Numbered from the stretch's first letter, positions 1-64,000 are shown. The stretch is 64,000 nt of DNA from Bacteroidota bacterium (GCA_022567155.1 JADFHN010000013.1:1-64000); one strand, 5' to 3'. The notes: generated by a model from the sequence alone, not told the origin. Translations and numbers: made by a program.

Positions 1-181
1 AAAAGTATCCAATAACCCCAAAACTTTTCCGGGTTAATGGAATTTTTTTGACAACGGTTAGTGGTATGTTTAGTTGCCGATTTCAAGGAGATTCATTGTC
101 AGGTTACATGTATTTTTAGTAGAAGTACAAACCTTCAAATATGCACTATCCCGGCAATTAAATATACCATGTGTGTGCCTG

Positions 182-302
182 CCCCGTAACGTTTACCCCG
201 TAACATTTACCCCGTAACGAAGTGTACGGGGAAGTGTATGGGGAAGTGTATAGGGGAGAGGCGCACCCTGACCTATCTTAGCGTCAGGGCCGTCTACTCG
301 AT
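182..302 (+). repeat. Repeat copy 1, group II intron 3'-end-like
   Basis: Three units of ccccgtaac(g/a)ttta (182-218) are followed by three 12-nt units of the type gaagtgtaYRgg (219-254) and a compound hairpin. The basal stem GAGAGGCG (256-263) pairs with CGTCTaCTC (291-299) leaving A296 bulged; the apical stem is CCCTGAC (266-272) with GTCAGGG (283-289). A296 is the seventh base from the end of the conserved block (GAT, 302), the position expected for the branch-point A of group II intron domain VI. CCCCGTA (210-216) can also pair with TACGGGG (225-231), like a shortened domain V. Bases 199-302 recur at 999-1102. No intron ORF is present, so this would be a remnant. Nothing else was recognised in bases 1-181. 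Confidence 0.6.
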
Positions 303-315
303 GTGTGCCATCGTG

Positions 316-663
316 CTATTCTAAATCAATGATTATCATTATATTTTCTTTAACCAACTCTATCAAGTCATTCGGCAAATTACCCGCTTTTTTAATTAAT
401 CGTTTATTATCTACCGAACGAATTTGGTCAATCATAATGTCACAGTCTTGATGTAGGTTTGCCATTCCTTTTTTAAGATGAACTCTCAAAATGTCAGAAT
501 CTTTCTTGACATTTGCTGTTAGAGGACAAACAATCGTAGATGGATGTGGTATTTTGTTAAGTAAATTTGTCTGAACAACTAAAACCGGTCTTGTTTTACC
601 AGACTCTGTTCCAATCTGTGGATTCAAATCTGCAATCCAAATTTCAAATTGTTTAATTGGCAT
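316..663 (-). CDS. MazF/PemK-like mRNA interferase toxin
   Basis: Toxin of a type II toxin-antitoxin pair, expected to cleave mRNA when free of its antitoxin. The protein (about 115 aa) has the MazF/PemK (CcdB-fold) pattern: an N-terminal strand with EIWIADLNPQIGTESGKTRP, where the G-x-E-x-x-K-x-R-P stretch is the family hallmark, then VLVVQTN, STIVCPLT and a later IDQIRSVD. I chose the ATG at 663 (MPIKQF) over an in-frame start 15 nt upstream, because the family starts close to the E-I-W strand and a GAGAAG sequence lies just before it. It overlaps the antitoxin gene by 11 nt, so the two are translationally coupled. The 3' end stops 14 bases from repeat copy 1. The activity is inferred from the family. 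Confidence 0.85.
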   Translation of the reverse strand: MPIKQFEIWIADLNPQIGTESGKTRPVLVVQTNLLNKIPHPSTIVCPLTANVKKDSDILRVHLKKGMANLHQDCDIMIDQIRSVDNKRLIKKAGNLPNDLIELVKENIMIIIDLE

Positions 664-883
664 AATCAATCTTCTCAAAATCTTTAAGTACCGACATTGA
701 ATCCAATTTTACTGAATCAGACTCAATTTTAAGTCTTTTTTCAAGAATCAATCGTCGTTGAAATCGGTTATAATATTCTATTGCCTCGTTTATATATCTA
801 TTTCGTGATTTTTTAATCCTTGAGAGAATTTTTTCAGTTTCTCTAAAAATTGAATCGTCTATTTTTAATGATACTGTTTTCAT
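653..883 (-). CDS. Ribbon-helix-helix antitoxin
   Basis: Small 76-aa protein upstream of and overlapping the MazF-like toxin, the usual antitoxin-first order. The N-terminus (MKTVSLKIDDSIFRETEKIL) fits a ribbon-helix-helix DNA-binding fold: a short basic beta strand, then two helices with a polar turn (SRIKKSRNRYINEAIEYY). The charged C-terminal tail would wrap the toxin. It should neutralise the toxin and repress its own promoter. Three evenly spaced ATATCA motifs just upstream of its start are a plausible operator. The fold is a pattern judgement; the exact antitoxin family was not determined. Confidence 0.75.
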   Translation of the reverse strand: MKTVSLKIDDSIFRETEKILSRIKKSRNRYINEAIEYYNRFQRRLILEKRLKIESDSVKLDSMSVLKDFEKIDYAN

Positions 884-929
884 GATATTATTTTTTTATA
901 TCACGAAGGTATATCATTTTTGCATATCA
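883..929 (-). promoter_or_regulatory. Putative TA-operon operator
   Basis: The AT-rich stretch immediately upstream of the antitoxin start carries ATATCA at 898-903, 911-916 and 924-929, spaced exactly 13 bp apart, plus the inverted TGATAT at 883-888. Ribbon-helix-helix antitoxins commonly bind short repeated half-sites that overlap their own promoter. The repeats are seen directly; the operator role is inferred. Confidence 0.45.
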
Positions 930-998
930 ATCTAGTATTTATCAATTAAGTTTGAAAATTTCTCCCGGCATGCGGCACAATGCACTATGAGCATGCTT

Positions 999-1102
999 CG
1001 TAACATTTACCCCGTAACAAAGTGTATGGGGAAGTGTATGGGGAAGTGTATAGGGGAGAGGCGCACTCCGTCAGTGTTTACTGGCGGAGCCGTCTACTCG
1101 AT
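999..1102 (+). repeat. Repeat copy 2, group II intron 3'-end-like
   Basis: Imperfect copy of 199-302, displaced by exactly 800 bp. The flanks are nearly identical, including the basal stem GAGAGGCG (1056-1063) / CGTCTaCTC (1091-1099) with the bulged A. The apical stem differs: CTCCGTCAG (1066-1074) pairs with CTGGCGGAG (1081-1089) with one G-T wobble. A conserved base with a compensated variable tip implies selection on the folded form at some time. The TA pair lies between the copies; the next gene, a decayed one, ends 10 bp beyond this copy. Confidence 0.6.
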
Positions 1103-1111
1103 TATGGGCTG

Positions 1112-1419
1112 TTAATCTTGTATACTTGTCAGTTTTCCGTTTTCTCATAAATCCACTACTCATGAACTCCCCATGAACCTGTACTTTATATTTATATCAT
1201 CAGGGTATCCAACACTTTCCCTTGCCCTTTCCGCTGTCATCCCCATCCAATATTCTCCTTTTAGTATTCTTTGAGCATTATAATTTCCATATTTATTTAT
1301 TAATCGAGCAAGTTTTGGGTTTTAATGTAAGGATCACTCAATACAGTAAGTGTAATGGATTTTCGTTTCAAATCCTGCATGAGGTTACATAGCCCTCTTT
1401 TATCGGGATAACCAAAAAA
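1112..1419 (-). pseudogene. Decayed conserved Bacteroidota protein
   Basis: Minus-strand reading recovers a protein in pieces. The first open piece (from 1419) reads FFGYPDKRGLCNLMQDLKRK and then SITLTVLSDPYIK. After a frame change near 1335 it continues NPKLARLINKYG, AQRILKGEYWMGMTAERARE and SVGYPDDINIKY. It then hits a TGA at 1160-1162, beyond which the same frame still gives ENGKLTSIQD before TAA at 1112. The order K-G-x-x-W-x-G-M-T, E-S-x-G-x-P-x-x-I-N, E-N-G-x-L resembles short hypothetical proteins common in Bacteroidota. At least one frameshift and two in-frame stops make it a pseudogene. The family is from memory and its function is unknown. The 74 bases up to the lipoprotein start hold no other gene. 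Confidence 0.5.
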
Positions 1420-1493
1420 TTACTTCAGGTTTTAAACCTTTTAATTCCGGGGCTGTCTAAGAACCGAAAATCATCTGAAAAAAGATTAAAACG

Positions 1494-2387
1494 ATGGAAA
1501 AAATGAAAGAATTGAAAGACTTAGTGAATGTAAAAGGATTGTTGATTGTACTGACTGTTGTTTTTCTGTCAGTTATGACCGCATGTAATCAGGATGAAGA
1601 CTTGTTGCCGGAATTTACTGATAATGAAACCGTTGAATTCGAGGTGATCGCCGATGCTGATTTTGATGAAATTGATGACTTGGTTTCGGTAGCGATGGGA
1701 TTTGCCGAATCATCTCCCGGAGCACGAACCGCCCAACACAGCGACCACAGGTTTGAGTGTGCAGAGGTAACGCATGACTCTGAAAGTCAAATCATTACGA
1801 TCGATTTTGGTGAAGGATGCGAAGGGCCGAACGGCAGGGTAAGAAGTGGTAAGATCATCATCACCTACACCGGCTTCAGGTTTATACCCGGTTCTGTATT
1901 TACGTATGTATTGGAAGATTTTGCCATTGACGGAAGGCAGATTGAAGGCACACGTACCGTAGAAAATGTATCGGCCACACTGGATGATAATCCGGTATTT
2001 CACATCACACTTACAGGTGGTAAGATCACATTTCTTGACGGCACGGTGGCCACCCGCGAAGTGGACAGGATGAGAATGTGGGTTAGAGCATCTAATCCCA
2101 TCAATGATGAGCACCATATTCTGGAAGGGAGCACTGCTAATGGTGTGAATCGCGAAGGACTGACCTATGAAGTCACGGTGCTTGAAACACTGGTATATAA
2201 GCGTAACTGCAGGGAAGGAAGAAGGTTTATACCTGTTACAGGAGTAAAAGAGATCAAGAAAGGCGATGTCGTGATAACCATTGATTTTGGAGACGGAGAG
2301 TGTGATAATCTTGTGACCATCAATATTAATGGCCGGATTGTAACAATTGAAATTTCGATACATCGTAATACGAATACCGGAGGTTGA
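1494..2387 (+). CDS. Hypothetical lipoprotein
   Basis: Secreted lipoprotein of 297 aa with no recognised domain. The N-terminus has a charged n-region, a hydrophobic core and a lipobox L-S-V-M-T-A-C with the lipidated Cys at residue 31. The mature protein starts with an acidic linker (NQDEDLLPEF). Two short blocks of the type ITIDFGEGCEGPNGRVRSGK occur, around residues 98-120 and 258-275 (VITIDFGDGECDN). They suggest two related beta-rich halves with a conserved Asp-Phe-Gly-(Glu/Asp)-Gly-x-Cys turn. It stands alone on the + strand, between the decayed gene and thyA, and ends at a strong terminator. It is probably anchored in the outer membrane or periplasm. Function unknown. Confidence 0.7.
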   Translation: MEKMKELKDLVNVKGLLIVLTVVFLSVMTACNQDEDLLPEFTDNETVEFEVIADADFDEIDDLVSVAMGFAESSPGARTAQHSDHRFECAEVTHDSESQIITIDFGEGCEGPNGRVRSGKIIITYTGFRFIPGSVFTYVLEDFAIDGRQIEGTRTVENVSATLDDNPVFHITLTGGKITFLDGTVATREVDRMRMWVRASNPINDEHHILEGSTANGVNREGLTYEVTVLETLVYKRNCREGRRFIPVTGVKEIKKGDVVITIDFGDGECDNLVTININGRIVTIEISIHRNTNTGG

Positions 2388-2417
2388 AATCAAGTTATGT
2401 TTACAACTCCTTTAAAT

Positions 2418-2450
2418 GGCCGGTGGTACAACTACCGGCCTTTTATTTTT
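2418..2450 (+). terminator. Rho-independent terminator
   Basis: GGCCGGTGGT (2418-2427), loop ACA, ACTACCGGCC (2431-2440), a 10-bp stem with one G-T pair, followed by a T-rich run. It lies 30 bp after the lipoprotein stop codon and separates that gene from thyA. Confidence 0.85.
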
Positions 2451-2487
2451 TATTTTAAAAAAACAATTCTTTTTTTTATTCATTTCT

Positions 2488-2495
2488 TAGTTTTG
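2488..2495 (+). promoter_or_regulatory. Likely -7 box of thyA
   Basis: TAGTTTTG matches the Bacteroidota -7 consensus TAnnTTTG and lies 35 bp before the thyA start. No clear TTG was found at the -33 position, so this is a partial match. Confidence 0.35.
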
Positions 2496-2530
2496 TTTTC
2501 TGTTAGCACACTTTTCACTTTTAAAATAGA

Positions 2531-3325
2531 ATGCAACAATATTTAAACATGCTCGCCCATATACTTGAGAATGGGATCGAGAAAAACGACCGGACAGGTA
2601 CAGGTACTAAAAGTGTTTTCGGCTATCAGATGCGATTTGATCTGAATGATGGATTTCCGGTATTAACGACCAAAAAATTACATCTGCCATCTATTATTTA
2701 TGAGCTACTGTGGTTTCTCAAAGGCGATACAAATATCAAATACCTCAACGATAACGGAGTGAGAATATGGGATGAATGGGCAGATGAAAAGGGCGACCTG
2801 GGTCCGGTGTATGGGCATCAATGGCGAAGCTGGCCGGCTTCCGATGGTACCACCATTGATCAGATCAGCCTGGTAATAGATCAGATTAAGAGCAATCCTG
2901 ATTCAAGACGGCTCATTGTAAGCGCCTGGAACGTCCCTGAAGTTCAAAAGATGGCGCTGCCTCCATGCCATACGCTATTTCAGTTTTATGTGGGCGATGG
3001 CAAATTATCGTGTCAGCTTTACCAGCGTTCCGCAGATGTGTTTCTTGGCGTACCTTTTAATATTGCGTCATATTCAATGCTTACATTAATGATTGCTCAG
3101 GTCACGGGTTTGCAGCCGGGAGAGTTTATTCATACATTCGGTGACGCCCATATTTATTCCAATCATATGGATCAGGTGGCATTACAACTTTCACGTGTGC
3201 CAGGTCCTTTGCCGAAAATGAGATTAAACCCGGATATTAGAGATATTTTCGGTTTTCATTATCCTGATTTTACACTAGAGAATTACAATCCGCAACCGGG
3301 AATAAAAGCGCCTATCGCCGTGTAA
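2531..3325 (+). CDS. thyA: Thymidylate synthase
   Basis: Converts dUMP to dTMP with 5,10-methylenetetrahydrofolate in the cytoplasm. The length (264 aa) equals that of E. coli ThyA. Visible motifs: the N-terminal loop [14 protein letters not shown] with the phosphate-binding Arg; the catalytic Cys146 in [20 protein letters not shown] with the paired Arg residues; the [17 protein letters not shown] block; and the [10 protein letters not shown] motif that contacts the nucleotide. The C-terminus ends IKAPIAV, as the family requires. Unlike in many bacteria, no dihydrofolate reductase gene follows; the next gene is sdaAB, 139 bp away. A small hairpin (GACTGA/TCAGTC, 3333-3347) just after the stop could act as a weak terminator. 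Confidence 0.97.
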
Positions 3326-3464
3326 CTATTGTGACTGATTTTCAGTCTTATACTAGTATCTTTTAAATAAGATTTTGACCACTTATAATTTATTAAAGTA
3401 AGGATTGTCTTCTTTTGAGTATAATTACGTTTAAGTAGAATGCATAACAAGGTATTGATGATTA

Positions 3465-4142
3465 ATGATGGGTGAAGGAAGCAGCGTATTCGATATGATT
3501 GGGCCAGTAATGATCGGTCCGTCCAGTTCGCATACTGAAGGTGTGGTTCGGATTGCACGTACGGTAGTTAAAATCATGGGAGGAATTCCCGATAATGTAG
3601 ATATTACCTTTTATAATTCATTTGCTCAGACCCATAAGGGGCATGGCAGTGATAAAGCGATAGTTGCCGGGCTACTTTATTATGCTGCAGACGATAAGCG
3701 GATACGTGAGTCATTTGAAAATGCAGAAAAAAAGAGATTGAAGTTTACGTTTCGTTCAGCGGGGAATGCTTCCACTATGCATCCGAATACGATCCGTATA
3801 AAAGCAGTGAAAAACAGGGACACGTTAGAGCTGGTTGGAGAGAGCCGGGGAGGTGGTGTAATACGAATTAAGGAATTTAACGGATTTATAACAACCTTTA
3901 CTACCTCACTGAACACCTTGATTATTACCGCTGTGGATACCAAAGGGAGTATCGCTTACCTGGCAAATGTGCTTTTCCGGGACGATAGCAATATTGCCGC
4001 CGTGACGGTGTCGAGAAAAGGAAAAAACGATGTTGCTTGTCAGATAATAGAAATGGATTCCGGGCTAAGGAGCCTGACACATGACTATCTGAAAAGTCTC
4101 AACTGGGTGCATGAAGTAAATTATATTCCGGCAATTGATTAA
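3465..4142 (+). CDS. sdaAB: L-serine dehydratase, beta subunit
   Basis: Beta subunit of the iron-sulfur L-serine ammonia-lyase, which turns serine into pyruvate and ammonia. The 225-aa protein opens with VFDMIGPVMIGPSSSHTEG, the hallmark substrate-binding stretch of the beta domain, and ends with an ACT domain (about residues 148-222: TLIITAVDTKGSIAYLANVL and onward), the regulatory module of this subunit. The Fe-S alpha subunit is not adjacent and not in the window, so it must be encoded elsewhere. The start is the first of two consecutive ATG codons. It lies 17 bp before the TolC-like gene, so it may be co-transcribed with the efflux pair, although no functional link is obvious. Confidence 0.88.
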   Translation: MMGEGSSVFDMIGPVMIGPSSSHTEGVVRIARTVVKIMGGIPDNVDITFYNSFAQTHKGHGSDKAIVAGLLYYAADDKRIRESFENAEKKRLKFTFRSAGNASTMHPNTIRIKAVKNRDTLELVGESRGGGVIRIKEFNGFITTFTTSLNTLIITAVDTKGSIAYLANVLFRDDSNIAAVTVSRKGKNDVACQIIEMDSGLRSLTHDYLKSLNWVHEVNYIPAID

Positions 4143-4159
4143 GATAAAATTAAAAGGCA

Positions 4160-5635
4160 ATGAAAAAAGGACTGTTATTAATTTTTACAATTTCTGTTCT
4201 GTCGGTATGTTACGGTCAGATTCCACAGGACAACCATTCGAGTGAAATAAAAAAATGGGGAATAAGGGAGTGTGTAGAATACGCGCTCGAAAACAGTTTG
4301 ACTGTAAAACGAAGTCTCTACGGGCTAGAGACAAGCGAAATTAACAATAGACAGGCAAAATGGACCATGGCGCCATCACTTAATTTTGGCGGATCTTACA
4401 ACAATAGCTGGGGCCGTACCATTGATCCTACTACAAACTTGTTCACTACCGAAAGGTTTCAGACAAGCGGGGTTAACGGTACCTCTTCGTGGCTTCTTTT
4501 TCAGACAAGCAGACTGAGAAATACATACAAACAGGCTAAAATTGACCTGGAGGCCAGTAAATACGACCTGGAAGCCTCAAAAGATCTCGTGATTTTAAAT
4601 GTGATTACGTTTTATACCAATGTTGTTTTCAACAAAGAACAGTATAATAATACGCTGTCTCAATTAAATTCGACCCAGCAGCTAGTGGAACGTACTAAAA
4701 TACAGCTTGATGCTGGTGCGGTGCCACAGGCACAGTTATACGATTTGATGGCACAACAGGCTACCAACGAAGTAAGCGTGATCAATGCTGAAAACAATTA
4801 CAACTTATCCTTATTGCAGTTGAAACAAGCGCTTCAAATCCCCTCTTTTGAGCCATTTGATGTTGAAATTCCGGAAATTGAACTTACTGAATTTCCAATG
4901 GTGAGTCTTTCAGGAGATGAAATATTCAAAATAGCATTGGGGATTATGCCTGATATTAAAAGCGCCAATCTTGGAATTGAAAGCGCCAATCTTGGGATAA
5001 AAATTGCGCAAGCACAGCTTTATCCGGCTATCCGTCTAAATGCCAGTTTGAATACCAATTATTCATCCGTTCGTGATACCGATCGCAGGGTTGCCACCGG
5101 CGAAACTCAGACCATACCACCTATACCTTTCGGAACTGTAAACCTGGATCCCAATCTCGTGATTTTCACATATCCTTTTGATAACTCCCCAGTGTTCCAG
5201 ACATTTGAAGATTATCCGTTAGCAGAACAGTTTAAGGACAATATTGGCCGGTCAATATCATTGAGTATCAGCATACCGGTTTTTAATGGATTTGCGGTAA
5301 GTTCAAGTGTACAGCGAGCTATTATTTTGCAAAAACAGGCTGAAATTTTGTTGGAAGAAAGGAGTAACAACTTAAGACAAAATATAGAACGGTCTTATAA
5401 TGATGTGCTCGCAGCAAAAAAATCATACGATGCATCGGTCAGGCAGGTAGATGCCCAGGAAGAATCATTCCGGGTTACGGAAAGGAGCTATGAGTTGGGC
5501 GCCAGTAATTTTATTGATTTTCAGGTAGCACAGAATAATCTGTTTCAGGCAAAAACAAATTTACTTATAGCGAAATACGATTTTATTTTTAAAACAGAAA
5601 TACTGAAGTTTTATCAGGGTGAATTAGATTATTAG
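4160..5635 (+). CDS. TolC-family outer membrane efflux protein
   Basis: Outer-membrane channel of a tripartite export system. The 491-aa protein has a Sec signal peptide (MKKGLLLIFTISVLSVCYGQ) and the two internally repeated long-helix regions of the TolC fold: about residues 35-240 (YALENSLTVKRSLYGLE, then QLVERTKIQLDAGAVPQAQL) and 255-480 (ALGIMPDIKSANLGIESANL, then SFRVTERSYELGASNFIDF). The L/R-x-G-A-x-x-x-x-x-D/Q pattern before the second hairpin is typical. Two adjacent near-identical segments (SANLGIESANLGI) look like a small local duplication. It sits 12 bp upstream of the adaptor gene. Confidence 0.92.
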   Translation: MKKGLLLIFTISVLSVCYGQIPQDNHSSEIKKWGIRECVEYALENSLTVKRSLYGLETSEINNRQAKWTMAPSLNFGGSYNNSWGRTIDPTTNLFTTERFQTSGVNGTSSWLLFQTSRLRNTYKQAKIDLEASKYDLEASKDLVILNVITFYTNVVFNKEQYNNTLSQLNSTQQLVERTKIQLDAGAVPQAQLYDLMAQQATNEVSVINAENNYNLSLLQLKQALQIPSFEPFDVEIPEIELTEFPMVSLSGDEIFKIALGIMPDIKSANLGIESANLGIKIAQAQLYPAIRLNASLNTNYSSVRDTDRRVATGETQTIPPIPFGTVNLDPNLVIFTYPFDNSPVFQTFEDYPLAEQFKDNIGRSISLSISIPVFNGFAVSSSVQRAIILQKQAEILLEERSNNLRQNIERSYNDVLAAKKSYDASVRQVDAQEESFRVTERSYELGASNFIDFQVAQNNLFQAKTNLLIAKYDFIFKTEILKFYQGELDY

Positions 5636-5647
5636 CAAATTATATCC

Positions 5648-7024
5648 ATGGCAAAAAGAAGAAAAAAATCGAATAAGACACTATACATTTTGTTGGGGAT
5701 CGTAGCGATCCTGATAGTGGCAGTTATTATAGGTAAATCTGCGGGTTTTATTGGTAAGAAAAAGGAGATCGAAGTGGATCTTGCTGAAGCAAAGATGAGA
5801 ACAATTGTTGAAAAAGTGAGTGCTTCGGGGACTGTAAGACCTGTTAACGAGGTCAAGCTGAGTCCGGATGTTTCGGGTGAGATCATCGAACTGCTTATTG
5901 AAGAAGGTGATTCGGTGACGGTCAGCGAATTGCTTGTGAAAATACGACCTGACAATTTTATAAATGCAATGAAAAGAGCAGAAGCCAATTACAACCAGCA
6001 ACAGGCAAATCTGGCTTCAGCCAGAGCTAACCTGGCACGTGCCAAGGCTACCTTTGAGCGTATGAGGGACGAGTATGAGCGAAATAAAAAGCTGCATGAA
6101 GAAAAAGTGATCTCTGATGCCACCTGGCAAATTGCAGAACTAAATTATAAAATTTCACAAAACGACCTAGAATCGGCAAGACAGGGTGTAAATGCATCGC
6201 AATATATCGTGCAGAGTGCAAGGGCTACTGTAGAGGATGCCAGGGAAAATCTCAGACTTACCAATGTGTATGCGCCTGTAAGTGGTACGGTTTCAAAACT
6301 TTCTGTTGAAAAAGGGGAACGTGTGGTAGGAACCCGACAGTTTGCTGGAACTGAAATGTTGCGAATAGCAGATCTTAATAAAATGGAAGTTCGGGTAGAT
6401 GTTAACGAAAATGATATTATACGTATCTCTATTGGCGATACGGCAATTATTGATGTGGATTCTTACAGCTATATGGGTAAACTTTTTAAGGGAGTAGTCA
6501 CCCAAATTGCCAATACCGCAAAAGATAAAATATCGGCGGATGCAGTTACAGAATTTGAAGTGAGGGTGCGCATACTGAACAGCTCTTTTGCCGACCTTGT
6601 AAAAGAGGGCCGCAAAACCCCCTTTCGTCCAGGTATGACGGCAAGCGTAGATATCATTACCGATAGGAAAGAAGACATTCTTACGGTTCCGCTTGCAGCA
6701 GTTACTACACGAAAGTTAAGTGAAATTCTGAAAGACAGTATTGATTTGGAAGATTCCGGTGATAAAGATCGAATTAGTAGTCCGGACAATAAAAAAGAAG
6801 ACGAAAAAGTTGAAATTGTATTTGTTTTTGATGACGGGGTGGCAAGAATAAGGCAGGTAAAAACCGGGATAAGCGATTATGATAATATTGAAATTCTTGA
6901 AGGCCTGGAAGAGGGCGAAAAAGTGATTTCAGGACCGTTTCTTGCTGTTAGCCGTAGATTGAAAAATGAGGATCGGGTTGTAAGCAAAAAAAGCAAGAGT
7001 GAGGATGATAAAAACGGTGAATAA
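5648..7024 (+). CDS. HlyD/MacA-like periplasmic adaptor protein
   Basis: Membrane-fusion protein expected to bridge an inner-membrane pump and the TolC channel. The 458-aa sequence starts with a very basic segment and one membrane anchor (about residues 11-30). A biotinyl-lipoyl-like strand follows (VSASGTVRPVNEVKLSPDVS, then GEIIELLIEEGDSV), then a coiled-coil hairpin of about 100 residues (NYNQQQANLASARANLARAK), the second lipoyl half (LTNVYAPVSGTVSKLSVEKG), a beta-barrel domain and a C-terminal membrane-proximal domain (VFVFDDGVARIRQVKTGISD). This order is the MacA type, whose usual partner is an ABC permease (MacB). No permease follows: the next gene is on the other strand 47 bp away. Confidence 0.9.
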   Translation: MAKRRKKSNKTLYILLGIVAILIVAVIIGKSAGFIGKKKEIEVDLAEAKMRTIVEKVSASGTVRPVNEVKLSPDVSGEIIELLIEEGDSVTVSELLVKIRPDNFINAMKRAEANYNQQQANLASARANLARAKATFERMRDEYERNKKLHEEKVISDATWQIAELNYKISQNDLESARQGVNASQYIVQSARATVEDARENLRLTNVYAPVSGTVSKLSVEKGERVVGTRQFAGTEMLRIADLNKMEVRVDVNENDIIRISIGDTAIIDVDSYSYMGKLFKGVVTQIANTAKDKISADAVTEFEVRVRILNSSFADLVKEGRKTPFRPGMTASVDIITDRKEDILTVPLAAVTTRKLSEILKDSIDLEDSGDKDRISSPDNKKEDEKVEIVFVFDDGVARIRQVKTGISDYDNIEILEGLEEGEKVISGPFLAVSRRLKNEDRVVSKKSKSEDDKNGE

Positions 7025-7071
7025 AATTAAGGATGTTCAAGCCGGAGTTGGGGGAAATTGCCTGAAAGCGT

Positions 7072-9072
7072 TTAAAACATCGACTGGAAAACCTTTTTAA
7101 CCTTACTTCTGAATTTATTGACTCCCAGGTTAAAGGCCCTGCCTGGCTCAGGCAGTCCGTTAAATGGTGCACCACGACGAAGGTAAAACCGGATGAATGT
7201 GGAAGAGGTTATTCCCCATTTAAAAAGAAACTGCTTTCCTCCTTCATTCAGCTTAATTCGATTGGTGGATTTTGATCCGAAATGGTAAGCTCTGCTTTTG
7301 TTCACGCCTTTGAAATTACGAATGCCTGCGTTCCAAAGTTTCATGGAGAAATCAGGATCGGAATAAAAACCGGGAGAAAATTCAATACTGTATCCACCTA
7401 CCAGATCCCATACTTCACGGTGTACCACATTTGGAGGCCAGGTTGCGCCAAGCCAGTCATAGCCACGAATATCCCGGAATTTATCAAGCAATTCCTGCTC
7501 ATGTAGTTCTTTTGGTGTTGTACCAAAATTATTGGGCGCCAATACTTCCTTATAATGCGAAGTATGGGGTTCGATCACAGTGGATGAAAGAAAAAACCGG
7601 TTGTTGTCAAAGCTTTCGATTTCTTTCATCAACTCCAGGTCCCAATCCGGACATACATACATGTCGTCGTTGATATACAGGATGTAATCTGTATCAACAA
7701 ATGGACGTAGCCCGTTAAGCGCCCAGCAAATACCTACATTTTCATTGCTGTGTTTATACGATAAATCATTTCTGCTTTTCACCCATTCCAGCGAACCATC
7801 GCTGCCGTCATTTATATGTACCAGTATCTGATGTCTGAAGTGTGAGTTTTTTATAATGCTGTCAATGCAGCATTTCAGGTATTCAAGGTTGTTCCATGTA
7901 GGTATTAAGATCGAAAACCTGGAATTTTCAACGGCCACAAATCTTTCATCATCTGTAATAAGCAAGTTTTCCTTCCTGCCGGTGACCTCTGCATAGAGAC
8001 TGGCTGTTTTCTCCGCCATCCGTTCTTTTGAAAAACTTCGCACATGTTCGAACGCATTTTGACGTAGATCATTGGCGAATTCCTGATCGTTTAATATCCG
8101 TAATACATTCTCTACCAGTTTATTAAAATCATCAGGGTCACTAATAAGGCCTGTTTTTTCGTCCATTACAAGTTCCGGAATTCCACCTACCCGGGTGGAT
8201 ACAACGGGCACACGGGCAAGAAAAGCGTCAAGAATGGCAGTGCCTAATCCTTCTCTTATTGAAGGCATGAGCAAGGCATCCAGTCCCGGCAAAATACGTT
8301 CCAGGTCATCCCTGAATCCAAGGAAATGAACGTTTTGAGACAATGATTTTTGTTCAACTATATTACGGATAAATTGCTCCTGGTCACCTTTTCCGATAAT
8401 CAGGAAATGTACGTCGGGTAAAATTTTATGTATCTCTTCAGCCACACTGACAAATACACCGTATCCTTTTTCAACGGAAAGTGCTGAAATATTCCCTACA
8501 AACCGCACCTTTCCGGTAAGCCCCAGTTCGCGAATGAGTATATCTTTTGACGAACTATAGTCTAAATAATCTTCTCCGGAAATGTTGATGCCGTCATGAA
8601 TGATGGAAGATTTCTCGGGCTTCTTTAATGCCTGATCTACATAATATTTTATGGCCGCCGAAATGCATATAATCCGCTTTATCCCCTTGTACTTATACTT
8701 GAATTGGGTAAACGGGTTGTTTTTTATAGGAAAATATGTTCTTCTGTGCAGAACCATAGGAATATTCAGCCCGTTTATACCAGCCAGAACTGCAAGTGTA
8801 TGTACGGTGGGTGTATGTAGATGGAGAACATCACAATCCAGTGAATCGATTACTTTCCGGAGTTTGTTAGCGGTAACAGGGTTCAGGGGATTTTTCATCA
8901 CCAGATGATGATGAGGGATATTGGTATCATGGAGCCGCTTTTCAATCTCCGATTCCTCATTACAAATCAGAATATTCTCAATCCCGCTTTTTTGAAGTTC
9001 GGTAATGAGGAAGTAAAGCTGCCGTTCGCCGCCACGCCATCCCTTTTCAGATGTTATATGTGCAATTTTCAT
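7072..9072 (-). CDS. Two-domain glycosyltransferase, GT4-GT2 fusion
   Basis: A 666-aa protein joining two glycosyltransferases, probably acting on cell-surface polysaccharide or LPS. Residues 1-370 are a GT4-type GT-B enzyme: the N-terminal motif EKGWRGGERQLYFLITELQK, the acceptor loop DCDVLHLHTPTVHTLAVLAG, a mid-protein VRFVGNISALSVEKGYG, and the donor site MPSIREGLGTAILDAFLARV. From about residue 383 a GT2-type GT-A domain begins: FSILIPTWNNLEYLKCCIDS, INDGSDGSLEWV, then YINDDMYVCPDWDLELMKEI with the Asp-Asp metal site. The ATG overlaps the upstream GT2 gene by 4 bp (ATGA), so the pair is coupled. The sugar specificities cannot be read from the sequence. Confidence 0.9.
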   Translation of the reverse strand: MKIAHITSEKGWRGGERQLYFLITELQKSGIENILICNEESEIEKRLHDTNIPHHHLVMKNPLNPVTANKLRKVIDSLDCDVLHLHTPTVHTLAVLAGINGLNIPMVLHRRTYFPIKNNPFTQFKYKYKGIKRIICISAAIKYYVDQALKKPEKSSIIHDGINISGEDYLDYSSSKDILIRELGLTGKVRFVGNISALSVEKGYGVFVSVAEEIHKILPDVHFLIIGKGDQEQFIRNIVEQKSLSQNVHFLGFRDDLERILPGLDALLMPSIREGLGTAILDAFLARVPVVSTRVGGIPELVMDEKTGLISDPDDFNKLVENVLRILNDQEFANDLRQNAFEHVRSFSKERMAEKTASLYAEVTGRKENLLITDDERFVAVENSRFSILIPTWNNLEYLKCCIDSIIKNSHFRHQILVHINDGSDGSLEWVKSRNDLSYKHSNENVGICWALNGLRPFVDTDYILYINDDMYVCPDWDLELMKEIESFDNNRFFLSSTVIEPHTSHYKEVLAPNNFGTTPKELHEQELLDKFRDIRGYDWLGATWPPNVVHREVWDLVGGYSIEFSPGFYSDPDFSMKLWNAGIRNFKGVNKSRAYHFGSKSTNRIKLNEGGKQFLFKWGITSSTFIRFYLRRGAPFNGLPEPGRAFNLGVNKFRSKVKKVFQSMF

Positions 9073-9839
9073 CTCCTGTTTAGCTCTCTTAGTTTTACAT
9101 ATTTCAAAAACTTACCTAACGAAGATACGATACTGATAATAAACCCCTGGTAACCGTCCAGTATGCCTAGCCTGATAAAAAATTTTTCAATAAATGTATA
9201 AAATGGTTTTAAAACAACATGAAACAGTACCGTACTGTTATTCCCTTTTTCAAATGCAGTCTGTGCTTCAATTGAGGAAAACGTATTTGCTTTATTAATA
9301 TACTCATTTAATGAATCATACGGATAATGTAATATATCCTGTTTTATAAGCTGTATCCGGGTGTTGTCATCCATAATGATATGATCGTGTGGATTAAATC
9401 CTCCCCAATGTGCCTTTCTCCTGTTAAATAATCGAATTTTCCGGTCAGGATACCACCCACAGTGATAAATCCATTTACCCTGAAAGCTGGATAACCGGTT
9501 AAACGCATAGGCGTCAGCCTCCCAATTGCTTTTGACATTTCTGATTTGCTCTTTAAGCACTTCGCTGAGTACCTCGTCTGCATCCAGCGAGAGTATTATA
9601 TCATACTTAGCTAATGATGTGGCATAATTTTTTTGTTCAATATAACCGGGAAAAGCATTTTCAATAAATCGTACATCATAATTGCGGCATATTTCTCTGG
9701 TATTGTCCTGCGATAAGGAATCGACCACCAATATTTCGTCAGCAATTCCAACTACCGATTCTATGCATGCAGCAATGCGGGCCTCTTCATTGTAAGTGAT
9801 TATTACCACCGAAATATTAACTTCATTATTAAGTGCCAT
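9069..9839 (-). CDS. WaaE/KdtX-like family 2 glycosyltransferase
   Basis: GT2 enzyme of 256 aa resembling the WaaE/KdtX group, which adds a sugar to the LPS inner core. Motifs: VVIITYNEEARIAACIESV (N-terminal nucleotide site), EILVVDSLSQDNT, the DxD-like LSLDADEVLS, then CGWYPDRKIRLFNRRKAHWG, whose W-x-P-D-x-x-x-R-L-F pattern is typical of this group. The ATG is 67 bp from the GTG start of the heptosyltransferase on the other strand, so the short gap must hold divergent promoters. The membrane-associated cytoplasmic location is inferred from the family. Confidence 0.88.
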   Translation of the reverse strand: MALNNEVNISVVIITYNEEARIAACIESVVGIADEILVVDSLSQDNTREICRNYDVRFIENAFPGYIEQKNYATSLAKYDIILSLDADEVLSEVLKEQIRNVKSNWEADAYAFNRLSSFQGKWIYHCGWYPDRKIRLFNRRKAHWGGFNPHDHIIMDDNTRIQLIKQDILHYPYDSLNEYINKANTFSSIEAQTAFEKGNNSTVLFHVVLKPFYTFIEKFFIRLGILDGYQGFIISIVSSLGKFLKYVKLRELNRR

Positions 9840-9906
9840 TTACCGTGGAATATCTATTTTTCCGAACTATAATGAATGAACCGTTGAATATTTTTTATTT
9901 TGCAAT

Positions 9907-10959
9907 GTGTCTGTAAAACAAGCAAATAAATCGCATAAAATACAGAAAGTTCTGATAATCCAGACAGCTTTTATTGGCGATGTGATATTAGCTACCAGTC
10001 TTATCGAAAGCATTCATCGGCATTTTTCAGAGATCCGGATAGATTTTTTGCTTCGAAAAGAGAACGAATTATTGCTTGAGGCCAATCCGCATGTGTCAGA
10101 ATTACTGATCTGGGACAAGAAAAGAGGTAATAAATACAAGGGACTGTTTCGTATAATTTTAAAAATCAGAAAGAATAAATACGACCTTGTAATAAATATT
10201 CAACGGTATTTTTCAACAGGATTGTTCACTGCATTTTCGGGCGCCCGTTTAAAAACAGGCTTCCGGGAAAATCCGTTAAGTTTTTTTTACGATATCCGTA
10301 TAGATCATTCTTTTAATGAAAATTCTAATATTCACGAAATCGAGCGAAATCATCAATTAATTTCATTATTGACCCAGGAAAAGCCTGCAAATCCCCGCTT
10401 ATATTTTTCAAATGAGACATTACATTTCATACGAAAATATCAAAAACACCCCTATGTGTGCATAGCTCCTGCATCCGTCTGGTTCACCAAGCAGTTTCCG
10501 GCTGATAAATGGGTAGAACTTATTGACCATATAAAAAGGGAATTACAGGTGTTTCTTATAGGAAGCCCCGCAGACCGGGTTCTATGTGAGACTATCAGAG
10601 AGCAGGCACACCACACCGGTATTGAGGTTCTTGCAGGCTCAGTTAATTTAGCGGAAACTGCTGCAATTATTTCAAAAGCCGAAGTTGTATTTGTTAATGA
10701 TTCTGCGCCATTGCATATGGCTTCGGCTACCAATGCGCCAACTTGTGCAGTGTTTTGCTCTACTGTACCTGCGTTTGGGTTCCGGCCACTTTCGGATAAA
10801 TCAGTAATTGTTGAATATAGCGAACCGCTAACATGCCGTCCTTGTGGATTGCATGGTAAAACCCGTTGTCCTGAAAAGCATTTTAAATGTGCTAAAGGTA
10901 TAGGTATAAATCAAATCAAAGAATTGGTAAATAATCATTTGGGTGAGATATTTATGTAA
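9907..10959 (+). CDS. ADP-heptose:LPS heptosyltransferase-like GT9
   Basis: Family 9 glycosyltransferase of 350 aa, probably transferring heptose to the LPS core. The N-terminus VLIIQTAFIGDVILATSLIE carries the G-D-x-x-x-x-x-P/S acceptor motif. The C-terminal half has IAPASVWFTKQFPADKWVEL and VVFVNDSAPLHMASATNAPT, the donor-binding N-D-S-x-x-x-H-x-A-x-A signature. The start is GTG at 9907: an in-frame stop lies at 9877-9879 and no in-frame ATG precedes the conserved core. A second ATG overlaps it in another frame and runs straight into a stop. Four Cys near the C-terminus (LTCRPCGLHGKTRCPEKHFK) are common in this subfamily. Confidence 0.9.
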   Translation: MSVKQANKSHKIQKVLIIQTAFIGDVILATSLIESIHRHFSEIRIDFLLRKENELLLEANPHVSELLIWDKKRGNKYKGLFRIILKIRKNKYDLVINIQRYFSTGLFTAFSGARLKTGFRENPLSFFYDIRIDHSFNENSNIHEIERNHQLISLLTQEKPANPRLYFSNETLHFIRKYQKHPYVCIAPASVWFTKQFPADKWVELIDHIKRELQVFLIGSPADRVLCETIREQAHHTGIEVLAGSVNLAETAAIISKAEVVFVNDSAPLHMASATNAPTCAVFCSTVPAFGFRPLSDKSVIVEYSEPLTCRPCGLHGKTRCPEKHFKCAKGIGINQIKELVNNHLGEIFM

Positions 10960-10960
10960 T

Positions 10961-10990
10961 AAAAAAACCTCCGGACAAAAAGCGGGAGGT
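10961..10990 (-). terminator. Minus-strand terminator hairpin
   Basis: Read on the minus strand, ACCTCC (10990-10985) pairs with GGAGGT (10972-10967) across a 12-nt loop and is followed by seven T. On the + strand there is no T-run, so it mainly serves transcripts from the right, that is the small reading frame ending at 11021. It lies just past the heptosyltransferase stop codon. Confidence 0.6.
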
Positions 10991-11020
10991 ACAAATTATT
11001 GTGGGCTTGAATCCGGATTA

Positions 11021-11170
11021 TTAAAACACTCTTTTGTCAATAAGAATTCCGAATGATAAGATCAAAGCCAGCAGAAACCAGTATAATTCACCATACTTTT
11101 TTTTAGTTTGCCAAATAGCATCGCATTGATTCCGTATTCGCGCCTTTTCTCGTAAGCCGACTTCATTAAG
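11021..11170 (-). pseudogene. C-terminal fragment of a membrane protein
   Basis: A 49-codon minus-strand frame without an ATG, bounded upstream by TGA (11171-11173). It reads LREKARIRNQCDAIWQTKKK and then YGELYWFLLALILSFGILID before KRVF and a double stop. A basic amphipathic stretch followed by one clear membrane helix and a charged tail is protein-like. The terminator hairpin 31 bp downstream supports former transcription. I read it as the 3' remnant of a larger membrane protein gene; a genuine small protein with a non-standard start is the alternative. No family was recognised. Confidence 0.4.
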
Positions 11171-11372
11171 TCAATCTTATATTAATCTAATATTAACTTA
11201 ATGTTAAGAAACAAAAGCAGCAAAAAATCTCATATTTTGCGCAAAAGACGAGTAAAAACGATCGAATATTATCAAAAAATAACAAAAATAAGCAAAAAGA
11301 GTAACTAATTCCTATATTTTAACAAAAACTGGAAAAACTATAGATACGGATATAATATGGTTTTTGTTAACA
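11171..11372. other. AT-rich gap without a recognised gene
   Basis: Very AT-rich, with short inverted and direct repeats of ttaa, attaac and aaaaata types around 11175-11215 and 11265-11380. No coding frame or convincing hairpin with a T-run was seen. Confidence 0.5.
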
Positions 11373-12290
11373 TTAATTTAACATAGAAACTAGCTCCATT
11401 AACCATGCCAGTCCGATGTGAATGATAATTCCTCCCATAATATTGCGGCTGTAATATGCAATAATGCCAAGCATATATCCTCCGAATATAGAACTTATAC
11501 ATTCTCCTACGGGTTTGCCAAAATGGATAAAACAGTAGGCTACTACCATGGGAACAACGGCGTGTCTCCCAAGCATTTTTAACATCCCAATTACAAAAAA
11601 GCCGCGAAACAGTAATTCAACAGAAATAAAATTCCATCCGTACGTCAGTTCATACCCCAGTGCCGGTATCCATGAAGCTATGCCCCAATATTCTGCTGCC
11701 GGGTTTTGTTTATAAACCGGATAGTACGAACTGAAATTTTCAATAAAAGAAGCGGCAATCACCAGGGGGATTACAATTAAGAATAGTTGCAGATATGGAA
11801 TCAGATTAAATCCTTTTGTTGTCAGTCCATAATATGAAGTACTGTTTTTGTCAATATACCTGTAAATAAACCATAATGGAAGCAAGTATGTAAACAGGCT
11901 CATCAGGTTATTAAGAATCTTTAGTACCAGGTACCGGATCGGTAAAGGCACAAATGAGATAAATCCAGAAAGATGAATGGCCGTATCAAACGAAAGAATA
12001 AAAAATCCCAGGAATATTTTAAGCCAGAACTTCTTTTGCTTGTGAAATGTATTTTTTGGATAAAAAATACGATTGAGCAAAATAATTATCGAGTATGAAA
12101 CCATGTAAAATGCCAAAAATGCCAATGTACGGGGTAACGCACCGGGCAAGTTGTCCAATATCCCATCTTCAAAATCAACGGTGTAATTAATAATTATAGC
12201 ACCTGCAATAAAAAGAAGGGTGATTAGATAATACCATGTGTTAAAATCTTCTTTAAGAAACGATTTCAGGTAACCGTAAAAAAGCTTCAA
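11373..12290 (-). CDS. CPBP (Rce1-like) family membrane protein
   Basis: Integral membrane protein of 305 aa with about eight hydrophobic helices. The C-terminal third matches the CPBP/Rce1 intramembrane protease family: FISVELLFRGFFVIG (motif 1, normally E-E-x-x-x-R), YCFIHFGKPVGE (motif 2 His) and GGIIIHIGLAWLMEL (motif 3 His). The first Glu of motif 1 is Val here, and the Asn four residues after the last His is Ala, so catalysis by the classical mechanism is doubtful. The start is TTG overlapping the maf stop (TTGA), implying translational coupling to maf; no nearby in-frame ATG exists. Some Bacteroidota members seem to share the V-E variant (from memory). Confidence 0.75.
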   Translation of the reverse strand: MKLFYGYLKSFLKEDFNTWYYLITLLFIAGAIIINYTVDFEDGILDNLPGALPRTLAFLAFYMVSYSIIILLNRIFYPKNTFHKQKKFWLKIFLGFFILSFDTAIHLSGFISFVPLPIRYLVLKILNNLMSLFTYLLPLWFIYRYIDKNSTSYYGLTTKGFNLIPYLQLFLIVIPLVIAASFIENFSSYYPVYKQNPAAEYWGIASWIPALGYELTYGWNFISVELLFRGFFVIGMLKMLGRHAVVPMVVAYCFIHFGKPVGECISSIFGGYMLGIIAYYSRNIMGGIIIHIGLAWLMELVSMLN

Positions 12291-12859
12291 GCGGACAGTG
12301 ATTTTAATTTATGATAAAGCTGACTTATCGGGAGACCAACAACATTCGTGTAAGAACCATTTATTTTCCTGACTCCGGCATGACCGAACCACTCCTGAAT
12401 ACCGTAAGCACCGGCTTTGTCAAAGGGTTTATAGGCCCGGATATAGGCTTTTAATTCATTGGTTTCGAGCTTGTACAATGTTACTTCTGTTGTTACCGAA
12501 AATGAAAATTTGCCTTTCGGGTATGCGATAGCCACTGCAGTTATTACTTCATGTGTTTCTCCGTTTATCAGTTGCAGCATACGTAGCGCATCATCTGCAT
12601 TTTTTGCCTTTCCCAATATTGTGTAATTAAAAGCCACAATCGTATCAGCACAAATAACAATATTGTCTTTCGCCAGATCCGCATACAGGTTTATTTTTCT
12701 ATCGGCAATAGCAACAGCGGCATTTACCGGTGTAAATCCTTCCGGTATAGTTTCATCCACTGGCTTCACCACTATTTTGAACCGAAACCCTGCGTTAGCA
12801 AGCAATTCTTTTCTTCTCGGGCTGTTCGAAGCAAGGATCAGGGGATAGGGCAAATGCAT
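12287..12859 (-). CDS. maf: Maf-like nucleotide pyrophosphatase
   Basis: House-cleaning enzyme that hydrolyses non-canonical nucleoside triphosphates (dTTP/UTP or modified pyrimidines) to monophosphates. The protein (190 aa from the chosen start) has the Maf signature LILASNSPRRKELLANAG at its N-terminus, the catalytic Asp in VICADTIVAF, the KPFDKAGAYGIQ motif and a C-terminal VVGLPISQLYHKL. I placed the start at ATG 12859, which puts the S-x-S-P-R-R motif near the N-terminus as usual; the longer in-frame start would add 36 atypical residues reaching into accC. It starts 10 bp after accC and overlaps the CPBP gene by 4 bp. Confidence 0.93.
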   Translation of the reverse strand: MHLPYPLILASNSPRRKELLANAGFRFKIVVKPVDETIPEGFTPVNAAVAIADRKINLYADLAKDNIVICADTIVAFNYTILGKAKNADDALRMLQLINGETHEVITAVAIAYPKGKFSFSVTTEVTLYKLETNELKAYIRAYKPFDKAGAYGIQEWFGHAGVRKINGSYTNVVGLPISQLYHKLKSLSA

Positions 12860-12869
12860 GTACAGATCA

Positions 12870-14372
12870 TTATTGATAATTACTCCTAAATCTCCATTTG
12901 TTGAAACTCCGGCCATCCCAATCAGGTATATGGCGCAAATGATGTTGTTCAGACAATTTTGAAGCAATCACTGCAGCCACTTTCAATTCATCGGTGCCGG
13001 CTTCTGATGATAAGTCCAGTTTTTCAGGACTGAAGTACTTTTCGACAAACCTGGTATTGAAAGTTCCGTCAATAAAAACCTTATGATTGATTACAAACTT
13101 GCAGAAATCGAGCGTGGTTTCAATTCCGGAGATTTCATAATCTTCAATAGCTTTCGTCATACGATTAATAGCTTCTTCCCGGTTTTTAGCCGATACGATG
13201 AGTTTTGAGATCATCGGATCATAATAAATAGGTATTTCCATACCTTCTTCAAATCCGTCATCAACTCGCACGCCTGGCCCCTGCGGCGGCCGGTATCTTT
13301 TTAGTTTTCCAACGTCGGGCAAAAAGTCATTGGAAGGGTCTTCGGCATATACCCTGACTTCAATGGCATGACCGGTAATATGCAGGTCTTCCGGTCTGAT
13401 ATCCAGTTTTCTCCCTTCGGCTATCTTTATTTGCTCTTTCACAAGGTCCAGCCCGGTTATTGCTTCCGTTACAGGATGCTCCACCTGCAGGCGTGTATTC
13501 ATCTCAAGAAAATAATAATTGTTGTTTTGATCAAAAATAAACTCTACAGTACCTGCACTATAGTAACCGCAAGATTTGGCCACATTTATGGCTGCCTGTC
13601 CCATTTCTTCTCGTAATTCGGCAGTAAGTACGGTTGATGGCGCCTCTTCAATAATTTTCTGATGGCGTCTTTGAATAGAACATTCTCGTTCGAAAAGATG
13701 AATGACGTTGCCCTGCTGATCACCCAAAATCTGAAATTCAATATGTTTGTTATACTCGATAAATTTCTCAAGAAAAACTGCGCCATCACCAAATGCTGAA
13801 ACAGCCTCGCTGGTTGCACGTTTCATTTCTTCTTCCAGGTGAGCTTCTTTCCATACCACCCGCATTCCTTTACCGCCGCCGCCTGCACTTGCTTTTATCA
13901 GTACGGGATATCCGATATCTTTAGCAACCACTTTTGCTTCTTTTACATTAGAAATCAAATTTTTACTCCCGGGTATCATGGGGATATTGTATTTTGACAC
14001 TGCTTCTTTTGCAGCAAGTTTACTGCCCATCAATTCCATCGATTCAGGACTCGGGCCAATAAAGATCAGATTTGCTTCAGCGACTTTACGCGCAAAACCG
14101 CTGTTTTCTGACAAAAACCCATAGCCGGGATGTATGGCGTCAGCACCTGCCTGCTTACATGCTTCAATAATATTGTCGCCATTCAGATAAGATTCTGTCG
14201 AAGGCGGAGGTCCTATGCAAATGGCTTCATCGGCATACCTGACATAAGGCGAATTTTTATCTGCTTCACTGAAAATGGCTACGGTTGTAATTCCCATCTC
14301 TTTTGCAGAATGCATCACTCTCAGTGCAATTTCGCCTCTATTGGCGATTAGGATTTTTTTAATCTTTCGCAT
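12870..14372 (-). CDS. accC: Biotin carboxylase subunit of acyl-CoA carboxylase
   Basis: ATP-dependent carboxylation of biotin on a carrier protein, the first half-reaction of acetyl- or propionyl-CoA carboxylase. Length 500 aa. Motifs in order: KKILIANRGEIALRVMHSAK, HPGYGFLSENSGFA, the ATP-grasp glycine loop KASAGGGGKGMRVVWKE, FERECSIQRRHQKIIEEAPS, the EMNTRLQVEHPVTE metal/biotin site, and a biotin carboxylase C-terminal domain. A tail of about 50 residues past the usual AccC end (SEAGTDELKVAAVIASKLSE) is typical of acyl-CoA carboxylase subunits rather than E. coli AccC. No biotin carrier or carboxyltransferase gene is adjacent. It heads the accC-maf-CPBP run. Confidence 0.93.
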   Translation of the reverse strand: MRKIKKILIANRGEIALRVMHSAKEMGITTVAIFSEADKNSPYVRYADEAICIGPPPSTESYLNGDNIIEACKQAGADAIHPGYGFLSENSGFARKVAEANLIFIGPSPESMELMGSKLAAKEAVSKYNIPMIPGSKNLISNVKEAKVVAKDIGYPVLIKASAGGGGKGMRVVWKEAHLEEEMKRATSEAVSAFGDGAVFLEKFIEYNKHIEFQILGDQQGNVIHLFERECSIQRRHQKIIEEAPSTVLTAELREEMGQAAINVAKSCGYYSAGTVEFIFDQNNNYYFLEMNTRLQVEHPVTEAITGLDLVKEQIKIAEGRKLDIRPEDLHITGHAIEVRVYAEDPSNDFLPDVGKLKRYRPPQGPGVRVDDGFEEGMEIPIYYDPMISKLIVSAKNREEAINRMTKAIEDYEISGIETTLDFCKFVINHKVFIDGTFNTRFVEKYFSPEKLDLSSEAGTDELKVAAVIASKLSEQHHLRHIPDWDGRSFNKWRFRSNYQ

Positions 14373-14457
14373 ACGGTAAGGCAGGTGAACATAGAAAATA
14401 AATCGGATATTTCTTAAAATAGTGTAATTTTCCCGAAATTAATTCAAATAAGTTCAT

Positions 14458-14487
14458 TTGACAAGAGCGCCAAACCTCTTATTTTTG
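14458..14487 (+). promoter_or_regulatory. Bacteroidota promoter, TTG-N19-TAttTTTG
   Basis: TTG (14458-14460), a 19-nt spacer and TATTTTTG (14480-14487) match the Bacteroidota vegetative promoter consensus exactly. The predicted transcription start is near 14494, about 35 nt before the GTG start of the acyltransferase gene. This is the best promoter match found in the window. Confidence 0.75.
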
Positions 14488-14529
14488 TGTGTTTTTTATT
14501 TACATGGAAAAAATCTAATAATATAATCT

Positions 14530-15780
14530 GTGGATCTTTTTGAAAAACTTTTATTTGACAGGGGCCCTTTGGGTAAGCATGCCAAAACGGAAGAGGGGTA
14601 CTTTATGTTCCCAAAGCTTGAGGGGGAGATAGCCCCCAGAATGTATTTCAGAGGAAAAGAAGTGCTTACCTGGAGTCTCAACAATTATCTGGGTCTTGCA
14701 AATGATCCGGAAGTAAGGGAAACTGATACAAAGGCGACAGAAGAGTGGGGTCTTGCGTATCCGATGGGCGCTAGAATGATGTCAGGTAATTCAATATATC
14801 ACGAGAAATTTGAAAGCAGGCTTGCTGAGTTTGTGGGTAAGGAGTCCGGGATGTTACTGAATTATGGATATCAGGGCGTTGTGAGCATAATCGACGCATT
14901 GGTTGACCGGAAAGATGTGATTGTATATGATGCAGAGTCACATGCTTGCATTGTGGACGGCGTTAGGTTGCACATGGGCAAACGCTTTGTTTTTCCGCAC
15001 AACAATATAGAAAACCTTGAAAAGCAACTTCAGCGTGCACAGAAAATTGTTGAAGATGCGGGTGGGGGCGTGCTTGTAATCACTGAAGGCGTGTTTGGAA
15101 TGAGTGGAAATTTAGGTAAGCTCGACAAAATCGTTGCCCTCAAGGAAAAATATAACTTCCGGTTATTTGTGGATGATGCTCACGGGTTTGGTACGATGGG
15201 GCCTACCGGAGCCGGAGTGGCCGAGCATTTTGGCGTACAGGACACTGCAGATTTGTACTTTTCTACATTTGCCAAGTCGATGGCCCTAATTGGAGCTTTT
15301 ATAGCAGGTGAAAAACAAGTGATTGAATATCTGCGGTATAACACACGATCACAGATTTTTGCTAAATCCCTGCCCATGGCTATGGTGATCGGCGGTTTAA
15401 AAAGGCTTGAGTTGTTGCGTACAAGACCAAAAATAAGAGAAAACCTCTGGACTATCGTGAATGCGGTACAAAACGGATTGCGGGATAAAGGATTTGACCT
15501 GGGAACAACGGAATCGCCTGTTACACCCGTACTTTTAAAGGGTGAACTTGGTGAAGCAGCCAATCTCATCGTTGATTTAAGAGAAAACTACAATATATTC
15601 TGCTCGGTAGTGATTTATCCGGTGGTACCAAAAGGAGTAATCATGTTGCGGATTATACCTACTGCGGTGCATACGCTTGATGACGTCAATGAAACCATTA
15701 GTGCATTCGAATCTGTTCATAAAAAACTTAAGGAAGGTTGGTATAAAAAGCAGGAATTAATAAGGATTAGTTCAAGTTAA
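14530..15780 (+). CDS. Serine palmitoyltransferase-like PLP acyltransferase
   Basis: Alpha-oxoamine synthase of 416 aa. It condenses an amino acid with an acyl-CoA: serine in sphingolipid synthesis, or cysteate in the sulfonolipid (capnine) pathway of some Cytophagales and flavobacteria. Motifs: LTWSLNNYLGLANDPEVRE, GARMMSGNSIYHEKFESRLA, a D-A-x-x-H-A site in YDAESHACIVDGVRL, the LFVDDAHGFGTMGPTGAGVA block with the PLP-binding Asp and His, and the Schiff-base Lys in FSTFAKSMALIGAFIAG. The start is GTG; an in-frame stop at 14524-14526 excludes an earlier one. It is monocistronic, behind a strong promoter. I cannot decide between serine and cysteate as substrate. Confidence 0.85.
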   Translation: MDLFEKLLFDRGPLGKHAKTEEGYFMFPKLEGEIAPRMYFRGKEVLTWSLNNYLGLANDPEVRETDTKATEEWGLAYPMGARMMSGNSIYHEKFESRLAEFVGKESGMLLNYGYQGVVSIIDALVDRKDVIVYDAESHACIVDGVRLHMGKRFVFPHNNIENLEKQLQRAQKIVEDAGGGVLVITEGVFGMSGNLGKLDKIVALKEKYNFRLFVDDAHGFGTMGPTGAGVAEHFGVQDTADLYFSTFAKSMALIGAFIAGEKQVIEYLRYNTRSQIFAKSLPMAMVIGGLKRLELLRTRPKIRENLWTIVNAVQNGLRDKGFDLGTTESPVTPVLLKGELGEAANLIVDLRENYNIFCSVVIYPVVPKGVIMLRIIPTAVHTLDDVNETISAFESVHKKLKEGWYKKQELIRISSS

Positions 15781-15881
15781 TATAAAAAAGAAGCTTATTT
15801 TGTGGGATTTTAATGATTTTAACTATATTGCCTTAAATTATTTTTTTGTTTTAATTAAAAGTCAACCTTAACAATTTTACT

Positions 15882-16061
15882 ATGGCAAAAAGATTTGAAG
15901 AACTCAGAGAAAAAGTAATGCAACTGGAAACTGATTTTGAAAAGTTTTATGAAAAAAAGAACCAGGCAGCAGGTACCCGTGTAAGGAAAGGCATGCAAGA
16001 AATGAAAAACCTTGCTCAGGAGATCAGAATTGAGGTACAAAGTATCAAAAACCGAGGCTAA
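15882..16061 (+). CDS. Histone H1-like protein (Hc1 type)
   Basis: A 59-aa basic, helical protein starting MAKRFEELREKVMQLETDFE. Its core AAGTRVRKGMQEMKNLAQEI matches the short histone-H1-like (Hc1) proteins found across Bacteroidota, which are thought to bind DNA as nucleoid proteins. Charged residues dominate, with Lys/Arg spread through two helices around a G-T-R-V-R-K turn. It is short enough to be missed by length-filtered gene finding. It is followed 31 bp later by a good terminator, so it is a single-gene unit. The family is from memory; the length and motif agree well. Confidence 0.85.
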   Translation: MAKRFEELREKVMQLETDFEKFYEKKNQAAGTRVRKGMQEMKNLAQEIRIEVQSIKNRG

Positions 16062-16092
16062 TATTAGTTTATTGGTTTTATTTTTAAGTATA

Positions 16093-16128
16093 AAGGAGAG
16101 TGATTTTATAAAAGCATTCTCCTTTTTA
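16093..16128 (+). terminator. Rho-independent terminator
   Basis: AAGGAGAGTG (16093-16102) pairs with CATTCTCCTT (16115-16124), with one mismatch and a 12-nt loop, followed by a T-run. It closes the histone-like gene. The remaining 170 bp up to dapA hold no gene. Confidence 0.75.
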
Positions 16129-16295
16129 TTCCTGCACGTTTGTTTGGTGATACGGTTTGATTTGGTAAACAGATGGTGTAGGAGGGGAGGGTGAACCTGA
16201 TTTATACCACGCTAGGGTAACTTGTAAGAGATCCCTGGCTAATGGAATTATTTATTATCAGGTTTTAAACACTCCAACTCTTATGCATTTTGCTT

Positions 16296-17178
16296 TCACA
16301 TACCTGGTTTGAATTTCATTTCTTCCAAAGCCAGTGCAATTTCAGCAGAAAGTTTTTCAGAAGCCGGTAAGAGGGGCGGACGCACATAATTCTCACAAAT
16401 GTGTATTTGTTTCAAAACTTCTTTTATACCTACAGGATTGCCTTCCTCATACATAAGTCTGTTAATTGCCACCAAGTCGAAAACACTTTTCTTTGCTTCC
16501 AGGTGGTTTTTCGCAAAATATTGATCCATTAGTAATTTAAAATGACCCGGAAATGCATTTGCAAGCACCGAAATAACTCCTGCAGCGCCTATTGAAAGCA
16601 AAGGAAGTGTCAAAAGATCATCTCCTGAAATAAGTAAAAAGTCATCAGGCGTTTCCAACCTTATCCGCATGCACTGTACAAGATTGCCTGAAGCTTCTTT
16701 GATCCCAATGATATTCGGATGTTGCGCAAGCACACAGGTCGTTTCCCAGGTCAGGTTGGAGGAAGTTCTGCCGGGCACATTGTACAGAATAACCGGTACA
16801 GGGCTTGCATCGGCAATGATCCTGAAATGGTTAATTATTCCTTCCTGAGTCGGTTTGTTATAATACGGGCTTACTGAAAGAATAGCGGCAATTCCATCCA
16901 GGCTGGTATTGCGGATTGTATTGATTAGCTGATTGGTATCATTTCCGCCAATACCGAAAACGACAGGTAATTGCTGTTCATTATTTTCGCAAATGAATTG
17001 CAGAAGGTCATTTTTCTCGCTAATTGTAAGTGTAGCAGATTCGCCAGTTGTACCACATACTATCCAGTACCCAGTACCGCCTTTAGCTGTATGGACTAAT
17101 AACTTCCTGAGGCTATAAAAATCAATGCGTTGATTTTTATCAAATGGGGTTGCCAGAGCCACACCAGTTCCTGCAAAT

Positions 17179-17189
<11 letters not shown>
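16296..17189 (-). CDS. dapA: 4-hydroxy-tetrahydrodipicolinate synthase
   Basis: Condenses pyruvate with aspartate semialdehyde in lysine/diaminopimelate synthesis. From the chosen start the protein is 297 aa, the usual length. Visible: FAGTGVALATPFDKNQ at the N-terminus, the pyruvate-binding CGTTGESATL, the catalytic Tyr in VILYNVPGRTSSN, the Schiff-base Lys in NIIGIKEASGN, and VLANAFPGHFKLL. The ATG at 17189 (MENKF) places the barrel start as in the family and overlaps the upstream gene's stop by 11 bp; an in-frame start 21 bp further up is less likely. It is the last gene of the ligA-DUF6913-dapA run. Confidence 0.96.
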
Positions 17190-19786
<2,597 letters not shown>

Positions 19787-19789
19787 CTA

Positions 19790-19797
19790 CAAATCTA
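19790..19797 (-). promoter_or_regulatory. Likely -7 box of the ligA operon
   Basis: On the minus strand TAGATTTG fits TAnnTTTG and ends 9 bp before the ligA ATG, so the transcript would have almost no leader. No clear -33 TTG was seen. Confidence 0.4.
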
Positions 19798-19859
19798 TAT
19801 AAACTTCAAACAGGTTTATAAAATTTTGGATGTAAGAATGCATTCTACTTCCCGAATTA

Positions 19860-20723
19860 TCACTTTTTCTCCCTGATATAGATGTCAGCAATTACCGGTA
19901 AGTGATCAGACGCATAAAATCCTCCATAATGATCGGTTATCGTGCGGTGCCTTGTACATATAAATGTGTTGTTAATAAAAATATAATCGATCCTGCGTTC
20001 AATTGAATCGTTTAGCGAAAACCCTGAAAAAGTTCCTTCAGGTCCGTAGTGGTCCTTTTCTGAGTGGATGTGTGTGTCCTGCAGTACTGATGTTATAATT
20101 GAATACCCTTCAGAGTCAGGAGTAAAATTAAAGTCGCCAACCAAAATAACCGGATATTCATCTCCTGTTTCGTTAATTCTGTTTACAATCAGACTGCTGC
20201 TGTTGATCCGTGCTGATTCTCCAAGATGATCATAATGTGTATTGTAAAAGAATAGTTCGGATTCCGATACTTTATCTTTCAATTTCACCCACGTACAAAT
20301 TCTCGGAAGTGCAGCATCCCAGCTTTTGCCGGGTGTTTCAGGGTGTTCTGATAGCCAGAAAGTTCCTGAGTCCATGAGCCTGAACCTTGTTGTGTCATAA
20401 AATACCGGAGAAAATTCACCCGTTAATTTGCCGTCGTCGCGGCCGGAACCTACCCAGTTATACTGAGGCAGGGTTTTTCCCAGATACTGTATCTGGCTCA
20501 GCAAGGCTTCCTGAATACCGAAAATGTGTGGGTGGTAATAGGAGATAAGTGCTGCAACATTTTCTTTCCGGTGAGCCCATTTATTTATTCCGTCATTGGG
20601 GGTAGCATATCTGATGTTAAATGTCATTATCTTTAGTTCAGCCTTAGCTTCCATCTTCTTCTGATTGAAATGGAAAATCCCACTTGTAAATATCAGAAAC
20701 GCAAATAATACAATGTTCAGCAT
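19860..20723 (-). CDS. Secreted endonuclease/exonuclease/phosphatase family hydrolase
   Basis: EEP-fold metal-dependent phosphodiesterase or phosphatase of about 287 aa. An N-terminal hydrophobic segment (MLNIVLFAFLIFTSGIFHF) suggests membrane anchoring or export. The fold motifs are complete: KIMTFNIRYATPNDG (Asn), FGIQEALLSQIQYL (metal-binding Glu), YNTHYDHLGESAR (His), ILVGDFNFTPDS (Asp/Asn) and the terminal YASDHLPVIADI (Asp-His). This subgroup is often annotated as endonuclease/exonuclease/phosphatase family protein; the substrate could be a nucleic acid, an inositol phosphate or a lipid headgroup. The ATG at 20723 is preferred over a GTG one codon earlier. It follows the M1 peptidase gene by 12 bp, same strand. 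Confidence 0.85.
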   Translation of the reverse strand: MLNIVLFAFLIFTSGIFHFNQKKMEAKAELKIMTFNIRYATPNDGINKWAHRKENVAALISYYHPHIFGIQEALLSQIQYLGKTLPQYNWVGSGRDDGKLTGEFSPVFYDTTRFRLMDSGTFWLSEHPETPGKSWDAALPRICTWVKLKDKVSESELFFYNTHYDHLGESARINSSSLIVNRINETGDEYPVILVGDFNFTPDSEGYSIITSVLQDTHIHSEKDHYGPEGTFSGFSLNDSIERRIDYIFINNTFICTRHRTITDHYGGFYASDHLPVIADIYIREKK

Positions 20724-20735
20724 CACAAAACGAGA

Positions 20736-22592
20736 TCAGTCGAATGTAGCATGCATAAACCGGTCGATGATAAATATATTATCTGACTGATTAATGTCGG
20801 CCATGCGTTTTGAGGGGTCAATCTCAATACTTTTAATATCTTCACCTGATACCGGTATCGAAAAGGTATATGTCGGATAAGTCCAGGGCCAGTCCGGCAG
20901 CACTTTTCTCGGCATTGTCCCGTCGTCCTGCTTCTCTCCTCTCATAATCCGCAAGGGCATATAATATTTTTCTTTATCACCATTATTATACTCCACAACC
21001 ACTTCAACCGGCATTGGCATCTGGCCTGTTCTTTCAAGTGTAACCATCGTTTTGTCACCATAGCTTATTACAGAACGGATACCATAATCTATGGTACGGG
21101 TAGTTCCCACCCAGTCAAGAAAATACCAGTCGAGTTCAAGACCGGATTCTTTTTCCATAATTCGTTTAAAATCCGTTGGATTGGGGTGTTTAAACTTCCA
21201 TGTACTAAAATACCTGCGAAAGGCCCTGTCAAACACTTCTTTGCCCATAATGTATTCGAGTTGTCCCAAAGTGACCGCCCCTTTTGAATACGCAGCAACA
21301 CTGTACGCCCGGTTGGTATTGAAATGATCGGCATGAGAGGATAGCGGCTCTTCATTGCCTGATTTCACAATAAAGTAGTAATTGTTGTACGATCTCTGTA
21401 ATGGATCATTTTTGGAATCCCTGATATATTGCATGGTATAGGCTGAGGCGTAGGAGGTAAATCCTTCGTCCATCCATGCGTATAAACTTTCATTTGATCC
21501 TAATACCATCTGATACCAGCTATGAAAAAATTCATGAACAGTTACACCTACCAGCCCTTCCATGCTCGACCTGCCCTTTATCAGGGTTGCCATCGGATAT
21601 TCCATTCCTCCGTCGCCGGCTTGTATTACACTGTATTTCTTATATGGATATGTTCCAAAATGTTCATTCATAAACTCCAGTGCATTTACGGTTATATCAG
21701 GTAACAACGGCCAGGTTTTTTCAGTTATACTATCAGGTTGGTAAAAAAAATGCAACATTATGCCATTGGGGCCTTCTTTTTTAAGATGCTTATAATCGGG
21801 ATCAGCTGCCCATACAAAATCATGTACGTTGGGTGCATTGAAATGCCATGTCAGTTTTTTATTTGACGAATGCATCACTTCTACACCTTCATCTTGGTAA
21901 CCGTACCCCACTTCATTCGGATTCTGACAGTATCCAGTGGCTGCTACAACAAAGGATGGGTCAATGGAGATCTTTACATCAAAATCACCCCAGGTGCCGT
22001 AAAATTCGCGTCCAATATAGGGATTTGCATGCCACCCTTCGTAATCATATTCACATAATTTCGGATACCATTGCGCCATCGAATAGGAAATGCCTTCTGC
22101 ATTATCGCGACCTGACCTTCTGATCTGAAGAGGTACCTGCCCTTCAAATTGCATTTTAAAAATAACTTCCTTGCCGGGCAATATGGGCTTATTAAGCTGA
22201 ACCTCGAGTACGGTACCGTTTATATGGTACTGAACAGTTTTTCCGTTTTGTTTGAGCGACAACGGCCGCAGGTACCCGGTTTCACTGTCCTTCAAACGGG
22301 CAATTCTTTTACTAATACGACGGTCCGGGTCCTGGATATTTCCTGCCCGCACGTCCATCATGCTTCCGGGTTGAAACGCATTAAAATAGAGATGGTAAAA
22401 CACCTTGTGAAGCGTATCAGGCGAATTGTTTTTATAGATTAATTTTTGTGTTCCTGTAAACTGATGGACGCTTACATCAAAATCGATTTCCATCTCATAA
22501 TTTACTTTCTGCTGCCACCTGTCGGGCTGCGCTGATGCAATTGTAAATACACCTGTTATGCATGCAATGGATAATAATAAATTTAGTTTCAT
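20736..22592 (-). CDS. Secreted M1 family metallopeptidase
   Basis: Zinc aminopeptidase-like protein of 618 aa. A signal peptide (MKLNLLLSIACITGVFTIAS) predicts export. An N-terminal beta domain is followed by the thermolysin-like catalytic domain: the substrate-binding GGMEYPM (a variant of G-x-M-E-N), the zinc motif HEFFHSW and the third ligand Glu in YAWMDEGFTSYASAY, 18 residues after the second His, as required. A C-terminal region of about 120 residues completes it. Such proteins in Bacteroidota cleave N-terminal residues of extracellular or periplasmic peptides. It probably shares a transcript with the EEP hydrolase. Confidence 0.92.
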   Translation of the reverse strand: MKLNLLLSIACITGVFTIASAQPDRWQQKVNYEMEIDFDVSVHQFTGTQKLIYKNNSPDTLHKVFYHLYFNAFQPGSMMDVRAGNIQDPDRRISKRIARLKDSETGYLRPLSLKQNGKTVQYHINGTVLEVQLNKPILPGKEVIFKMQFEGQVPLQIRRSGRDNAEGISYSMAQWYPKLCEYDYEGWHANPYIGREFYGTWGDFDVKISIDPSFVVAATGYCQNPNEVGYGYQDEGVEVMHSSNKKLTWHFNAPNVHDFVWAADPDYKHLKKEGPNGIMLHFFYQPDSITEKTWPLLPDITVNALEFMNEHFGTYPYKKYSVIQAGDGGMEYPMATLIKGRSSMEGLVGVTVHEFFHSWYQMVLGSNESLYAWMDEGFTSYASAYTMQYIRDSKNDPLQRSYNNYYFIVKSGNEEPLSSHADHFNTNRAYSVAAYSKGAVTLGQLEYIMGKEVFDRAFRRYFSTWKFKHPNPTDFKRIMEKESGLELDWYFLDWVGTTRTIDYGIRSVISYGDKTMVTLERTGQMPMPVEVVVEYNNGDKEKYYMPLRIMRGEKQDDGTMPRKVLPDWPWTYPTYTFSIPVSGEDIKSIEIDPSKRMADINQSDNIFIIDRFMHATFD

Positions 22593-22630
22593 AGAAAATA
22601 CGGGTTTTGTGTTTTTAACAAGTCAGAAAT

Positions 22631-22849
22631 TTATATATCGGCTCCTGTGGGATTTCCGGTGTTATCAAAATCTGCATTTAATTTCTCTTCGGTTTCATGC
22701 AATTTCTGTTTACATTGATTAATCAGGTTGAGTGCATAATTTACCAACTCCGACAGTTTGTCCACATCAGGTTCGCTGTTTTCAATTTTGGTAAGTGTGC
22801 TATTTATTTCTTCAATAGCCTGGTTGTAGTTAAATTTTTTCTTTGTCAT
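22631..22849 (-). CDS. xseB: Exodeoxyribonuclease VII small subunit
   Basis: 72-aa helical protein (FNYNQAIEEINSTLTKIENS) that packs along the large subunit of exonuclease VII and supports single-strand DNA degradation in repair. The length and the helix-turn-helix hairpin pattern fit. It overlaps the end of xseA by 4 bp (ATGA), so the two are coupled. Confidence 0.92.
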   Translation of the reverse strand: MTKKKFNYNQAIEEINSTLTKIENSEPDVDKLSELVNYALNLINQCKQKLHETEEKLNADFDNTGNPTGADI

Positions 22850-24087
22850 TTTCTGATTTTAATATTGCGTACAGTGCTGTCAATAATATTTTTTTCAGCA
22901 TAAGTTTTGATTTCATCACCCTTTCCGATCACCGAATAATCTTTAATGGGTTTTCCTTTATACGTCGTAATGGTATAGCCGCGTTTTAAAATTACCGCCG
23001 GATCCATATGTTTCACCGATGTTTCGAAACGCTGAAGTTGTATTTTTTTTGAATTCACATATTGGTTTACTGCTATCTTAATTTCCTGATAGAACGATTC
23101 CAGAGCATGTGACCGCTGTTGAATAATTGAGGAAGCAGATTGGCGTATTCTGTGATAATACTCATTTAGTATCAGTTCCTCCTGCCGAATTCGAATTTCA
23201 TACGTGCTTTTTAATCTGCGAAAATATTCATCGATCGATGCTTCAAACCGGGCAACGCCATTGATCAGAAATTCGCTGACTGCTGTTGGTGTTTTGAGTT
23301 GTGTATGGGCAACCAAATCAACCACGGTTTCATCACGTTCGTGCCCGATGCCGGTAATCACAGGAATCGGCATGCCTGCAATCCCTGCGGCAAGCGGGTA
23401 TGAATCAAAGCAATCCAGATCAACCTGCGAACCACCGCCCCTGATAATAACGGCTACATCAAACTGATCCGAATGCATGCTGATGCTATCAAGTGCCTGT
23501 AAAATGGAAACTTCTGCTTCAGCTCCCTGCATAAGTGCTTTAAAAAGGCGTGTGTTAAATGCATAACCGTATGGATTATGTGTAAGTTGATTTATGAAAT
23601 CTCCATAACCGGCTGCAGTGGGAGAGCTGATCACTGCAATCCGAAGAGGTGCCAAAGGAAGGAATTTTGATTTATTCGTATCAAAAAGACCTTCTTTAAT
23701 GAGCCTGTTGATTGTTTCCTGCCGTTTTCGAGCTTTTTCGCCCAGGGTGAAATTCGGATCTATGTCCCTGACGTTTAGACTCAATCCGTACTTTTCATGA
23801 AACTGAACGGAAACGTTGGCTAAAACCTGCTGGCCTTGTTTCAGTGATGATCCGGTGACAGACTCAAACATCACGATTAGGTTCCTGTAGGTATAAGACC
23901 AGATATTAGCTCGTATTTTTGCCACAATAGTTTCATTCTCTTTTTGAATAAACTCCAGGAAGCAATGCCCTTTCTGATTTACCCGCAAATCACCGATTTC
24001 TGCCACCACCCAGTATGAAGGATCCAGGTGTGTATCAAGTGTGGCACGTATCAACTGGTTAAGTTCAAAAAGAGAATATTGATTCAT
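22846..24087 (-). CDS. xseA: Exodeoxyribonuclease VII large subunit
   Basis: Catalytic subunit (413 aa) of the bidirectional single-strand exonuclease. It opens with an OB-fold DNA-binding domain (YWVVAEIGDLRVNQKGHCFL), followed by the catalytic domain with LAPLRIAVISSPTAAGYGDF, VAVIIRGGGSQVDLDCFD (the Gly-rich motif), PVITGIGHERDETVVDLVAH and TPTAVSEFLI, then a long coiled coil and the C-terminal GYTITTYKGKPIKDY. It is slightly shorter than the E. coli enzyme but complete. xseB overlaps its 3' end. Confidence 0.96.
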   Translation of the reverse strand: MNQYSLFELNQLIRATLDTHLDPSYWVVAEIGDLRVNQKGHCFLEFIQKENETIVAKIRANIWSYTYRNLIVMFESVTGSSLKQGQQVLANVSVQFHEKYGLSLNVRDIDPNFTLGEKARKRQETINRLIKEGLFDTNKSKFLPLAPLRIAVISSPTAAGYGDFINQLTHNPYGYAFNTRLFKALMQGAEAEVSILQALDSISMHSDQFDVAVIIRGGGSQVDLDCFDSYPLAAGIAGMPIPVITGIGHERDETVVDLVAHTQLKTPTAVSEFLINGVARFEASIDEYFRRLKSTYEIRIRQEELILNEYYHRIRQSASSIIQQRSHALESFYQEIKIAVNQYVNSKKIQLQRFETSVKHMDPAVILKRGYTITTYKGKPIKDYSVIGKGDEIKTYAEKNIIDSTVRNIKIRK

Positions 24088-24135
24088 CCGGCAATTTTAA
24101 ATGCCAAAGATAAAAGATTAATAATGTGAAGTAAC

Positions 24136-25200
24136 CTATTTAAAATGGAAGTTGTAAATCAGCGTGGCGCCAAAATAGGAATTAGGAGTAAGGTCAATAT
24201 TTTCGTCGGGAAGGGCTACTGGAAAATTGATGCTGTAAGACGCCATTACAGTAAATTTACCGATGTACATATAAACAGGAAATCCCAGGGTGTAATTCAT
24301 GAGCCCGAATACATTTTCTTCAGTTGTTTGATAGATAAGGCGTTCAATTAGGTAGCGCCTGTTTTTATAAAGAAGCAAAAACCGTTGCCAGCCTATTTTT
24401 CTTATTATTTGTCTTAATGTCTGGTAATTTGTGCTGGTACTCAGGATTTCCGCATTGCCAAGCAGTACATATATGCCAGGCATCATGGTAATCCTGTCTA
24501 TGAATCCGACCTTTTTTGTACGGATCACCCCTGACAGATTTGGCCTGACTCGGTGTGCCGATTCCTTTCCGAACAAAAATGAGTAATCAATGCCTGCAGA
24601 AACAAATTTTAGGTCAAAGTAAGAAGATACGCTGAGTGAGTTGTTAAAAGGATATTCAACCGGATTGCTTTCGTCACTTTTATTGTAGATAAAATGATCA
24701 TACGAAAGAATAAATGACCATTTTTTAGAAATAGAACCCATGTATCCGGGCGATAACATGGTTAAATAGAATTTAGGATCTATGTCACTGTTCCAGTAGC
24801 TTATCATATCGAAATAAAGACCTGAAGTATGGTAATACGAAAGACCGCCGGAAAAGCCATATTGTTTAATGCCATAATCTCTTCCTGCATTGAGAATACT
24901 ACTTGTGTAGCCTGTCCTTAACGATAGGGTATTTAATGAGAGATATGCATTGAGCAGGCTGTCAATCAGGTCGAGCAGCGATACGGAGTCGGATTCCAAT
25001 TCGGAAAGAAAGAGTGAGTCATATTTCAGGTATGAAGCTAACAGGCTGTCATAATATGCTTCAGAATATTTTTCCTGATCTGTACTTTGTTGTTCGTTAG
25101 ATTGTGAAAAGACACTGCCAGCAAATAGTAAAAGCAATAAACCTGCCCCGAAGAACAAGTTCCTGATGGTAGCAGGAAAGGAGTTACAGGTAGCAGGCAT
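24136..25200 (-). CDS. Hypothetical outer-membrane beta-barrel protein
   Basis: 354-aa exported protein with a signal peptide (hydrophobic core LFFGAGLLLLLFAGSVFSQS), an acidic, Ser/Leu-rich segment (about residues 40-90: LLASYLKYDSLFLSELESDS) and then alternating aromatic strands (GFSGGLSYYHTSGLYFDMIS and similar) up to the terminal YNFHFK. The aromatic-rich ending is typical of barrels inserted by the Bam machinery. It has no recognised family. It follows the Spy-like gene by 31 bp on the same strand and may be the last gene of the sigma-factor operon, hence a possible target or sensor. Confidence 0.65.
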   Translation of the reverse strand: MPATCNSFPATIRNLFFGAGLLLLLFAGSVFSQSNEQQSTDQEKYSEAYYDSLLASYLKYDSLFLSELESDSVSLLDLIDSLLNAYLSLNTLSLRTGYTSSILNAGRDYGIKQYGFSGGLSYYHTSGLYFDMISYWNSDIDPKFYLTMLSPGYMGSISKKWSFILSYDHFIYNKSDESNPVEYPFNNSLSVSSYFDLKFVSAGIDYSFLFGKESAHRVRPNLSGVIRTKKVGFIDRITMMPGIYVLLGNAEILSTSTNYQTLRQIIRKIGWQRFLLLYKNRRYLIERLIYQTTEENVFGLMNYTLGFPVYMYIGKFTVMASYSINFPVALPDENIDLTPNSYFGATLIYNFHFK

Positions 25201-25231
25201 ACAGTTTTAATTGATTGATACGTTTTGTCGG

Positions 25232-25735
25232 CTAATTGTTACCCTGCTTACGCAAGTATTCCTGCCGCTGACGCATTCGTTCCTGGTTTATTTGCTGACG
25301 CCTTCGTTGCTCAATCCGTTGAAGAAGCAACCTTTTAAAGTCATCTTCAGCATTTCTCAGTGCCAGAATCTGCCTGGATGAAATTACATTCATCAATCTT
25401 TGTGTGTAATCTTTTTCAAGATTCAATTCCTTCTCTTTGATGCTAAATCTTAGTTCCATCAGCCGCTTGCTATCCTGCTCGCTGATGGTTTGTGGATTCA
25501 TATTCTTGCGTGCTTCGATAAGCTGCGCACGTAATGCCATTTTATGTTTTGCGTATTCATTATAAACAGGCCAGAATTCGCGGGCCTGCTTCGGTGAGAG
25601 CCCTAATCTGTCTGTAATGAGCGCAATGCGTGCACTTTCAATTTTTTTCATGACTTCTTTATCCTGTGCAAAGAGGGTTGTTGCCGCTGCCATGGCAACA
25701 AAGAATATTATCGATGCTGTTGCTGATTTATTCAT
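25232..25735 (-). CDS. Spy/CpxP-like periplasmic protein
   Basis: Small exported helical protein (167 aa). The signal peptide MNKSATASIIFFVAMAAATT ends before FAQDKE. The mature part is charged and all-helical: ALITDRLGLSPKQAREFWPV, QTISEQDSKRLMELRFSIKE, SSRQILALRNAEDDFKRLLL and a basic Gln/Arg tail (RRRQQINQERMRQRQEYLRK). The L-x-L-S/T-x-x-Q-A pattern and helix lengths resemble Spy/CpxP-type envelope-stress chaperones or metal-resistance sensors. I chose the ATG at 25735 because it gives a clean signal peptide; a GTG 21 bp upstream is the alternative. Third gene of the sigma-factor cluster. Confidence 0.65.
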   Translation of the reverse strand: MNKSATASIIFFVAMAAATTLFAQDKEVMKKIESARIALITDRLGLSPKQAREFWPVYNEYAKHKMALRAQLIEARKNMNPQTISEQDSKRLMELRFSIKEKELNLEKDYTQRLMNVISSRQILALRNAEDDFKRLLLQRIEQRRRQQINQERMRQRQEYLRKQGNN

Positions 25736-25764
25736 CTTTGTAAATAGTTTACTCACTTGATTTT

Positions 25765-26268
25765 TTAAAACAAATTTTCTTCATCTATTCCGTATGTTTC
25801 ATACAGGTCAAGCAAATCAATGCTTTTAAGTTCTTCGTCATTCAAAAGTCGTGTATCAACTTCAATAAATTCTTCCAGATCAGCGCTTACCGGATTCAAT
25901 ACAGCAAGTATCTCTTCGGTCGTAAAATCAGAATAATCAAGATATTTAATAATATCTTCAACGTCCACCTGCGCGAGAATGTCTTCAGGAGTGGTTGCAA
26001 TCGTCTTTTGTAATCTGAAAATGGCAAAAATCACTACCAGTAAGGTCATCGTAGCAGCGATCAATGCTGTTTGCCAATTGCGGGCAGGGATAAACAAACG
26101 TATTCGTGCTTTCGGTGAAGTACTCTCCGACACTCTTGACTGAATAATAGCGGGAAGCTCATCAAAATACCCTTCAGGCACGCTAAAGATGTTGTCCTTA
26201 TTAATATCTTCCAGTTTCAATTTCCGGTTATTATGGTCATATAACTTTCCCATTCTATTATTAGACAT
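25765..26268 (-). CDS. Putative membrane anti-sigma-like protein
   Basis: 167-aa protein with one central membrane helix (about residues 69-88: ALIAATMTLLVVIFAIF). A cytoplasmic N-terminal segment contains FSVPEGYFDELPAIIQSRV, a motif seen in many Bacteroidota proteins encoded next to ECF sigma factors. An acidic C-terminal half (EDIIKYLDYSDFTTEEILAV) follows. It lies 17 bp after the sigma gene. The arrangement suggests it holds the sigma factor at the membrane and releases it on an envelope signal. No zinc-binding anti-sigma motif (H-x-x-x-C-x-x-C) is present, so the role is inferred from position and topology. Confidence 0.6.
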   Translation of the reverse strand: MSNNRMGKLYDHNNRKLKLEDINKDNIFSVPEGYFDELPAIIQSRVSESTSPKARIRLFIPARNWQTALIAATMTLLVVIFAIFRLQKTIATTPEDILAQVDVEDIIKYLDYSDFTTEEILAVLNPVSADLEEFIEVDTRLLNDEELKSIDLLDLYETYGIDEENLF

Positions 26269-26285
26269 TTTTTTATACCTGGGGT

Positions 26286-26825
26286 TTAATCTGAATTTAA
26301 AAATTGTTCAATTTTTTTAACTGCATGGTGATAGCTGGCCTTCAATGAGCCTACACTTGTTTGTGTGATATCGGATATTTGTTTATAATTCATATCGTCA
26401 AAATATTTCATGTTGAACACAAGCCGTTGTTTATCCGGAAGCGTAAGCAATGCCTTATGAAGTTTTTTCTGAATATCATCTCCTTCAATAAACGGTGAAT
26501 TGTCCAGCATTTCACTAAGTTCGCCTTCAACGTCTCTCCATGGGATAAAAAACCTTCGCTTCTTTTTATTCAAAAAATTCAGACATTCATTTGTTGCAAT
26601 TCTGTAAACCCACGTGAAAAGCTGTGCGTCAGCCCTGAATTTATTAAGGTTTTTCCACACCTTGATAAACACTTCCTGTGTAATATCATTTGCATCCTCA
26701 TGGTCAACCACCATTTTACGTACGGTCCAATATACCTTTTCCTGGTATTTTCTTACCAGCAGGTTGAAGCCGTAATTACGACTGTCCGGGTCACGAATTT
26801 TTGCAAGAAGCTCTGTGTCTTCCAA
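26286..26825 (-). CDS. ECF-type RNA polymerase sigma factor
   Basis: 179-aa sigma-70 family protein of the extracytoplasmic type. Region 2 is clear (LVRKYQEKVYWTVRKMVVDH, DANDITQEVFIKVWKNLNKF, AQLFTWVYRIATNECLNFLN), then a short linker and region 4 (LLTLPDKQRLVFNMKYFDDM, NYKQISDITQTSVGSLKASY), including its helix-turn-helix. The start is TTG: an in-frame stop lies just upstream, and the family's first residues (MEDTELLAKI) begin there. It heads a run with the anti-sigma-like, Spy-like and barrel genes, which are its likely regulon. Confidence 0.92.
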   Translation of the reverse strand: MEDTELLAKIRDPDSRNYGFNLLVRKYQEKVYWTVRKMVVDHEDANDITQEVFIKVWKNLNKFRADAQLFTWVYRIATNECLNFLNKKKRRFFIPWRDVEGELSEMLDNSPFIEGDDIQKKLHKALLTLPDKQRLVFNMKYFDDMNYKQISDITQTSVGSLKASYHHAVKKIEQFLNSD

Positions 26826-26872
26826 TGGTAGCCTGTTTTATAGTTAGACTAAAACATACAAAAGGGGTTTAA

Positions 26873-27031
26873 TCAATCAGGAATATTAGTTAAAATACCC
26901 TTGACAATGATAAAAAGGATGGCGGTTGATATGATAATTGTAAGGTAAAACAAAAACACTTTATTCGGATATGACTGATTGCTATCATCTCCGTAAATCA
27001 ATTTATAGAATTTGTTAATAATCCGTTTCAT
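26873..27031 (-). CDS. Small single-pass membrane protein
   Basis: 52-aa frame starting ATG at 27031: MKRIINKFYKLIYGDDSNQS, then a membrane helix VFLFYLTIIISTAILFIIVK. A basic N-terminus before the helix predicts an N-in orientation. It lies between the universal stress protein gene (18 bp upstream) and the ECF sigma gene (47 bp downstream), all on one strand, so co-transcription with either is possible. It has no recognised family. The good topology and tight fit in an otherwise empty gap make it plausible. Confidence 0.55.
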   Translation of the reverse strand: MKRIINKFYKLIYGDDSNQSYPNKVFLFYLTIIISTAILFIIVKGILTNIPD

Positions 27032-27049
27032 CCAATAAAGGTAATTGCA

Positions 27050-27991
27050 CTATATGTTTTTAATCAGGTGCATGAAACCTTTATAATCCCCTGCTTTGCG
27101 AACTACCAGTAAGGGAAATTCAGGATCTATTTTAATGAGTTTTTCGGCGGTACTTCCGAGAAAAATGGAAGATGTGGCGGTCATCCCTTTCGAACTGAAT
27201 ATGATTCCGGTAGCATTTATTTTCTTTGCATAATTATGAATATCCTCTACAACATTTTCATTATCGTCCAGGGTGTAAACATCGTTTATTTTTACACCTG
27301 AACAGTCGCAACCCTTTATAAATATTTTAAACTTTTTCTTTGCATTTTGTTTCATAATTTCAGCAAATTCGTCATGCGTCTTGCCCGTGTAATGGTAACC
27401 AATCGGAACACTATAAACGTGTTGACAGAAAATTTCGGTGTTACGGTAATTCTTTGCAATGCTAACGGCAAACTGTACCGCAATTAGTGCATAATTGCTG
27501 AAATCAACCGGTATCAGAATATTCCATTTTTGAAGTTCTTTGGCAATTTTTTTGTCACAGCCTTGTGGTATAATAAACAAGGTGACAGGACATCTGCGAC
27601 CCATACGCAGGGTAAGCACTCCGTGGCCGCTTCCGTCGTTTTTTCTACCGATCAGTACCAGGTCTATTTCTTTTTCATCAATAACCTTCAATAGTGTCTT
27701 TAACCCTGACCCTTCAGCTACTATTATTTCTTTGTCCACCTTTTGTATATGACTAAAAAATGTATCAATGTCCTTACGGATTTCTTCCTTACGTTCTTTG
27801 ATAACAGTTTCTTCTAGATGAGGAAAATCTTTATGAATATCCTTTGGGAGATAGAAATGCCTGAGAACATTAATAAAGTAAATTTTTTCCGGTTTTTTGG
27901 CCGCATTTACAATGAAACGTGCATAGGTTAGCAGATCTTTATCAGTATTGCTTAGGTCAAGACATACAAGTATATTTTTTATGGGCTCCAT
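27050..27991 (-). CDS. Universal stress protein, two UspA domains
   Basis: 313-aa cytoplasmic protein with tandem UspA folds. The first (about 1-150) starts KNILVCLDLSNTDKDLLTYA and ends with VLTLRMGRRCPVTLFII. The second (about 151-300) starts WNILIPVDFSNYALIAVQFA and contains GIIFSSKGMTATSSIFLGST, the G-x-x-x-x-x-x-x-x-G-S/T ATP-binding-type loop, then PLLVVRKAG. In the first repeat the loop is degenerate, in the second nearly canonical, so at most one site may bind ATP. A TAttTTTG box sits 22 bp upstream. Confidence 0.9.
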   Translation of the reverse strand: MEPIKNILVCLDLSNTDKDLLTYARFIVNAAKKPEKIYFINVLRHFYLPKDIHKDFPHLEETVIKERKEEIRKDIDTFFSHIQKVDKEIIVAEGSGLKTLLKVIDEKEIDLVLIGRKNDGSGHGVLTLRMGRRCPVTLFIIPQGCDKKIAKELQKWNILIPVDFSNYALIAVQFAVSIAKNYRNTEIFCQHVYSVPIGYHYTGKTHDEFAEIMKQNAKKKFKIFIKGCDCSGVKINDVYTLDDNENVVEDIHNYAKKINATGIIFSSKGMTATSSIFLGSTAEKLIKIDPEFPLLVVRKAGDYKGFMHLIKNI

Positions 27992-28012
27992 TACATGCGT
28001 AGATTAATGCTA

Positions 28013-28020
28013 CAAAAATA
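28013..28020 (-). promoter_or_regulatory. Likely -7 box of the usp gene
   Basis: TATTTTTG on the minus strand, 22 bp before the start codon. No TTG was found at -33. Confidence 0.4.
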
Positions 28021-28042
28021 GTTGTAAAACACTAAAATTCAT

Positions 28043-29131
28043 CTATGAAACAGGTTTTTCCACTGCTAGCAATACGTCACTAAGTTTTTCAAACGACTCT
28101 TTGGAGTGTGTGGGATAATTTGCGATCAGAAAGTGTGATTTTTCAAGTTTGCCTTTTACCGCTTCTATAATAAAATGCTGTTTCTTAAGGTATTCTTTCC
28201 AGAATGAAACATCGCCGGCTTCAACAACAATGGTTGTTTTTGATCGAATGGCCTGCTCATTTACAAATGGAAGTAAAGATGGGTGTGTTTCCAGCAAATG
28301 ATACATTAGGGCAGCTTTATACTCCGTTTCTCTGCGGATCTGATCTGTTCCCTTATGCAACATATCTTCAATTACTTTTGAAAGCAGGTAAGCGCCAAGT
28401 ACATTCACTGTTTCTGGCGTCAGGTTGTTAACTTCCAGCCCTGTCAGGTAATCAAGAGATAAATATTTCCCCTGTGCAAGTCCATTTTTATGTATGCGTT
28501 TCGATTTTGCAATGCATTTCGCGTTTACCAGCCATATCGCCAATCCGGCGGGTAGGCCAAATCCATGATGTACTGAAAACCAGGCACAATCAATTATATT
28601 AAAATCCAGGTTTGCATAGGGTAGGGATGAGGATGCATCCAGAGCAATTAGCGCATCCGGATATTTTTCACGAATAGTATGAATACCGGAAAGGGGAAAC
28701 TGTGTGCCTGTAAACGTTTCGTTGTGGGTAATGGCTATCAATCCGGCGTATGCGGGTAACTGTTGGTCCTCCATATCAAAGCCTGTTCCGTCCGGAGCCA
28801 TCATCCGGTGTGGTTTTTTACCCAGCCCACCGGTAAGTTCGAAAAATGCAGCGCCATAAGGACCATTTATGAAATGAAAAGACTCCTTTTCGATCAGATT
28901 CCGGATGGTGTATTCTTTAGCCACCTGAACCGAAGGCATTAATAAGATGTGATAATCATCGGGTAAATTCAGTAATGTCTTGAGATTACTTTTCAGCACA
29001 TGGTAGATGTTTTTAAATTTTGGGCCGTCAGGTGAAATGGATGGAATGCGTTCATTTAAAGCCTGCTTCAGATGGAAATCAAATGTAAAATACAGTTGCG
29101 AAGGCCCGGTAGTAAGAAAAGTGTTATTCAT
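28043..29131 (-). CDS. SerC-like class V aminotransferase fold, Lys missing
   Basis: 362-aa protein of the fold type I, class V aminotransferase group, next to the SerB-SerA fusion and therefore expected to act as phosphoserine aminotransferase. It matches at the N-terminus (FLTTGPSQLYF), the cofactor loop (FINGPYGAAFFELTG), LIAITHNETFTGTQFPLSGI and the Asp site LIALDASSSLPYANLDF. The Schiff-base lysine, expected directly before the F-G-L-P-A-G-L loop, is replaced: the sequence reads FSVHHGFGLPAGL, with His188-His189 encoded by CAT CAT. Without it, normal transamination is not expected. The frame is otherwise intact over full length. Confidence 0.8.
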   Translation of the reverse strand: MNNTFLTTGPSQLYFTFDFHLKQALNERIPSISPDGPKFKNIYHVLKSNLKTLLNLPDDYHILLMPSVQVAKEYTIRNLIEKESFHFINGPYGAAFFELTGGLGKKPHRMMAPDGTGFDMEDQQLPAYAGLIAITHNETFTGTQFPLSGIHTIREKYPDALIALDASSSLPYANLDFNIIDCAWFSVHHGFGLPAGLAIWLVNAKCIAKSKRIHKNGLAQGKYLSLDYLTGLEVNNLTPETVNVLGAYLLSKVIEDMLHKGTDQIRRETEYKAALMYHLLETHPSLLPFVNEQAIRSKTTIVVEAGDVSFWKEYLKKQHFIIEAVKGKLEKSHFLIANYPTHSKESFEKLSDVLLAVEKPVS

Positions 29132-29568
29132 CTGTTGGCAAAAATAGTTGAAATAGTAAAATGTGCTTGTTTAAAAAATAAGGTGTAATGAACCGGGTAT
29201 TGCGAGCCAAAAGCGACTAAGCATTATAGGATTGGGTCAACAAATGCATAATTATTCAAAAAAACCTGCTGAGATTGGCTTAATTAAACCCCGGTAAACA
29301 GGATTTGGGCTGACCTTACCATTGCAATTATCTGCTGTTAGCCTGACCTTGCAGAAGCCTGGTCGAGGTCCCCATAGTGAAGATGCAGTCCAATTTTAAC
29401 GATCGTCCGTCCCGGTATTTGTTAAATGTTAGGTTTAACAAACATGAATCTCAGCAGGAGTGACAAAGGTACCGGTAATGCAACATTAAAACAACAAAAT
29501 ATCGCTTATCCCATTTCCTGTGCACATTTTGAGGGATACGCTTTATAACCCTGTGCAAATCGCATCAG
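29132..29568. other. Intergenic region with a 25-bp palindrome
   Basis: 437 bp between the class V gene and the serB-serA gene, with no coding frame recognised. The clearest structure is TTTGTTAAA (29418-29426), a 7-nt centre and TTTAACAAA (29434-29442), a perfect 9-bp inverted repeat. It has no T-run directly after it and looks more like a regulator-binding site than a terminator. Confidence 0.5.
29139..29146 (-). promoter_or_regulatory. Likely -7 box of the class V gene
   Basis: TATTTTTG on the minus strand, ending 7 bp before the ATG, which would give a nearly leaderless transcript. No clear -33 TTG. Confidence 0.4.
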
Positions 29569-31467
29569 TTAATACAGTACCCTGACACGTATTGTGTGAT
29601 CAATTTTCTTAAGGTCTTTGATTACATCCTTCGGATATTTTTTTCCGATGTCCGTTATCACATATCCAATGATGTCATTGGTTTTCAGATACTGCCCTAC
29701 AATGTTGATCTTATGGTCGGCAAGTACTTTGTCAATTTTAGCCAGTATTCCGGGCTCGTTATGATGTATGTGCATCAAGCGGTGTGCATTTTCCAGAACA
29801 GGAAGTTTAACCTGAGGAAAATTAACACTGTGGTTAGTACTGCCTGAATTGATAAAATCCATGATTACATTAGGTACATAATCTGCGATATTCATTTGTG
29901 CTTCCTGTGTACTGCCTCCAATATGTGGTGTAAGTATAGTGTTAGGGAGTCCTTTCAACGGACTGATGAACGTATCGTGATTGGTTTTGGGTTCATTCAG
30001 GAAAACATCAATAGCTGCTCCTCTAAGTTTACCTGATTCGATTGCTTTTTTCAGCGCATCTGTATCAATGATATTACTCCTGCTCAGATTCAAAAGTATT
30101 GCTCCATCCTGCATCTGACTGATCTCCTTTTCACCGATCATATTTTCGTTTTCAGGTCTTCCGTCCACATGAAGGCTTACCACGTCCGCCAATGCTAACA
30201 ATTCATTCATTGACTGGCATTTAACTGCATTTCCGATCGTCAGTCTTTCTTCAATGTCATAATAAAACACGTTCATACTCATTGCTTCAGCCAGTATGGA
30301 TAGCTGCGATCCGATATTTCCATACCCAATGATACCCAGCTTTTTTCCGCGTATTTCATTGCTTAAATGGGCTGATTTTTTCCACACCCCGGCATGCATT
30401 TCCATGATCCGGTCCGGGATATTACGCATCAGCATAATGATCTCGCTGATAGCCAGCTCAACCACGGACCGGGTATTTCCATACGGAGCATTAAATACCG
30501 CAACGCCCTTGCGCTGGCAGGCTTCAAGGTTAATCTGGTTGGTTCCGATACAGTACGCTCCAATGGCTATCAGGCGGTTGGCATGTTCCAGCACTTTTGC
30601 TGTGACATTTGTTTTTGACCGTATGCCAAGTACAGAAACATTTTTGATTTTTTCGCATAGAATATCTTCATCCAGCGACTCGGGCAGTATCTCCACCTGG
30701 TACCCTTCCTCCTTTAAAATCTCGAAAGCCTTGGCGTGGATACCTTCCAGCAAAAGTACATTGATCCTGTTTTTGGGGTAAGAGAGTACCGTATTCATTT
30801 TATGTACGAACAAAAACTCATCGAAGCTGGGTGCTACATGATCTGCATTTTCCAGTACGGATCCACGGCTGACATTTTCGGTGAAGGCATAAAACTTAGT
30901 TGCCAGTCCTGCTTTTTTAATTTCAAAGTCGGTATATCCGTCTCCGATTACATACACGTCCCCTTCGAGATCGAGGTTTTTGATTGTTTCTACCTTTCCT
31001 TCATTGGAGGCTAATGCGTTGGTAACATCAAATCCGGTAATATTACCTTGCTCATCGTACGTAAATTCATTGGCCAGCACATGGTCGGGCTTTATACCAT
31101 ATTCAGAAACAATGGGAACAATAAATTCTTTAAAACCATTCGAAACGATATAAATATGATTTCGGTATTTATTAAAAAACTCGCGGTTGCGTTCAAATGA
31201 TTTAGAGACCTGCTTTTTCAATCGTGTAATCAACTCATTCAGATGATCTTTATGTGGCGAAAGTATGTTAAGCCGTTCTTCGATGGAATCGCGTAAATTC
31301 AGGGTGCCTTCCATGCCTTTATTTGTTATCTCTTTGATCTGATTCAGCACTTTTTCCTTATCAGGGTGGTTAGCCAAAGCAATTTCGCCAAGTAAGTCCA
31401 ATGCCTCCACTTTTGTAAATGTGCTGTCAAAATCAATGATAAAATTTTTCTTTACTTCCTGCGGCAT
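29569..31467 (-). CDS. serA: SerB-SerA fusion: phosphatase plus phosphoglycerate dehydrogenase
   Basis: 632-aa bifunctional protein of serine biosynthesis. Residues 1-215 are a HAD phosphatase of the SerB type: FIIDFDSTFTKVEALDLLGE (D-x-D-x-T/S), the Ser/Thr motif YIVSNGFKEFIVPIV and YVIGDGYTDFEIKKAG (G-D-x-x-x-D). From about 231 follows D-3-phosphoglycerate dehydrogenase: the NAD motif LGIIGYGNIGSQLSILAEAM, ILLNLSRSNIIDTDALKKAI (catalytic Arg region), DVFLNEPKTNHDTF (Glu) and NTILTPHIGGSTQEAQ (His). An ACT domain closes it (HIHHNEPGILAKIDKVLADH), allowing serine feedback. So steps 1 and 3 of the pathway are on one polypeptide, and the class V gene nearby would be step 2. Confidence 0.92.
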   Translation of the reverse strand: MPQEVKKNFIIDFDSTFTKVEALDLLGEIALANHPDKEKVLNQIKEITNKGMEGTLNLRDSIEERLNILSPHKDHLNELITRLKKQVSKSFERNREFFNKYRNHIYIVSNGFKEFIVPIVSEYGIKPDHVLANEFTYDEQGNITGFDVTNALASNEGKVETIKNLDLEGDVYVIGDGYTDFEIKKAGLATKFYAFTENVSRGSVLENADHVAPSFDEFLFVHKMNTVLSYPKNRINVLLLEGIHAKAFEILKEEGYQVEILPESLDEDILCEKIKNVSVLGIRSKTNVTAKVLEHANRLIAIGAYCIGTNQINLEACQRKGVAVFNAPYGNTRSVVELAISEIIMLMRNIPDRIMEMHAGVWKKSAHLSNEIRGKKLGIIGYGNIGSQLSILAEAMSMNVFYYDIEERLTIGNAVKCQSMNELLALADVVSLHVDGRPENENMIGEKEISQMQDGAILLNLSRSNIIDTDALKKAIESGKLRGAAIDVFLNEPKTNHDTFISPLKGLPNTILTPHIGGSTQEAQMNIADYVPNVIMDFINSGSTNHSVNFPQVKLPVLENAHRLMHIHHNEPGILAKIDKVLADHKINIVGQYLKTNDIIGYVITDIGKKYPKDVIKDLKKIDHTIRVRVLY

Positions 31468-31829
31468 TATAAATCAATGGATTAATTAATCAGTCGCAAA
31501 TTTAAAGAAAGACTGGATGTAAAACCTGATTTTGACGAATCTTAATAATAGATCGCCGAATTATTTTGCTGGTTCAAAATCAGATATCCTTCCGTTATGT
31601 GAAATGCATGACCCAAAATCGCTAAAACACCATACTTATCAGCCTATTTTTCTGGCACTTAGAATTATCAGGTATTTCCCTTGCATAATAGGGGCCTGGT
31701 GTACTGTTTTGTCAAGCAGGGATTCCTTGTTCTTTGTTGCACAAACAGCATGTATCCATATTCTTACTAACAACATGGAACGACTATATCTTCCTTTGAT
31801 TCTTCCGTACAACACGCTGTTTGAATTTG
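31468..31829. other. Intergenic region, no gene recognised
   Basis: 362 bp between serB-serA and the broken ArsI-like gene. Short open frames exist on both strands but none resembles a known protein or keeps a coding-like composition. Confidence 0.4.
31497..31504 (-). promoter_or_regulatory. Likely -7 box of the serB-serA gene
   Basis: TAAATTTG on the minus strand, 29 bp before the ATG. The -33 TTG was not identified. Confidence 0.4.
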
Positions 31830-32228
31830 CTAGTCATTCTTCTCCAAATGGTCTGAATCCTCAAGAAAAGCGTAAACTTCCCACCGGATGCCATCTGGAT
31901 CATTGGCCCAGAATTTATCCTGAAGAGCATAGCAGCATGCCACATACCTCTCTCTCAGAAGGGGAATTCCAGAAGCTCTCAGATCAATAAAGCGTTCATC
32001 GACCTCTTTGCTGGTGGGTACCCTGATCCCGAAGTGGGAACCTGATGTGGCCCATTCCACATTTTTGCCTGTCTGTGATTGAAGAAAGGAGAGGACCATG
32101 GCCGGTTCCTCAAGTTCAAACTTTGCGTAGTTCCTTTTTACTTTTGAAGGCAAAGTCCTCAGTAGCTTAATGTAATAGGAAATTGTATCCTCAATATTGG
32201 AAATGGTAAAACTTTAGGTGTGTAGCAT
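31830..32228 (-). pseudogene. ArsI/CadI-like VOC dioxygenase, nonsense-disrupted
   Basis: Glyoxalase/VOC-fold protein resembling ArsI, the C-As lyase of organoarsenical resistance. From ATG 32228 the frame reads M-L-H-T, then TAA (32214-32216), then continues in the same frame: SFTISNIEDTISYYIKLLRT, KVKRNYAKFELEEPAMVLSF, SGSHFGIRVPTSKEV and RERYVACCYALQDKFWANDP followed by DGIRWEVYAFLED. The adjacent Cys pair (C-C-Y-A), which binds As(III) in ArsI, and the metal-binding His and Glu are retained. Only the early stop breaks an otherwise full-length gene. Translation might restart at an internal TTG (32153), giving 107 aa. A perfect palindrome lies upstream. Confidence 0.7.
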
Positions 32229-32259
32229 GATTTTTCATAACTTTTAATTATTGTAATAT

Positions 32260-32278
32260 TACGATTAAGATAATCGTA
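32260..32278. promoter_or_regulatory. Perfect palindromic operator, ArsR-type candidate
   Basis: TACGATTA (32260-32267), AGA, TAATCGTA (32271-32278): a perfect 8-bp inverted repeat 32 bp upstream of the ArsI-like start codon. A 10-bp palindrome gtaatattac overlaps it (32253-32262). Size and AT-rich half-sites fit ArsR/SmtB-family operators. No ArsR gene is in the window. Confidence 0.5.
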
Positions 32279-32314
32279 AAAACACGATAAAAAGTTTCAC
32301 AATTTCCAAAAAAA

Positions 32315-35300
32315 TTAGTGGGATAAGATAAATTTCTCTCTAATCAATTGATTATCTGTACTTTCTATTTGGATAAAGTATACTCCGCTAGCCAACTTAC
32401 CGGTTTCAATCTGGTGAGATCTTATACCATCAACCAGATCTTTGTGATAAACCATTTTACCAAACTGATCAAATACACGCACAGTTTTCTCTTCATAGGT
32501 TTTGAATACCACAGTTATGGTTTCCGATGCCGGGTTAGGGTAGAGGAGGAGGTCGTCAGAAATAATTTCATCTATCCCGGTTATCACTTTTTGACCATCA
32601 ATCACAAGTGGTTCAATGGCAGCCTGTAGAGTTTTGTTAATGCCGTTACTATCAGCTTCTACAAGTTGTGTAAATACGATAACTGATAGATTTGTAAAAT
32701 CCGATGCAAACGGATTTTCCCAAGTTACTGTTGGCAGTGTAACTTCATTATCACTGACTTTTAGTGATTCGGACAGTGTACCCGCAGCATCTGGTAACAT
32801 TTTACGCATTACATATTCTTTGCCATCAACAGGATTTTCAACAACTATCACATGGGTGATTATACCTCCGTCTGGTAAATCTACCAGGGCTTTTAATTTT
32901 ACCTGAACATCTACTTCAGCAGACTCTCTTTGTGAAATGGAAATATCGGTATACTCAACATCTGGTGATGTTAATGATTTTGTTCCGAACATAGTTAGAC
33001 CCCAGTCCATGAAAAGACCATCATCAGAGTTATCCCCATCTATTATTGCCCGATTGGCTGAGGTAATATCATAGAATAGTGCTCGTGCATTGACATCTGA
33101 TCTATTCTCGTCATAAATATTGTCATCACCTCCAAAACCGGTTCTATATTGAATTTTGACAATTTCAGAAGTATTCAGAACTCCATCGACTTTTCCAAAT
33201 GGATTAATATGATCTACAAGATTGACTGCATTGGTTGTCACTTCGTTTTCAAAATGTTCCAGTACAACAATTCGGTCACGATCACTTATGCGGAAATCGT
33301 CAAATGCAAATCCCTGGGTTGGAGGTGAACCTTCAATACCCTTAAATAAAATACGGAAAACAACATTTTCTCTGCCTGTACTAATATCTGTTAATGTATG
33401 TCTTGATTCTTGCCATCCACTATTGTCAGATTGCCACCCATAGCCTACTGGATTGCCGGGAATCGTCTGAAGCTGTTGATCCAAAGATGTGTCATACCAT
33501 TCTATCCCGGAGCCTTCGCTTCCTAACGTTTTCCACACCCCAAACCTACCATCAGTGCTATATTGCAATAAAGCACCATTCTTAGTATGAGTGTAAGTGT
33601 TTAGAGTTACAACAGGTCTGACAAGTCCTGAAATATCGAAGCATGGCGAATATACGAATGATATATCGGTTTGGTCTGAATTCGGAATTGTATACCATGA
33701 TTCTCCTCTATTTTGATCCTCAAAATCCCCAGTTGCCGTACCTAATACCCATTCACTATTTGGACTGTCAAATCCCCATGAAATCCAGCCATGTGTTGAA
33801 TTGTTAAAATTCTCAATGTAGTTTAATGCAGTTACACTGTCAACGAATGGAACAATGAAAAATTCCTTGGTGATGGAGGATATACAACCCCGATCAGTTG
33901 TGATTTCTAAAGTAACACGCTTTCTACCGGTGTTTGCAAAGACATAAATTATCGGATCATTGGATGTTATTATTGCCGGATCAGTAATGATTATTTCATC
34001 GATTAAAGTTCCATCCCATTCGGCAAATGTCCATTTCACCTGGTTCTGAACTGAATTGTCCAATGCCGGGGTTGTGTTCTGAAACCATGAATCCTTCTGT
34101 TCGGCGATTGCTTCAAAATCAAATTCAGGTTGAGGGATTTCACCAACTGTAATAGTATTGGTTACTGTTGCCTGACAGCCTTTATCGTCAATTACAGTTA
34201 AGTCAACATTATAAGTTCCCGGAACATTGAATATATGGGCTGGATTTTCAAGTATGGAAGTATTGGTACTTCCTGTGGCATTGACATCATTAAAATTCCA
34301 ATTCCATTGAACAATATTACCGGGTGTTGTAGATGTAAATTGTACATCTTGTACTGCACAGGAAATACCTACATCGAAAGACGGTACGGGCAGAGGATTC
34401 ACAATTACATTGAGAGTCTGGAAGTCAACGCAACCATTGTTATTTGTAAATGTGTAGGTTATTGGATGAGTACCAACACCTGCTGCAGAGGCTCTGAATA
34501 TATTCCCTGAAACAATTCCATCGCCGGTGAATTCACCAGTTCCTTCCGATCCGGTGGAAATATTTGGGGTTAATTCATAATCCACATCATCCACACAGAA
34601 TTCCTGGCCTTCCTGTAAATTCAGAATCTGCACAAAATTGATCGGATTTATGATAATTGGCTGAATTACCTGGTCAGTACAACCCGTTGCAGCAATTGTA
34701 AATGAATAGATTAATGTTAGGCTAATGGGATCAAGGATTGCAATATCCCCGCCAGCCGCGGCAAGTGGACTGAAACTGAAAGTGCCATCTCCATTATCAA
34801 CTACACCATCAATATCACCACTAAATACTCCACCTGCTGCAGGAGTGAGGTTAAGCAGGAACGAGTCAGCATCTACGCAATATTCAGCAGGATCATCAAA
34901 TCCTGTCATGTCAACTGACGGGAGGGGGAATACCTCAACTTTCACATCTGTTGGTATACTTTCACAGCCATTGATTTCCTGGGTAACATAGAAAAGGGTG
35001 ATATCCTGGGTAATGACCGGGCTGAATATCGTTCCGATAAATGGATCACCGGTTAATGCTGCATTATCGTACCATCTGATATTAGCCCCAGTGACTGGAT
35101 TATCTACTGTCAATGTCCCTAAATCCTGGCCTTCACAGGCATTCTTATCCGAAGTTGTAGGAGCGGGGGGACGCTGGAATATTGTAACGTTAAATTGAGT
35201 AACATCATCACATCCCTTATCATCCTCATAGAAATACTCAATTGTGATCACATGAGAAGTATAATCGTCTGCTGTAAATACTTCATTACCCGGAATGAAA

Positions 35301-38300
35301 TTGAAAACACCCGTACTTGGATTATCAATGAGTCCATTGGGATCACCTCCAACAACTGAGAATGTGAATGTATTCAAAGGATTTATACCTGCATCACGGG
35401 TAAGTGAAATAGGGGCTTCATTATCACAATAAAATAACGGAATTGGATCGGGAGCTAACTGAGGAATCAGGTTTACGGTGGTAACCTGGGATCCAAATGG
35501 GATAACATTTGCCGGGTTCGCTATCTCCCTTTGAGTATATTCAACCAATTTAGATCCACCGCCTGTCTGATCAGCAGCGGCTTGAGGATCATAGAAAGCC
35601 GTACCGTCACCGTTATCCGTAACCCCTGGCCCTGAAAATTTATCAAACTCAAATCCTATGGCAGGGGTAAAAGTAGATGCCACTTCAACATTTAAAATAC
35701 CATTGTCCTCGCAGTACTCACTAGCCAATACCACAGCATCTCCAGTCCCTACGATAACGACCGATGCACTTGCATCAAATACTGTAAATTGTTCGGTTAT
35801 GCTATTTATACAGCCGTTGATATCGGTGTAGGTAAATACAATGTCATGTTCATTGCCAACCGTGGTTATACCAGCCACGTCGGGATCAAAGAAATAATCC
35901 CCATTGGCATCCTGAATAACTCCATTGCCTGAAAATACTCCCACGTCGATCGTGTAAGTAGTTGGGTCGGTAGGATCAAAAGGCATCGCTCCGGATTGAA
36001 AACCGCCAATCAAGTCCACATTTGGTGCAGTAGTACTAAAGGAACGTGCTAATGGTTTTACAAACCCCGGGATCGGAAGAGGATTCAACGTAACGTCAAA
36101 GAAAGTCAGAACGCTTTGACAACCAAACTGATCGGTTTCGATTACCTCCACATCGAAATCACCATCCGTGCTACCCCAGTCCACAAAAATCTTATCGGTA
36201 CCCTGACCAACGACTATCGAGCCGTTGCCTGGTGGGTTTAAGGACCAGTTATAGGTGCTACCAGGTGTATTGATGACCTTGTATGGCACTAAAGTGCTGT
36301 TTACACAAAGGAATGTGTTGTTGTCAGCAATCTTTGATGGGATTGGTAACGTATTGACATCAATGTTTAGAGTTCCATCGATTGGCGTTCCACAGGTACC
36401 ACCAGAAGGAGCTAATGTTATTTGTACAGTTCCATTAAGGACATCATTGTTCCCCAGCGTATAGGTAATGGAGACCTGACTATTCCCATCCACCGGAATA
36501 TTAGTTATTGGTCCATCCCATGTACCATCTCCATTGGTGGACCAGGTACCCTGAGTTGCTCCGCCACCGATAATACCTACTATGAATACGTCCGGATTAG
36601 GGACATCCAAACATATAATCTTGTCAGGACCCATATCAGCTGACTGACTGGTGGTGAAAGTAATCTTGATCACATCACTATCCTCTACGCAGGGAGCAGA
36701 AGAGTTGGTGGATGTCAAGGTGATGAATAGGGTGTCCAGAGCAAAATCCTGGGCAGTAAAGGCGTAGTCAGTACTGTGGTTACCAGATCCATCATCCATG
36801 ATGCTTGAGAATGAACCCGTACCGTTACTGGGACTCCAGGTTCCGGTTTGTGACGATCCGGTGATCAATCCAGTCAGGTTGATCATGTCTCCACTGTTCA
36901 GTCCAACCAGGCAGACAGGGGGAACCTGGCTAACCGTTACATTAGACTTTGTGAATTCGGTTATGGTTACGGCGTTACCCTGATCAAGGCCTGCAGGTAC
37001 CGGTACCGTACAGCCGTTGGCATCAGTCACGGAGAAAAGCGTGTAATCATTTGGTCCTACAACCGGAGGGTCGACGGGGATCGGGTCCAGGCTAATATAA
37101 TTGGATACCGGAATTGCAGGACCTCCGTTCACTTTGTATTCTATGGTGTATGGAGCTGTGCCACTTACAATGGAAACACGAATCGTGGATGCCGTGGTAC
37201 CTTCAGAACAAACGGTATTGGCTCCATCCAACTGGATTACCGCCGAAGTAGGCCCCACAGCGGCCTGATCCACGGATAGGCCTGTTACTGATAGGGGGTT
37301 GGTTCCAATGGGCGTAACATCCTGCGCTTTAGTAAGCCGTACATTTACATCTTCCAGCATATTTGGGGGAACCTCTACCTGTAATTGCGTGTCGGAAATG
37401 ACTGAGACTGTAGCCTGATTGGCCGTAAAGCAAGTAATACCGTCGCTTACGTAGCAGAATTCAACCTGTGTAACTCCCTCATTGTTGGTATAACCGATAA
37501 AATACTGGCCTTCAATTATGATATCCGATTCCACACAGATTGCGGCCGCCCCGATTGTTTCCATGATATCGGTGATGACCGCATTGGCGAAGGTTTGGAA
37601 AAGCCAGTCAGAATTACCCAGGAAACCTGCGTATGGGTTACTGGCTTTGTCAAGAATGGTTCCGGCATCAATTTCAATATAATATTGTTTCCCGTTGGTT
37701 AAGTTCAGGGTAGGATTAATGGTAACATCTGCCCCGGAGAAGGAAATTCCAAGATGATTAGCCACGTCGGTGAATGATTCGATTAGGGTGGGAGTAACCC
37801 CGTCCCATTCATAAAGTCTTATCTCTGAGCTTGGGCTCGGGTTTGGAATCAGGTTATCGTCCAGAGTAATGGTAAGGTTTGCATCGATTGGGACGCTGAA
37901 TTTATTGTTAATGGGTAGAAGCGAAACCAAAGTTGGGTCGGTCTTGTCGAATGTTACACTGGTTCCATCTGTAACTGCAACAACTGTTGTTCCCGGATTT
38001 CCTGCATCGTCTGTATAGTTTATTGTAAATTCAACTAATCCTTCCGTATCGGTTACATCTGTGATGTATTGGGTGGTATAATTCGGAAATGTTCCTCCTG
38101 GGGTATCTGCGTTTGCAATAGCGACTGATCCGCTTGTAAATACCGAAGAAATGCTTGGCACATCCAGGGCTTCATTTGCTGTTATTGTCACGGTAACGAC
38201 ATCACCCACTTTTGCATAATTGGGATCTGCATTGGTTGAGGTGATTGTTACTGCTGTAATGTCAGGGAGGTTAGCATCACCTGCCAGAGTATTTGCCGGC

Positions 38301-41300
38301 AGAGTATTCACGGTTACCTCATTATTTGCCGCGTCTTTAATTCTCAAGTCAACCGCCAAAATTCCGGCAGCCCAGTCGGCATCCATATCCGTGAGGGTAT
38401 ATGTGAACGTGTAAGTACCATTCGCATTGTCTGTAAAAGATACTGATACATCAACGCCGTTGATGGTGGCCACGGAACCAACGGCAAGTCCTGTTTCAGC
38501 CCCGCCTTCTGTCAGGGTCACCGTTACGCTTTGTCCTACAATCACGGTTCCATTATCTGGGTTTAGGACTGTGGTTGATACAGTGGGAGTATTGGCATCA
38601 ACGGCTGGTGTGGTGCTTGTAAATGTCGAGGTTGTACTTGTATTTCCCACGAGATCCTCCAGTGTAATACTCACAGGAAGAGCATTAGCAGCCCGATCTG
38701 TATGGCCTTCCTGGATAGTATAGGTGAATGTATAGGTGTTATCTGCATTATCGACAAATGTACCGGATACATCCACCCCATTGACAGTAGCATTAGGAAC
38801 CCCCTCTAAGACGAGACCAGTTTCATTGCCGTCAATATCAATGGTGATCACTCCTCCCACGCCGAGTAAGCCGGAATTAGGTGTAGCAACTGTTGCACTT
38901 AGTACAGGCCTGATACCGTCAATTACAATATTCTTATTGTCTCCAAGTGAATTACCTCCACCGATATCGGGCAGGTCCAGATTAACGGTAATAGTCCCGG
39001 CTATAGTACCACCATTCAAATCGATGCCATCGTTGCTGCTTTCATACTCCAGATCTGCGGTAACATCGCCCTCAACGACAGTGTAATCAAATTCCAGGGT
39101 CATTGTTCCGGACCCGGTTCCATTGTATGTAGCATATTGATCTGTTGTGCCGGTTTCAAGCAAAATTCTCGGGCTAAGCGTAACATTAACAAGCTGATCA
39201 AAAGTAACTTGCACCGTTATTACACTCCCGATTCCATAGGATCCGTCGGTATTACTGGCGGTCATGTTGGTTATGACAATACTGAGTTCCTGGGCATCAC
39301 CCTCAAATGATTCCGTAGTTTGCAGTGCCCCCGAACCTGTTGTAGTGTTACCTTCAGCTACAAAGAAAATATCATATGAGTTAAACTTCGTTTGGGCGAT
39401 AACCTGGCTTACTGTACCTGCCGAGAAGGTAAAAGATCCGGATTCACCTACTTTACGTTTACAACCACCAACTATACAAGTGCCCAGATTCGCCCCGGCA
39501 GTTGCATTTTTTATCTGGGTAGGGGTAACAGTAATGTGCGGTAATCCGTCTCCACTCCCCCCGGGATCATTGTCAACTGTAGCCCAGTAAATAGTCCCGT
39601 CTTCGTCGGCATTAAAATTTAATGTAAAACTGATCTTCTGAATGATATCGGTCACAGTAGGGCCAGCCGTAAAAACGGGTGGACTGGTGTCCTTGGTGAT
39701 GTCGTCGGTGACATCTCCACCCTGGTTGGAATTTGCATCGGTAAGATATACTGTCAGGGTTAGCAGATCGTCATCCAGGGAAGAAACATCGATTCCACTG
39801 ATTTGGTCTGTTGCTGTTGCAATTACCCCGTTTCCGATAACGGCCGCAGTACCTACGTTGGTATCGTCAATGGAATAATTGTAGGTGACACCAACTTCCG
39901 CACCTGCGAAGGTGAATGAAAATGCAGTTTCGTTAGTAACATTTATTTTGTTGGGGTCGTCACCCGCGTCAATAGTCACCGAATACCCGGAGGGAGCTAT
40001 CAAATCGATCAGGTTAACAGCCCCTGTAGTTTCCGTAACCGGTGATACATTCATGGAAGCATCATAAATTGAATTCAATACGGGAGTGATCTCGATCGTT
40101 TCAGCTCCACTTGCGGGAGGATTCACTTGGTTCAATACAACCCGTACTGTAGTTTCCCCCCCAACGAGTGCCCCTCCTGAAGTGTTGGTGGCACCAGTAA
40201 TAGTAACATCTGTCACAGAACCTCCCGAATTCATGACAAAACTGATATCAAAATCGGACCCATCAGCAGCTAGCGGCGAAGATCCATCGCTGTCATACAC
40301 CCCTTCATTAAATTCTACATCAATGTATGTGTTATCAGGGGCCATGGTTCCACTAACAATCGCAGGTGGACCTGTATCGTTCAGATTGGCTTGTACGGAC
40401 TGAGGGAATGCGCCTTCATTACCCGCCAAGTCAAAAAGTTCTCCGATACCGTCTAACTGAGCGGTCAGCACTTCAGTACCATCCGGAGTTCCGGTAAAGT
40501 CAAGGTCAAATGTTACCGTTGAAGCCCCTGCAACGTGTACAAAATTAGCTACTCCGTCTCCTGTGGGGGTCGCACCACCTGATGTCATGGAGAAATCTAT
40601 TTCATTGTTAATTCTTAACGCATTGCTACCTGGATTCCTATAAACTCCCTCTGAAAAGGTCAAAAATCCATTGGAGTTATCACCAGCGAGGGTCATGCTT
40701 AACAGGACTGGCAACTGACCATCATCTACGTTAAAACCTGCTACATCTGCAGCGTTGTTACCCGCTCCGTCTAATACCTGGTCACTCGCATCATCATTGA
40801 TCGTTAAGGCAAAGTCACTCGCTGTGTATCCTGTATTGCCTAGTGAAGTTACTGATAGGTTTACAATTGAATTATCTGCATTCTGGGCCGCTCCTGTTGA
40901 GGTGAGACCTGTTGCTGTCCAGTCTGCTGCTGTATTCCATGTTGGTGTGACATTTTCACTGTATTGTAGTTCAACAAGTACGTCAGATACTGCTGTAGCT
41001 GTTAGTAATACTGGTAGTGCTGCGTCCACTGTACTTATCGCAGGGTCTGAGGCTACCAGCGTTCCATCAGTTAATGTCCCTTGTGTATATGCAACGGTTG
41101 TTACCGCAGTTCCACTTATACTTACTTGGAAGGTAAAAAATTTATCATCGACTGTACCAGGATCCAACGAATTTACACCACCACTGGCTAATATTGATAT
41201 AGGTGGGGATCCCCCAATGTCAAAATCTCCCAGTACGATCGATATATCGTCAATAGGCCCAGTCATTTCAATTACTACTTCTTCGACACTTCCATTCCCA

Positions 41301-41404
41301 TCGGTATCATAGAAATGGGCATTTGTAAAGGTTGGTTGTGCCAGGGTAATGGTAGATATTAAAAAAGCTGCTAATAATACAAAAGCAAGTATATACTTGT
41401 TCAT
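32315..41404 (-). CDS. Giant T9SS-secreted Ig-like/PKD surface protein
   Basis: 3029-aa exported protein. Signal peptide: MNKYILAFVLLAAFLISTIT. An EF-hand-like FYDTDGNGSVEEVVIEM follows. Residues about 130-470 hold three repeats of the type LLSMTLAGDNSNGFLTFSEG; about 830-1155 three Ig-like repeats containing NGVDVSGTFVDNADNTYTFT; about 1158-1270 an SbsA-type Ig domain (INNKFSVPIDANLTITLDDN); then a TIG-like segment, a long stretch of SprB-like repeats, and a PKD domain (about 2340-2420: IVQWNWNFNDVNATGSTNTS). Next comes a MAM/concanavalin-like domain (about 2535-2700) and an Omp28-like region. The last 75 residues are a type A T9SS sorting signal (LLLYPNPASETITVVF ... GVYFIQIES). Probably an adhesin or gliding-type surface protein. 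ATG 41404 is preferred over a TTG 9 bp upstream. Confidence 0.9.
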   Translation of the reverse strand: MNKYILAFVLLAAFLISTITLAQPTFTNAHFYDTDGNGSVEEVVIEMTGPIDDISIVLGDFDIGGSPPISILASGGVNSLDPGTVDDKFFTFQVSISGTAVTTVAYTQGTLTDGTLVASDPAISTVDAALPVLLTATAVSDVLVELQYSENVTPTWNTAADWTATGLTSTGAAQNADNSIVNLSVTSLGNTGYTASDFALTINDDASDQVLDGAGNNAADVAGFNVDDGQLPVLLSMTLAGDNSNGFLTFSEGVYRNPGSNALRINNEIDFSMTSGGATPTGDGVANFVHVAGASTVTFDLDFTGTPDGTEVLTAQLDGIGELFDLAGNEGAFPQSVQANLNDTGPPAIVSGTMAPDNTYIDVEFNEGVYDSDGSSPLAADGSDFDISFVMNSGGSVTDVTITGATNTSGGALVGGETTVRVVLNQVNPPASGAETIEITPVLNSIYDASMNVSPVTETTGAVNLIDLIAPSGYSVTIDAGDDPNKINVTNETAFSFTFAGAEVGVTYNYSIDDTNVGTAAVIGNGVIATATDQISGIDVSSLDDDLLTLTVYLTDANSNQGGDVTDDITKDTSPPVFTAGPTVTDIIQKISFTLNFNADEDGTIYWATVDNDPGGSGDGLPHITVTPTQIKNATAGANLGTCIVGGCKRKVGESGSFTFSAGTVSQVIAQTKFNSYDIFFVAEGNTTTGSGALQTTESFEGDAQELSIVITNMTASNTDGSYGIGSVITVQVTFDQLVNVTLSPRILLETGTTDQYATYNGTGSGTMTLEFDYTVVEGDVTADLEYESSNDGIDLNGGTIAGTITVNLDLPDIGGGNSLGDNKNIVIDGIRPVLSATVATPNSGLLGVGGVITIDIDGNETGLVLEGVPNATVNGVDVSGTFVDNADNTYTFTYTIQEGHTDRAANALPVSITLEDLVGNTSTTSTFTSTTPAVDANTPTVSTTVLNPDNGTVIVGQSVTVTLTEGGAETGLAVGSVATINGVDVSVSFTDNANGTYTFTYTLTDMDADWAAGILAVDLRIKDAANNEVTVNTLPANTLAGDANLPDITAVTITSTNADPNYAKVGDVVTVTITANEALDVPSISSVFTSGSVAIANADTPGGTFPNYTTQYITDVTDTEGLVEFTINYTDDAGNPGTTVVAVTDGTSVTFDKTDPTLVSLLPINNKFSVPIDANLTITLDDNLIPNPSPSSEIRLYEWDGVTPTLIESFTDVANHLGISFSGADVTINPTLNLTNGKQYYIEIDAGTILDKASNPYAGFLGNSDWLFQTFANAVITDIMETIGAAAICVESDIIIEGQYFIGYTNNEGVTQVEFCYVSDGITCFTANQATVSVISDTQLQVEVPPNMLEDVNVRLTKAQDVTPIGTNPLSVTGLSVDQAAVGPTSAVIQLDGANTVCSEGTTASTIRVSIVSGTAPYTIEYKVNGGPAIPVSNYISLDPIPVDPPVVGPNDYTLFSVTDANGCTVPVPAGLDQGNAVTITEFTKSNVTVSQVPPVCLVGLNSGDMINLTGLITGSSQTGTWSPSNGTGSFSSIMDDGSGNHSTDYAFTAQDFALDTLFITLTSTNSSAPCVEDSDVIKITFTTSQSADMGPDKIICLDVPNPDVFIVGIIGGGATQGTWSTNGDGTWDGPITNIPVDGNSQVSITYTLGNNDVLNGTVQITLAPSGGTCGTPIDGTLNIDVNTLPIPSKIADNNTFLCVNSTLVPYKVINTPGSTYNWSLNPPGNGSIVVGQGTDKIFVDWGSTDGDFDVEVIETDQFGCQSVLTFFDVTLNPLPIPGFVKPLARSFSTTAPNVDLIGGFQSGAMPFDPTDPTTYTIDVGVFSGNGVIQDANGDYFFDPDVAGITTVGNEHDIVFTYTDINGCINSITEQFTVFDASASVVIVGTGDAVVLASEYCEDNGILNVEVASTFTPAIGFEFDKFSGPGVTDNGDGTAFYDPQAAADQTGGGSKLVEYTQREIANPANVIPFGSQVTTVNLIPQLAPDPIPLFYCDNEAPISLTRDAGINPLNTFTFSVVGGDPNGLIDNPSTGVFNFIPGNEVFTADDYTSHVITIEYFYEDDKGCDDVTQFNVTIFQRPPAPTTSDKNACEGQDLGTLTVDNPVTGANIRWYDNAALTGDPFIGTIFSPVITQDITLFYVTQEINGCESIPTDVKVEVFPLPSVDMTGFDDPAEYCVDADSFLLNLTPAAGGVFSGDIDGVVDNGDGTFSFSPLAAAGGDIAILDPISLTLIYSFTIAATGCTDQVIQPIIINPINFVQILNLQEGQEFCVDDVDYELTPNISTGSEGTGEFTGDGIVSGNIFRASAAGVGTHPITYTFTNNNGCVDFQTLNVIVNPLPVPSFDVGISCAVQDVQFTSTTPGNIVQWNWNFNDVNATGSTNTSILENPAHIFNVPGTYNVDLTVIDDKGCQATVTNTITVGEIPQPEFDFEAIAEQKDSWFQNTTPALDNSVQNQVKWTFAEWDGTLIDEIIITDPAIITSNDPIIYVFANTGRKRVTLEITTDRGCISSITKEFFIVPFVDSVTALNYIENFNNSTHGWISWGFDSPNSEWVLGTATGDFEDQNRGESWYTIPNSDQTDISFVYSPCFDISGLVRPVVTLNTYTHTKNGALLQYSTDGRFGVWKTLGSEGSGIEWYDTSLDQQLQTIPGNPVGYGWQSDNSGWQESRHTLTDISTGRENVVFRILFKGIEGSPPTQGFAFDDFRISDRDRIVVLEHFENEVTTNAVNLVDHINPFGKVDGVLNTSEIVKIQYRTGFGGDDNIYDENRSDVNARALFYDITSANRAIIDGDNSDDGLFMDWGLTMFGTKSLTSPDVEYTDISISQRESAEVDVQVKLKALVDLPDGGIITHVIVVENPVDGKEYVMRKMLPDAAGTLSESLKVSDNEVTLPTVTWENPFASDFTNLSVIVFTQLVEADSNGINKTLQAAIEPLVIDGQKVITGIDEIISDDLLLYPNPASETITVVFKTYEEKTVRVFDQFGKMVYHKDLVDGIRSHQIETGKLASGVYFIQIESTDNQLIREKFILSH

Positions 41405-41425
41405 AAATCTCAATAATAAAAAAGT

Positions 41426-42565
41426 TTACAAATCTCCATTCTTGTCCGTCTTTATCAGCACCATCATGCTTGCTATCCCCGCTTCGGAAGTCCCGAAAAT
41501 GGCAAAACCTCCGTCGAAGGTCCCGATTGCAGCCCCCGAGGATTCAGTGCTCACCCAGTCAATGGTTTTTGAGAAAGTAGATATATTGTCTCCGATAACG
41601 TTCCCGCTGCTGTTGGTTTTATGTAATGTAAAGTTTCCTCCTGAGGTAGTTAAAATAGCATATCCACCATCGTTTAATGCAGAAATGGATAATGCATTTC
41701 CTGCTACCAGTAAATGGGAGTCGACAAGAGTCATCGATTGGGAAAGATCGTAGAATACAACATTGCCATTGCCGTCATTTCCAATACCTCCGAAATGATT
41801 GTTTCGGGAAGTCTGATCGATGTCCACAGCGAATGAAACAGGTAAAGGTTCTTGCTGGCCGGGTATTTCATTTCTGGCGGCTTTGAATGCTTGCCCATCA
41901 TTCGCGCTTGCCACCCAAACATATTCCTGGCTCATGACATCCTTTACCATGGATCGACCAGGACTGAAAGAAAATGTGGAGTTCAACTCCTGGACCCATT
42001 CATAACCGGAGGATTGAGTAAATGAAAACTGAATATAAAAGAGTTCATTGTTACCATTATTGTCCCAATATCCTAATCCAATTACCTCGCTTTCGTTCTC
42101 AGCATAAACGGCTGATCCGCTAAAACTTTTTCCATTGGATATGCCCCCAATAGAGTTGATTATTGATTGCTTTTCGAGGACACCAGATGTATTAATTTTC
42201 AGGAGCATGATGGAATTGATACCGGAGACATTATTAATACTGTCGCCGATTATATAGTAACCATCATCTCCAATGTCAAGATCATTACCTTTAAATCCAA
42301 TCACACTATTCACTGAATTCGAGACCCATACTATGTTTCCAAAAGAATCTGTTTTAAATAATAGGGTCCGGGTCGTATCCCCCGAAACGTTGTAGCCTAA
42401 ACACAAAAGGTCACCTTCCGGAGTTTCTTTTAAAGTCACCCCAAAGTTATTTCCCGGATCACCTAAAAACCTGACATAGGTTTCTGTTTGACTCGGTTCA
42501 ATATCAACGAGGTCCTGACAAGCAATCAAAAAAATCAGAGTAAAATATTTGATGAAATGCTTCAT
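41426..42565 (-). CDS. Lipoprotein with propeller-like repeats
   Basis: 379-aa lipoprotein: signal MKHFIKYFTLIFLIACQDLV with the lipidated Cys at residue 16. The mature part repeats short blocks of the kind GDLLCLGYNVSGDTTRTLLF, GYYIIGDSINNVSGINSIML, EVIGLGYWDNNGNNELFYI and GGFAIFGTSEAGIASMMVLI (a G-x-x-x-x-G-x-t pattern, then a strand ending L/I-x-K-x-D/N). That pattern suggests a beta-propeller. Such lipoproteins often sit on the outer membrane beside T9SS cargo. Its start overlaps the stop of the barrel gene by one base (TAATG), and it ends 21 bp before the giant gene's ATG. The function is unknown; the position argues for a partner of the giant protein. Confidence 0.75.
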   Translation of the reverse strand: MKHFIKYFTLIFLIACQDLVDIEPSQTETYVRFLGDPGNNFGVTLKETPEGDLLCLGYNVSGDTTRTLLFKTDSFGNIVWVSNSVNSVIGFKGNDLDIGDDGYYIIGDSINNVSGINSIMLLKINTSGVLEKQSIINSIGGISNGKSFSGSAVYAENESEVIGLGYWDNNGNNELFYIQFSFTQSSGYEWVQELNSTFSFSPGRSMVKDVMSQEYVWVASANDGQAFKAARNEIPGQQEPLPVSFAVDIDQTSRNNHFGGIGNDGNGNVVFYDLSQSMTLVDSHLLVAGNALSISALNDGGYAILTTSGGNFTLHKTNSSGNVIGDNISTFSKTIDWVSTESSGAAIGTFDGGFAIFGTSEAGIASMMVLIKTDKNGDL

Positions 42566-43626
42566 TACAGTTTTCGTGGTTTATAGATATTCAGTGTATA
42601 TCCGACGGTAAAAGTGGCAAAGTGCTCCTTATAGGCATCAGGAATTACTCTTTCTGGTACTTGTCCTTTATTAGCGGGTGAAAATGAAAATTCCCCCGTG
42701 GAAACTTCTGTGATACCATAATTCGCCCTGAGCTCTGCCACGAAATAACCTTCTCCTAATTTTATTTTAACGCCACCTCCCAGGAATGCGTAAAAGTTGA
42801 GTTGATTACGTTCATCCGTAACTTCTCCCAGGGTATTCTCAATAGGATTTTTTTGCCGGTTAAGAGAATTATCGGATGCGGGATATTCAGCCATTATTAA
42901 ATAACTGGCGGAACCACCCGCATTTACATAGGGTCTGATATTGCCATCCTTGAGTCGGTATTGGACTGACACTGGCAATTCAAGCCAGGTCTGACGTTCC
43001 GTTTCTTCTTTCCTGTCAACGACCTCAGTTGGATCAGTCAGGCCCCCGAATTCCTCGACATTGTCGAAAGTTCTTGTAGAGTATAATAGCTCGGGGTATA
43101 TGGTCCAACGCGGTGAAAATTCATATTCAAAAACAAGGCCTCCGGTAACACCCTGCTTGGCTATGTACTCAAACGCGCCGGGATCACCCGACTGTCCGGT
43201 TGTATATAACGTGGTAGCCTGGATAGAGGTAATATTTGGACCACCTTTAAATCCTATTCGGAATATTGGTTTGGTCCTGTAAGAGTTATAAAGGTTAATA
43301 AACTCAACGGGGTCCAGCGCTTCATCCGGAACAAATTCATGATCGGTTTTTAATAGTTCCAGCATCATATCATCTGCCTGCTCATCCCTGTGTTGGAAAA
43401 TTGCCGACAAAATGAGTAACCGCAATGCCTGGACTGATTGTGCCTTATCGAATACGTTTGTTTCCAGGCAGTTCAAGACCAAAGGTTCCACATCCTGGAT
43501 CCTTCCTTCATCATACCGAAGCTGGGCTTCTTCCAGGTTTTGAGTACACCTTTCTTCCTGTGCGAGCGCATTTGTTGCGAATAAGCTAAATATCAGAAGC
43601 GTAAGGAAGGGTAAGAGTTTTTTCAT
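42565..43626 (-). CDS. Outer-membrane beta-barrel protein with helical N-domain
   Basis: 353-aa exported protein. Signal peptide MKKLLPFLTLLIFSLFATNA. An N-terminal helical domain of about 90 residues (CTQNLEEAQLRYDEGRIQDV, AQSVQALRLLILSAIFQHRD) resembles TPR-type repeats; a linker follows (ALDPVEFINLYNSYRTKP). The C-terminal barrel begins FRIGFKGGPNITSI and has PorT/OMP_b-brl-type strands (YELP-type turns such as LELPVSVQYRLKDGNIRPYV, FLGGGVKIKLGEGYFVAELR). A C-terminal FTVGYTLNIYKPRKL closes it. TPR-plus-barrel proteins are frequent beside T9SS-linked surface complexes. It starts 6 bp after the STAND gene. Confidence 0.8.
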   Translation of the reverse strand: MKKLLPFLTLLIFSLFATNALAQEERCTQNLEEAQLRYDEGRIQDVEPLVLNCLETNVFDKAQSVQALRLLILSAIFQHRDEQADDMMLELLKTDHEFVPDEALDPVEFINLYNSYRTKPIFRIGFKGGPNITSIQATTLYTTGQSGDPGAFEYIAKQGVTGGLVFEYEFSPRWTIYPELLYSTRTFDNVEEFGGLTDPTEVVDRKEETERQTWLELPVSVQYRLKDGNIRPYVNAGGSASYLIMAEYPASDNSLNRQKNPIENTLGEVTDERNQLNFYAFLGGGVKIKLGEGYFVAELRANYGITEVSTGEFSFSPANKGQVPERVIPDAYKEHFATFTVGYTLNIYKPRKL

Positions 43627-43632
43627 AAGATA

Positions 43633-46600
43633 TTATTCCTCGTTTTTTAGATTAGCTGAAATTATACATGTATTTTCATATTCTATATCTACCCCCACAT
43701 GTGCTTCCCATTCCACATCTGACATGTTCCTGGTTATATAGGTACACATCTTATCTGCCATGATACTGGCATGGGTGGGTAAAGCTTTCAATTCTTCCCT
43801 TTCCGATCCGGCAAATACAAAATTATTATCCGGAGAAAACGCGGTTGAATAAACAAATCTACTTTCCGTATAGGTGACTGGAATTTCATTCAAACTCTCC
43901 AGGTTATAGATGCGCGTTGACTTGTCGTTCGAAGCAGAAGACATAAATGTGGATTTGCCGTTTACCATATTAAAATCAATATCATGTACAATACCAGTAT
44001 GATCGGTAAACCGCTTGATCATGCTATAGTCGCTGGCATTCAAAAGAATAATGGCACCATCCTCATCTCCGTAGGCGAGGTACCTGCCGTCCGGGCTGAA
44101 TTTAACCGATTCAAGTATTTTGCCGTCGTCGGATGGAAATGTCGTTAAAACTTTACCCGATCCGGCATCCAGAATTACTATCTCTGAACTTATGCCTACT
44201 GCCGCAATCAGATTGCCTGCGGGATTAAGATCAAAATCCATCAGCTCCTGCATGGCAGTGAAAAGAGTGGATATGCTACCTCCGTTAATTCCTACTTTAC
44301 GGATCGACTGGCCGTTATTATCTTTGAAAATAATGAACCGGTTATCGGGAGTAATGACTACCGCGCTGGCTTCATTAATAACTCCTTCGATCGTTTTTCT
44401 CGAGTTATTAGTCAAATCATGGACTTCGAGATACGTTGTTCGTTGGGTGGGTTCAGATTTAAATTCACCCACGGCTACCAGCCATCTGCCGTCATTACTC
44501 ACGGCGATATCTTCGATCTTGGAAATAGCGAGTTGGGCTCCTCTTCCGGCTTCAATTACAGTAGGTTGTGAAATACCATTATTGAAGGTCCATTTTAATA
44601 TTTTCCCGCGTGTATCGCCTGTATATATGGCATTATTTATCCTTGAAGTATGGGCGGCATAGATCTCTTTCTTGTGACCTATGAGGGATAGTGTGATGGG
44701 ATCTTCAAACTCCGTCAGCGCCCTGTGGAGGCCGCTGAAAATATCGGCTTCGTATGCACTTCCTTCATATTGATTATTGAAAATATAACCCTGCAATGCC
44801 ATAAGACCACGAAGTTGCGGGTCCGGAATATTGCCCGTTCCGGCTTTACTGCCAAGACCTTTAGCCAGCGCTAAGAATCGCTCTCTGGTAGCTATTTCGC
44901 TTTGTTCCGTTGCTAATTTCTCATTCTTTGTAGCTATGCGTGCGCTTGAATCGGCCAGTATTGTTTGCCTCTGCGCAATTATTGTTTGTGATTCAGCGAT
45001 TCCTTTTTGTCTAATAGCCTCATTACTTGCAACTACCGCCGAGTCCCTCGCAACTTTAGCAGAATCAGAACTCAATTCTGCCATTCGTTGTTGAAAGGAT
45101 GCCTCCTTGGCAAAAATATCTGCTTGTTCTTTTTGAAATAGGGCGGAATCTTTTTGGATATTTGCTTCTACAGAACTCGAATCAGCAGAAAACTGCGCTG
45201 CAACAGCTAAAACCAAGCTCCTATCTGCTTGTGTTTTTTGCGCAAAGGCATACAGCAGAAATGCAATCGAAATGACCGTGGCGCTGGCTAAAACGATTAC
45301 CGTAATCCGAGCGTTTCTTAACCGCCTTTTGGCTTGCAACTCTTTAACCCGCTGCTCATTATCATACTCCTTCTTGGAGTACTCCAGAAACGACATGGTG
45401 CGTTCAAAGGCGGCATCATAGCGTTGTCCCCAAACCAGGGTGGGCTTGTGTTTCACCTGCCAGTTGAGTGCCAGTTGCAGGTCGGGTGGTCTCCATAAGC
45501 CGGACTTACCTACCTGGTACATAGCTGCAGCCTCCGCCAACCGCATGTACATGCCCACAGCTTCGGATTCTTCGTCAACCCAGTTTTTGAGGCGTTTCCA
45601 GATGCGCATCAGGCTTTCATGTGATATATCAATGATGGAATTAGGTGAAAGCTTTACGCCATGCTGGGGTGTGAGGAATGAGCGCCCCGGTTTTCTGAAT
45701 GTAATGATCACATCGGCAAGTTCTTTGTTTTTACAGTCTGCCATGGCGGCAATATCTTTTAACAGGGTGGGGCGCCGGATACCAAATGTGCCGCGTTTCT
45801 CTGTAATGGCTTTGAAAAGGGCTTCACAGATCTTTTTCTGTTTTTCATCCAGCTCATGGTACGCTTCGTCGGCATGCTGTGAAAGCGCTTCCGACATGGT
45901 ACCGATAGCTTCGTAATGTTTCAAATCAAGTATTTCATTCCCTTCGCGGTTTTTACTCCAGTAGTCCCAGGTACGCATGAGCGCATGCTGCAGGATGGGA
46001 AGCTGGTCGGGGTTATCACCCAGGTCATTGAGTAGCCTGTTTACCAGCCGTTGGGCATTTTCGCCGTTGGCAACCGCTGCAGGACCTTCAATGGCTTTTC
46101 GTTTTTGTTCGCGGGTAAGTTGCGGAATAAGATAATGACTATCGTTGATCTTTCGTGTAAGATTCGCAAACTGGGCACAGTCACCGATAAAGTCAGACCG
46201 CATAGTGATTGCAACATAATACGCATCCTCTTCCGAATCCACGGTCTGCATCAGCAGGTTTATAAAAGTAAGCGTATCGTCAACCGAGTATTTATTCTCA
46301 ATGTTTGCTTTGTACCTGAATAGTTCTTCAAACTGATCAACCAGAATCAGGTAGTTTTTATTTGTGGCCTGCTTGATTTGCTTGATGGCTTCCACAAGTC
46401 CCTGCGAATCACTCCGCAGCAGTGTGGTAATGATGGTTTTACGGATGTTGTGGTCGTCTTCCGGTTCGCCCTGGAAGGCAGGATCTTTTTCAAGCAGGGC
46501 TGAGGCGAGATTCTCAATAGGGGAGGAACCTGGCCTGAGAATGATGACGTCCCAGTTAGGGCCTGTCTTTGCGAGAAATCCACCGAATAGTATAGGCAAC

Positions 46601-46827
46601 ACGCCGCAATAAACAAACGAAGATTTACCACTGCCTGACGGCCCTATAATGCCTACAAACCGGTGCTGTGCAAGTTTTTGAAGCACTTCGTCCGTTTGCC
46701 CTTCACGGCCAAAAAAGAGATGACTTTCTTCTAATTTAAATGGCCGCAAGCCTGGATAGGGGTTAAACAGTATCCCACTCCCGGTATTTTGTGGTTTTGC
46801 AGCTTTTTGTTTTGTCTTACCCGCCAT
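43633..46827 (-). CDS. nSTAND1 NTPase with TM helix and WD40 repeats
   Basis: 1064-aa protein. Residues 20-45 (FNPYPGLRPFKLEESHLFFG) are the nSTAND1 entry motif. Walker A is IGPSGSGKSS (61-70), Walker B YLILVDQFEELFR (159-171). Helical STAND linker domains follow (LRTWDYW, FGIRRPTLLKDIAAMADCKN, ISHESLMRIWKRLKNWVDEE). At about 502-525 one strong membrane helix (ITVIVLASATVISIAFLLYA) is followed by a coiled coil rich in Ala/Ser/Gln/Lys (about 530-650) and a C-terminal WD40-type propeller (FSPDGRYLAYGDEDGAIILL, AFSPDNNFVFAGSEREELKA). STAND proteins are signal-gated ATPase switches. If the helix spans the membrane, the WD40 sensor is periplasmic and the NTPase cytoplasmic. Confidence 0.9.
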   Translation of the reverse strand: MAGKTKQKAAKPQNTGSGILFNPYPGLRPFKLEESHLFFGREGQTDEVLQKLAQHRFVGIIGPSGSGKSSFVYCGVLPILFGGFLAKTGPNWDVIILRPGSSPIENLASALLEKDPAFQGEPEDDHNIRKTIITTLLRSDSQGLVEAIKQIKQATNKNYLILVDQFEELFRYKANIENKYSVDDTLTFINLLMQTVDSEEDAYYVAITMRSDFIGDCAQFANLTRKINDSHYLIPQLTREQKRKAIEGPAAVANGENAQRLVNRLLNDLGDNPDQLPILQHALMRTWDYWSKNREGNEILDLKHYEAIGTMSEALSQHADEAYHELDEKQKKICEALFKAITEKRGTFGIRRPTLLKDIAAMADCKNKELADVIITFRKPGRSFLTPQHGVKLSPNSIIDISHESLMRIWKRLKNWVDEESEAVGMYMRLAEAAAMYQVGKSGLWRPPDLQLALNWQVKHKPTLVWGQRYDAAFERTMSFLEYSKKEYDNEQRVKELQAKRRLRNARITVIVLASATVISIAFLLYAFAQKTQADRSLVLAVAAQFSADSSSVEANIQKDSALFQKEQADIFAKEASFQQRMAELSSDSAKVARDSAVVASNEAIRQKGIAESQTIIAQRQTILADSSARIATKNEKLATEQSEIATRERFLALAKGLGSKAGTGNIPDPQLRGLMALQGYIFNNQYEGSAYEADIFSGLHRALTEFEDPITLSLIGHKKEIYAAHTSRINNAIYTGDTRGKILKWTFNNGISQPTVIEAGRGAQLAISKIEDIAVSNDGRWLVAVGEFKSEPTQRTTYLEVHDLTNNSRKTIEGVINEASAVVITPDNRFIIFKDNNGQSIRKVGINGGSISTLFTAMQELMDFDLNPAGNLIAAVGISSEIVILDAGSGKVLTTFPSDDGKILESVKFSPDGRYLAYGDEDGAIILLNASDYSMIKRFTDHTGIVHDIDFNMVNGKSTFMSSASNDKSTRIYNLESLNEIPVTYTESRFVYSTAFSPDNNFVFAGSEREELKALPTHASIMADKMCTYITRNMSDVEWEAHVGVDIEYENTCIISANLKNEE

Positions 46828-46830
46828 AGC

Positions 46831-48309
46831 TTATAGTACTTGTTGCCGTGTTTGTAAAAATTTTTGTATATCGTTTACAGGAGGTTTATTCCCCGATTCA
46901 TGTATGATTTCAACATGCTTATCATCGTTCAACTTCTCGAAATCTCCTTTGCTGTGCTTTCCGATCAATACACCTTTATTTAATATGGGCTTAATCCTTC
47001 CGAATCCAGGCGCTTTTAAAAGATCCAGAAGTTTCATTCGTACCCACTGGTCGTTTACGTGCCCCTGGTAGATCAAAGCAAAATCCAGCTTGCGCAGGTT
47101 ATAGATATGACCTTCCCGTAGGTCAAGCAAATCGCCTTCGAATGTAGGTTCCAACACATTATAGCCCATATTTTGAATTTCTTCTTTTATAGGTTCAACC
47201 GATTCTTTATCTACCTGATCATGTATCAGATATACGTTGCGGGCGTTGTCGTTTTCATCCTCCGGAACGTATTGCATGTCAGATTTGTCACCTGTGGAAA
47301 AAAGTTCATCCCTGACAATGTTCTTAAAATCCTCAAGCGGCAACTGCAATATTTCCGCACCTTCGAGTGCGGCAATGTCTCTTTTTATATTTTCAATAAA
47401 GGTCAGTTGTTTTTCGCTGGCAACCCGCAGGTCAGGAACGATCCAGATAAACCTGTAAATCTTGTTTTTAATTTTGCTATTTTTCCTGAGTTCCGTACTC
47501 CATTCAACTGCAAGACTGTTCTGAATATCGATTACTGATTTAGTGCTTCCGTCCGGTATTTCTCCGTACGAGGTTCCGATCAGGTGAATTGTAAGACTGC
47601 ACTGTTCAAGATTTTTTTTGATTTGTTTCTCAACATCATCGTAAGAAGGAGGCAATGCATAAATAGGCAATACCCTGAATCCATAACGTTGCAATTCACG
47701 TTTGATGATGTTTCGCTGAATAGTCAGATCGTGGGCGGTTTCAGCAAGATAAACGGCTTTACGGTCCTGAATGGGCCGTACCCTTCTGAGATCAACACCC
47801 TTGCCGATCAGGTATGTTTCATGGACATCATATACGAGATCTACCATTTTCATCCAGAATTCACGTTCGGAATCCTGACCGAGATAAGGCTTGAATTCTT
47901 CAGCTTCCTGGGTTTCATCATCATAATGAAACATATCATAACCTATCAATTCCCTTAGCCTTACAGGCTGGTCTTTGATTTTCACAGGAGCTTTTAACAC
48001 CTTGAACACGCGTTGGGCTTCTTTTTCCCTTGATTTCAGGTAAAAATCTTCCAGTGCGTCCAGGCAATTCGGATTATCAATAAAATAAGGGCTTATGATG
48101 CAGACCATTGCATCAGCGCCTTCTATCATCTGTGCAGCTATGGCCTCAGTACCCGATAAAAGTACAATCTCAGGCTTACTGCCAATTACCTGGTGCAGCA
48201 TGAGGTTTAAAAACCGGCTGAAACTGTCAACCCAACCTTTACCTGAATCAATCGACGGATTATTGTCGTTTTCAGAGTAGTTAATAAGAACTTTAAAATT
48301 TGCTGGCAT
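46831..48309 (-). CDS. Protein of three tandem TIR-like domains
   Basis: 492-aa cytoplasmic protein. Domain 1 (about 1-155): FKVLINYSENDNN (TIR box 1-like), EGADAMVCIISPYFIDNPNC (box 2/alpha C region), then DMFHYDD. Domain 2 (about 185-330): KAVYLAETAHDLTIQRNIIK, EQCSLTIHLIGTSYGEIPDG, KSVIDIQNSLAVEWSTEL. Domain 3 (about 356-470): RNVYLIHDQVDKESVEPIKE, LDFALIYQGHVNDQWVRMKL, KGVLIGKHSKGDF. In domain 1 the residue three after the Cys, where NAD-cleaving TIR domains have Glu, is Ala (C-L-D-A-L-E), so NADase activity is uncertain. It lies 3 bp upstream of the STAND gene, its likely partner. Confidence 0.75.
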   Translation of the reverse strand: MPANFKVLINYSENDNNPSIDSGKGWVDSFSRFLNLMLHQVIGSKPEIVLLSGTEAIAAQMIEGADAMVCIISPYFIDNPNCLDALEDFYLKSREKEAQRVFKVLKAPVKIKDQPVRLRELIGYDMFHYDDETQEAEEFKPYLGQDSEREFWMKMVDLVYDVHETYLIGKGVDLRRVRPIQDRKAVYLAETAHDLTIQRNIIKRELQRYGFRVLPIYALPPSYDDVEKQIKKNLEQCSLTIHLIGTSYGEIPDGSTKSVIDIQNSLAVEWSTELRKNSKIKNKIYRFIWIVPDLRVASEKQLTFIENIKRDIAALEGAEILQLPLEDFKNIVRDELFSTGDKSDMQYVPEDENDNARNVYLIHDQVDKESVEPIKEEIQNMGYNVLEPTFEGDLLDLREGHIYNLRKLDFALIYQGHVNDQWVRMKLLDLLKAPGFGRIKPILNKGVLIGKHSKGDFEKLNDDKHVEIIHESGNKPPVNDIQKFLQTRQQVL

Positions 48310-48329
48310 ATGTTTTTAATTTAGTTGTT

Positions 48330-51300
48330 TCATGCTTTTACAATATGTGTTTTGTTGTCATTGATTTCAATATTTTCCAGCACCTCACTGGCGAGGTCTC
48401 TGAAATTGGTTAAAACACCCAGGAAATCGCTGAGGTCAAGCAGGTAAAGTACGCAGTGCTGCGTTGCCCTGATTTTATATTCGCGTGTATCCTCGTTATC
48501 CAGAAAAAAGGCCCCGAACACCTCATTTTCTCTTAATTTATACGAATTATCGGTGCTGAACAGCTCGCTTTCTCCTGTTTCAGCAATGATCAGCGGATTG
48601 GAGCCTTTGTATCCTGCCAGATCATATGCCTCACCTTTCCTGATTTTTACAACATGTATCTTTTCCACAAATTGTGAAAGATGCAGTTTGACTACCGGTT
48701 TGAATACATCAAGCGTTGAAAGCATAAGCGTTTTACTAAAACGCAGTTTATTTTTTTCTTCCACTTCACCTACCAGTGTCGCAGATCGCATCCGGTCTTT
48801 CAGATAATATCTCCGGTCATCGGGCAACCGGTCAATGATTTCCGTCAACCGGTCTTCACTCAGCTTGCGAATCACCAGTGCAGCATTTTCAGCCAGTAAT
48901 AGATCCGGATTGAAAAGGTGTGCAATCAAACCCTGATTTATCTTAGTACTGGGATGAAATGACATACAGTGCAGTGCACATGCTTTCGTCCAGCGGTTGA
49001 TGTAGTTAAAATCCCGGTTGACAATGTAGTTAAAGGTCTGAAGTTCGTTAAAACTGATCCTCGGATAAAATTCCTGGACTTTTTCAAGTTTTTCGCTGAC
49101 AGTAATATCATCTATCAGAGGAAAAAGCTTTGGTTTGAGTTCTTTGGAAATAAATACATCCAGTAGTTCAGTGGCATAGGTGATGCCATCTGCAGTTCCC
49201 AATTCCACATTTTCTTTCACCAGCTGTATAGAAGCAGGATCGTATAATATGGATAAATAGATATAAATAAATTCGAAATTACTTTCTATTTCATAGTTAA
49301 GCGAATCAATCAGGTCCTGGTTGTGATCCTTATCTATTATTTCGGACTGCGAAGCAATATTCCAGAAGGCTTTACCAATTTCGATGTCAAGCTGTGCGTT
49401 TATTCTTGCGGCATGGCTTTCGTCAGGTTTGAAATTTGCATTCCGGATCGAAAGCAGGATTTCTTTTACAATTTTTCTGTCAGGATATTCGACCTTATCC
49501 CATAAATAATCAATGGCTTTTTCGCTTCCCAGCCTGCCCATTATTTGCACTACTCGCTGCAGGGCATCTTTCGACTGATCTGATTTTTGAAATATCTGGT
49601 TAATTACAGGTAAAACGTCATCTCCGCCTGCATATAAGGTAGCTGCAGCTTCATTTCCGAATACAACAGAACTCAGCATGTCCGTAACAATCACCCATGT
49701 TTCAGGCCTTTTGACTTTCCTTGCCGTTTTCATCGCCTCCATACGTACAATGGATGATATATCCCGTAGAAGTTCAAGCAGCACAAATACGTTTTCATCG
49801 GAAATGTGACTTCTCAGGTAAATGGCTGCCGTGATTCTTGTTTCTATATCTATGGATTTTGCCATTTCATATAGATCAGGATCACTGATAGCTACGCCAC
49901 CTCCTTTTTCTGCTTCTTTGACAGCTTTTTCAGCAAGTTCCCGGCTGGCATTCATATCGATTTGTGCAAGCTTTTTACGGGTATATTCAAATAACTTTCC
50001 TTTTGTTGGAATATTTCCAGCGAGTTTTTTTATTGAATTTTCAAAATCTTCCGGCTCCAGACGCTCCATTAATTTTAAAGAATAATAAACGGAGGCCTCA
50101 TTTTCTCTGACTTCATCAGGTGTAATTTCCTCTTTGTAACCTTTTGAAATAAATGACGACACGTTGGATTTAATATTAGACAATGTTTCCTGAAGGGTCG
50201 TCCGGTAACTAAAATGCATTTTTCCGGTAGTGAAAAACCAGGCTATCAGTGCCGGAATAATGATAAAAATTACGACAATCAAATCTAACTTCAGGGTGTT
50301 CATTAAAATCAGGAGTAAACCAGCTATTATGGCCGCAAATGCAGTTGCAACACCTTCGATTTTAGTGTTGACATCAAAACGTACGGTTGAATCAATGGGT
50401 AAAAAGTATAATTTAAAGGTAGGTCCATCGAGGGCGTCTCTTAAGGAATCGATGAATAGTTTAGTAATGGAGATTGCCAGGAAAAACCATACGAATTGTT
50501 CTGAAAAAGCACCAAGCATACCAGATATGACCACAAGTATGATTATAAGTGCGGGATTGATCAGTAAGGCCAGTTTTAGCCCGTAATTATCAATAACCCA
50601 GTCAGTTACGAATGTCTGGAAAAGGAAGCTGAAGATGACCACGGTGGCCTCGAACCGGGCGATAAATGCACCCAGATCATTTGGATCCGGCCATTGGGTT
50701 TGCGTAGCGCTTAAAAATGCGTAATCCACAAAAGTAATGGCAACGATAGATATCAGCACGAACATGATCATCAGGCGCAGGTATTTGTTCCTGATCATTT
50801 TCGGGATAGGGAAGGTCTTTTTCTTTTCTCCGGCTTCCTCCCTGAGTGAAAATTTTACTGAAATGATTATAAATGAAGCCAGCAAGATCACCAGAGCGAA
50901 CATGCTCAACAGGAACAATTGTACTATTGTAATGATAGCATTTTCAATGATAAATCCAATGGTAAACAGTGCCAGAATAGATGCCACCAGTTGGCCGGTA
51001 TCAATACCTCCAATAATTCTTTTTGCTTGCCGCACAGTGAAAATCCGGCCAAAAGTACCCCAGAAAATAAGCAGTCCGATGTAGGTAAAGGGTAGTGCAA
51101 ATACAAACGCGGTAAATGCAATGGGTTCAAAATTGTCATAAAAGGTAAGTCCGTACCATACAAATGAGGAAACCAGAAAAATAGATATAAGATATCCGAT
51201 TACCAGGCTGGGAAAACTGACCCTGGCCTGCAGATAGGCATATAAATAGGTGGCAAAAACCCCTACAACACCGGATGCAACAAAAGCCCAGGCAAGGGAT

Positions 51301-51452
51301 GATTCTTCGAAATATTGCAAAAAGATTGTAACGGCGCCAACATCATACGTCGCCAGAAATATACCGGTAAAAAATCCCTGAAGCAGCAGGAGATATACCT
51401 TTGTGCTTTCTTCAGGCCGCGCATTTAACGATTTTAATATTATAGAACCCAC
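48330..51452 (-). CDS. Transporter-like protein with HEAT and cNMP domains
   Basis: 1040-aa protein. Residues 1-430 contain about 12 hydrophobic helices (LLLLQGFFTGIFLATYDVGA, FTYIGLLIFWGTFGRIF, MIMFVLISIVAITFVDYAFL) and recall the ATP:ADP antiporter/MFS-like group that carries C-terminal soluble domains. About 470-800 are HEAT-type helical pairs (AAIYLRSHISDENVFVLLEL, MEAMKTARKVKRPETWVIVT). About 905-1030 form a cyclic-nucleotide-binding-type beta roll (VVKIRKGEAYDLAGYKGSN, FGAFFLDNEDTREYKIRATQ), without an obvious phosphate-binding Arg motif. The start is GTG. It is the first gene of the run, 20 bp before the TIR gene. The substrate is unknown. Confidence 0.75.
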   Translation of the reverse strand: MGSIILKSLNARPEESTKVYLLLLQGFFTGIFLATYDVGAVTIFLQYFEESSLAWAFVASGVVGVFATYLYAYLQARVSFPSLVIGYLISIFLVSSFVWYGLTFYDNFEPIAFTAFVFALPFTYIGLLIFWGTFGRIFTVRQAKRIIGGIDTGQLVASILALFTIGFIIENAIITIVQLFLLSMFALVILLASFIIISVKFSLREEAGEKKKTFPIPKMIRNKYLRLMIMFVLISIVAITFVDYAFLSATQTQWPDPNDLGAFIARFEATVVIFSFLFQTFVTDWVIDNYGLKLALLINPALIIILVVISGMLGAFSEQFVWFFLAISITKLFIDSLRDALDGPTFKLYFLPIDSTVRFDVNTKIEGVATAFAAIIAGLLLILMNTLKLDLIVVIFIIIPALIAWFFTTGKMHFSYRTTLQETLSNIKSNVSSFISKGYKEEITPDEVRENEASVYYSLKLMERLEPEDFENSIKKLAGNIPTKGKLFEYTRKKLAQIDMNASRELAEKAVKEAEKGGGVAISDPDLYEMAKSIDIETRITAAIYLRSHISDENVFVLLELLRDISSIVRMEAMKTARKVKRPETWVIVTDMLSSVVFGNEAAATLYAGGDDVLPVINQIFQKSDQSKDALQRVVQIMGRLGSEKAIDYLWDKVEYPDRKIVKEILLSIRNANFKPDESHAARINAQLDIEIGKAFWNIASQSEIIDKDHNQDLIDSLNYEIESNFEFIYIYLSILYDPASIQLVKENVELGTADGITYATELLDVFISKELKPKLFPLIDDITVSEKLEKVQEFYPRISFNELQTFNYIVNRDFNYINRWTKACALHCMSFHPSTKINQGLIAHLFNPDLLLAENAALVIRKLSEDRLTEIIDRLPDDRRYYLKDRMRSATLVGEVEEKNKLRFSKTLMLSTLDVFKPVVKLHLSQFVEKIHVVKIRKGEAYDLAGYKGSNPLIIAETGESELFSTDNSYKLRENEVFGAFFLDNEDTREYKIRATQHCVLYLLDLSDFLGVLTNFRDLASEVLENIEINDNKTHIVKA

Positions 51453-51651
51453 TTTTTGCCAGCTATAATCTATTTAGGTAGCACAAATTAAGAAAGATTT
51501 CGGTAAGAATGAATTGATGAGCTTATTTTATGACAGAGTAATTAAAATATATCTTTAAAAAATTAAAGAAAATAAGTAGTTGACTGATGGTGAAAATGTG
51601 CAAATAATACCTTACAATTCGTATATCAGGCACGATAGTTTGGCCTCTGAT

Positions 51652-52863
51652 TTATGGCAAAATCAGGCTGGTGTCACCATAGCTTAAGAACCTGTAATTT
51701 TTTTTCAGCGCTTCCGTATAAACCCTTTTCCAGTCCGTTCCGATAAATGCAGCCACAAGAAGTATCAAGGTGGATCCCGGCAAGTGGTAATTGGTAATAA
51801 GACCTTTAACTATCCGGAACTTATATCCCGGAACGATAAACAGCCGGGTAATCCCTTTCAGGGCTTCGGTTTGCCGGTGCTTCATGTGATCATAAACCGC
51901 CCCAAGGGCATCCTGAACTTCCGGGAGTTCTTGTGTTTTTCTATATGGAAAATCCTTTTCGATTATAAAGGGTACGTCACTGGATTCAAGCAACTTAACC
52001 CCGTACCAGAATACACTTTCCAGCGTACGCAGGCTGGTGGTTCCTACCGCTATGGTGAAATCGCTGTTAAGGATGCGCTTAATATGTTGACGTGTCACCA
52101 GTATTTCCTCCGCATGCATCGGATGGCTGGCCACGTCTTCAGACTGTATGGGCTGAAAAGTGCCGGTACTCACATGCAGCGTAAGAAATTCGGATTTTAT
52201 TCCTTTTTGAGCAAGGTTTGTCAGAACGTCATTGGTGAAATGTAATCCTGCGGTAGGAGCTGCAACCGCTCCATCATTTTTAGCATATATAGTTTGGTAT
52301 CGTACCTTATCTTCAGGTTCTGCATCACGCTTTATATAAGGAGGTAACGGAATTTCGCCCAACTCATCCAATACATTAGAAAAAGGCATATTGCAGGTCC
52401 AGTCAAATTGTACTTCATTGCGCTCCTTGTTTATAAGTGTAGCATGTACTGCCAGAGGCCTTCCGTCAACAATGATGTCCAGCCGGAGCACTTCCGCGTT
52501 TTTCCACTTTTTCAGGTTGCCGATCAGGCACTGCCATGAGCACGATTGTGTGGTTGCCATTACCTGTACAATGTCCTGAGAAGGTCTTGTCGGTCTAATT
52601 ATAAAGATCTCAATGGTGGCGCCGGTATATTTTTTGAAATGTATGCGGGCAGGTATTACGCGTGTATTGTTGAAAAAAAGTGTGGAATTTTCCGGAAGGA
52701 GCGAAGGGAGCTGGCTGAAAACGTGATGCGAAATACTACCTTCCTTATATACCAGCAATCGTGCATCATCCCGTACGTTTACCGGGTGGCAGGCAATGCG
52801 CTCTTCGGGAAGTACATAGGTGTATTCAGTAAGTTTGATATTGGGAAAAGCGATATTTTTCAT
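51652..52863 (-). CDS. queA: SAM:tRNA ribosyltransferase-isomerase
   Basis: Transfers and isomerises the ribose of S-adenosylmethionine onto 7-aminomethyl-7-deazaguanine in tRNA, giving epoxyqueuosine at the wobble position. About 403 aa. Motifs: YVLPEERIACHPVNVRDDAR, STLFFNNTRVIPARIHFKK, GEIPLPPYIKR, YQTIYAKNDGAVAAPTAGLHF, LTLHVSTGTFQPIQ, VGTTSLRTLES, ITNYHLPGSTLILLVAAFIG and FLSYGDTSLIL. I chose the ATG at 52863; a TTG 9 bp upstream would overlap the -7 box. Other queuosine genes are not in the window. Confidence 0.96.
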   Translation of the reverse strand: MKNIAFPNIKLTEYTYVLPEERIACHPVNVRDDARLLVYKEGSISHHVFSQLPSLLPENSTLFFNNTRVIPARIHFKKYTGATIEIFIIRPTRPSQDIVQVMATTQSCSWQCLIGNLKKWKNAEVLRLDIIVDGRPLAVHATLINKERNEVQFDWTCNMPFSNVLDELGEIPLPPYIKRDAEPEDKVRYQTIYAKNDGAVAAPTAGLHFTNDVLTNLAQKGIKSEFLTLHVSTGTFQPIQSEDVASHPMHAEEILVTRQHIKRILNSDFTIAVGTTSLRTLESVFWYGVKLLESSDVPFIIEKDFPYRKTQELPEVQDALGAVYDHMKHRQTEALKGITRLFIVPGYKFRIVKGLITNYHLPGSTLILLVAAFIGTDWKRVYTEALKKNYRFLSYGDTSLILP

Positions 52864-52869
52864 TTGACG

Positions 52870-52877
52870 CAAATATA
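52870..52877 (-). promoter_or_regulatory. -7 box of queA, near-leaderless
   Basis: TATATTTG fits TAnnTTTG and ends 6 bp before the queA ATG, so transcription would begin at or next to the start codon. Confidence 0.45.
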
Positions 52878-52954
52878 GGCTTCAACAGCTTTATTAAAAC
52901 ATGGGATCAAAAGCGTTGTTAATGCCATTTAAGGTAAATGCCATTAATCTTTAC

Positions 52955-53012
52955 CGCAATGATCGCTAAGGATCCGCAAAGGAACGCAAAGCCATGACGA
53001 ACTAAGCGACTA
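52955..53012. repeat. Short cgcaaag/cgctaag-type repeat tract
   Basis: Irregular repeats of cgcaatg, cgctaag, cgcaaag, cgcaaag and taagcgac-type units in the queA-menC gap. Such tracts recur in several bacterial genomes; no copy was found elsewhere in this window. The 213-bp gap holds no gene. Confidence 0.35.
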
Positions 53013-53085
53013 AATAAAGGCGATCTTAGAGCTGAAAAATTACTTTGACAGGAAGAAAAATATTTAATTTGAATAAATTTTATAC

Positions 53086-54171
53086 ATGCAAGGGTCGTAT
53101 ATCAGGCATCGGTTGAAATTTAGCTTCAAAGCAAGTACATCGCGGGGTGTGCTGGAAGAGAAGCTTGTTTATATTATCAAAATCACCGATTCTGACGATC
53201 GTTTGTGTGGACTCGGAGAATGCGCACCTCTGGCCGGTTTAAGCATTGATGATCTTGATACTATTGAAGAAAAGCTTAAGGTATGTATGGAACAGCTAGC
53301 CGAAAAGGCACTACCGGAAACTCCTGTCGAAGTGTATCGCCTGTCGGAAGAACTGGCAGGCAGGACATATCCTGCGTTACGGTTTGGCTTCGAAATGGCA
53401 TTGCTGGATCTCTTACATGGCGGAATGAGGATATTGTTCAGAAATTCATTCTATCTCGCTCAGGCGCAAATACCTATAAACGGGCTGATATGGATGGGCA
53501 GTGAACGCGAAATGCTGAACCAGGGTAAGGAGAAAATTGATGCGGGGTTTCGATGCATAAAGATGAAGGTAGGTGCGATTGATTTCGATACAGAGTTACG
53601 TGTGCTGGAAACCCTGAGGTCCGGATTTGAAGAGGCGGATTTGATCCTCAGGGTGGATGCCAACGGTGCATTTCCTGCAGATGATGCGCTGGACTATCTG
53701 AAAAAATTGGCTCCTCTTGACATTCATTCGATTGAGCAACCCATCAAGCCGGGCAATGAAATTGAAATGGCTCGTTTGTGTAGAAACACCCCTGTACCGG
53801 TCGCACTGGACGAAGAACTGATCGGAAGGTCAGCGGATAAAAGGAAATTGCTAAGCTCTATCAGGCCTCAGTACATTGTACTTAAACCTACCTTGCTGGG
53901 TGGATTTATGGAAACGCTTGAATGGATAACGTTGGCAAATGATATGAATATCGGCTGGTGGATCACGTCGGCGCTGGAATCAAATGTTGGATTAAATGCC
54001 ATCGCACAGTTTACCTTTGAAGTTGATAATGGCATGGTACATGGGTTGGGTACAGGTGGACTATATACGAATAACATAGCATCACCGCTAAAGATCGTGG
54101 AGGGAAATCTTTTGTACCTTGATAAAAACCGATGGAATTACTCCGTACTGGGCGATTTTTTAACTGGTTAA
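53086..54171 (+). CDS. menC: o-Succinylbenzoate synthase
   Basis: Enolase-superfamily enzyme (361 aa) that dehydrates SHCHC to o-succinylbenzoate in menaquinone synthesis. The catalytic set is complete: Lys159/Lys161 in CIKMKVG, metal ligands Asp191 (RVDANGAF), Glu217 (SIEQPI) and Asp242 (VALDEEL), and Lys267 in YIVLKPTLLGG. The N-terminal capping domain includes LCGLGECAPLAGLS, with the specificity loop. Related dipeptide epimerases share these residues, but the K-M-K-V-G and L-K-P-T-L-L-G-G forms favour OSBS. No other men gene is adjacent. The following 353 bp are non-coding or unrecognised. Confidence 0.88.
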   Translation: MQGSYIRHRLKFSFKASTSRGVLEEKLVYIIKITDSDDRLCGLGECAPLAGLSIDDLDTIEEKLKVCMEQLAEKALPETPVEVYRLSEELAGRTYPALRFGFEMALLDLLHGGMRILFRNSFYLAQAQIPINGLIWMGSEREMLNQGKEKIDAGFRCIKMKVGAIDFDTELRVLETLRSGFEEADLILRVDANGAFPADDALDYLKKLAPLDIHSIEQPIKPGNEIEMARLCRNTPVPVALDEELIGRSADKRKLLSSIRPQYIVLKPTLLGGFMETLEWITLANDMNIGWWITSALESNVGLNAIAQFTFEVDNGMVHGLGTGGLYTNNIASPLKIVEGNLLYLDKNRWNYSVLGDFLTG

Positions 54172-54524
54172 AATCAATTGTCCGGGTATCGCATTAGGGT
54201 AAAGCTGAAGAACGTATCTGACAATGGATCCCTGGTAGAAATTAAACGTCCTTCAACATTCAACCTTCTTATAATCCGGATTCATTGCCAGTGATTGTTA
54301 AATCCAAAACGAACAGGTTAGTTGTTTTGAAATTTTATAAAACGGAGGTAACTTATGATCGGCGGTTGGAAGATGGAAGCCCGAAGCAAAGACTTAAAGC
54401 CGAAAAACAAACACTGGAAATGATGGAAACTTTAAAGAAATATACTTCGGACTCCAGACTTCAGCAAAATAATCTTGTCCACTAAAATAACAGTAAAACC
54501 ATAAATATATAAAACGTAAACAAT
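54172..54524. other. Gap with one unconvincing small frame
   Basis: 353 bp between menC and the xylose cluster. A 66-codon frame (54285-54485, TTG start) gives a charged peptide (KTEVTYDRRLEDGSPKQRLK) with no recognised relative; it could be a remnant or chance. No terminator with a T-run was seen. Confidence 0.4.
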
Positions 54525-55583
54525 ATGAAAACAATCAAGGGTCCGGCCATTTTTTTAGCACAATTTGTGGCTGCAAATCCTCCTTTCAATACCCTCGAAG
54601 GATTATGTAAATGGGCATCAGACCTGGGTTACAAAGGAATACAGATACCGACCTGGGAAACATTTCTGATCGATCTTGAAAAGGCGGCTGACAGTAAAGA
54701 TTATTGTGATAAGCTCCGGGAAACAGTGGAATCCTATGATCTGGAGATCACCGAACTCTCCACCCACCTTCAAGGGCAATTGGTTGCCGTTCATCCGGCG
54801 TATGATGAAATGTTTGATGCGTTTGCGCCTGAACAGCACCGAGGTAATCCGAAATCACGAACAGATTGGGCAATACAGCAATTGAAGAATGCTGCCGTGG
54901 CCAGTAGAAATCTGGGCATTAACGTACATGCAACTTTCTCAGGCTCATTCATGTGGCATACCATGTATCCATGGCCACAGCGTCCTGCCGGTTTTGTGGA
55001 AGATGGTTTTAAAGAACTGGCCAAACGATGGTTGCCGGTTCTCGATACGTTTGAAGACAGTGGTGTGGATGTGTGCTATGAAATTCATCCCGGAGAAGAT
55101 TTGCACGACGGAATATCATTCGAACGTTTTTATGAAGCCACCGGAAACCACAAAAGAGTGAACATCCTTTATGATCCAAGCCATTTTGTATTGCAACAAC
55201 TGGATTATCTTCAATACATCGACTTCTATCACAATTTCATCAAAATGTTCCACGTAAAAGATGCTGAATTTAATTCCAGCGGCAAAAGTGGTGTGTACGG
55301 CGGATACCAGGAGTGGATTGATCGTCCTGGAAGATTCAGGTCGGTGGGGGATGGCCAGGTTGATTTTAGATCAATATTTTCAAAATTGTCTCAATACGGT
55401 TATGATGGCTGGGCTGTACTGGAGTGGGAGTGTTGCATAAAAGATTCTGAGCAAGGGGCTAAAGAAGGAGCAATATTTATTGCAGATCACGTTATAAATG
55501 TTACCGAAAGGCCCTTTGACGATTTTGCAGGTGGAAGTTCCAATGAACAATTAAATCGAAGAATTTTAGGCCTGGACCTATAG
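54525..55583 (+). CDS. Sugar phosphate isomerase/epimerase-like TIM-barrel protein
   Basis: 352-aa protein of the xylose-isomerase-like TIM-barrel superfamily. It starts IKGPAIFLAQFVAANPPFNT and has ELSTHLQGQLVAVHPAYDEM, NVHATFSGSFMWHTMYPWPQ, VDVCYEIHPGEDLHDGISFE (metal-binding Glu), VNILYDPSHFVLQQLDYLQY (Asp/His) and HVKDAEFNSSGKSGVYGGYQ followed by AVLEWECC (Glu). These are the divalent-metal ligands of the family. As the first gene before xylB and xylA, 33 bp from xylB, it is likely co-transcribed and may epimerise or isomerise a pentose or a related sugar, feeding the xylulose pathway. The substrate is not readable. Confidence 0.85.
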   Translation: MKTIKGPAIFLAQFVAANPPFNTLEGLCKWASDLGYKGIQIPTWETFLIDLEKAADSKDYCDKLRETVESYDLEITELSTHLQGQLVAVHPAYDEMFDAFAPEQHRGNPKSRTDWAIQQLKNAAVASRNLGINVHATFSGSFMWHTMYPWPQRPAGFVEDGFKELAKRWLPVLDTFEDSGVDVCYEIHPGEDLHDGISFERFYEATGNHKRVNILYDPSHFVLQQLDYLQYIDFYHNFIKMFHVKDAEFNSSGKSGVYGGYQEWIDRPGRFRSVGDGQVDFRSIFSKLSQYGYDGWAVLEWECCIKDSEQGAKEGAIFIADHVINVTERPFDDFAGGSSNEQLNRRILGLDL

Positions 55584-55616
55584 CCCACAGTTGAATTTCT
55601 CAATTCATAACACCAT

Positions 55617-57113
55617 ATGTATTTATTAGGGTACGACGTTGGAAGCTCTTCGATTAAAGCAGCATTGGTTGATGCCCACTCCGGCCATGTAGCAGATTCC
55701 ATAAAATTTCCGGATAATGAGATGGGAATAAAAGCTATCCATCCGGGATGGGCAGAACAGGATCCTGAAACCTGGTGGGAAAATTTGTGCCAGGCTACCA
55801 GGAAATTAATGAAACGAAATAATCATATTGACAAGGCTGATATTAAAGGTATAGGCATCGCTTATCAGATGCATGGGTTGGTATTAATTGACAAAGATCA
55901 CCATATATTGAGACCTTCAATCATATGGTGCGACAGCCGGGCAGTTGACATCGGCAATAAAGCTTTTACCGAACTGGGAGAAGAACGATGCCTGCGGCAT
56001 CTGATGAACTCACCGGGTAATTTTACAGCTTCTAAATTGAAATGGGTGCAGGAGAATGAACCCGGCATCTATGAAAAAGTTTACAAATTTTTGTTGCCGG
56101 GTGATTTTATTGCCATGAAGATTACCGGTGAAGTGTCAACCACAATATCCGGTTTATCTGAAGGTATCTTTTGGGATTTCAAAATCAACGAGGTTGCAGA
56201 ATTCCTTTTAGATCATTTTAAAATTGACAGAAATCTGATTCCGGTAATTACACCTACATTTTCGGTGCAGGGTGAACTTACTCATGAATCAGCTGCTATG
56301 CTGGGATTAAAAGAAGGTACACCGGTAACCTATCGTGCGGGAGATCAACCGAATAATGCACTTTCATTAAATGTATTGCATCCGGGCGAAGTGGCAGCCT
56401 CCGGCGGTACATCCGGAGTGGTGTACGGTATTGTGGACAGGCCTGTTTTTGATCAGCGGTCAAGAGTGAATGGCTTTGCTCATGTAACTCATCAACCAGC
56501 AAACCCACGGCTGGGTATATTGCTTTGTCTGAATGGAGCGGGAATTCAATATAGCTGGATAAAGCAAAACACCGGGTCTGATGATCTCACCTTCACGGAA
56601 ATGGAAAACATTGCATCTTCCATACCGGTGGGGTCCGAAAACCTGCGGATGATCCCTTTTGGCAACGGAACTGAACGGATATTTAGTAACCGAAACCTGG
56701 GTGCGCATATAATAAACCTCCAGTTCAACATCCATAACAAAGCACACTTATACCGGGCTGCTTTAGAAGGTATTGCATTTTCATTTGTGTATGGAATGGA
56801 AATTCTAAAGGAATTGGGGCTTGATGCAAGTATTATCCGGGCCGGAAATGATAATTTATTTCAATCAGAGATTTTTTCTGCTACAGTTGCTACGCTTGCA
56901 GACAGCCAGATTGAAGTGGTTGAAACTACCGGCGCCATCGGGGCCGCAAAGGCTGCAGGTGTAGCTGCAGGATTTTTCAGTACAGTATCTGAGGCTTTAC
57001 AAAATATTGAAATTAACCGGGTATATTATCCGGTAAATGATAGACGGCGAAATCAGTATATAGAGGCCTGGCAAATGTGGAAAACAGATTTAGAATACAT
57101 TTTAACTCAATAG
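55617..57113 (+). CDS. xylB: Xylulokinase (FGGY family)
   Basis: Phosphorylates D-xylulose with ATP. The 498-aa sequence has the FGGY N-domain start [17 protein letters not shown], the substrate loop [20 protein letters not shown] with [14 protein letters not shown], the catalytic Asp in [20 protein letters not shown], the GGTSGVVYG phosphate loop and the C-domain ATP site [20 protein letters not shown]. The G-H-S/G-L motif of E. coli XylB (here H-G-L) fits xylulokinase better than glycerol kinase. It is 8 bp before xylA. Confidence 0.93.
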
Positions 57114-57121
57114 TTTATATT

Positions 57122-58465
57122 ATGACGCAAACAGGAATTTTAAATATCGTATCTGGCGAAAAAGAATTTTTTAAAGGAATTGGCCGAATTGTTTACGAAG
57201 GCATGGAATCAACAAACCCATTCGCATTTAAATATTATGACGAAGCCCGTATAATAGGTGATAAATCATTGAAAGAGCATCTCAGGTTTGCTGTTGCTTA
57301 CTGGCATACATTCGGTGGCACCGGCGCAGATCCCTTTGGCATGCCGACTAAATTTTTCCCCTGGCTTATTTCTAAAGATCCTGTTAAACAGGCAAAAGAC
57401 AAGATGGATGCAGCGTTTGAGTTTATTACTAAAATGGGCATCCCCTATTATTGTTTTCATGATTTCGATTTGATTCAGGAAGGCGATACAATAGCTGAAA
57501 CAGATAAAAGATTGGAAATTATTTCTGATTATGCTCTTGAAAAGCAACAGGCATCAGGTGTAAAAATGTTGTGGGGTACTTCCAACCTTTTTTCACACCC
57601 TAGATATATGAATGGCGCCGCCACAAATCCTGATTTTGATGTGGTGGCCTATGCAGGAAACCAGGTTAAAAGAGCGCTGGATATTACCATAAAGCTGGGA
57701 GGGGAGAATTATGTGTTCTGGGGAGGCAGGGAAGGCTATATGTCGTTGCTCAATACAAATATGAAAAGAGAACTGGATCATATGGCAACATTTCTCCATA
57801 TGGCAAAAGATTATGCAAGAAAAAATGGATTTAAAGGTTGTTTTTTTATTGAACCCAAACCCATGGAACCCTCAAAGCATCAGTATGATTTTGATGCTGC
57901 TACGGTAATTGGATTTCTCAGAGAGTATGACCTTGTGGATGATTTTAAGCTGAACATCGAGGTAAACCATGCCACCCTGGCGCAGCATACTTTTCAACAT
58001 GAATTGCAGGTGGCTGCTAATGCAGGCCTGCTGGGCAGTATTGATGCCAATCGCGGTGATTACCAGAACGGATGGGATACAGACCAGTTTCCGATAGATA
58101 TTTATGAACTTACAGAGGCTTTTCTGGTAATTCTAACACACGGAGGTATAAGTGGTGGAATTAATTTTGATGCAAAGACCAGACGAAATTCTACCGATCC
58201 GGAGGATATTTTTTATGCACACATAAGCGGTATGGATGTTTTTGCAAGAGCATTGATAGTGGCTTATAATGTGTTAAAAAACACTGAATATAGTAAAATG
58301 CGTGAAGAACGGTATGGTTCTTTCGATGATGGAAAAGGAAAGGACTATGAAAACGGGAAATTAACTTTTGAAGATCTGGCTGCCATCGCAAGGCAACATG
58401 GTGAACCGTTACAAAGAAGTGGTCAGCAGGAATTGTATGAGTTACTAATTAATCAGCAAATTTGA
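57122..58465 (+). CDS. xylA: Xylose isomerase
   Basis: Interconverts D-xylose and D-xylulose using two divalent metals. Length 447 aa from ATG 57122 ([20 protein letters not shown]); a longer frame reaching into xylB would add 15 residues and is rejected. Family motifs: [34 protein letters not shown] (catalytic His and Asp), [15 protein letters not shown] (E-G-Y signature), [19 protein letters not shown] (Lys and Glu ligands), [17 protein letters not shown] and [20 protein letters not shown]. It is the last gene of the cluster. No xylose transporter or XylR-type regulator is found next to it. Confidence 0.97.
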
Positions 58466-58476
58466 GGAGAATATTC

Positions 58477-58501
58477 TGGCACAAGCGGGACGCTTGCGCC
58501 A
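58477..58501. repeat. GC-rich hairpin after xylA
   Basis: TGGCACAAGCG (58477-58487), loop GGA, CGCTTGCGCCA (58491-58501): an 11-bp stem with one mismatch, 11 bp after the xylA stop codon. No T-run follows on either strand, so it resembles a REP-type palindrome or an RNA-stabilising hairpin more than an intrinsic terminator. Confidence 0.55.
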
Positions 58502-58592
58502 AAGGTAATGATTTTGGCAACTTTCGTTGACCATTCATCAAATAAATGGCTGAATAGTGGAATCACGCTGTGTTTTATAATAAGGGTATTTA

Positions 58593-58600
58593 TAAATTTG
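58593..58600 (+). promoter_or_regulatory. Likely -7 box of the TonB-receptor operon
   Basis: TAAATTTG fits TAnnTTTG and lies 63 bp before the first gene of the operon. No obvious -33 TTG. Confidence 0.4.
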
Positions 58601-58663
58601 GTAGTCAGGGAGGTTATAGAGGGTTCAGAGCTGCACTTTCCACAAGAGTCTTAGAAGATCAGT

Positions 58664-59404
58664 ATGGTTAAAATTTCCGGATTGTTCCTGTTTTTGATTT
58701 CGATTGTTCCTGTTTTAAAAGCACAAACGGGAATAGATCACCTGATTAACGATACCTTCGATGAAGAAGTACGAAATATTTACGAATACTATACCCATAA
58801 ACAGGGTAAGACAAGTCAAATTTTTAACGGGCCTGAATACATCCCAGCCGATATCAATATCAAAGGGCATCCGTTTTTTGAACAAAAAACGTTGCAATCG
58901 GGTGTTGTGAAGTATGACGGAAATTTTTATGATCATATCAAAATGGGATTTGATATTTACCGCAATGAGCTGGCTATCGTGCATTATGATGAGAAAGAAC
59001 ACTTTTCACTGATCAGGCTTTCGAATCAGAAAATCAATAGTTTTGGATTTAACGGCCATCGTTTTATACGCCTGATAAAAGAGGAAAACAAAGGCCTTTC
59101 TGCAACTGGTTTCTATGAAATACTCCACAACGGAAATTTAAAAGTACTTGCAAAAAGGGTTAAAAAAGTACAGCCAACCACCGAACGCCCTTACCGGTAT
59201 GAATTCTATAATGATTCAAAATTATTTATATATAAAGACGGAATTTTTCATCATATCGGTTCGAAAAATATGCTGTTCAACTTATTGGAAGACGAGAAAA
59301 AAGCTATCCGGAGGGTCCGAAGGAGGAAAAAAGATGGTTTTGAAAATTATGTCGTGCGTGTTTGTAACTATTACGAAGAGTTAAAACAGGGAAGGGGTCG
59401 ATGA
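58664..59404 (+). CDS. Hypothetical secreted protein
   Basis: 246-aa protein with a signal peptide (MVKISGLFLFLISIVPVLKA). The mature region has repeated beta-like blocks: GHPFFEQKTLQSGVVKYDGN, FYDHIKMGFDIYRNELAIVH, KINSFGFNGHRFIRL, GFYEILHNGNLKVLAKRVKK. The G-H-P-Y/F-F ... G-x-V-x-Y-x-G ... Y-D pattern appears in many Bacteroidota hypothetical proteins encoded beside TonB receptors (from memory). The C-terminus is very basic (KAIRRVRRRKKDGFENYVVR). It overlaps the receptor gene by 4 bp, so the products probably work together in the periplasm. Function unknown. Confidence 0.65.
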   Translation: MVKISGLFLFLISIVPVLKAQTGIDHLINDTFDEEVRNIYEYYTHKQGKTSQIFNGPEYIPADINIKGHPFFEQKTLQSGVVKYDGNFYDHIKMGFDIYRNELAIVHYDEKEHFSLIRLSNQKINSFGFNGHRFIRLIKEENKGLSATGFYEILHNGNLKVLAKRVKKVQPTTERPYRYEFYNDSKLFIYKDGIFHHIGSKNMLFNLLEDEKKAIRRVRRRKKDGFENYVVRVCNYYEELKQGRGR

Positions 59405-62175
59405 ACAGGGTGATTATTGGAGTTTTATTAATTCTTTTACTGCATGCCGGTTCCTTACTCGGACAACAAAAAGATCACCTCATTACCAGTAATTTCCGGA
59501 ATGTTTCGTTCGCTCAGGTGGCTGCACAAATTGAATCCGAAACACCATACCGGTTTTTTTCGCATCCCGGAATTATGGATTCATTGGAAGTAAACTTTGA
59601 GGTGAGAAATCAGCCGGTTCAACGTGTGCTGAAACGTGCCTTTACAGGTTCTGATTATCATTATTTCATCTTGTCGTATAATATAATTATTACCGCTGGC
59701 GCAAAAATAAAGCCGGAGTTACCTGAAGGGTTCTTCGACATCAACAGCGATGCCCCGGTTGATATGGATTTAACGGCCCTTTTATTTGGCGACCGGGATA
59801 AATCAGATGATCCGGAAGCGGAAATATCCATTGAGGATCAACTAATTGAAATTGGAATTAAAACATCGCTTGTAGAAGGGAAAATGGTGAACCTTGCCGG
59901 GACCATTGAGGATGAACTGAATGGTGAGCCGGTCATAGGGGCTATCGTTTACATTGAGACGCCAAGAATCGGCGTTATCACCAACGCGTATGGTTATTAC
60001 AATATTACACTTCCCCAGGGGCCGCATACACTCAGGATGCGAAGTGTAGGCATGAAGGAAACAAAACGGGAAATCATGTTATTCTCTGAAGGAACACTTG
60101 ATATCGAACTGATCCAGAACGTGATCGGACTAAAGGAAGTGGTGATTGAAGCGGAAAAGTTTTTAAACATTACAAGTGTTCAAATGGGTATTGAAAAGAT
60201 GGGTATGACCGATATGAAGCAAATTCCAACTGTTTTGGGCGAGAAGGATATTACAAAAATAGTCCTCACGCTGCCTGGTGTGCAGACCGTTGGTGAAGGG
60301 GCATCGGGTTTTAACGTTCGTGGCGGGGCTGCCGATCAAAACCTGGTAACCATGAACGGGGCTACGTTGTATAATCCCTCGCATTTTTTTGGATTTTTTT
60401 CGGTATTTAACCCGGATGTAATAAGAAGCGCCACGTTGCTTAAAGCGGGGATCCCGGCACGTTATGGGGGGAGGGCCTCTTCTATTTTTGAAGTGAAATC
60501 AAGAGATGGAAACAAAAAAAGATTCGGGGGACAGGGTGGAATCAGCCCGGTAACGGCCAGACTTACCCTCGAAGGGCCAATTGTTAAAGATAAAGCTTCA
60601 ATTATAGTAGGTGGCAGAAGCACATATTCCAACTGGTTGCTGCAACAGGTGCCCGATGCCAACATAAAGAACAGCAGCGCTTCATTTTATGATGTAAATG
60701 CTAAAATCAGCGTTGAAGTTGGCGACAGGGACGCCATTTATCTGTCTTCGTATTTTTCGAATGACGATTTCAGGCTTTTTTCAGATTCATTGTATCAATA
60801 CCGGAATTTCAATGCATCCTTTCAGTGGCGTCATATTTTCAGCAATAAACTGTTGTACATTGCAAGCGGAAGCTATAGTAGTTACAAATACAGTATCAGT
60901 CAGAAAAATGACTCGCTGCGGTCATTTGATTTTCATTACAACCTGGGTTCTGCAAATATAAAGGTTGATTTCAGCTACTTCCCAACCTCCTGGAGTGGAG
61001 TAGACTTTGGAATAAGCTCCATTGTGTATAATCTCGACCCTGGGGAAATGTTGCCGGGAAACACGAATTCTGAAATTGCTCCGGTAATACTTGAAAGCGA
61101 AAAAGGGGTTGAAAACGCCATTTATATAGGCAATAATTTTAACCTCAACGATCAACTTAGTGTTTATGCCGGCCTGCGGTATTCCCTGTATAGCTATTTG
61201 GGGCCTAAAACAGTGAATTTCTACCCTGAAGGACTTCCGAGGAGCCCGTCAAATACCACCGAAGCCAAAATGTATGGTACTAATGAAGTTATCAAAATCT
61301 ATCACGGGCCTGAATACCGCGGGTCGGCACGGTATAGCCTGAATAGCATAAGCTCAATAAAGGCAAGTTTCAGCAGGATGCGGCAATATATCCATATGTT
61401 GACCAATACAGCTGCTATTTCTCCCACAGATACGTGGAAATTGAGTGATTCGTACTTACGGCCGCAAGTCAGCGACCAGGTTTCACTGGGATACTACAGA
61501 AACCTTCGGCTTAACAGCATAGAATCGTATGTTGAAATATATTATAAAAATGTACAGGATATACTGGAATATAAAGGCGGGGCTAAATTATTGTTGAATA
61601 ACCAGATTGAAACGGATCTGCTTAACGGAAAGAACAAATCTTATGGCTTAGAATTTCTGCTTAAGAAAAAGAGAGGTAAAATGAACGGCTGGATAAGTTA
61701 TACATACTCACGGTCTTTTAATAAAGTAATCGGGTCGAATCCTGAAGAAACAATCAATGAGGGTGCATATTTTCCAACCAATTATGATAAGCCACATAGC
61801 CTGAATCTCATTTTCAACTACAAATTTAACCGGCGAGTGGACGTATCATCAAATTTTGTTTATTCAACCGGCAGGCCCATCACCTTTCCGGTAGCAAGGT
61901 ATGTACTTGGAAACAGCGAACGGTTATTTTATTCCAACCGGAATGAATTTCGTGTGCCGGATTATATTCGCCTCGATGTATCGCTACAGGTGGAGGGTAA
62001 TCATAAGGTAAATAAGCTGGCGCATAGTTCCTGGTCTTTTTCTGTGTATAATGTACTTGGCAGAAAAAACGTTTACTCGATCTATTTTGTATCAGAAGGA
62101 GGCCGGGTTCAGGGGTACAAACTATCCGTTTTCGGAACAGCCATACCTACTATTACCTATAATTTTAAGTTTTGA
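59401..62175 (+). CDS. TonB-dependent receptor with STN and carboxypeptidase-like domains
   Basis: 924-aa outer-membrane transporter or surface receptor. The signal peptide (MNRVIIGVLLILLLHAGSLL) is followed by an STN-type domain (about residues 28-100: NFRNVSFAQVAAQIESETPY), a CarboxypepD_reg-like domain (about 165-250: NLAGTIEDELNGEPVIGAIV), the plug (VLTLPGVQTVGEGASGFNVR, GGAADQNLVTMNGATLYNPS) and a long beta-barrel ending PTITYNFKF. The STN domain suggests a link to FecI/FecR-type or other anti-sigma signalling, but no FecR is adjacent. The coupled lipoprotein gene downstream suggests a SusC/SusD-like arrangement with a DUF4249 protein instead of SusD. Confidence 0.92.
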   Translation: MNRVIIGVLLILLLHAGSLLGQQKDHLITSNFRNVSFAQVAAQIESETPYRFFSHPGIMDSLEVNFEVRNQPVQRVLKRAFTGSDYHYFILSYNIIITAGAKIKPELPEGFFDINSDAPVDMDLTALLFGDRDKSDDPEAEISIEDQLIEIGIKTSLVEGKMVNLAGTIEDELNGEPVIGAIVYIETPRIGVITNAYGYYNITLPQGPHTLRMRSVGMKETKREIMLFSEGTLDIELIQNVIGLKEVVIEAEKFLNITSVQMGIEKMGMTDMKQIPTVLGEKDITKIVLTLPGVQTVGEGASGFNVRGGAADQNLVTMNGATLYNPSHFFGFFSVFNPDVIRSATLLKAGIPARYGGRASSIFEVKSRDGNKKRFGGQGGISPVTARLTLEGPIVKDKASIIVGGRSTYSNWLLQQVPDANIKNSSASFYDVNAKISVEVGDRDAIYLSSYFSNDDFRLFSDSLYQYRNFNASFQWRHIFSNKLLYIASGSYSSYKYSISQKNDSLRSFDFHYNLGSANIKVDFSYFPTSWSGVDFGISSIVYNLDPGEMLPGNTNSEIAPVILESEKGVENAIYIGNNFNLNDQLSVYAGLRYSLYSYLGPKTVNFYPEGLPRSPSNTTEAKMYGTNEVIKIYHGPEYRGSARYSLNSISSIKASFSRMRQYIHMLTNTAAISPTDTWKLSDSYLRPQVSDQVSLGYYRNLRLNSIESYVEIYYKNVQDILEYKGGAKLLLNNQIETDLLNGKNKSYGLEFLLKKKRGKMNGWISYTYSRSFNKVIGSNPEETINEGAYFPTNYDKPHSLNLIFNYKFNRRVDVSSNFVYSTGRPITFPVARYVLGNSERLFYSNRNEFRVPDYIRLDVSLQVEGNHKVNKLAHSSWSFSVYNVLGRKNVYSIYFVSEGGRVQGYKLSVFGTAIPTITYNFKF

Positions 62176-63344
62176 ACCAATTGTTTAAAAAATATTGCCT
62201 GATTATACTATCTGCCTCGATTTCGGCGTGTGTGGAACCATTTACACCAGAAGTGAGCAATTACGAAAACCTGCTTGTTGTGGAAGCTTTTTTATCAGAT
62301 GATGCCAGGAACCAGGAGATAATACTTTCCCGAAGTTACCCTATTGATACTACGCGTGTACACTATGAAACTGGCGCCGGCGTTTGGCTTGAATATGCTT
62401 CCGGAAACCAGATTGTTTTCAGAGAAACAAAGCCGGGGCATTTTACACCTGGGGCTGGTTTTAGGCCGGAAACAGGTACGTCATACACCTTGGTTATCGC
62501 CACTGCAAACGGGAATTTATACAAATCTGATCCGGTGACAATGAAAAAAACCCCCCCGGTAACCGGTGTGTACTTTGAAAGAGAAACTATTACGTCCAAC
62601 AAAACCGGTGGCCTGGATGAAGGATTTCAGGTTTACCTGGATAGTGAAACTGAATCAAATGAGCCCGGATACTTTAAATATGAATGGGAAGAGATATGGG
62701 AGTTTTCCACCCCCTTTTATTCCTTCCTGGACTATAATTACGATGGGAACTATGCATTTTTAAGGGAAGAAAATATAAGCAGGTGCTGGCAGGGGTCATT
62801 TTCTACTGATTTAAATCTTGCTACTACTGAAAACATTACCTCCGGTATCATTGAAAGACAACCCATCAGGTTCCTCTCATTCCGGGAATCCATTTTGAGA
62901 GTAAAATACAGTATTCTTGTGAAGCAATTTTCTCTTAGTGAAGATGGATACCGGTTCTGGCGGAATTTAAAAGAATCCAATGAATCTACAGGGTCTCTTT
63001 ATGATGCACAGCCCTTTCAGGTGACCGGGAATATCAAAAATGTAAATAATCCCTCTGAACCGGTGTTAGGCTATTTTGATATGGCCACCGTATCTTCCAA
63101 ACGCATCTTTATCAAGAGACTGGCTGATCTGCCTCTGGATATTAAAATACCCACGCTCTACCCGAATTGCAGAATCGGGGCAGACACGGTGATATCCTAT
63201 TGGGAATTGGAGAAATTCCTGAATATCGGCTATCTAATCAGTACCTATTCTACCCCGCCGGGGAGTGGGTTTGTAATGGTAGTCAGGTCCTGCATTGATT
63301 GCCGCTTAAAAGGAAGTAATGTAAAACCTGAATTTTGGGATTAA
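62172..63344 (+). CDS. DUF4249-like lipoprotein
   Basis: 390-aa lipoprotein. The N-terminus (TTG start overlapping the receptor stop as TTGA) ends in a lipobox with Cys20 (LSASISAC). The start of the mature protein, PFTPEVSNYENLLVVEAFLS followed by NQEIILSRSYPID, matches the DUF4249 family that accompanies TonB receptors in Cytophagales and Chitinophagales. Later blocks YEWEEIWEFSTPF, CWQGSFSTDLNLATTENITS, RVKYSILVKQFSLSEDGYRF and the C-terminal PGSGFVMVVRSCIDCRLKGS (Cys pair) also fit. A surface lipoprotein capping or assisting the receptor is the likely role; its ligand is unknown. It overlaps the next gene by one base. Confidence 0.85.
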   Translation: MNQLFKKYCLIILSASISACVEPFTPEVSNYENLLVVEAFLSDDARNQEIILSRSYPIDTTRVHYETGAGVWLEYASGNQIVFRETKPGHFTPGAGFRPETGTSYTLVIATANGNLYKSDPVTMKKTPPVTGVYFERETITSNKTGGLDEGFQVYLDSETESNEPGYFKYEWEEIWEFSTPFYSFLDYNYDGNYAFLREENISRCWQGSFSTDLNLATTENITSGIIERQPIRFLSFRESILRVKYSILVKQFSLSEDGYRFWRNLKESNESTGSLYDAQPFQVTGNIKNVNNPSEPVLGYFDMATVSSKRIFIKRLADLPLDIKIPTLYPNCRIGADTVISYWELEKFLNIGYLISTYSTPPGSGFVMVVRSCIDCRLKGSNVKPEFWD

Positions 63345-64000
63345 TGCAGCGTGTTTTTCATTCTGTCAGATTACGATTAAGTTGGGTGGTTATCTTTTTT
63401 GTCTGCAGTCAGCCAATGCCTGCCCAGCAGGATTCTATATCTTTTGCCAATTCAATCACTTCCTGGCTGAAAAATAACCCGAAGGAAAAGGTTTTTTTAC
63501 ATATATCAAAGCCTCATTTTCTGACCGGAGAAACAATCTGGTTCCGGATTTACCACTATGCCGAACGCGATCATTTGCCTTTCTCAATGAGCAAAGTAGT
63601 TTATGTTGATCTGATTAATAGTAATAACGAATCCGTATTACAACATAAAATAAAAATTAACCGGTCGGGGGGGACAGGCTGGATGTATTTGCCAACCAAT
63701 CTAAATTCGGGCCGGTACCGGATCAGGGCATTTACCAACTGGATGAGAAATTTTGATGATAATGGATTTTATTCATCTGAAATACTAATTGTAAATCCCT
63801 TTAAACGGTTAAACCTTCAGGCAAACGATAGCGTTAAACCCGACCTGCAATTTTTTCCCGAAGGAGGATATTTAGTGAGTGATATTGAAAGCCGTGTTGG
63901 CTTCAAAGCCACAGGACTAAATGGTAAAGGTCAGCACTTTGCAGGGTTAGTTATCAGTGAGCAACAGGACACGGTGATAAGGTTTACATCCAATCAATTT
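63344..64000 (+). CDS. MG2-domain (alpha-2-macroglobulin-like) protein, partial
   Basis: The frame runs from ATG 63344 (TAATG overlap) through the window end, 219 codons without a stop; the 3' part is missing. Signal-like start MQRVFHSVRLRLSWVVIFF. Then NPKEKVFLHISKPHFLTGET and IWFRIYHYA, an MG2-type strand pattern, YLPTNLNSGRYRIRAFTNWM, and LQFFPEGGYLVSDIESRVGF. Similar long proteins follow DUF4249/TonB receptor pairs in Bacteroidota and may act as periplasmic or surface scaffolds (from memory). The full domain layout cannot be seen here. Confidence 0.75.
   Translation, partial: MQRVFHSVRLRLSWVVIFFVCSQPMPAQQDSISFANSITSWLKNNPKEKVFLHISKPHFLTGETIWFRIYHYAERDHLPFSMSKVVYVDLINSNNESVLQHKIKINRSGGTGWMYLPTNLNSGRYRIRAFTNWMRNFDDNGFYSSEILIVNPFKRLNLQANDSVKPDLQFFPEGGYLVSDIESRVGFKATGLNGKGQHFAGLVISEQQDTVIRFTSNQF

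Follow-up and report, generated by a model that had tools for sequence, protein, structure and literature searches.

A conserved six-gene operon of Cytophagales, apparently undescribed, with TIR-like, STAND and T9SS surface-protein genes

The six genes of the operon

The window analysed here is a 64,000-nucleotide stretch of DNA from a Bacteroidota bacterium (GCA_022567155.1 JADFHN010000013.1:1-64000). Six ORFs occupy positions 32315-51452, all on the minus strand, with intergenic gaps of 20, 3, 6, -1 and 21 bp. An earlier note, made from the sequence alone, had described six same-strand genes with these gaps, and the ORFs were found where it placed them. Its domain calls were also right in substance (NTT/HEAT/cNMP-like, TIR plus DUF4062, nSTAND1 plus WD40, OMP_b-brl_2, lipoprotein and T9SS type A giant). 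The operon is preceded on the same strand by queA, 199 bp upstream, and the next gene downstream encodes a small ArsI/CadI-like protein. Scans of the operon for promoters (sigma-70 and Bacteroidota type) and terminators gave matches at the levels seen in shuffled sequence. The window also holds a SerB-type phosphatase fused to phosphoglycerate dehydrogenase (632 aa, 29569-31467), which adjoins a SerC-like gene.

Gene 1 (48330..51452, minus strand, 1040 aa) combines an NTT-type membrane transporter fold, HEAT repeats and a degenerate cNMP-binding-like C-terminus. A search with the single protein finds HEAT_2 above cut-off and gives weak matches for the NTT and cNMP parts. Against solved structures, the gene 1 family profile matches the ADP/ATP carrier (E 2e-20), the cNMP domains of cyclic-nucleotide-dependent kinases (E ~1e-19) and HEAT-like proteins and designs. 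Gene 1 thus has all three parts in one chain and can be placed in the NTT-HEAT-cNBD fusion family described in PMC5381601, where the parts come in the same order. The portion of that paper concerned with these fusions mentions no link to TIR, STAND or surface genes, unlike the operon described here. Gene 1 also differs from the fusions in its cNMP pocket; the residues of the pocket and phosphate-binding cassette are not conserved in the gene 1 family. "cNMP-binding" is thus a fold label only, and cNMP sensing by gene 1 was dropped as a candidate function.

Gene 2 (46831..48309, minus strand, 492 aa) matches TIR_2 and DUF4062, both above the Pfam cut-off, and DUF4062 is matched by 32/39 of its orthologues. 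The AlphaFold model has three alpha/beta TIR-like domains in a row (mean pLDDT 82, pTM 0.59) and matches solved TIR domains with a TM-score by target length of about 0.6, which places the protein in the TIR fold. The active sites are degenerate. Domain 1 (aa 5-130, 47920..48297, minus strand) reads Asn-Cys-Leu-Asp-Ala in place of Trp-Cys-x-x-Glu, so the window protein lacks the signature of catalytic TIR NADases, in which the Glu of this motif lies in alpha C. The complete motif is present in 0/45 operon-type or solitary proteins (8/45 have Glu at the column), and it is kept in 5/6 loose two-gene TIR-STAND pairs. Domain 2 (aa 184-325, 47335..47760, minus strand) is the DUF4062 domain. The TIR-like NADases of the DUF4062 family share a conserved Glu, which Swarozyc and TEP1 require for activity (PMC13174449). 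The Glu column that is invariant in 13 Bacteroidota DUF4062 proteins aligns with Gln263 of the window protein, and Gln occupies it in 39/45 operon-type and 6/6 pair proteins. We take this column to be that of KpSwz E97 from the statement in PMC13174449 that the conserved Glu of the family is the catalytic one. Acidic residue 261 was considered as the DUF4062 active site and dropped, since the alignment with the 13 proteins puts the Glu at 263. Gene 2 therefore belongs to DUF4062 but differs from Swarozyc and TEP1 in having Gln for the catalytic Glu, in the two further TIR-like domains that flank it and in lying outside any defence island. In domain 3 (aa 357-450, 46960..47241, minus strand), Trp422 is invariant (45/45) and a K-x-PGxGR motif spans 432-438. 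Lys426 (42/45) falls at the expected TIR Glu spot by Trp+4 spacing, the Glu-to-Lys change being a motif reading.

Since a conserved catalytic Glu is missing from all three TIR-like domains, gene 2 cannot have catalysis as its conserved role. The Glu at the domain 1 column in 8/45 proteins makes residual activity possible in some lineages. From these residues we infer that gene 2 is a pseudo-TIR, a non-enzymatic adaptor or scaffold. The earlier note had proposed activation of the TIR protein by the STAND protein. If this means switching on an enzyme, the lack of a conserved Glu speaks against it, as does a paralogous operon that has no TIR gene at all (see below).

Gene 3 (43633..46827, minus strand, 1064 aa) encodes nSTAND1 (E 1e-96) and WD40 domains. 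The key residues of Walker A (aa 62-69, 46621..46644, minus strand) and the DQFEE residues are invariant in 33 sequences, as expected of a STAND NTPase of the nSTAND1 type. The WD40 profile of the family matches APAF-1 among others. The NTPase is followed by one strong hydrophobic segment, the single TM (approx. aa 510-528, 45244..45300, minus strand), then by a putative alanine-heptad coiled-coil stalk (approx. aa 534-653, about 17 heptads, 44869..45228, minus strand) and a WD40 propeller (approx. aa 714-1014, 43786..44688, minus strand). The mean net charge of 15 residues is +4.1 before the TM and -0.2 after it, and the charge before exceeds the charge after in 129/132 proteins. By the positive-inside rule this bias predicts a cytoplasmic N-terminus, with the NTPase inside and the WD40 propeller in the periplasm. 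After the TM an alanine recurs at every seventh residue, giving 16-19 heptads over 109-126 residues in most TIR-bearing operons; as a helix (0.15 nm per residue) the stalk would be ~17 nm long. With the NTPase predicted inside, a TM, a stalk of this length and a periplasmic WD40 domain, the gene set plausibly spans the envelope. Gene 3 resembles STAND receptors (nSTAND1-WD40, APAF-1-like) in its NTPase and C-terminal WD40 sensor. It differs from them in adding the TM and the long stalk, in the predicted periplasmic position of the sensor, and in being encoded with a barrel, a lipoprotein and a T9SS giant.

Gene 4 (42565..43626, minus strand, 353 aa) has a signal peptide, a helical repeat-like N-terminus and an outer-membrane beta-barrel of the OMP_b-brl_2 family (PF13568, E 8e-17). 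Gene 5 (41426..42565, minus strand, 379 aa) is a lipoprotein with an invariant Cys16; domain searches returned no family match for it, and its model is a confident beta-propeller (pLDDT 86, pTM 0.86). Gene 6 (32315..41404, minus strand, 3029 aa) is a giant surface protein with PKD/Ig-like domains. Its Por_Secre_tail match (E 1e-13 in Pfam, 1e-10 in NCBIfam) identifies it as T9SS cargo of type A, the C-terminal sorting domain covering aa 2954-3026 (32327..32545, minus strand). A type A T9SS C-terminus was found in 17/17 further giants with a readable C-terminus (read lengths 1642 to 5221 aa); in three of these the call was made by eye, their motif being FPNP or YPIP. An outer-membrane barrel beside a giant T9SS surface protein is also the layout of SprB/SprF-type T9SS adhesin loci. 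The operon does not belong to that class; its barrel is OMP_b-brl_2 rather than PorP/SprF, its sorting domain is type A, and the match to CHU_C is under the cut-off. We know of no STAND or TIR in SprB/SprF-type loci.

Conservation and variants across the order

A TIR orthologue is present in 47/98 related genomes, which cover the family of the window's genome and eleven other families of the order. The gene order NTT, TIR, STAND, barrel, lipoprotein, giant recurs across the neighbourhoods of the hits. A separate named collection supplied 80 loci (all but L175 scored, from a scan biased towards close relatives), from Fulvivirga, Chryseolinea, Chryseotalea, Pseudochryseolinea and many Cyclobacteriaceae MAGs. 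Each neighbour is found in every locus whose flank reaches that far (NTT 67/67, STAND 70/70, barrel 67/67 and lipoprotein 64/64), as is a last gene of at least 700 aa (54/54). The earlier note had asked whether the six families stay neighbours in other genomes, with scattered homologues as the outcome that would count against its reading. Across these 80 database loci they do stay neighbours, and the TIR-STAND and surface modules that it had placed in one operon are conserved as a single unit. Among the 98 genomes, 45 have both TIR and STAND, 2 TIR only, 5 STAND only and 46 neither (Fisher test, uncorrected for phylogeny). One of the two TIR-only genomes is 58% complete and the other has a weak hit. 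NTT genes also co-occur with TIR and STAND across these genomes. The correlation of the operon with T9SS (GldM) was set aside as uninformative, GldM being present in 94/98 genomes.

The median pairwise identity over 30 genomes is 61.5% for the NTPase, 35.5% for the NTT membrane part, 32.0% for TIR, 31.3% for HEAT-cNMP, 30.6% for stalk-WD40, 26.8% for the barrel and 20.6% for the lipoprotein. Most giants were not found by sequence search with the window's giant. Judged by these comparisons, the NTPase is the constrained hub, and the outward-facing parts evolve faster.

The median gaps across loci are 16, 4, 3.5, -1 and 50 bp. The earlier note had named, as a second outcome that would count against it, separate promoters splitting TIR-STAND from the surface genes. 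In most genomes the TIR, STAND, barrel and lipoprotein genes nearly overlap one another, and a wider gap is found only between lipoprotein and giant, so that in some species the giant may be transcribed from a promoter of its own. This wider gap, together with the ability of the TIR gene to be lost (type II) or to stand alone, would agree with there being no functional link, i.e., the TIR-STAND-NTT and surface genes being co-transcribed by history only. We regard that as very improbable, since the STAND, barrel and lipoprotein genes stay together, near-overlapping, in many families and in both paralogues, and since stalk and barrel neighbour go together.

The link between stalk and barrel is seen in the variant loci. 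STAND proteins that adjoin an outer-membrane barrel carry the stalk. No barrel gene adjoins five two-gene pairs (L048, L085, L086, L087 and L109), whose STAND proteins have 0-3 heptads, and a pair-like locus, L075, has a TonB-receptor barrel beside a STAND with 15. Two stalked STANDs without a barrel neighbour (L076 and L079) make the link strong, not strict.

On another contig of the window's genome lies a second set, NTT, STAND, barrel, lipoprotein and giant, without TIR. The giant of this copy (L090, G000:C48:19000-38500, at 2-8699) is in two overlapping ORFs of 1313 and 1610 aa, through either a frameshift or an assembly error. In the tree, 14 STANDs of TIR-less operons form one strongly supported clade nested among the TIR-bearing ones, so the simplest account is loss of the TIR gene after duplication of the operon. 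Several TIR-less operons have a broken alanine pattern, which accounts for a lower heptad count there. Three genera (L024, L025 and L037) have a solitary triple-TIR gene at the queA/menC position, and in these genomes TIR-less operons sit elsewhere; that the solitary TIRs act on them in trans is a guess. The reduced 1.6-Mb genome G072 keeps five of the genes, with no giant adjoining (L043). CTP-synthase-like and YidC-like genes come after the five-gene set there (L043:1784-6628).

Four of the two-gene TIR-STAND pairs in Bacteroidota (L048, L085, L086 and L109) have the same triple TIR-like protein directly upstream of nSTAND1. They differ from the operon in keeping Trp-Cys-x-x-Glu in domain 1, in a STAND without a stalk and in having no barrel, lipoprotein or giant. 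These pairs are candidate conflict systems in their own right. The pairs lie near the base of the tree, and we infer that the operon descended from catalytic TIR-STAND pairs. The tree is midpoint-rooted with long branches, so the polarity from pair to operon is unsure.

Additional genes accompany the operon in some lineages. A SpoIIE phosphatase gene lies between NTT and TIR at five loci in three families (L041:4436-6388, L051:12928-14961, L074:1973-5170, L108:1764-4955 and L077), with sensor parts that vary (HAMP or two-component propeller repeats). L075 has a divergent SpoIIE phosphatase gene nearby. The L041 and L051 inserts partly match SiaA-type HAMP-SpoIIE phosphatases (252 and 241 bits), scores that fall well short of the 700 bits required for SiaA, and SpoIIE is absent from the window's operon. 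SpoIIE beside TIR in some lineages suggests that the output is protein (de)phosphorylation. At one locus of family f11 (L072:14971-18389), two STAS genes and one HATPase_c_2 anti-sigma-type gene, a partner-switch module, lie upstream of the STAND-barrel set. The divergent neighbour at 47 loci is a PorE/CHU_0125-like TPR-PD40-OmpA envelope protein, its matches being below the curated cut-offs of both families.

Defence, surface control or signalling

The earlier note had also offered a defence reading, which found no support in the context of the operon. In a version taken further than in the note, binding of a phage or rival at the surface would act through the STAND protein on a TIR NADase and kill the cell. 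Defence systems do often use TIR, DUF4062 and STAND domains, the DUF4062 of Swarozyc being a TIR-like NADase (PMC13174449), and the loose pairs elsewhere mostly keep the catalytic motif (5/6). The operon TIR-like domains, however, lack a conserved catalytic Glu. PADLOC gave no system match for the operon proteins or ten neighbours, the only traces being mad3/mad8 hits confined to a short P-loop stretch and a weak hit for HEAT, and searches of 72,556 plasmids and 50,697 phages gave no match. The neighbours are housekeeping genes such as queA and menC, the same spot at which other genera have their solitary TIRs, and conservation is order-wide rather than in patchy islands. An origin in a defence island was dropped on the PADLOC result, the housekeeping surroundings and the absence from these plasmids and phages. 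Anti-phage suicide is unlikely, and we consider conflict of this kind improbable as the purpose of the operon.

The direction of any signal is a separate question. The STAND gene is followed by those for the barrel, lipoprotein and type A T9SS giant, a PorE-like envelope protein often lies divergently beside the operon, T9SS is close to ubiquitous across the order, and the TIR-less paralogue keeps STAND, barrel, lipoprotein and giant. All of this would suit a system that works from the inside out, in which the STAND NTPase and stalk act on the barrel and lipoprotein, timing or driving assembly, anchoring or turnover of the giant in adhesion or gliding regulation. The known role of STAND NTPases is that of a switch rather than a motor, and the operon has neither a PorP/SprF family barrel nor the type B sorting domain of SprB-type loci. 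We therefore hold inside-out control to be rather unlikely, though less so than conflict.

We favour a putative trans-envelope signalling switch that would work from the outside in and use a pseudo-TIR adaptor, to which we would give about an even chance. The barrel and the propeller lipoprotein would hold or read the giant, itself exported by T9SS and displayed at the surface, a step suggested by gene linkage and predicted localisation. The WD40 head of the STAND protein, in the periplasm, would receive the state of the barrel and lipoprotein and hand it on through the ~17-nm stalk and one TM helix to the cytoplasmic NTPase. The NTPase may then oligomerise or change its nucleotide state, as is known for the family. 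The triple TIR-like protein would serve the NTPase as a cytoplasmic adaptor or scaffold, not as an NADase, and the NTT-HEAT protein may be a further inner-membrane partner. In the lineages with a SpoIIE-type phosphatase beside TIR, protein (de)phosphorylation is a possible output.

The outside-in switch is favoured by the conserved order and near-overlap of the genes, the co-occurrence, the invariant Walker A/B and high conservation of the NTPase, the positive-inside topology, the stalk-barrel link, the type A giants, the SpoIIE inserts and the PorE/CHU_0125-like neighbour. Its pseudo-TIR component is favoured by the degenerate sites of operon TIRs against 5/6 intact pairs. Against the switch we count the solitary TIRs, the Glu in 8/45, stalked L076 and L079 without a barrel, G072 without an adjoining giant, and the wider lipoprotein-giant gap. 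Of the envelope relay proposed in the earlier note, the geometry fits (the charge bias in 129/132 proteins and the type A T9SS C-terminus in all copies read), and activation of a TIR enzyme is not supported.

The locus is thus a real, conserved and apparently undescribed six-gene operon of Cytophagales. Every part of it belongs to a known family, and a search of open-access full text found no published description of the operon or of this arrangement. More tentatively, at somewhat less than even likelihood, it may represent a new class of trans-envelope receptor. In such a receptor the STAND WD40 domain would be carried on an alanine-heptad stalk of fixed length to a barrel, lipoprotein and T9SS giant, and the whole would go back to a TIR-STAND conflict pair in which the TIR enzyme had been converted to a pseudo-TIR adaptor. 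The genes are present in the cultured genera Fulvivirga, Chryseolinea and Chryseotalea, so the idea can be tested.

If the outside-in switch is correct, immune-type STAND and TIR parts would have a non-suicidal use in bacteria, in signalling from the surface to the cytoplasm across a whole order. TIR domains act as adaptors in animal Toll signalling, and the operon would be a clear case of bacterial TIR adaptors. The T9SS giants, whose purpose is mostly unknown, would gain a candidate signalling partner.
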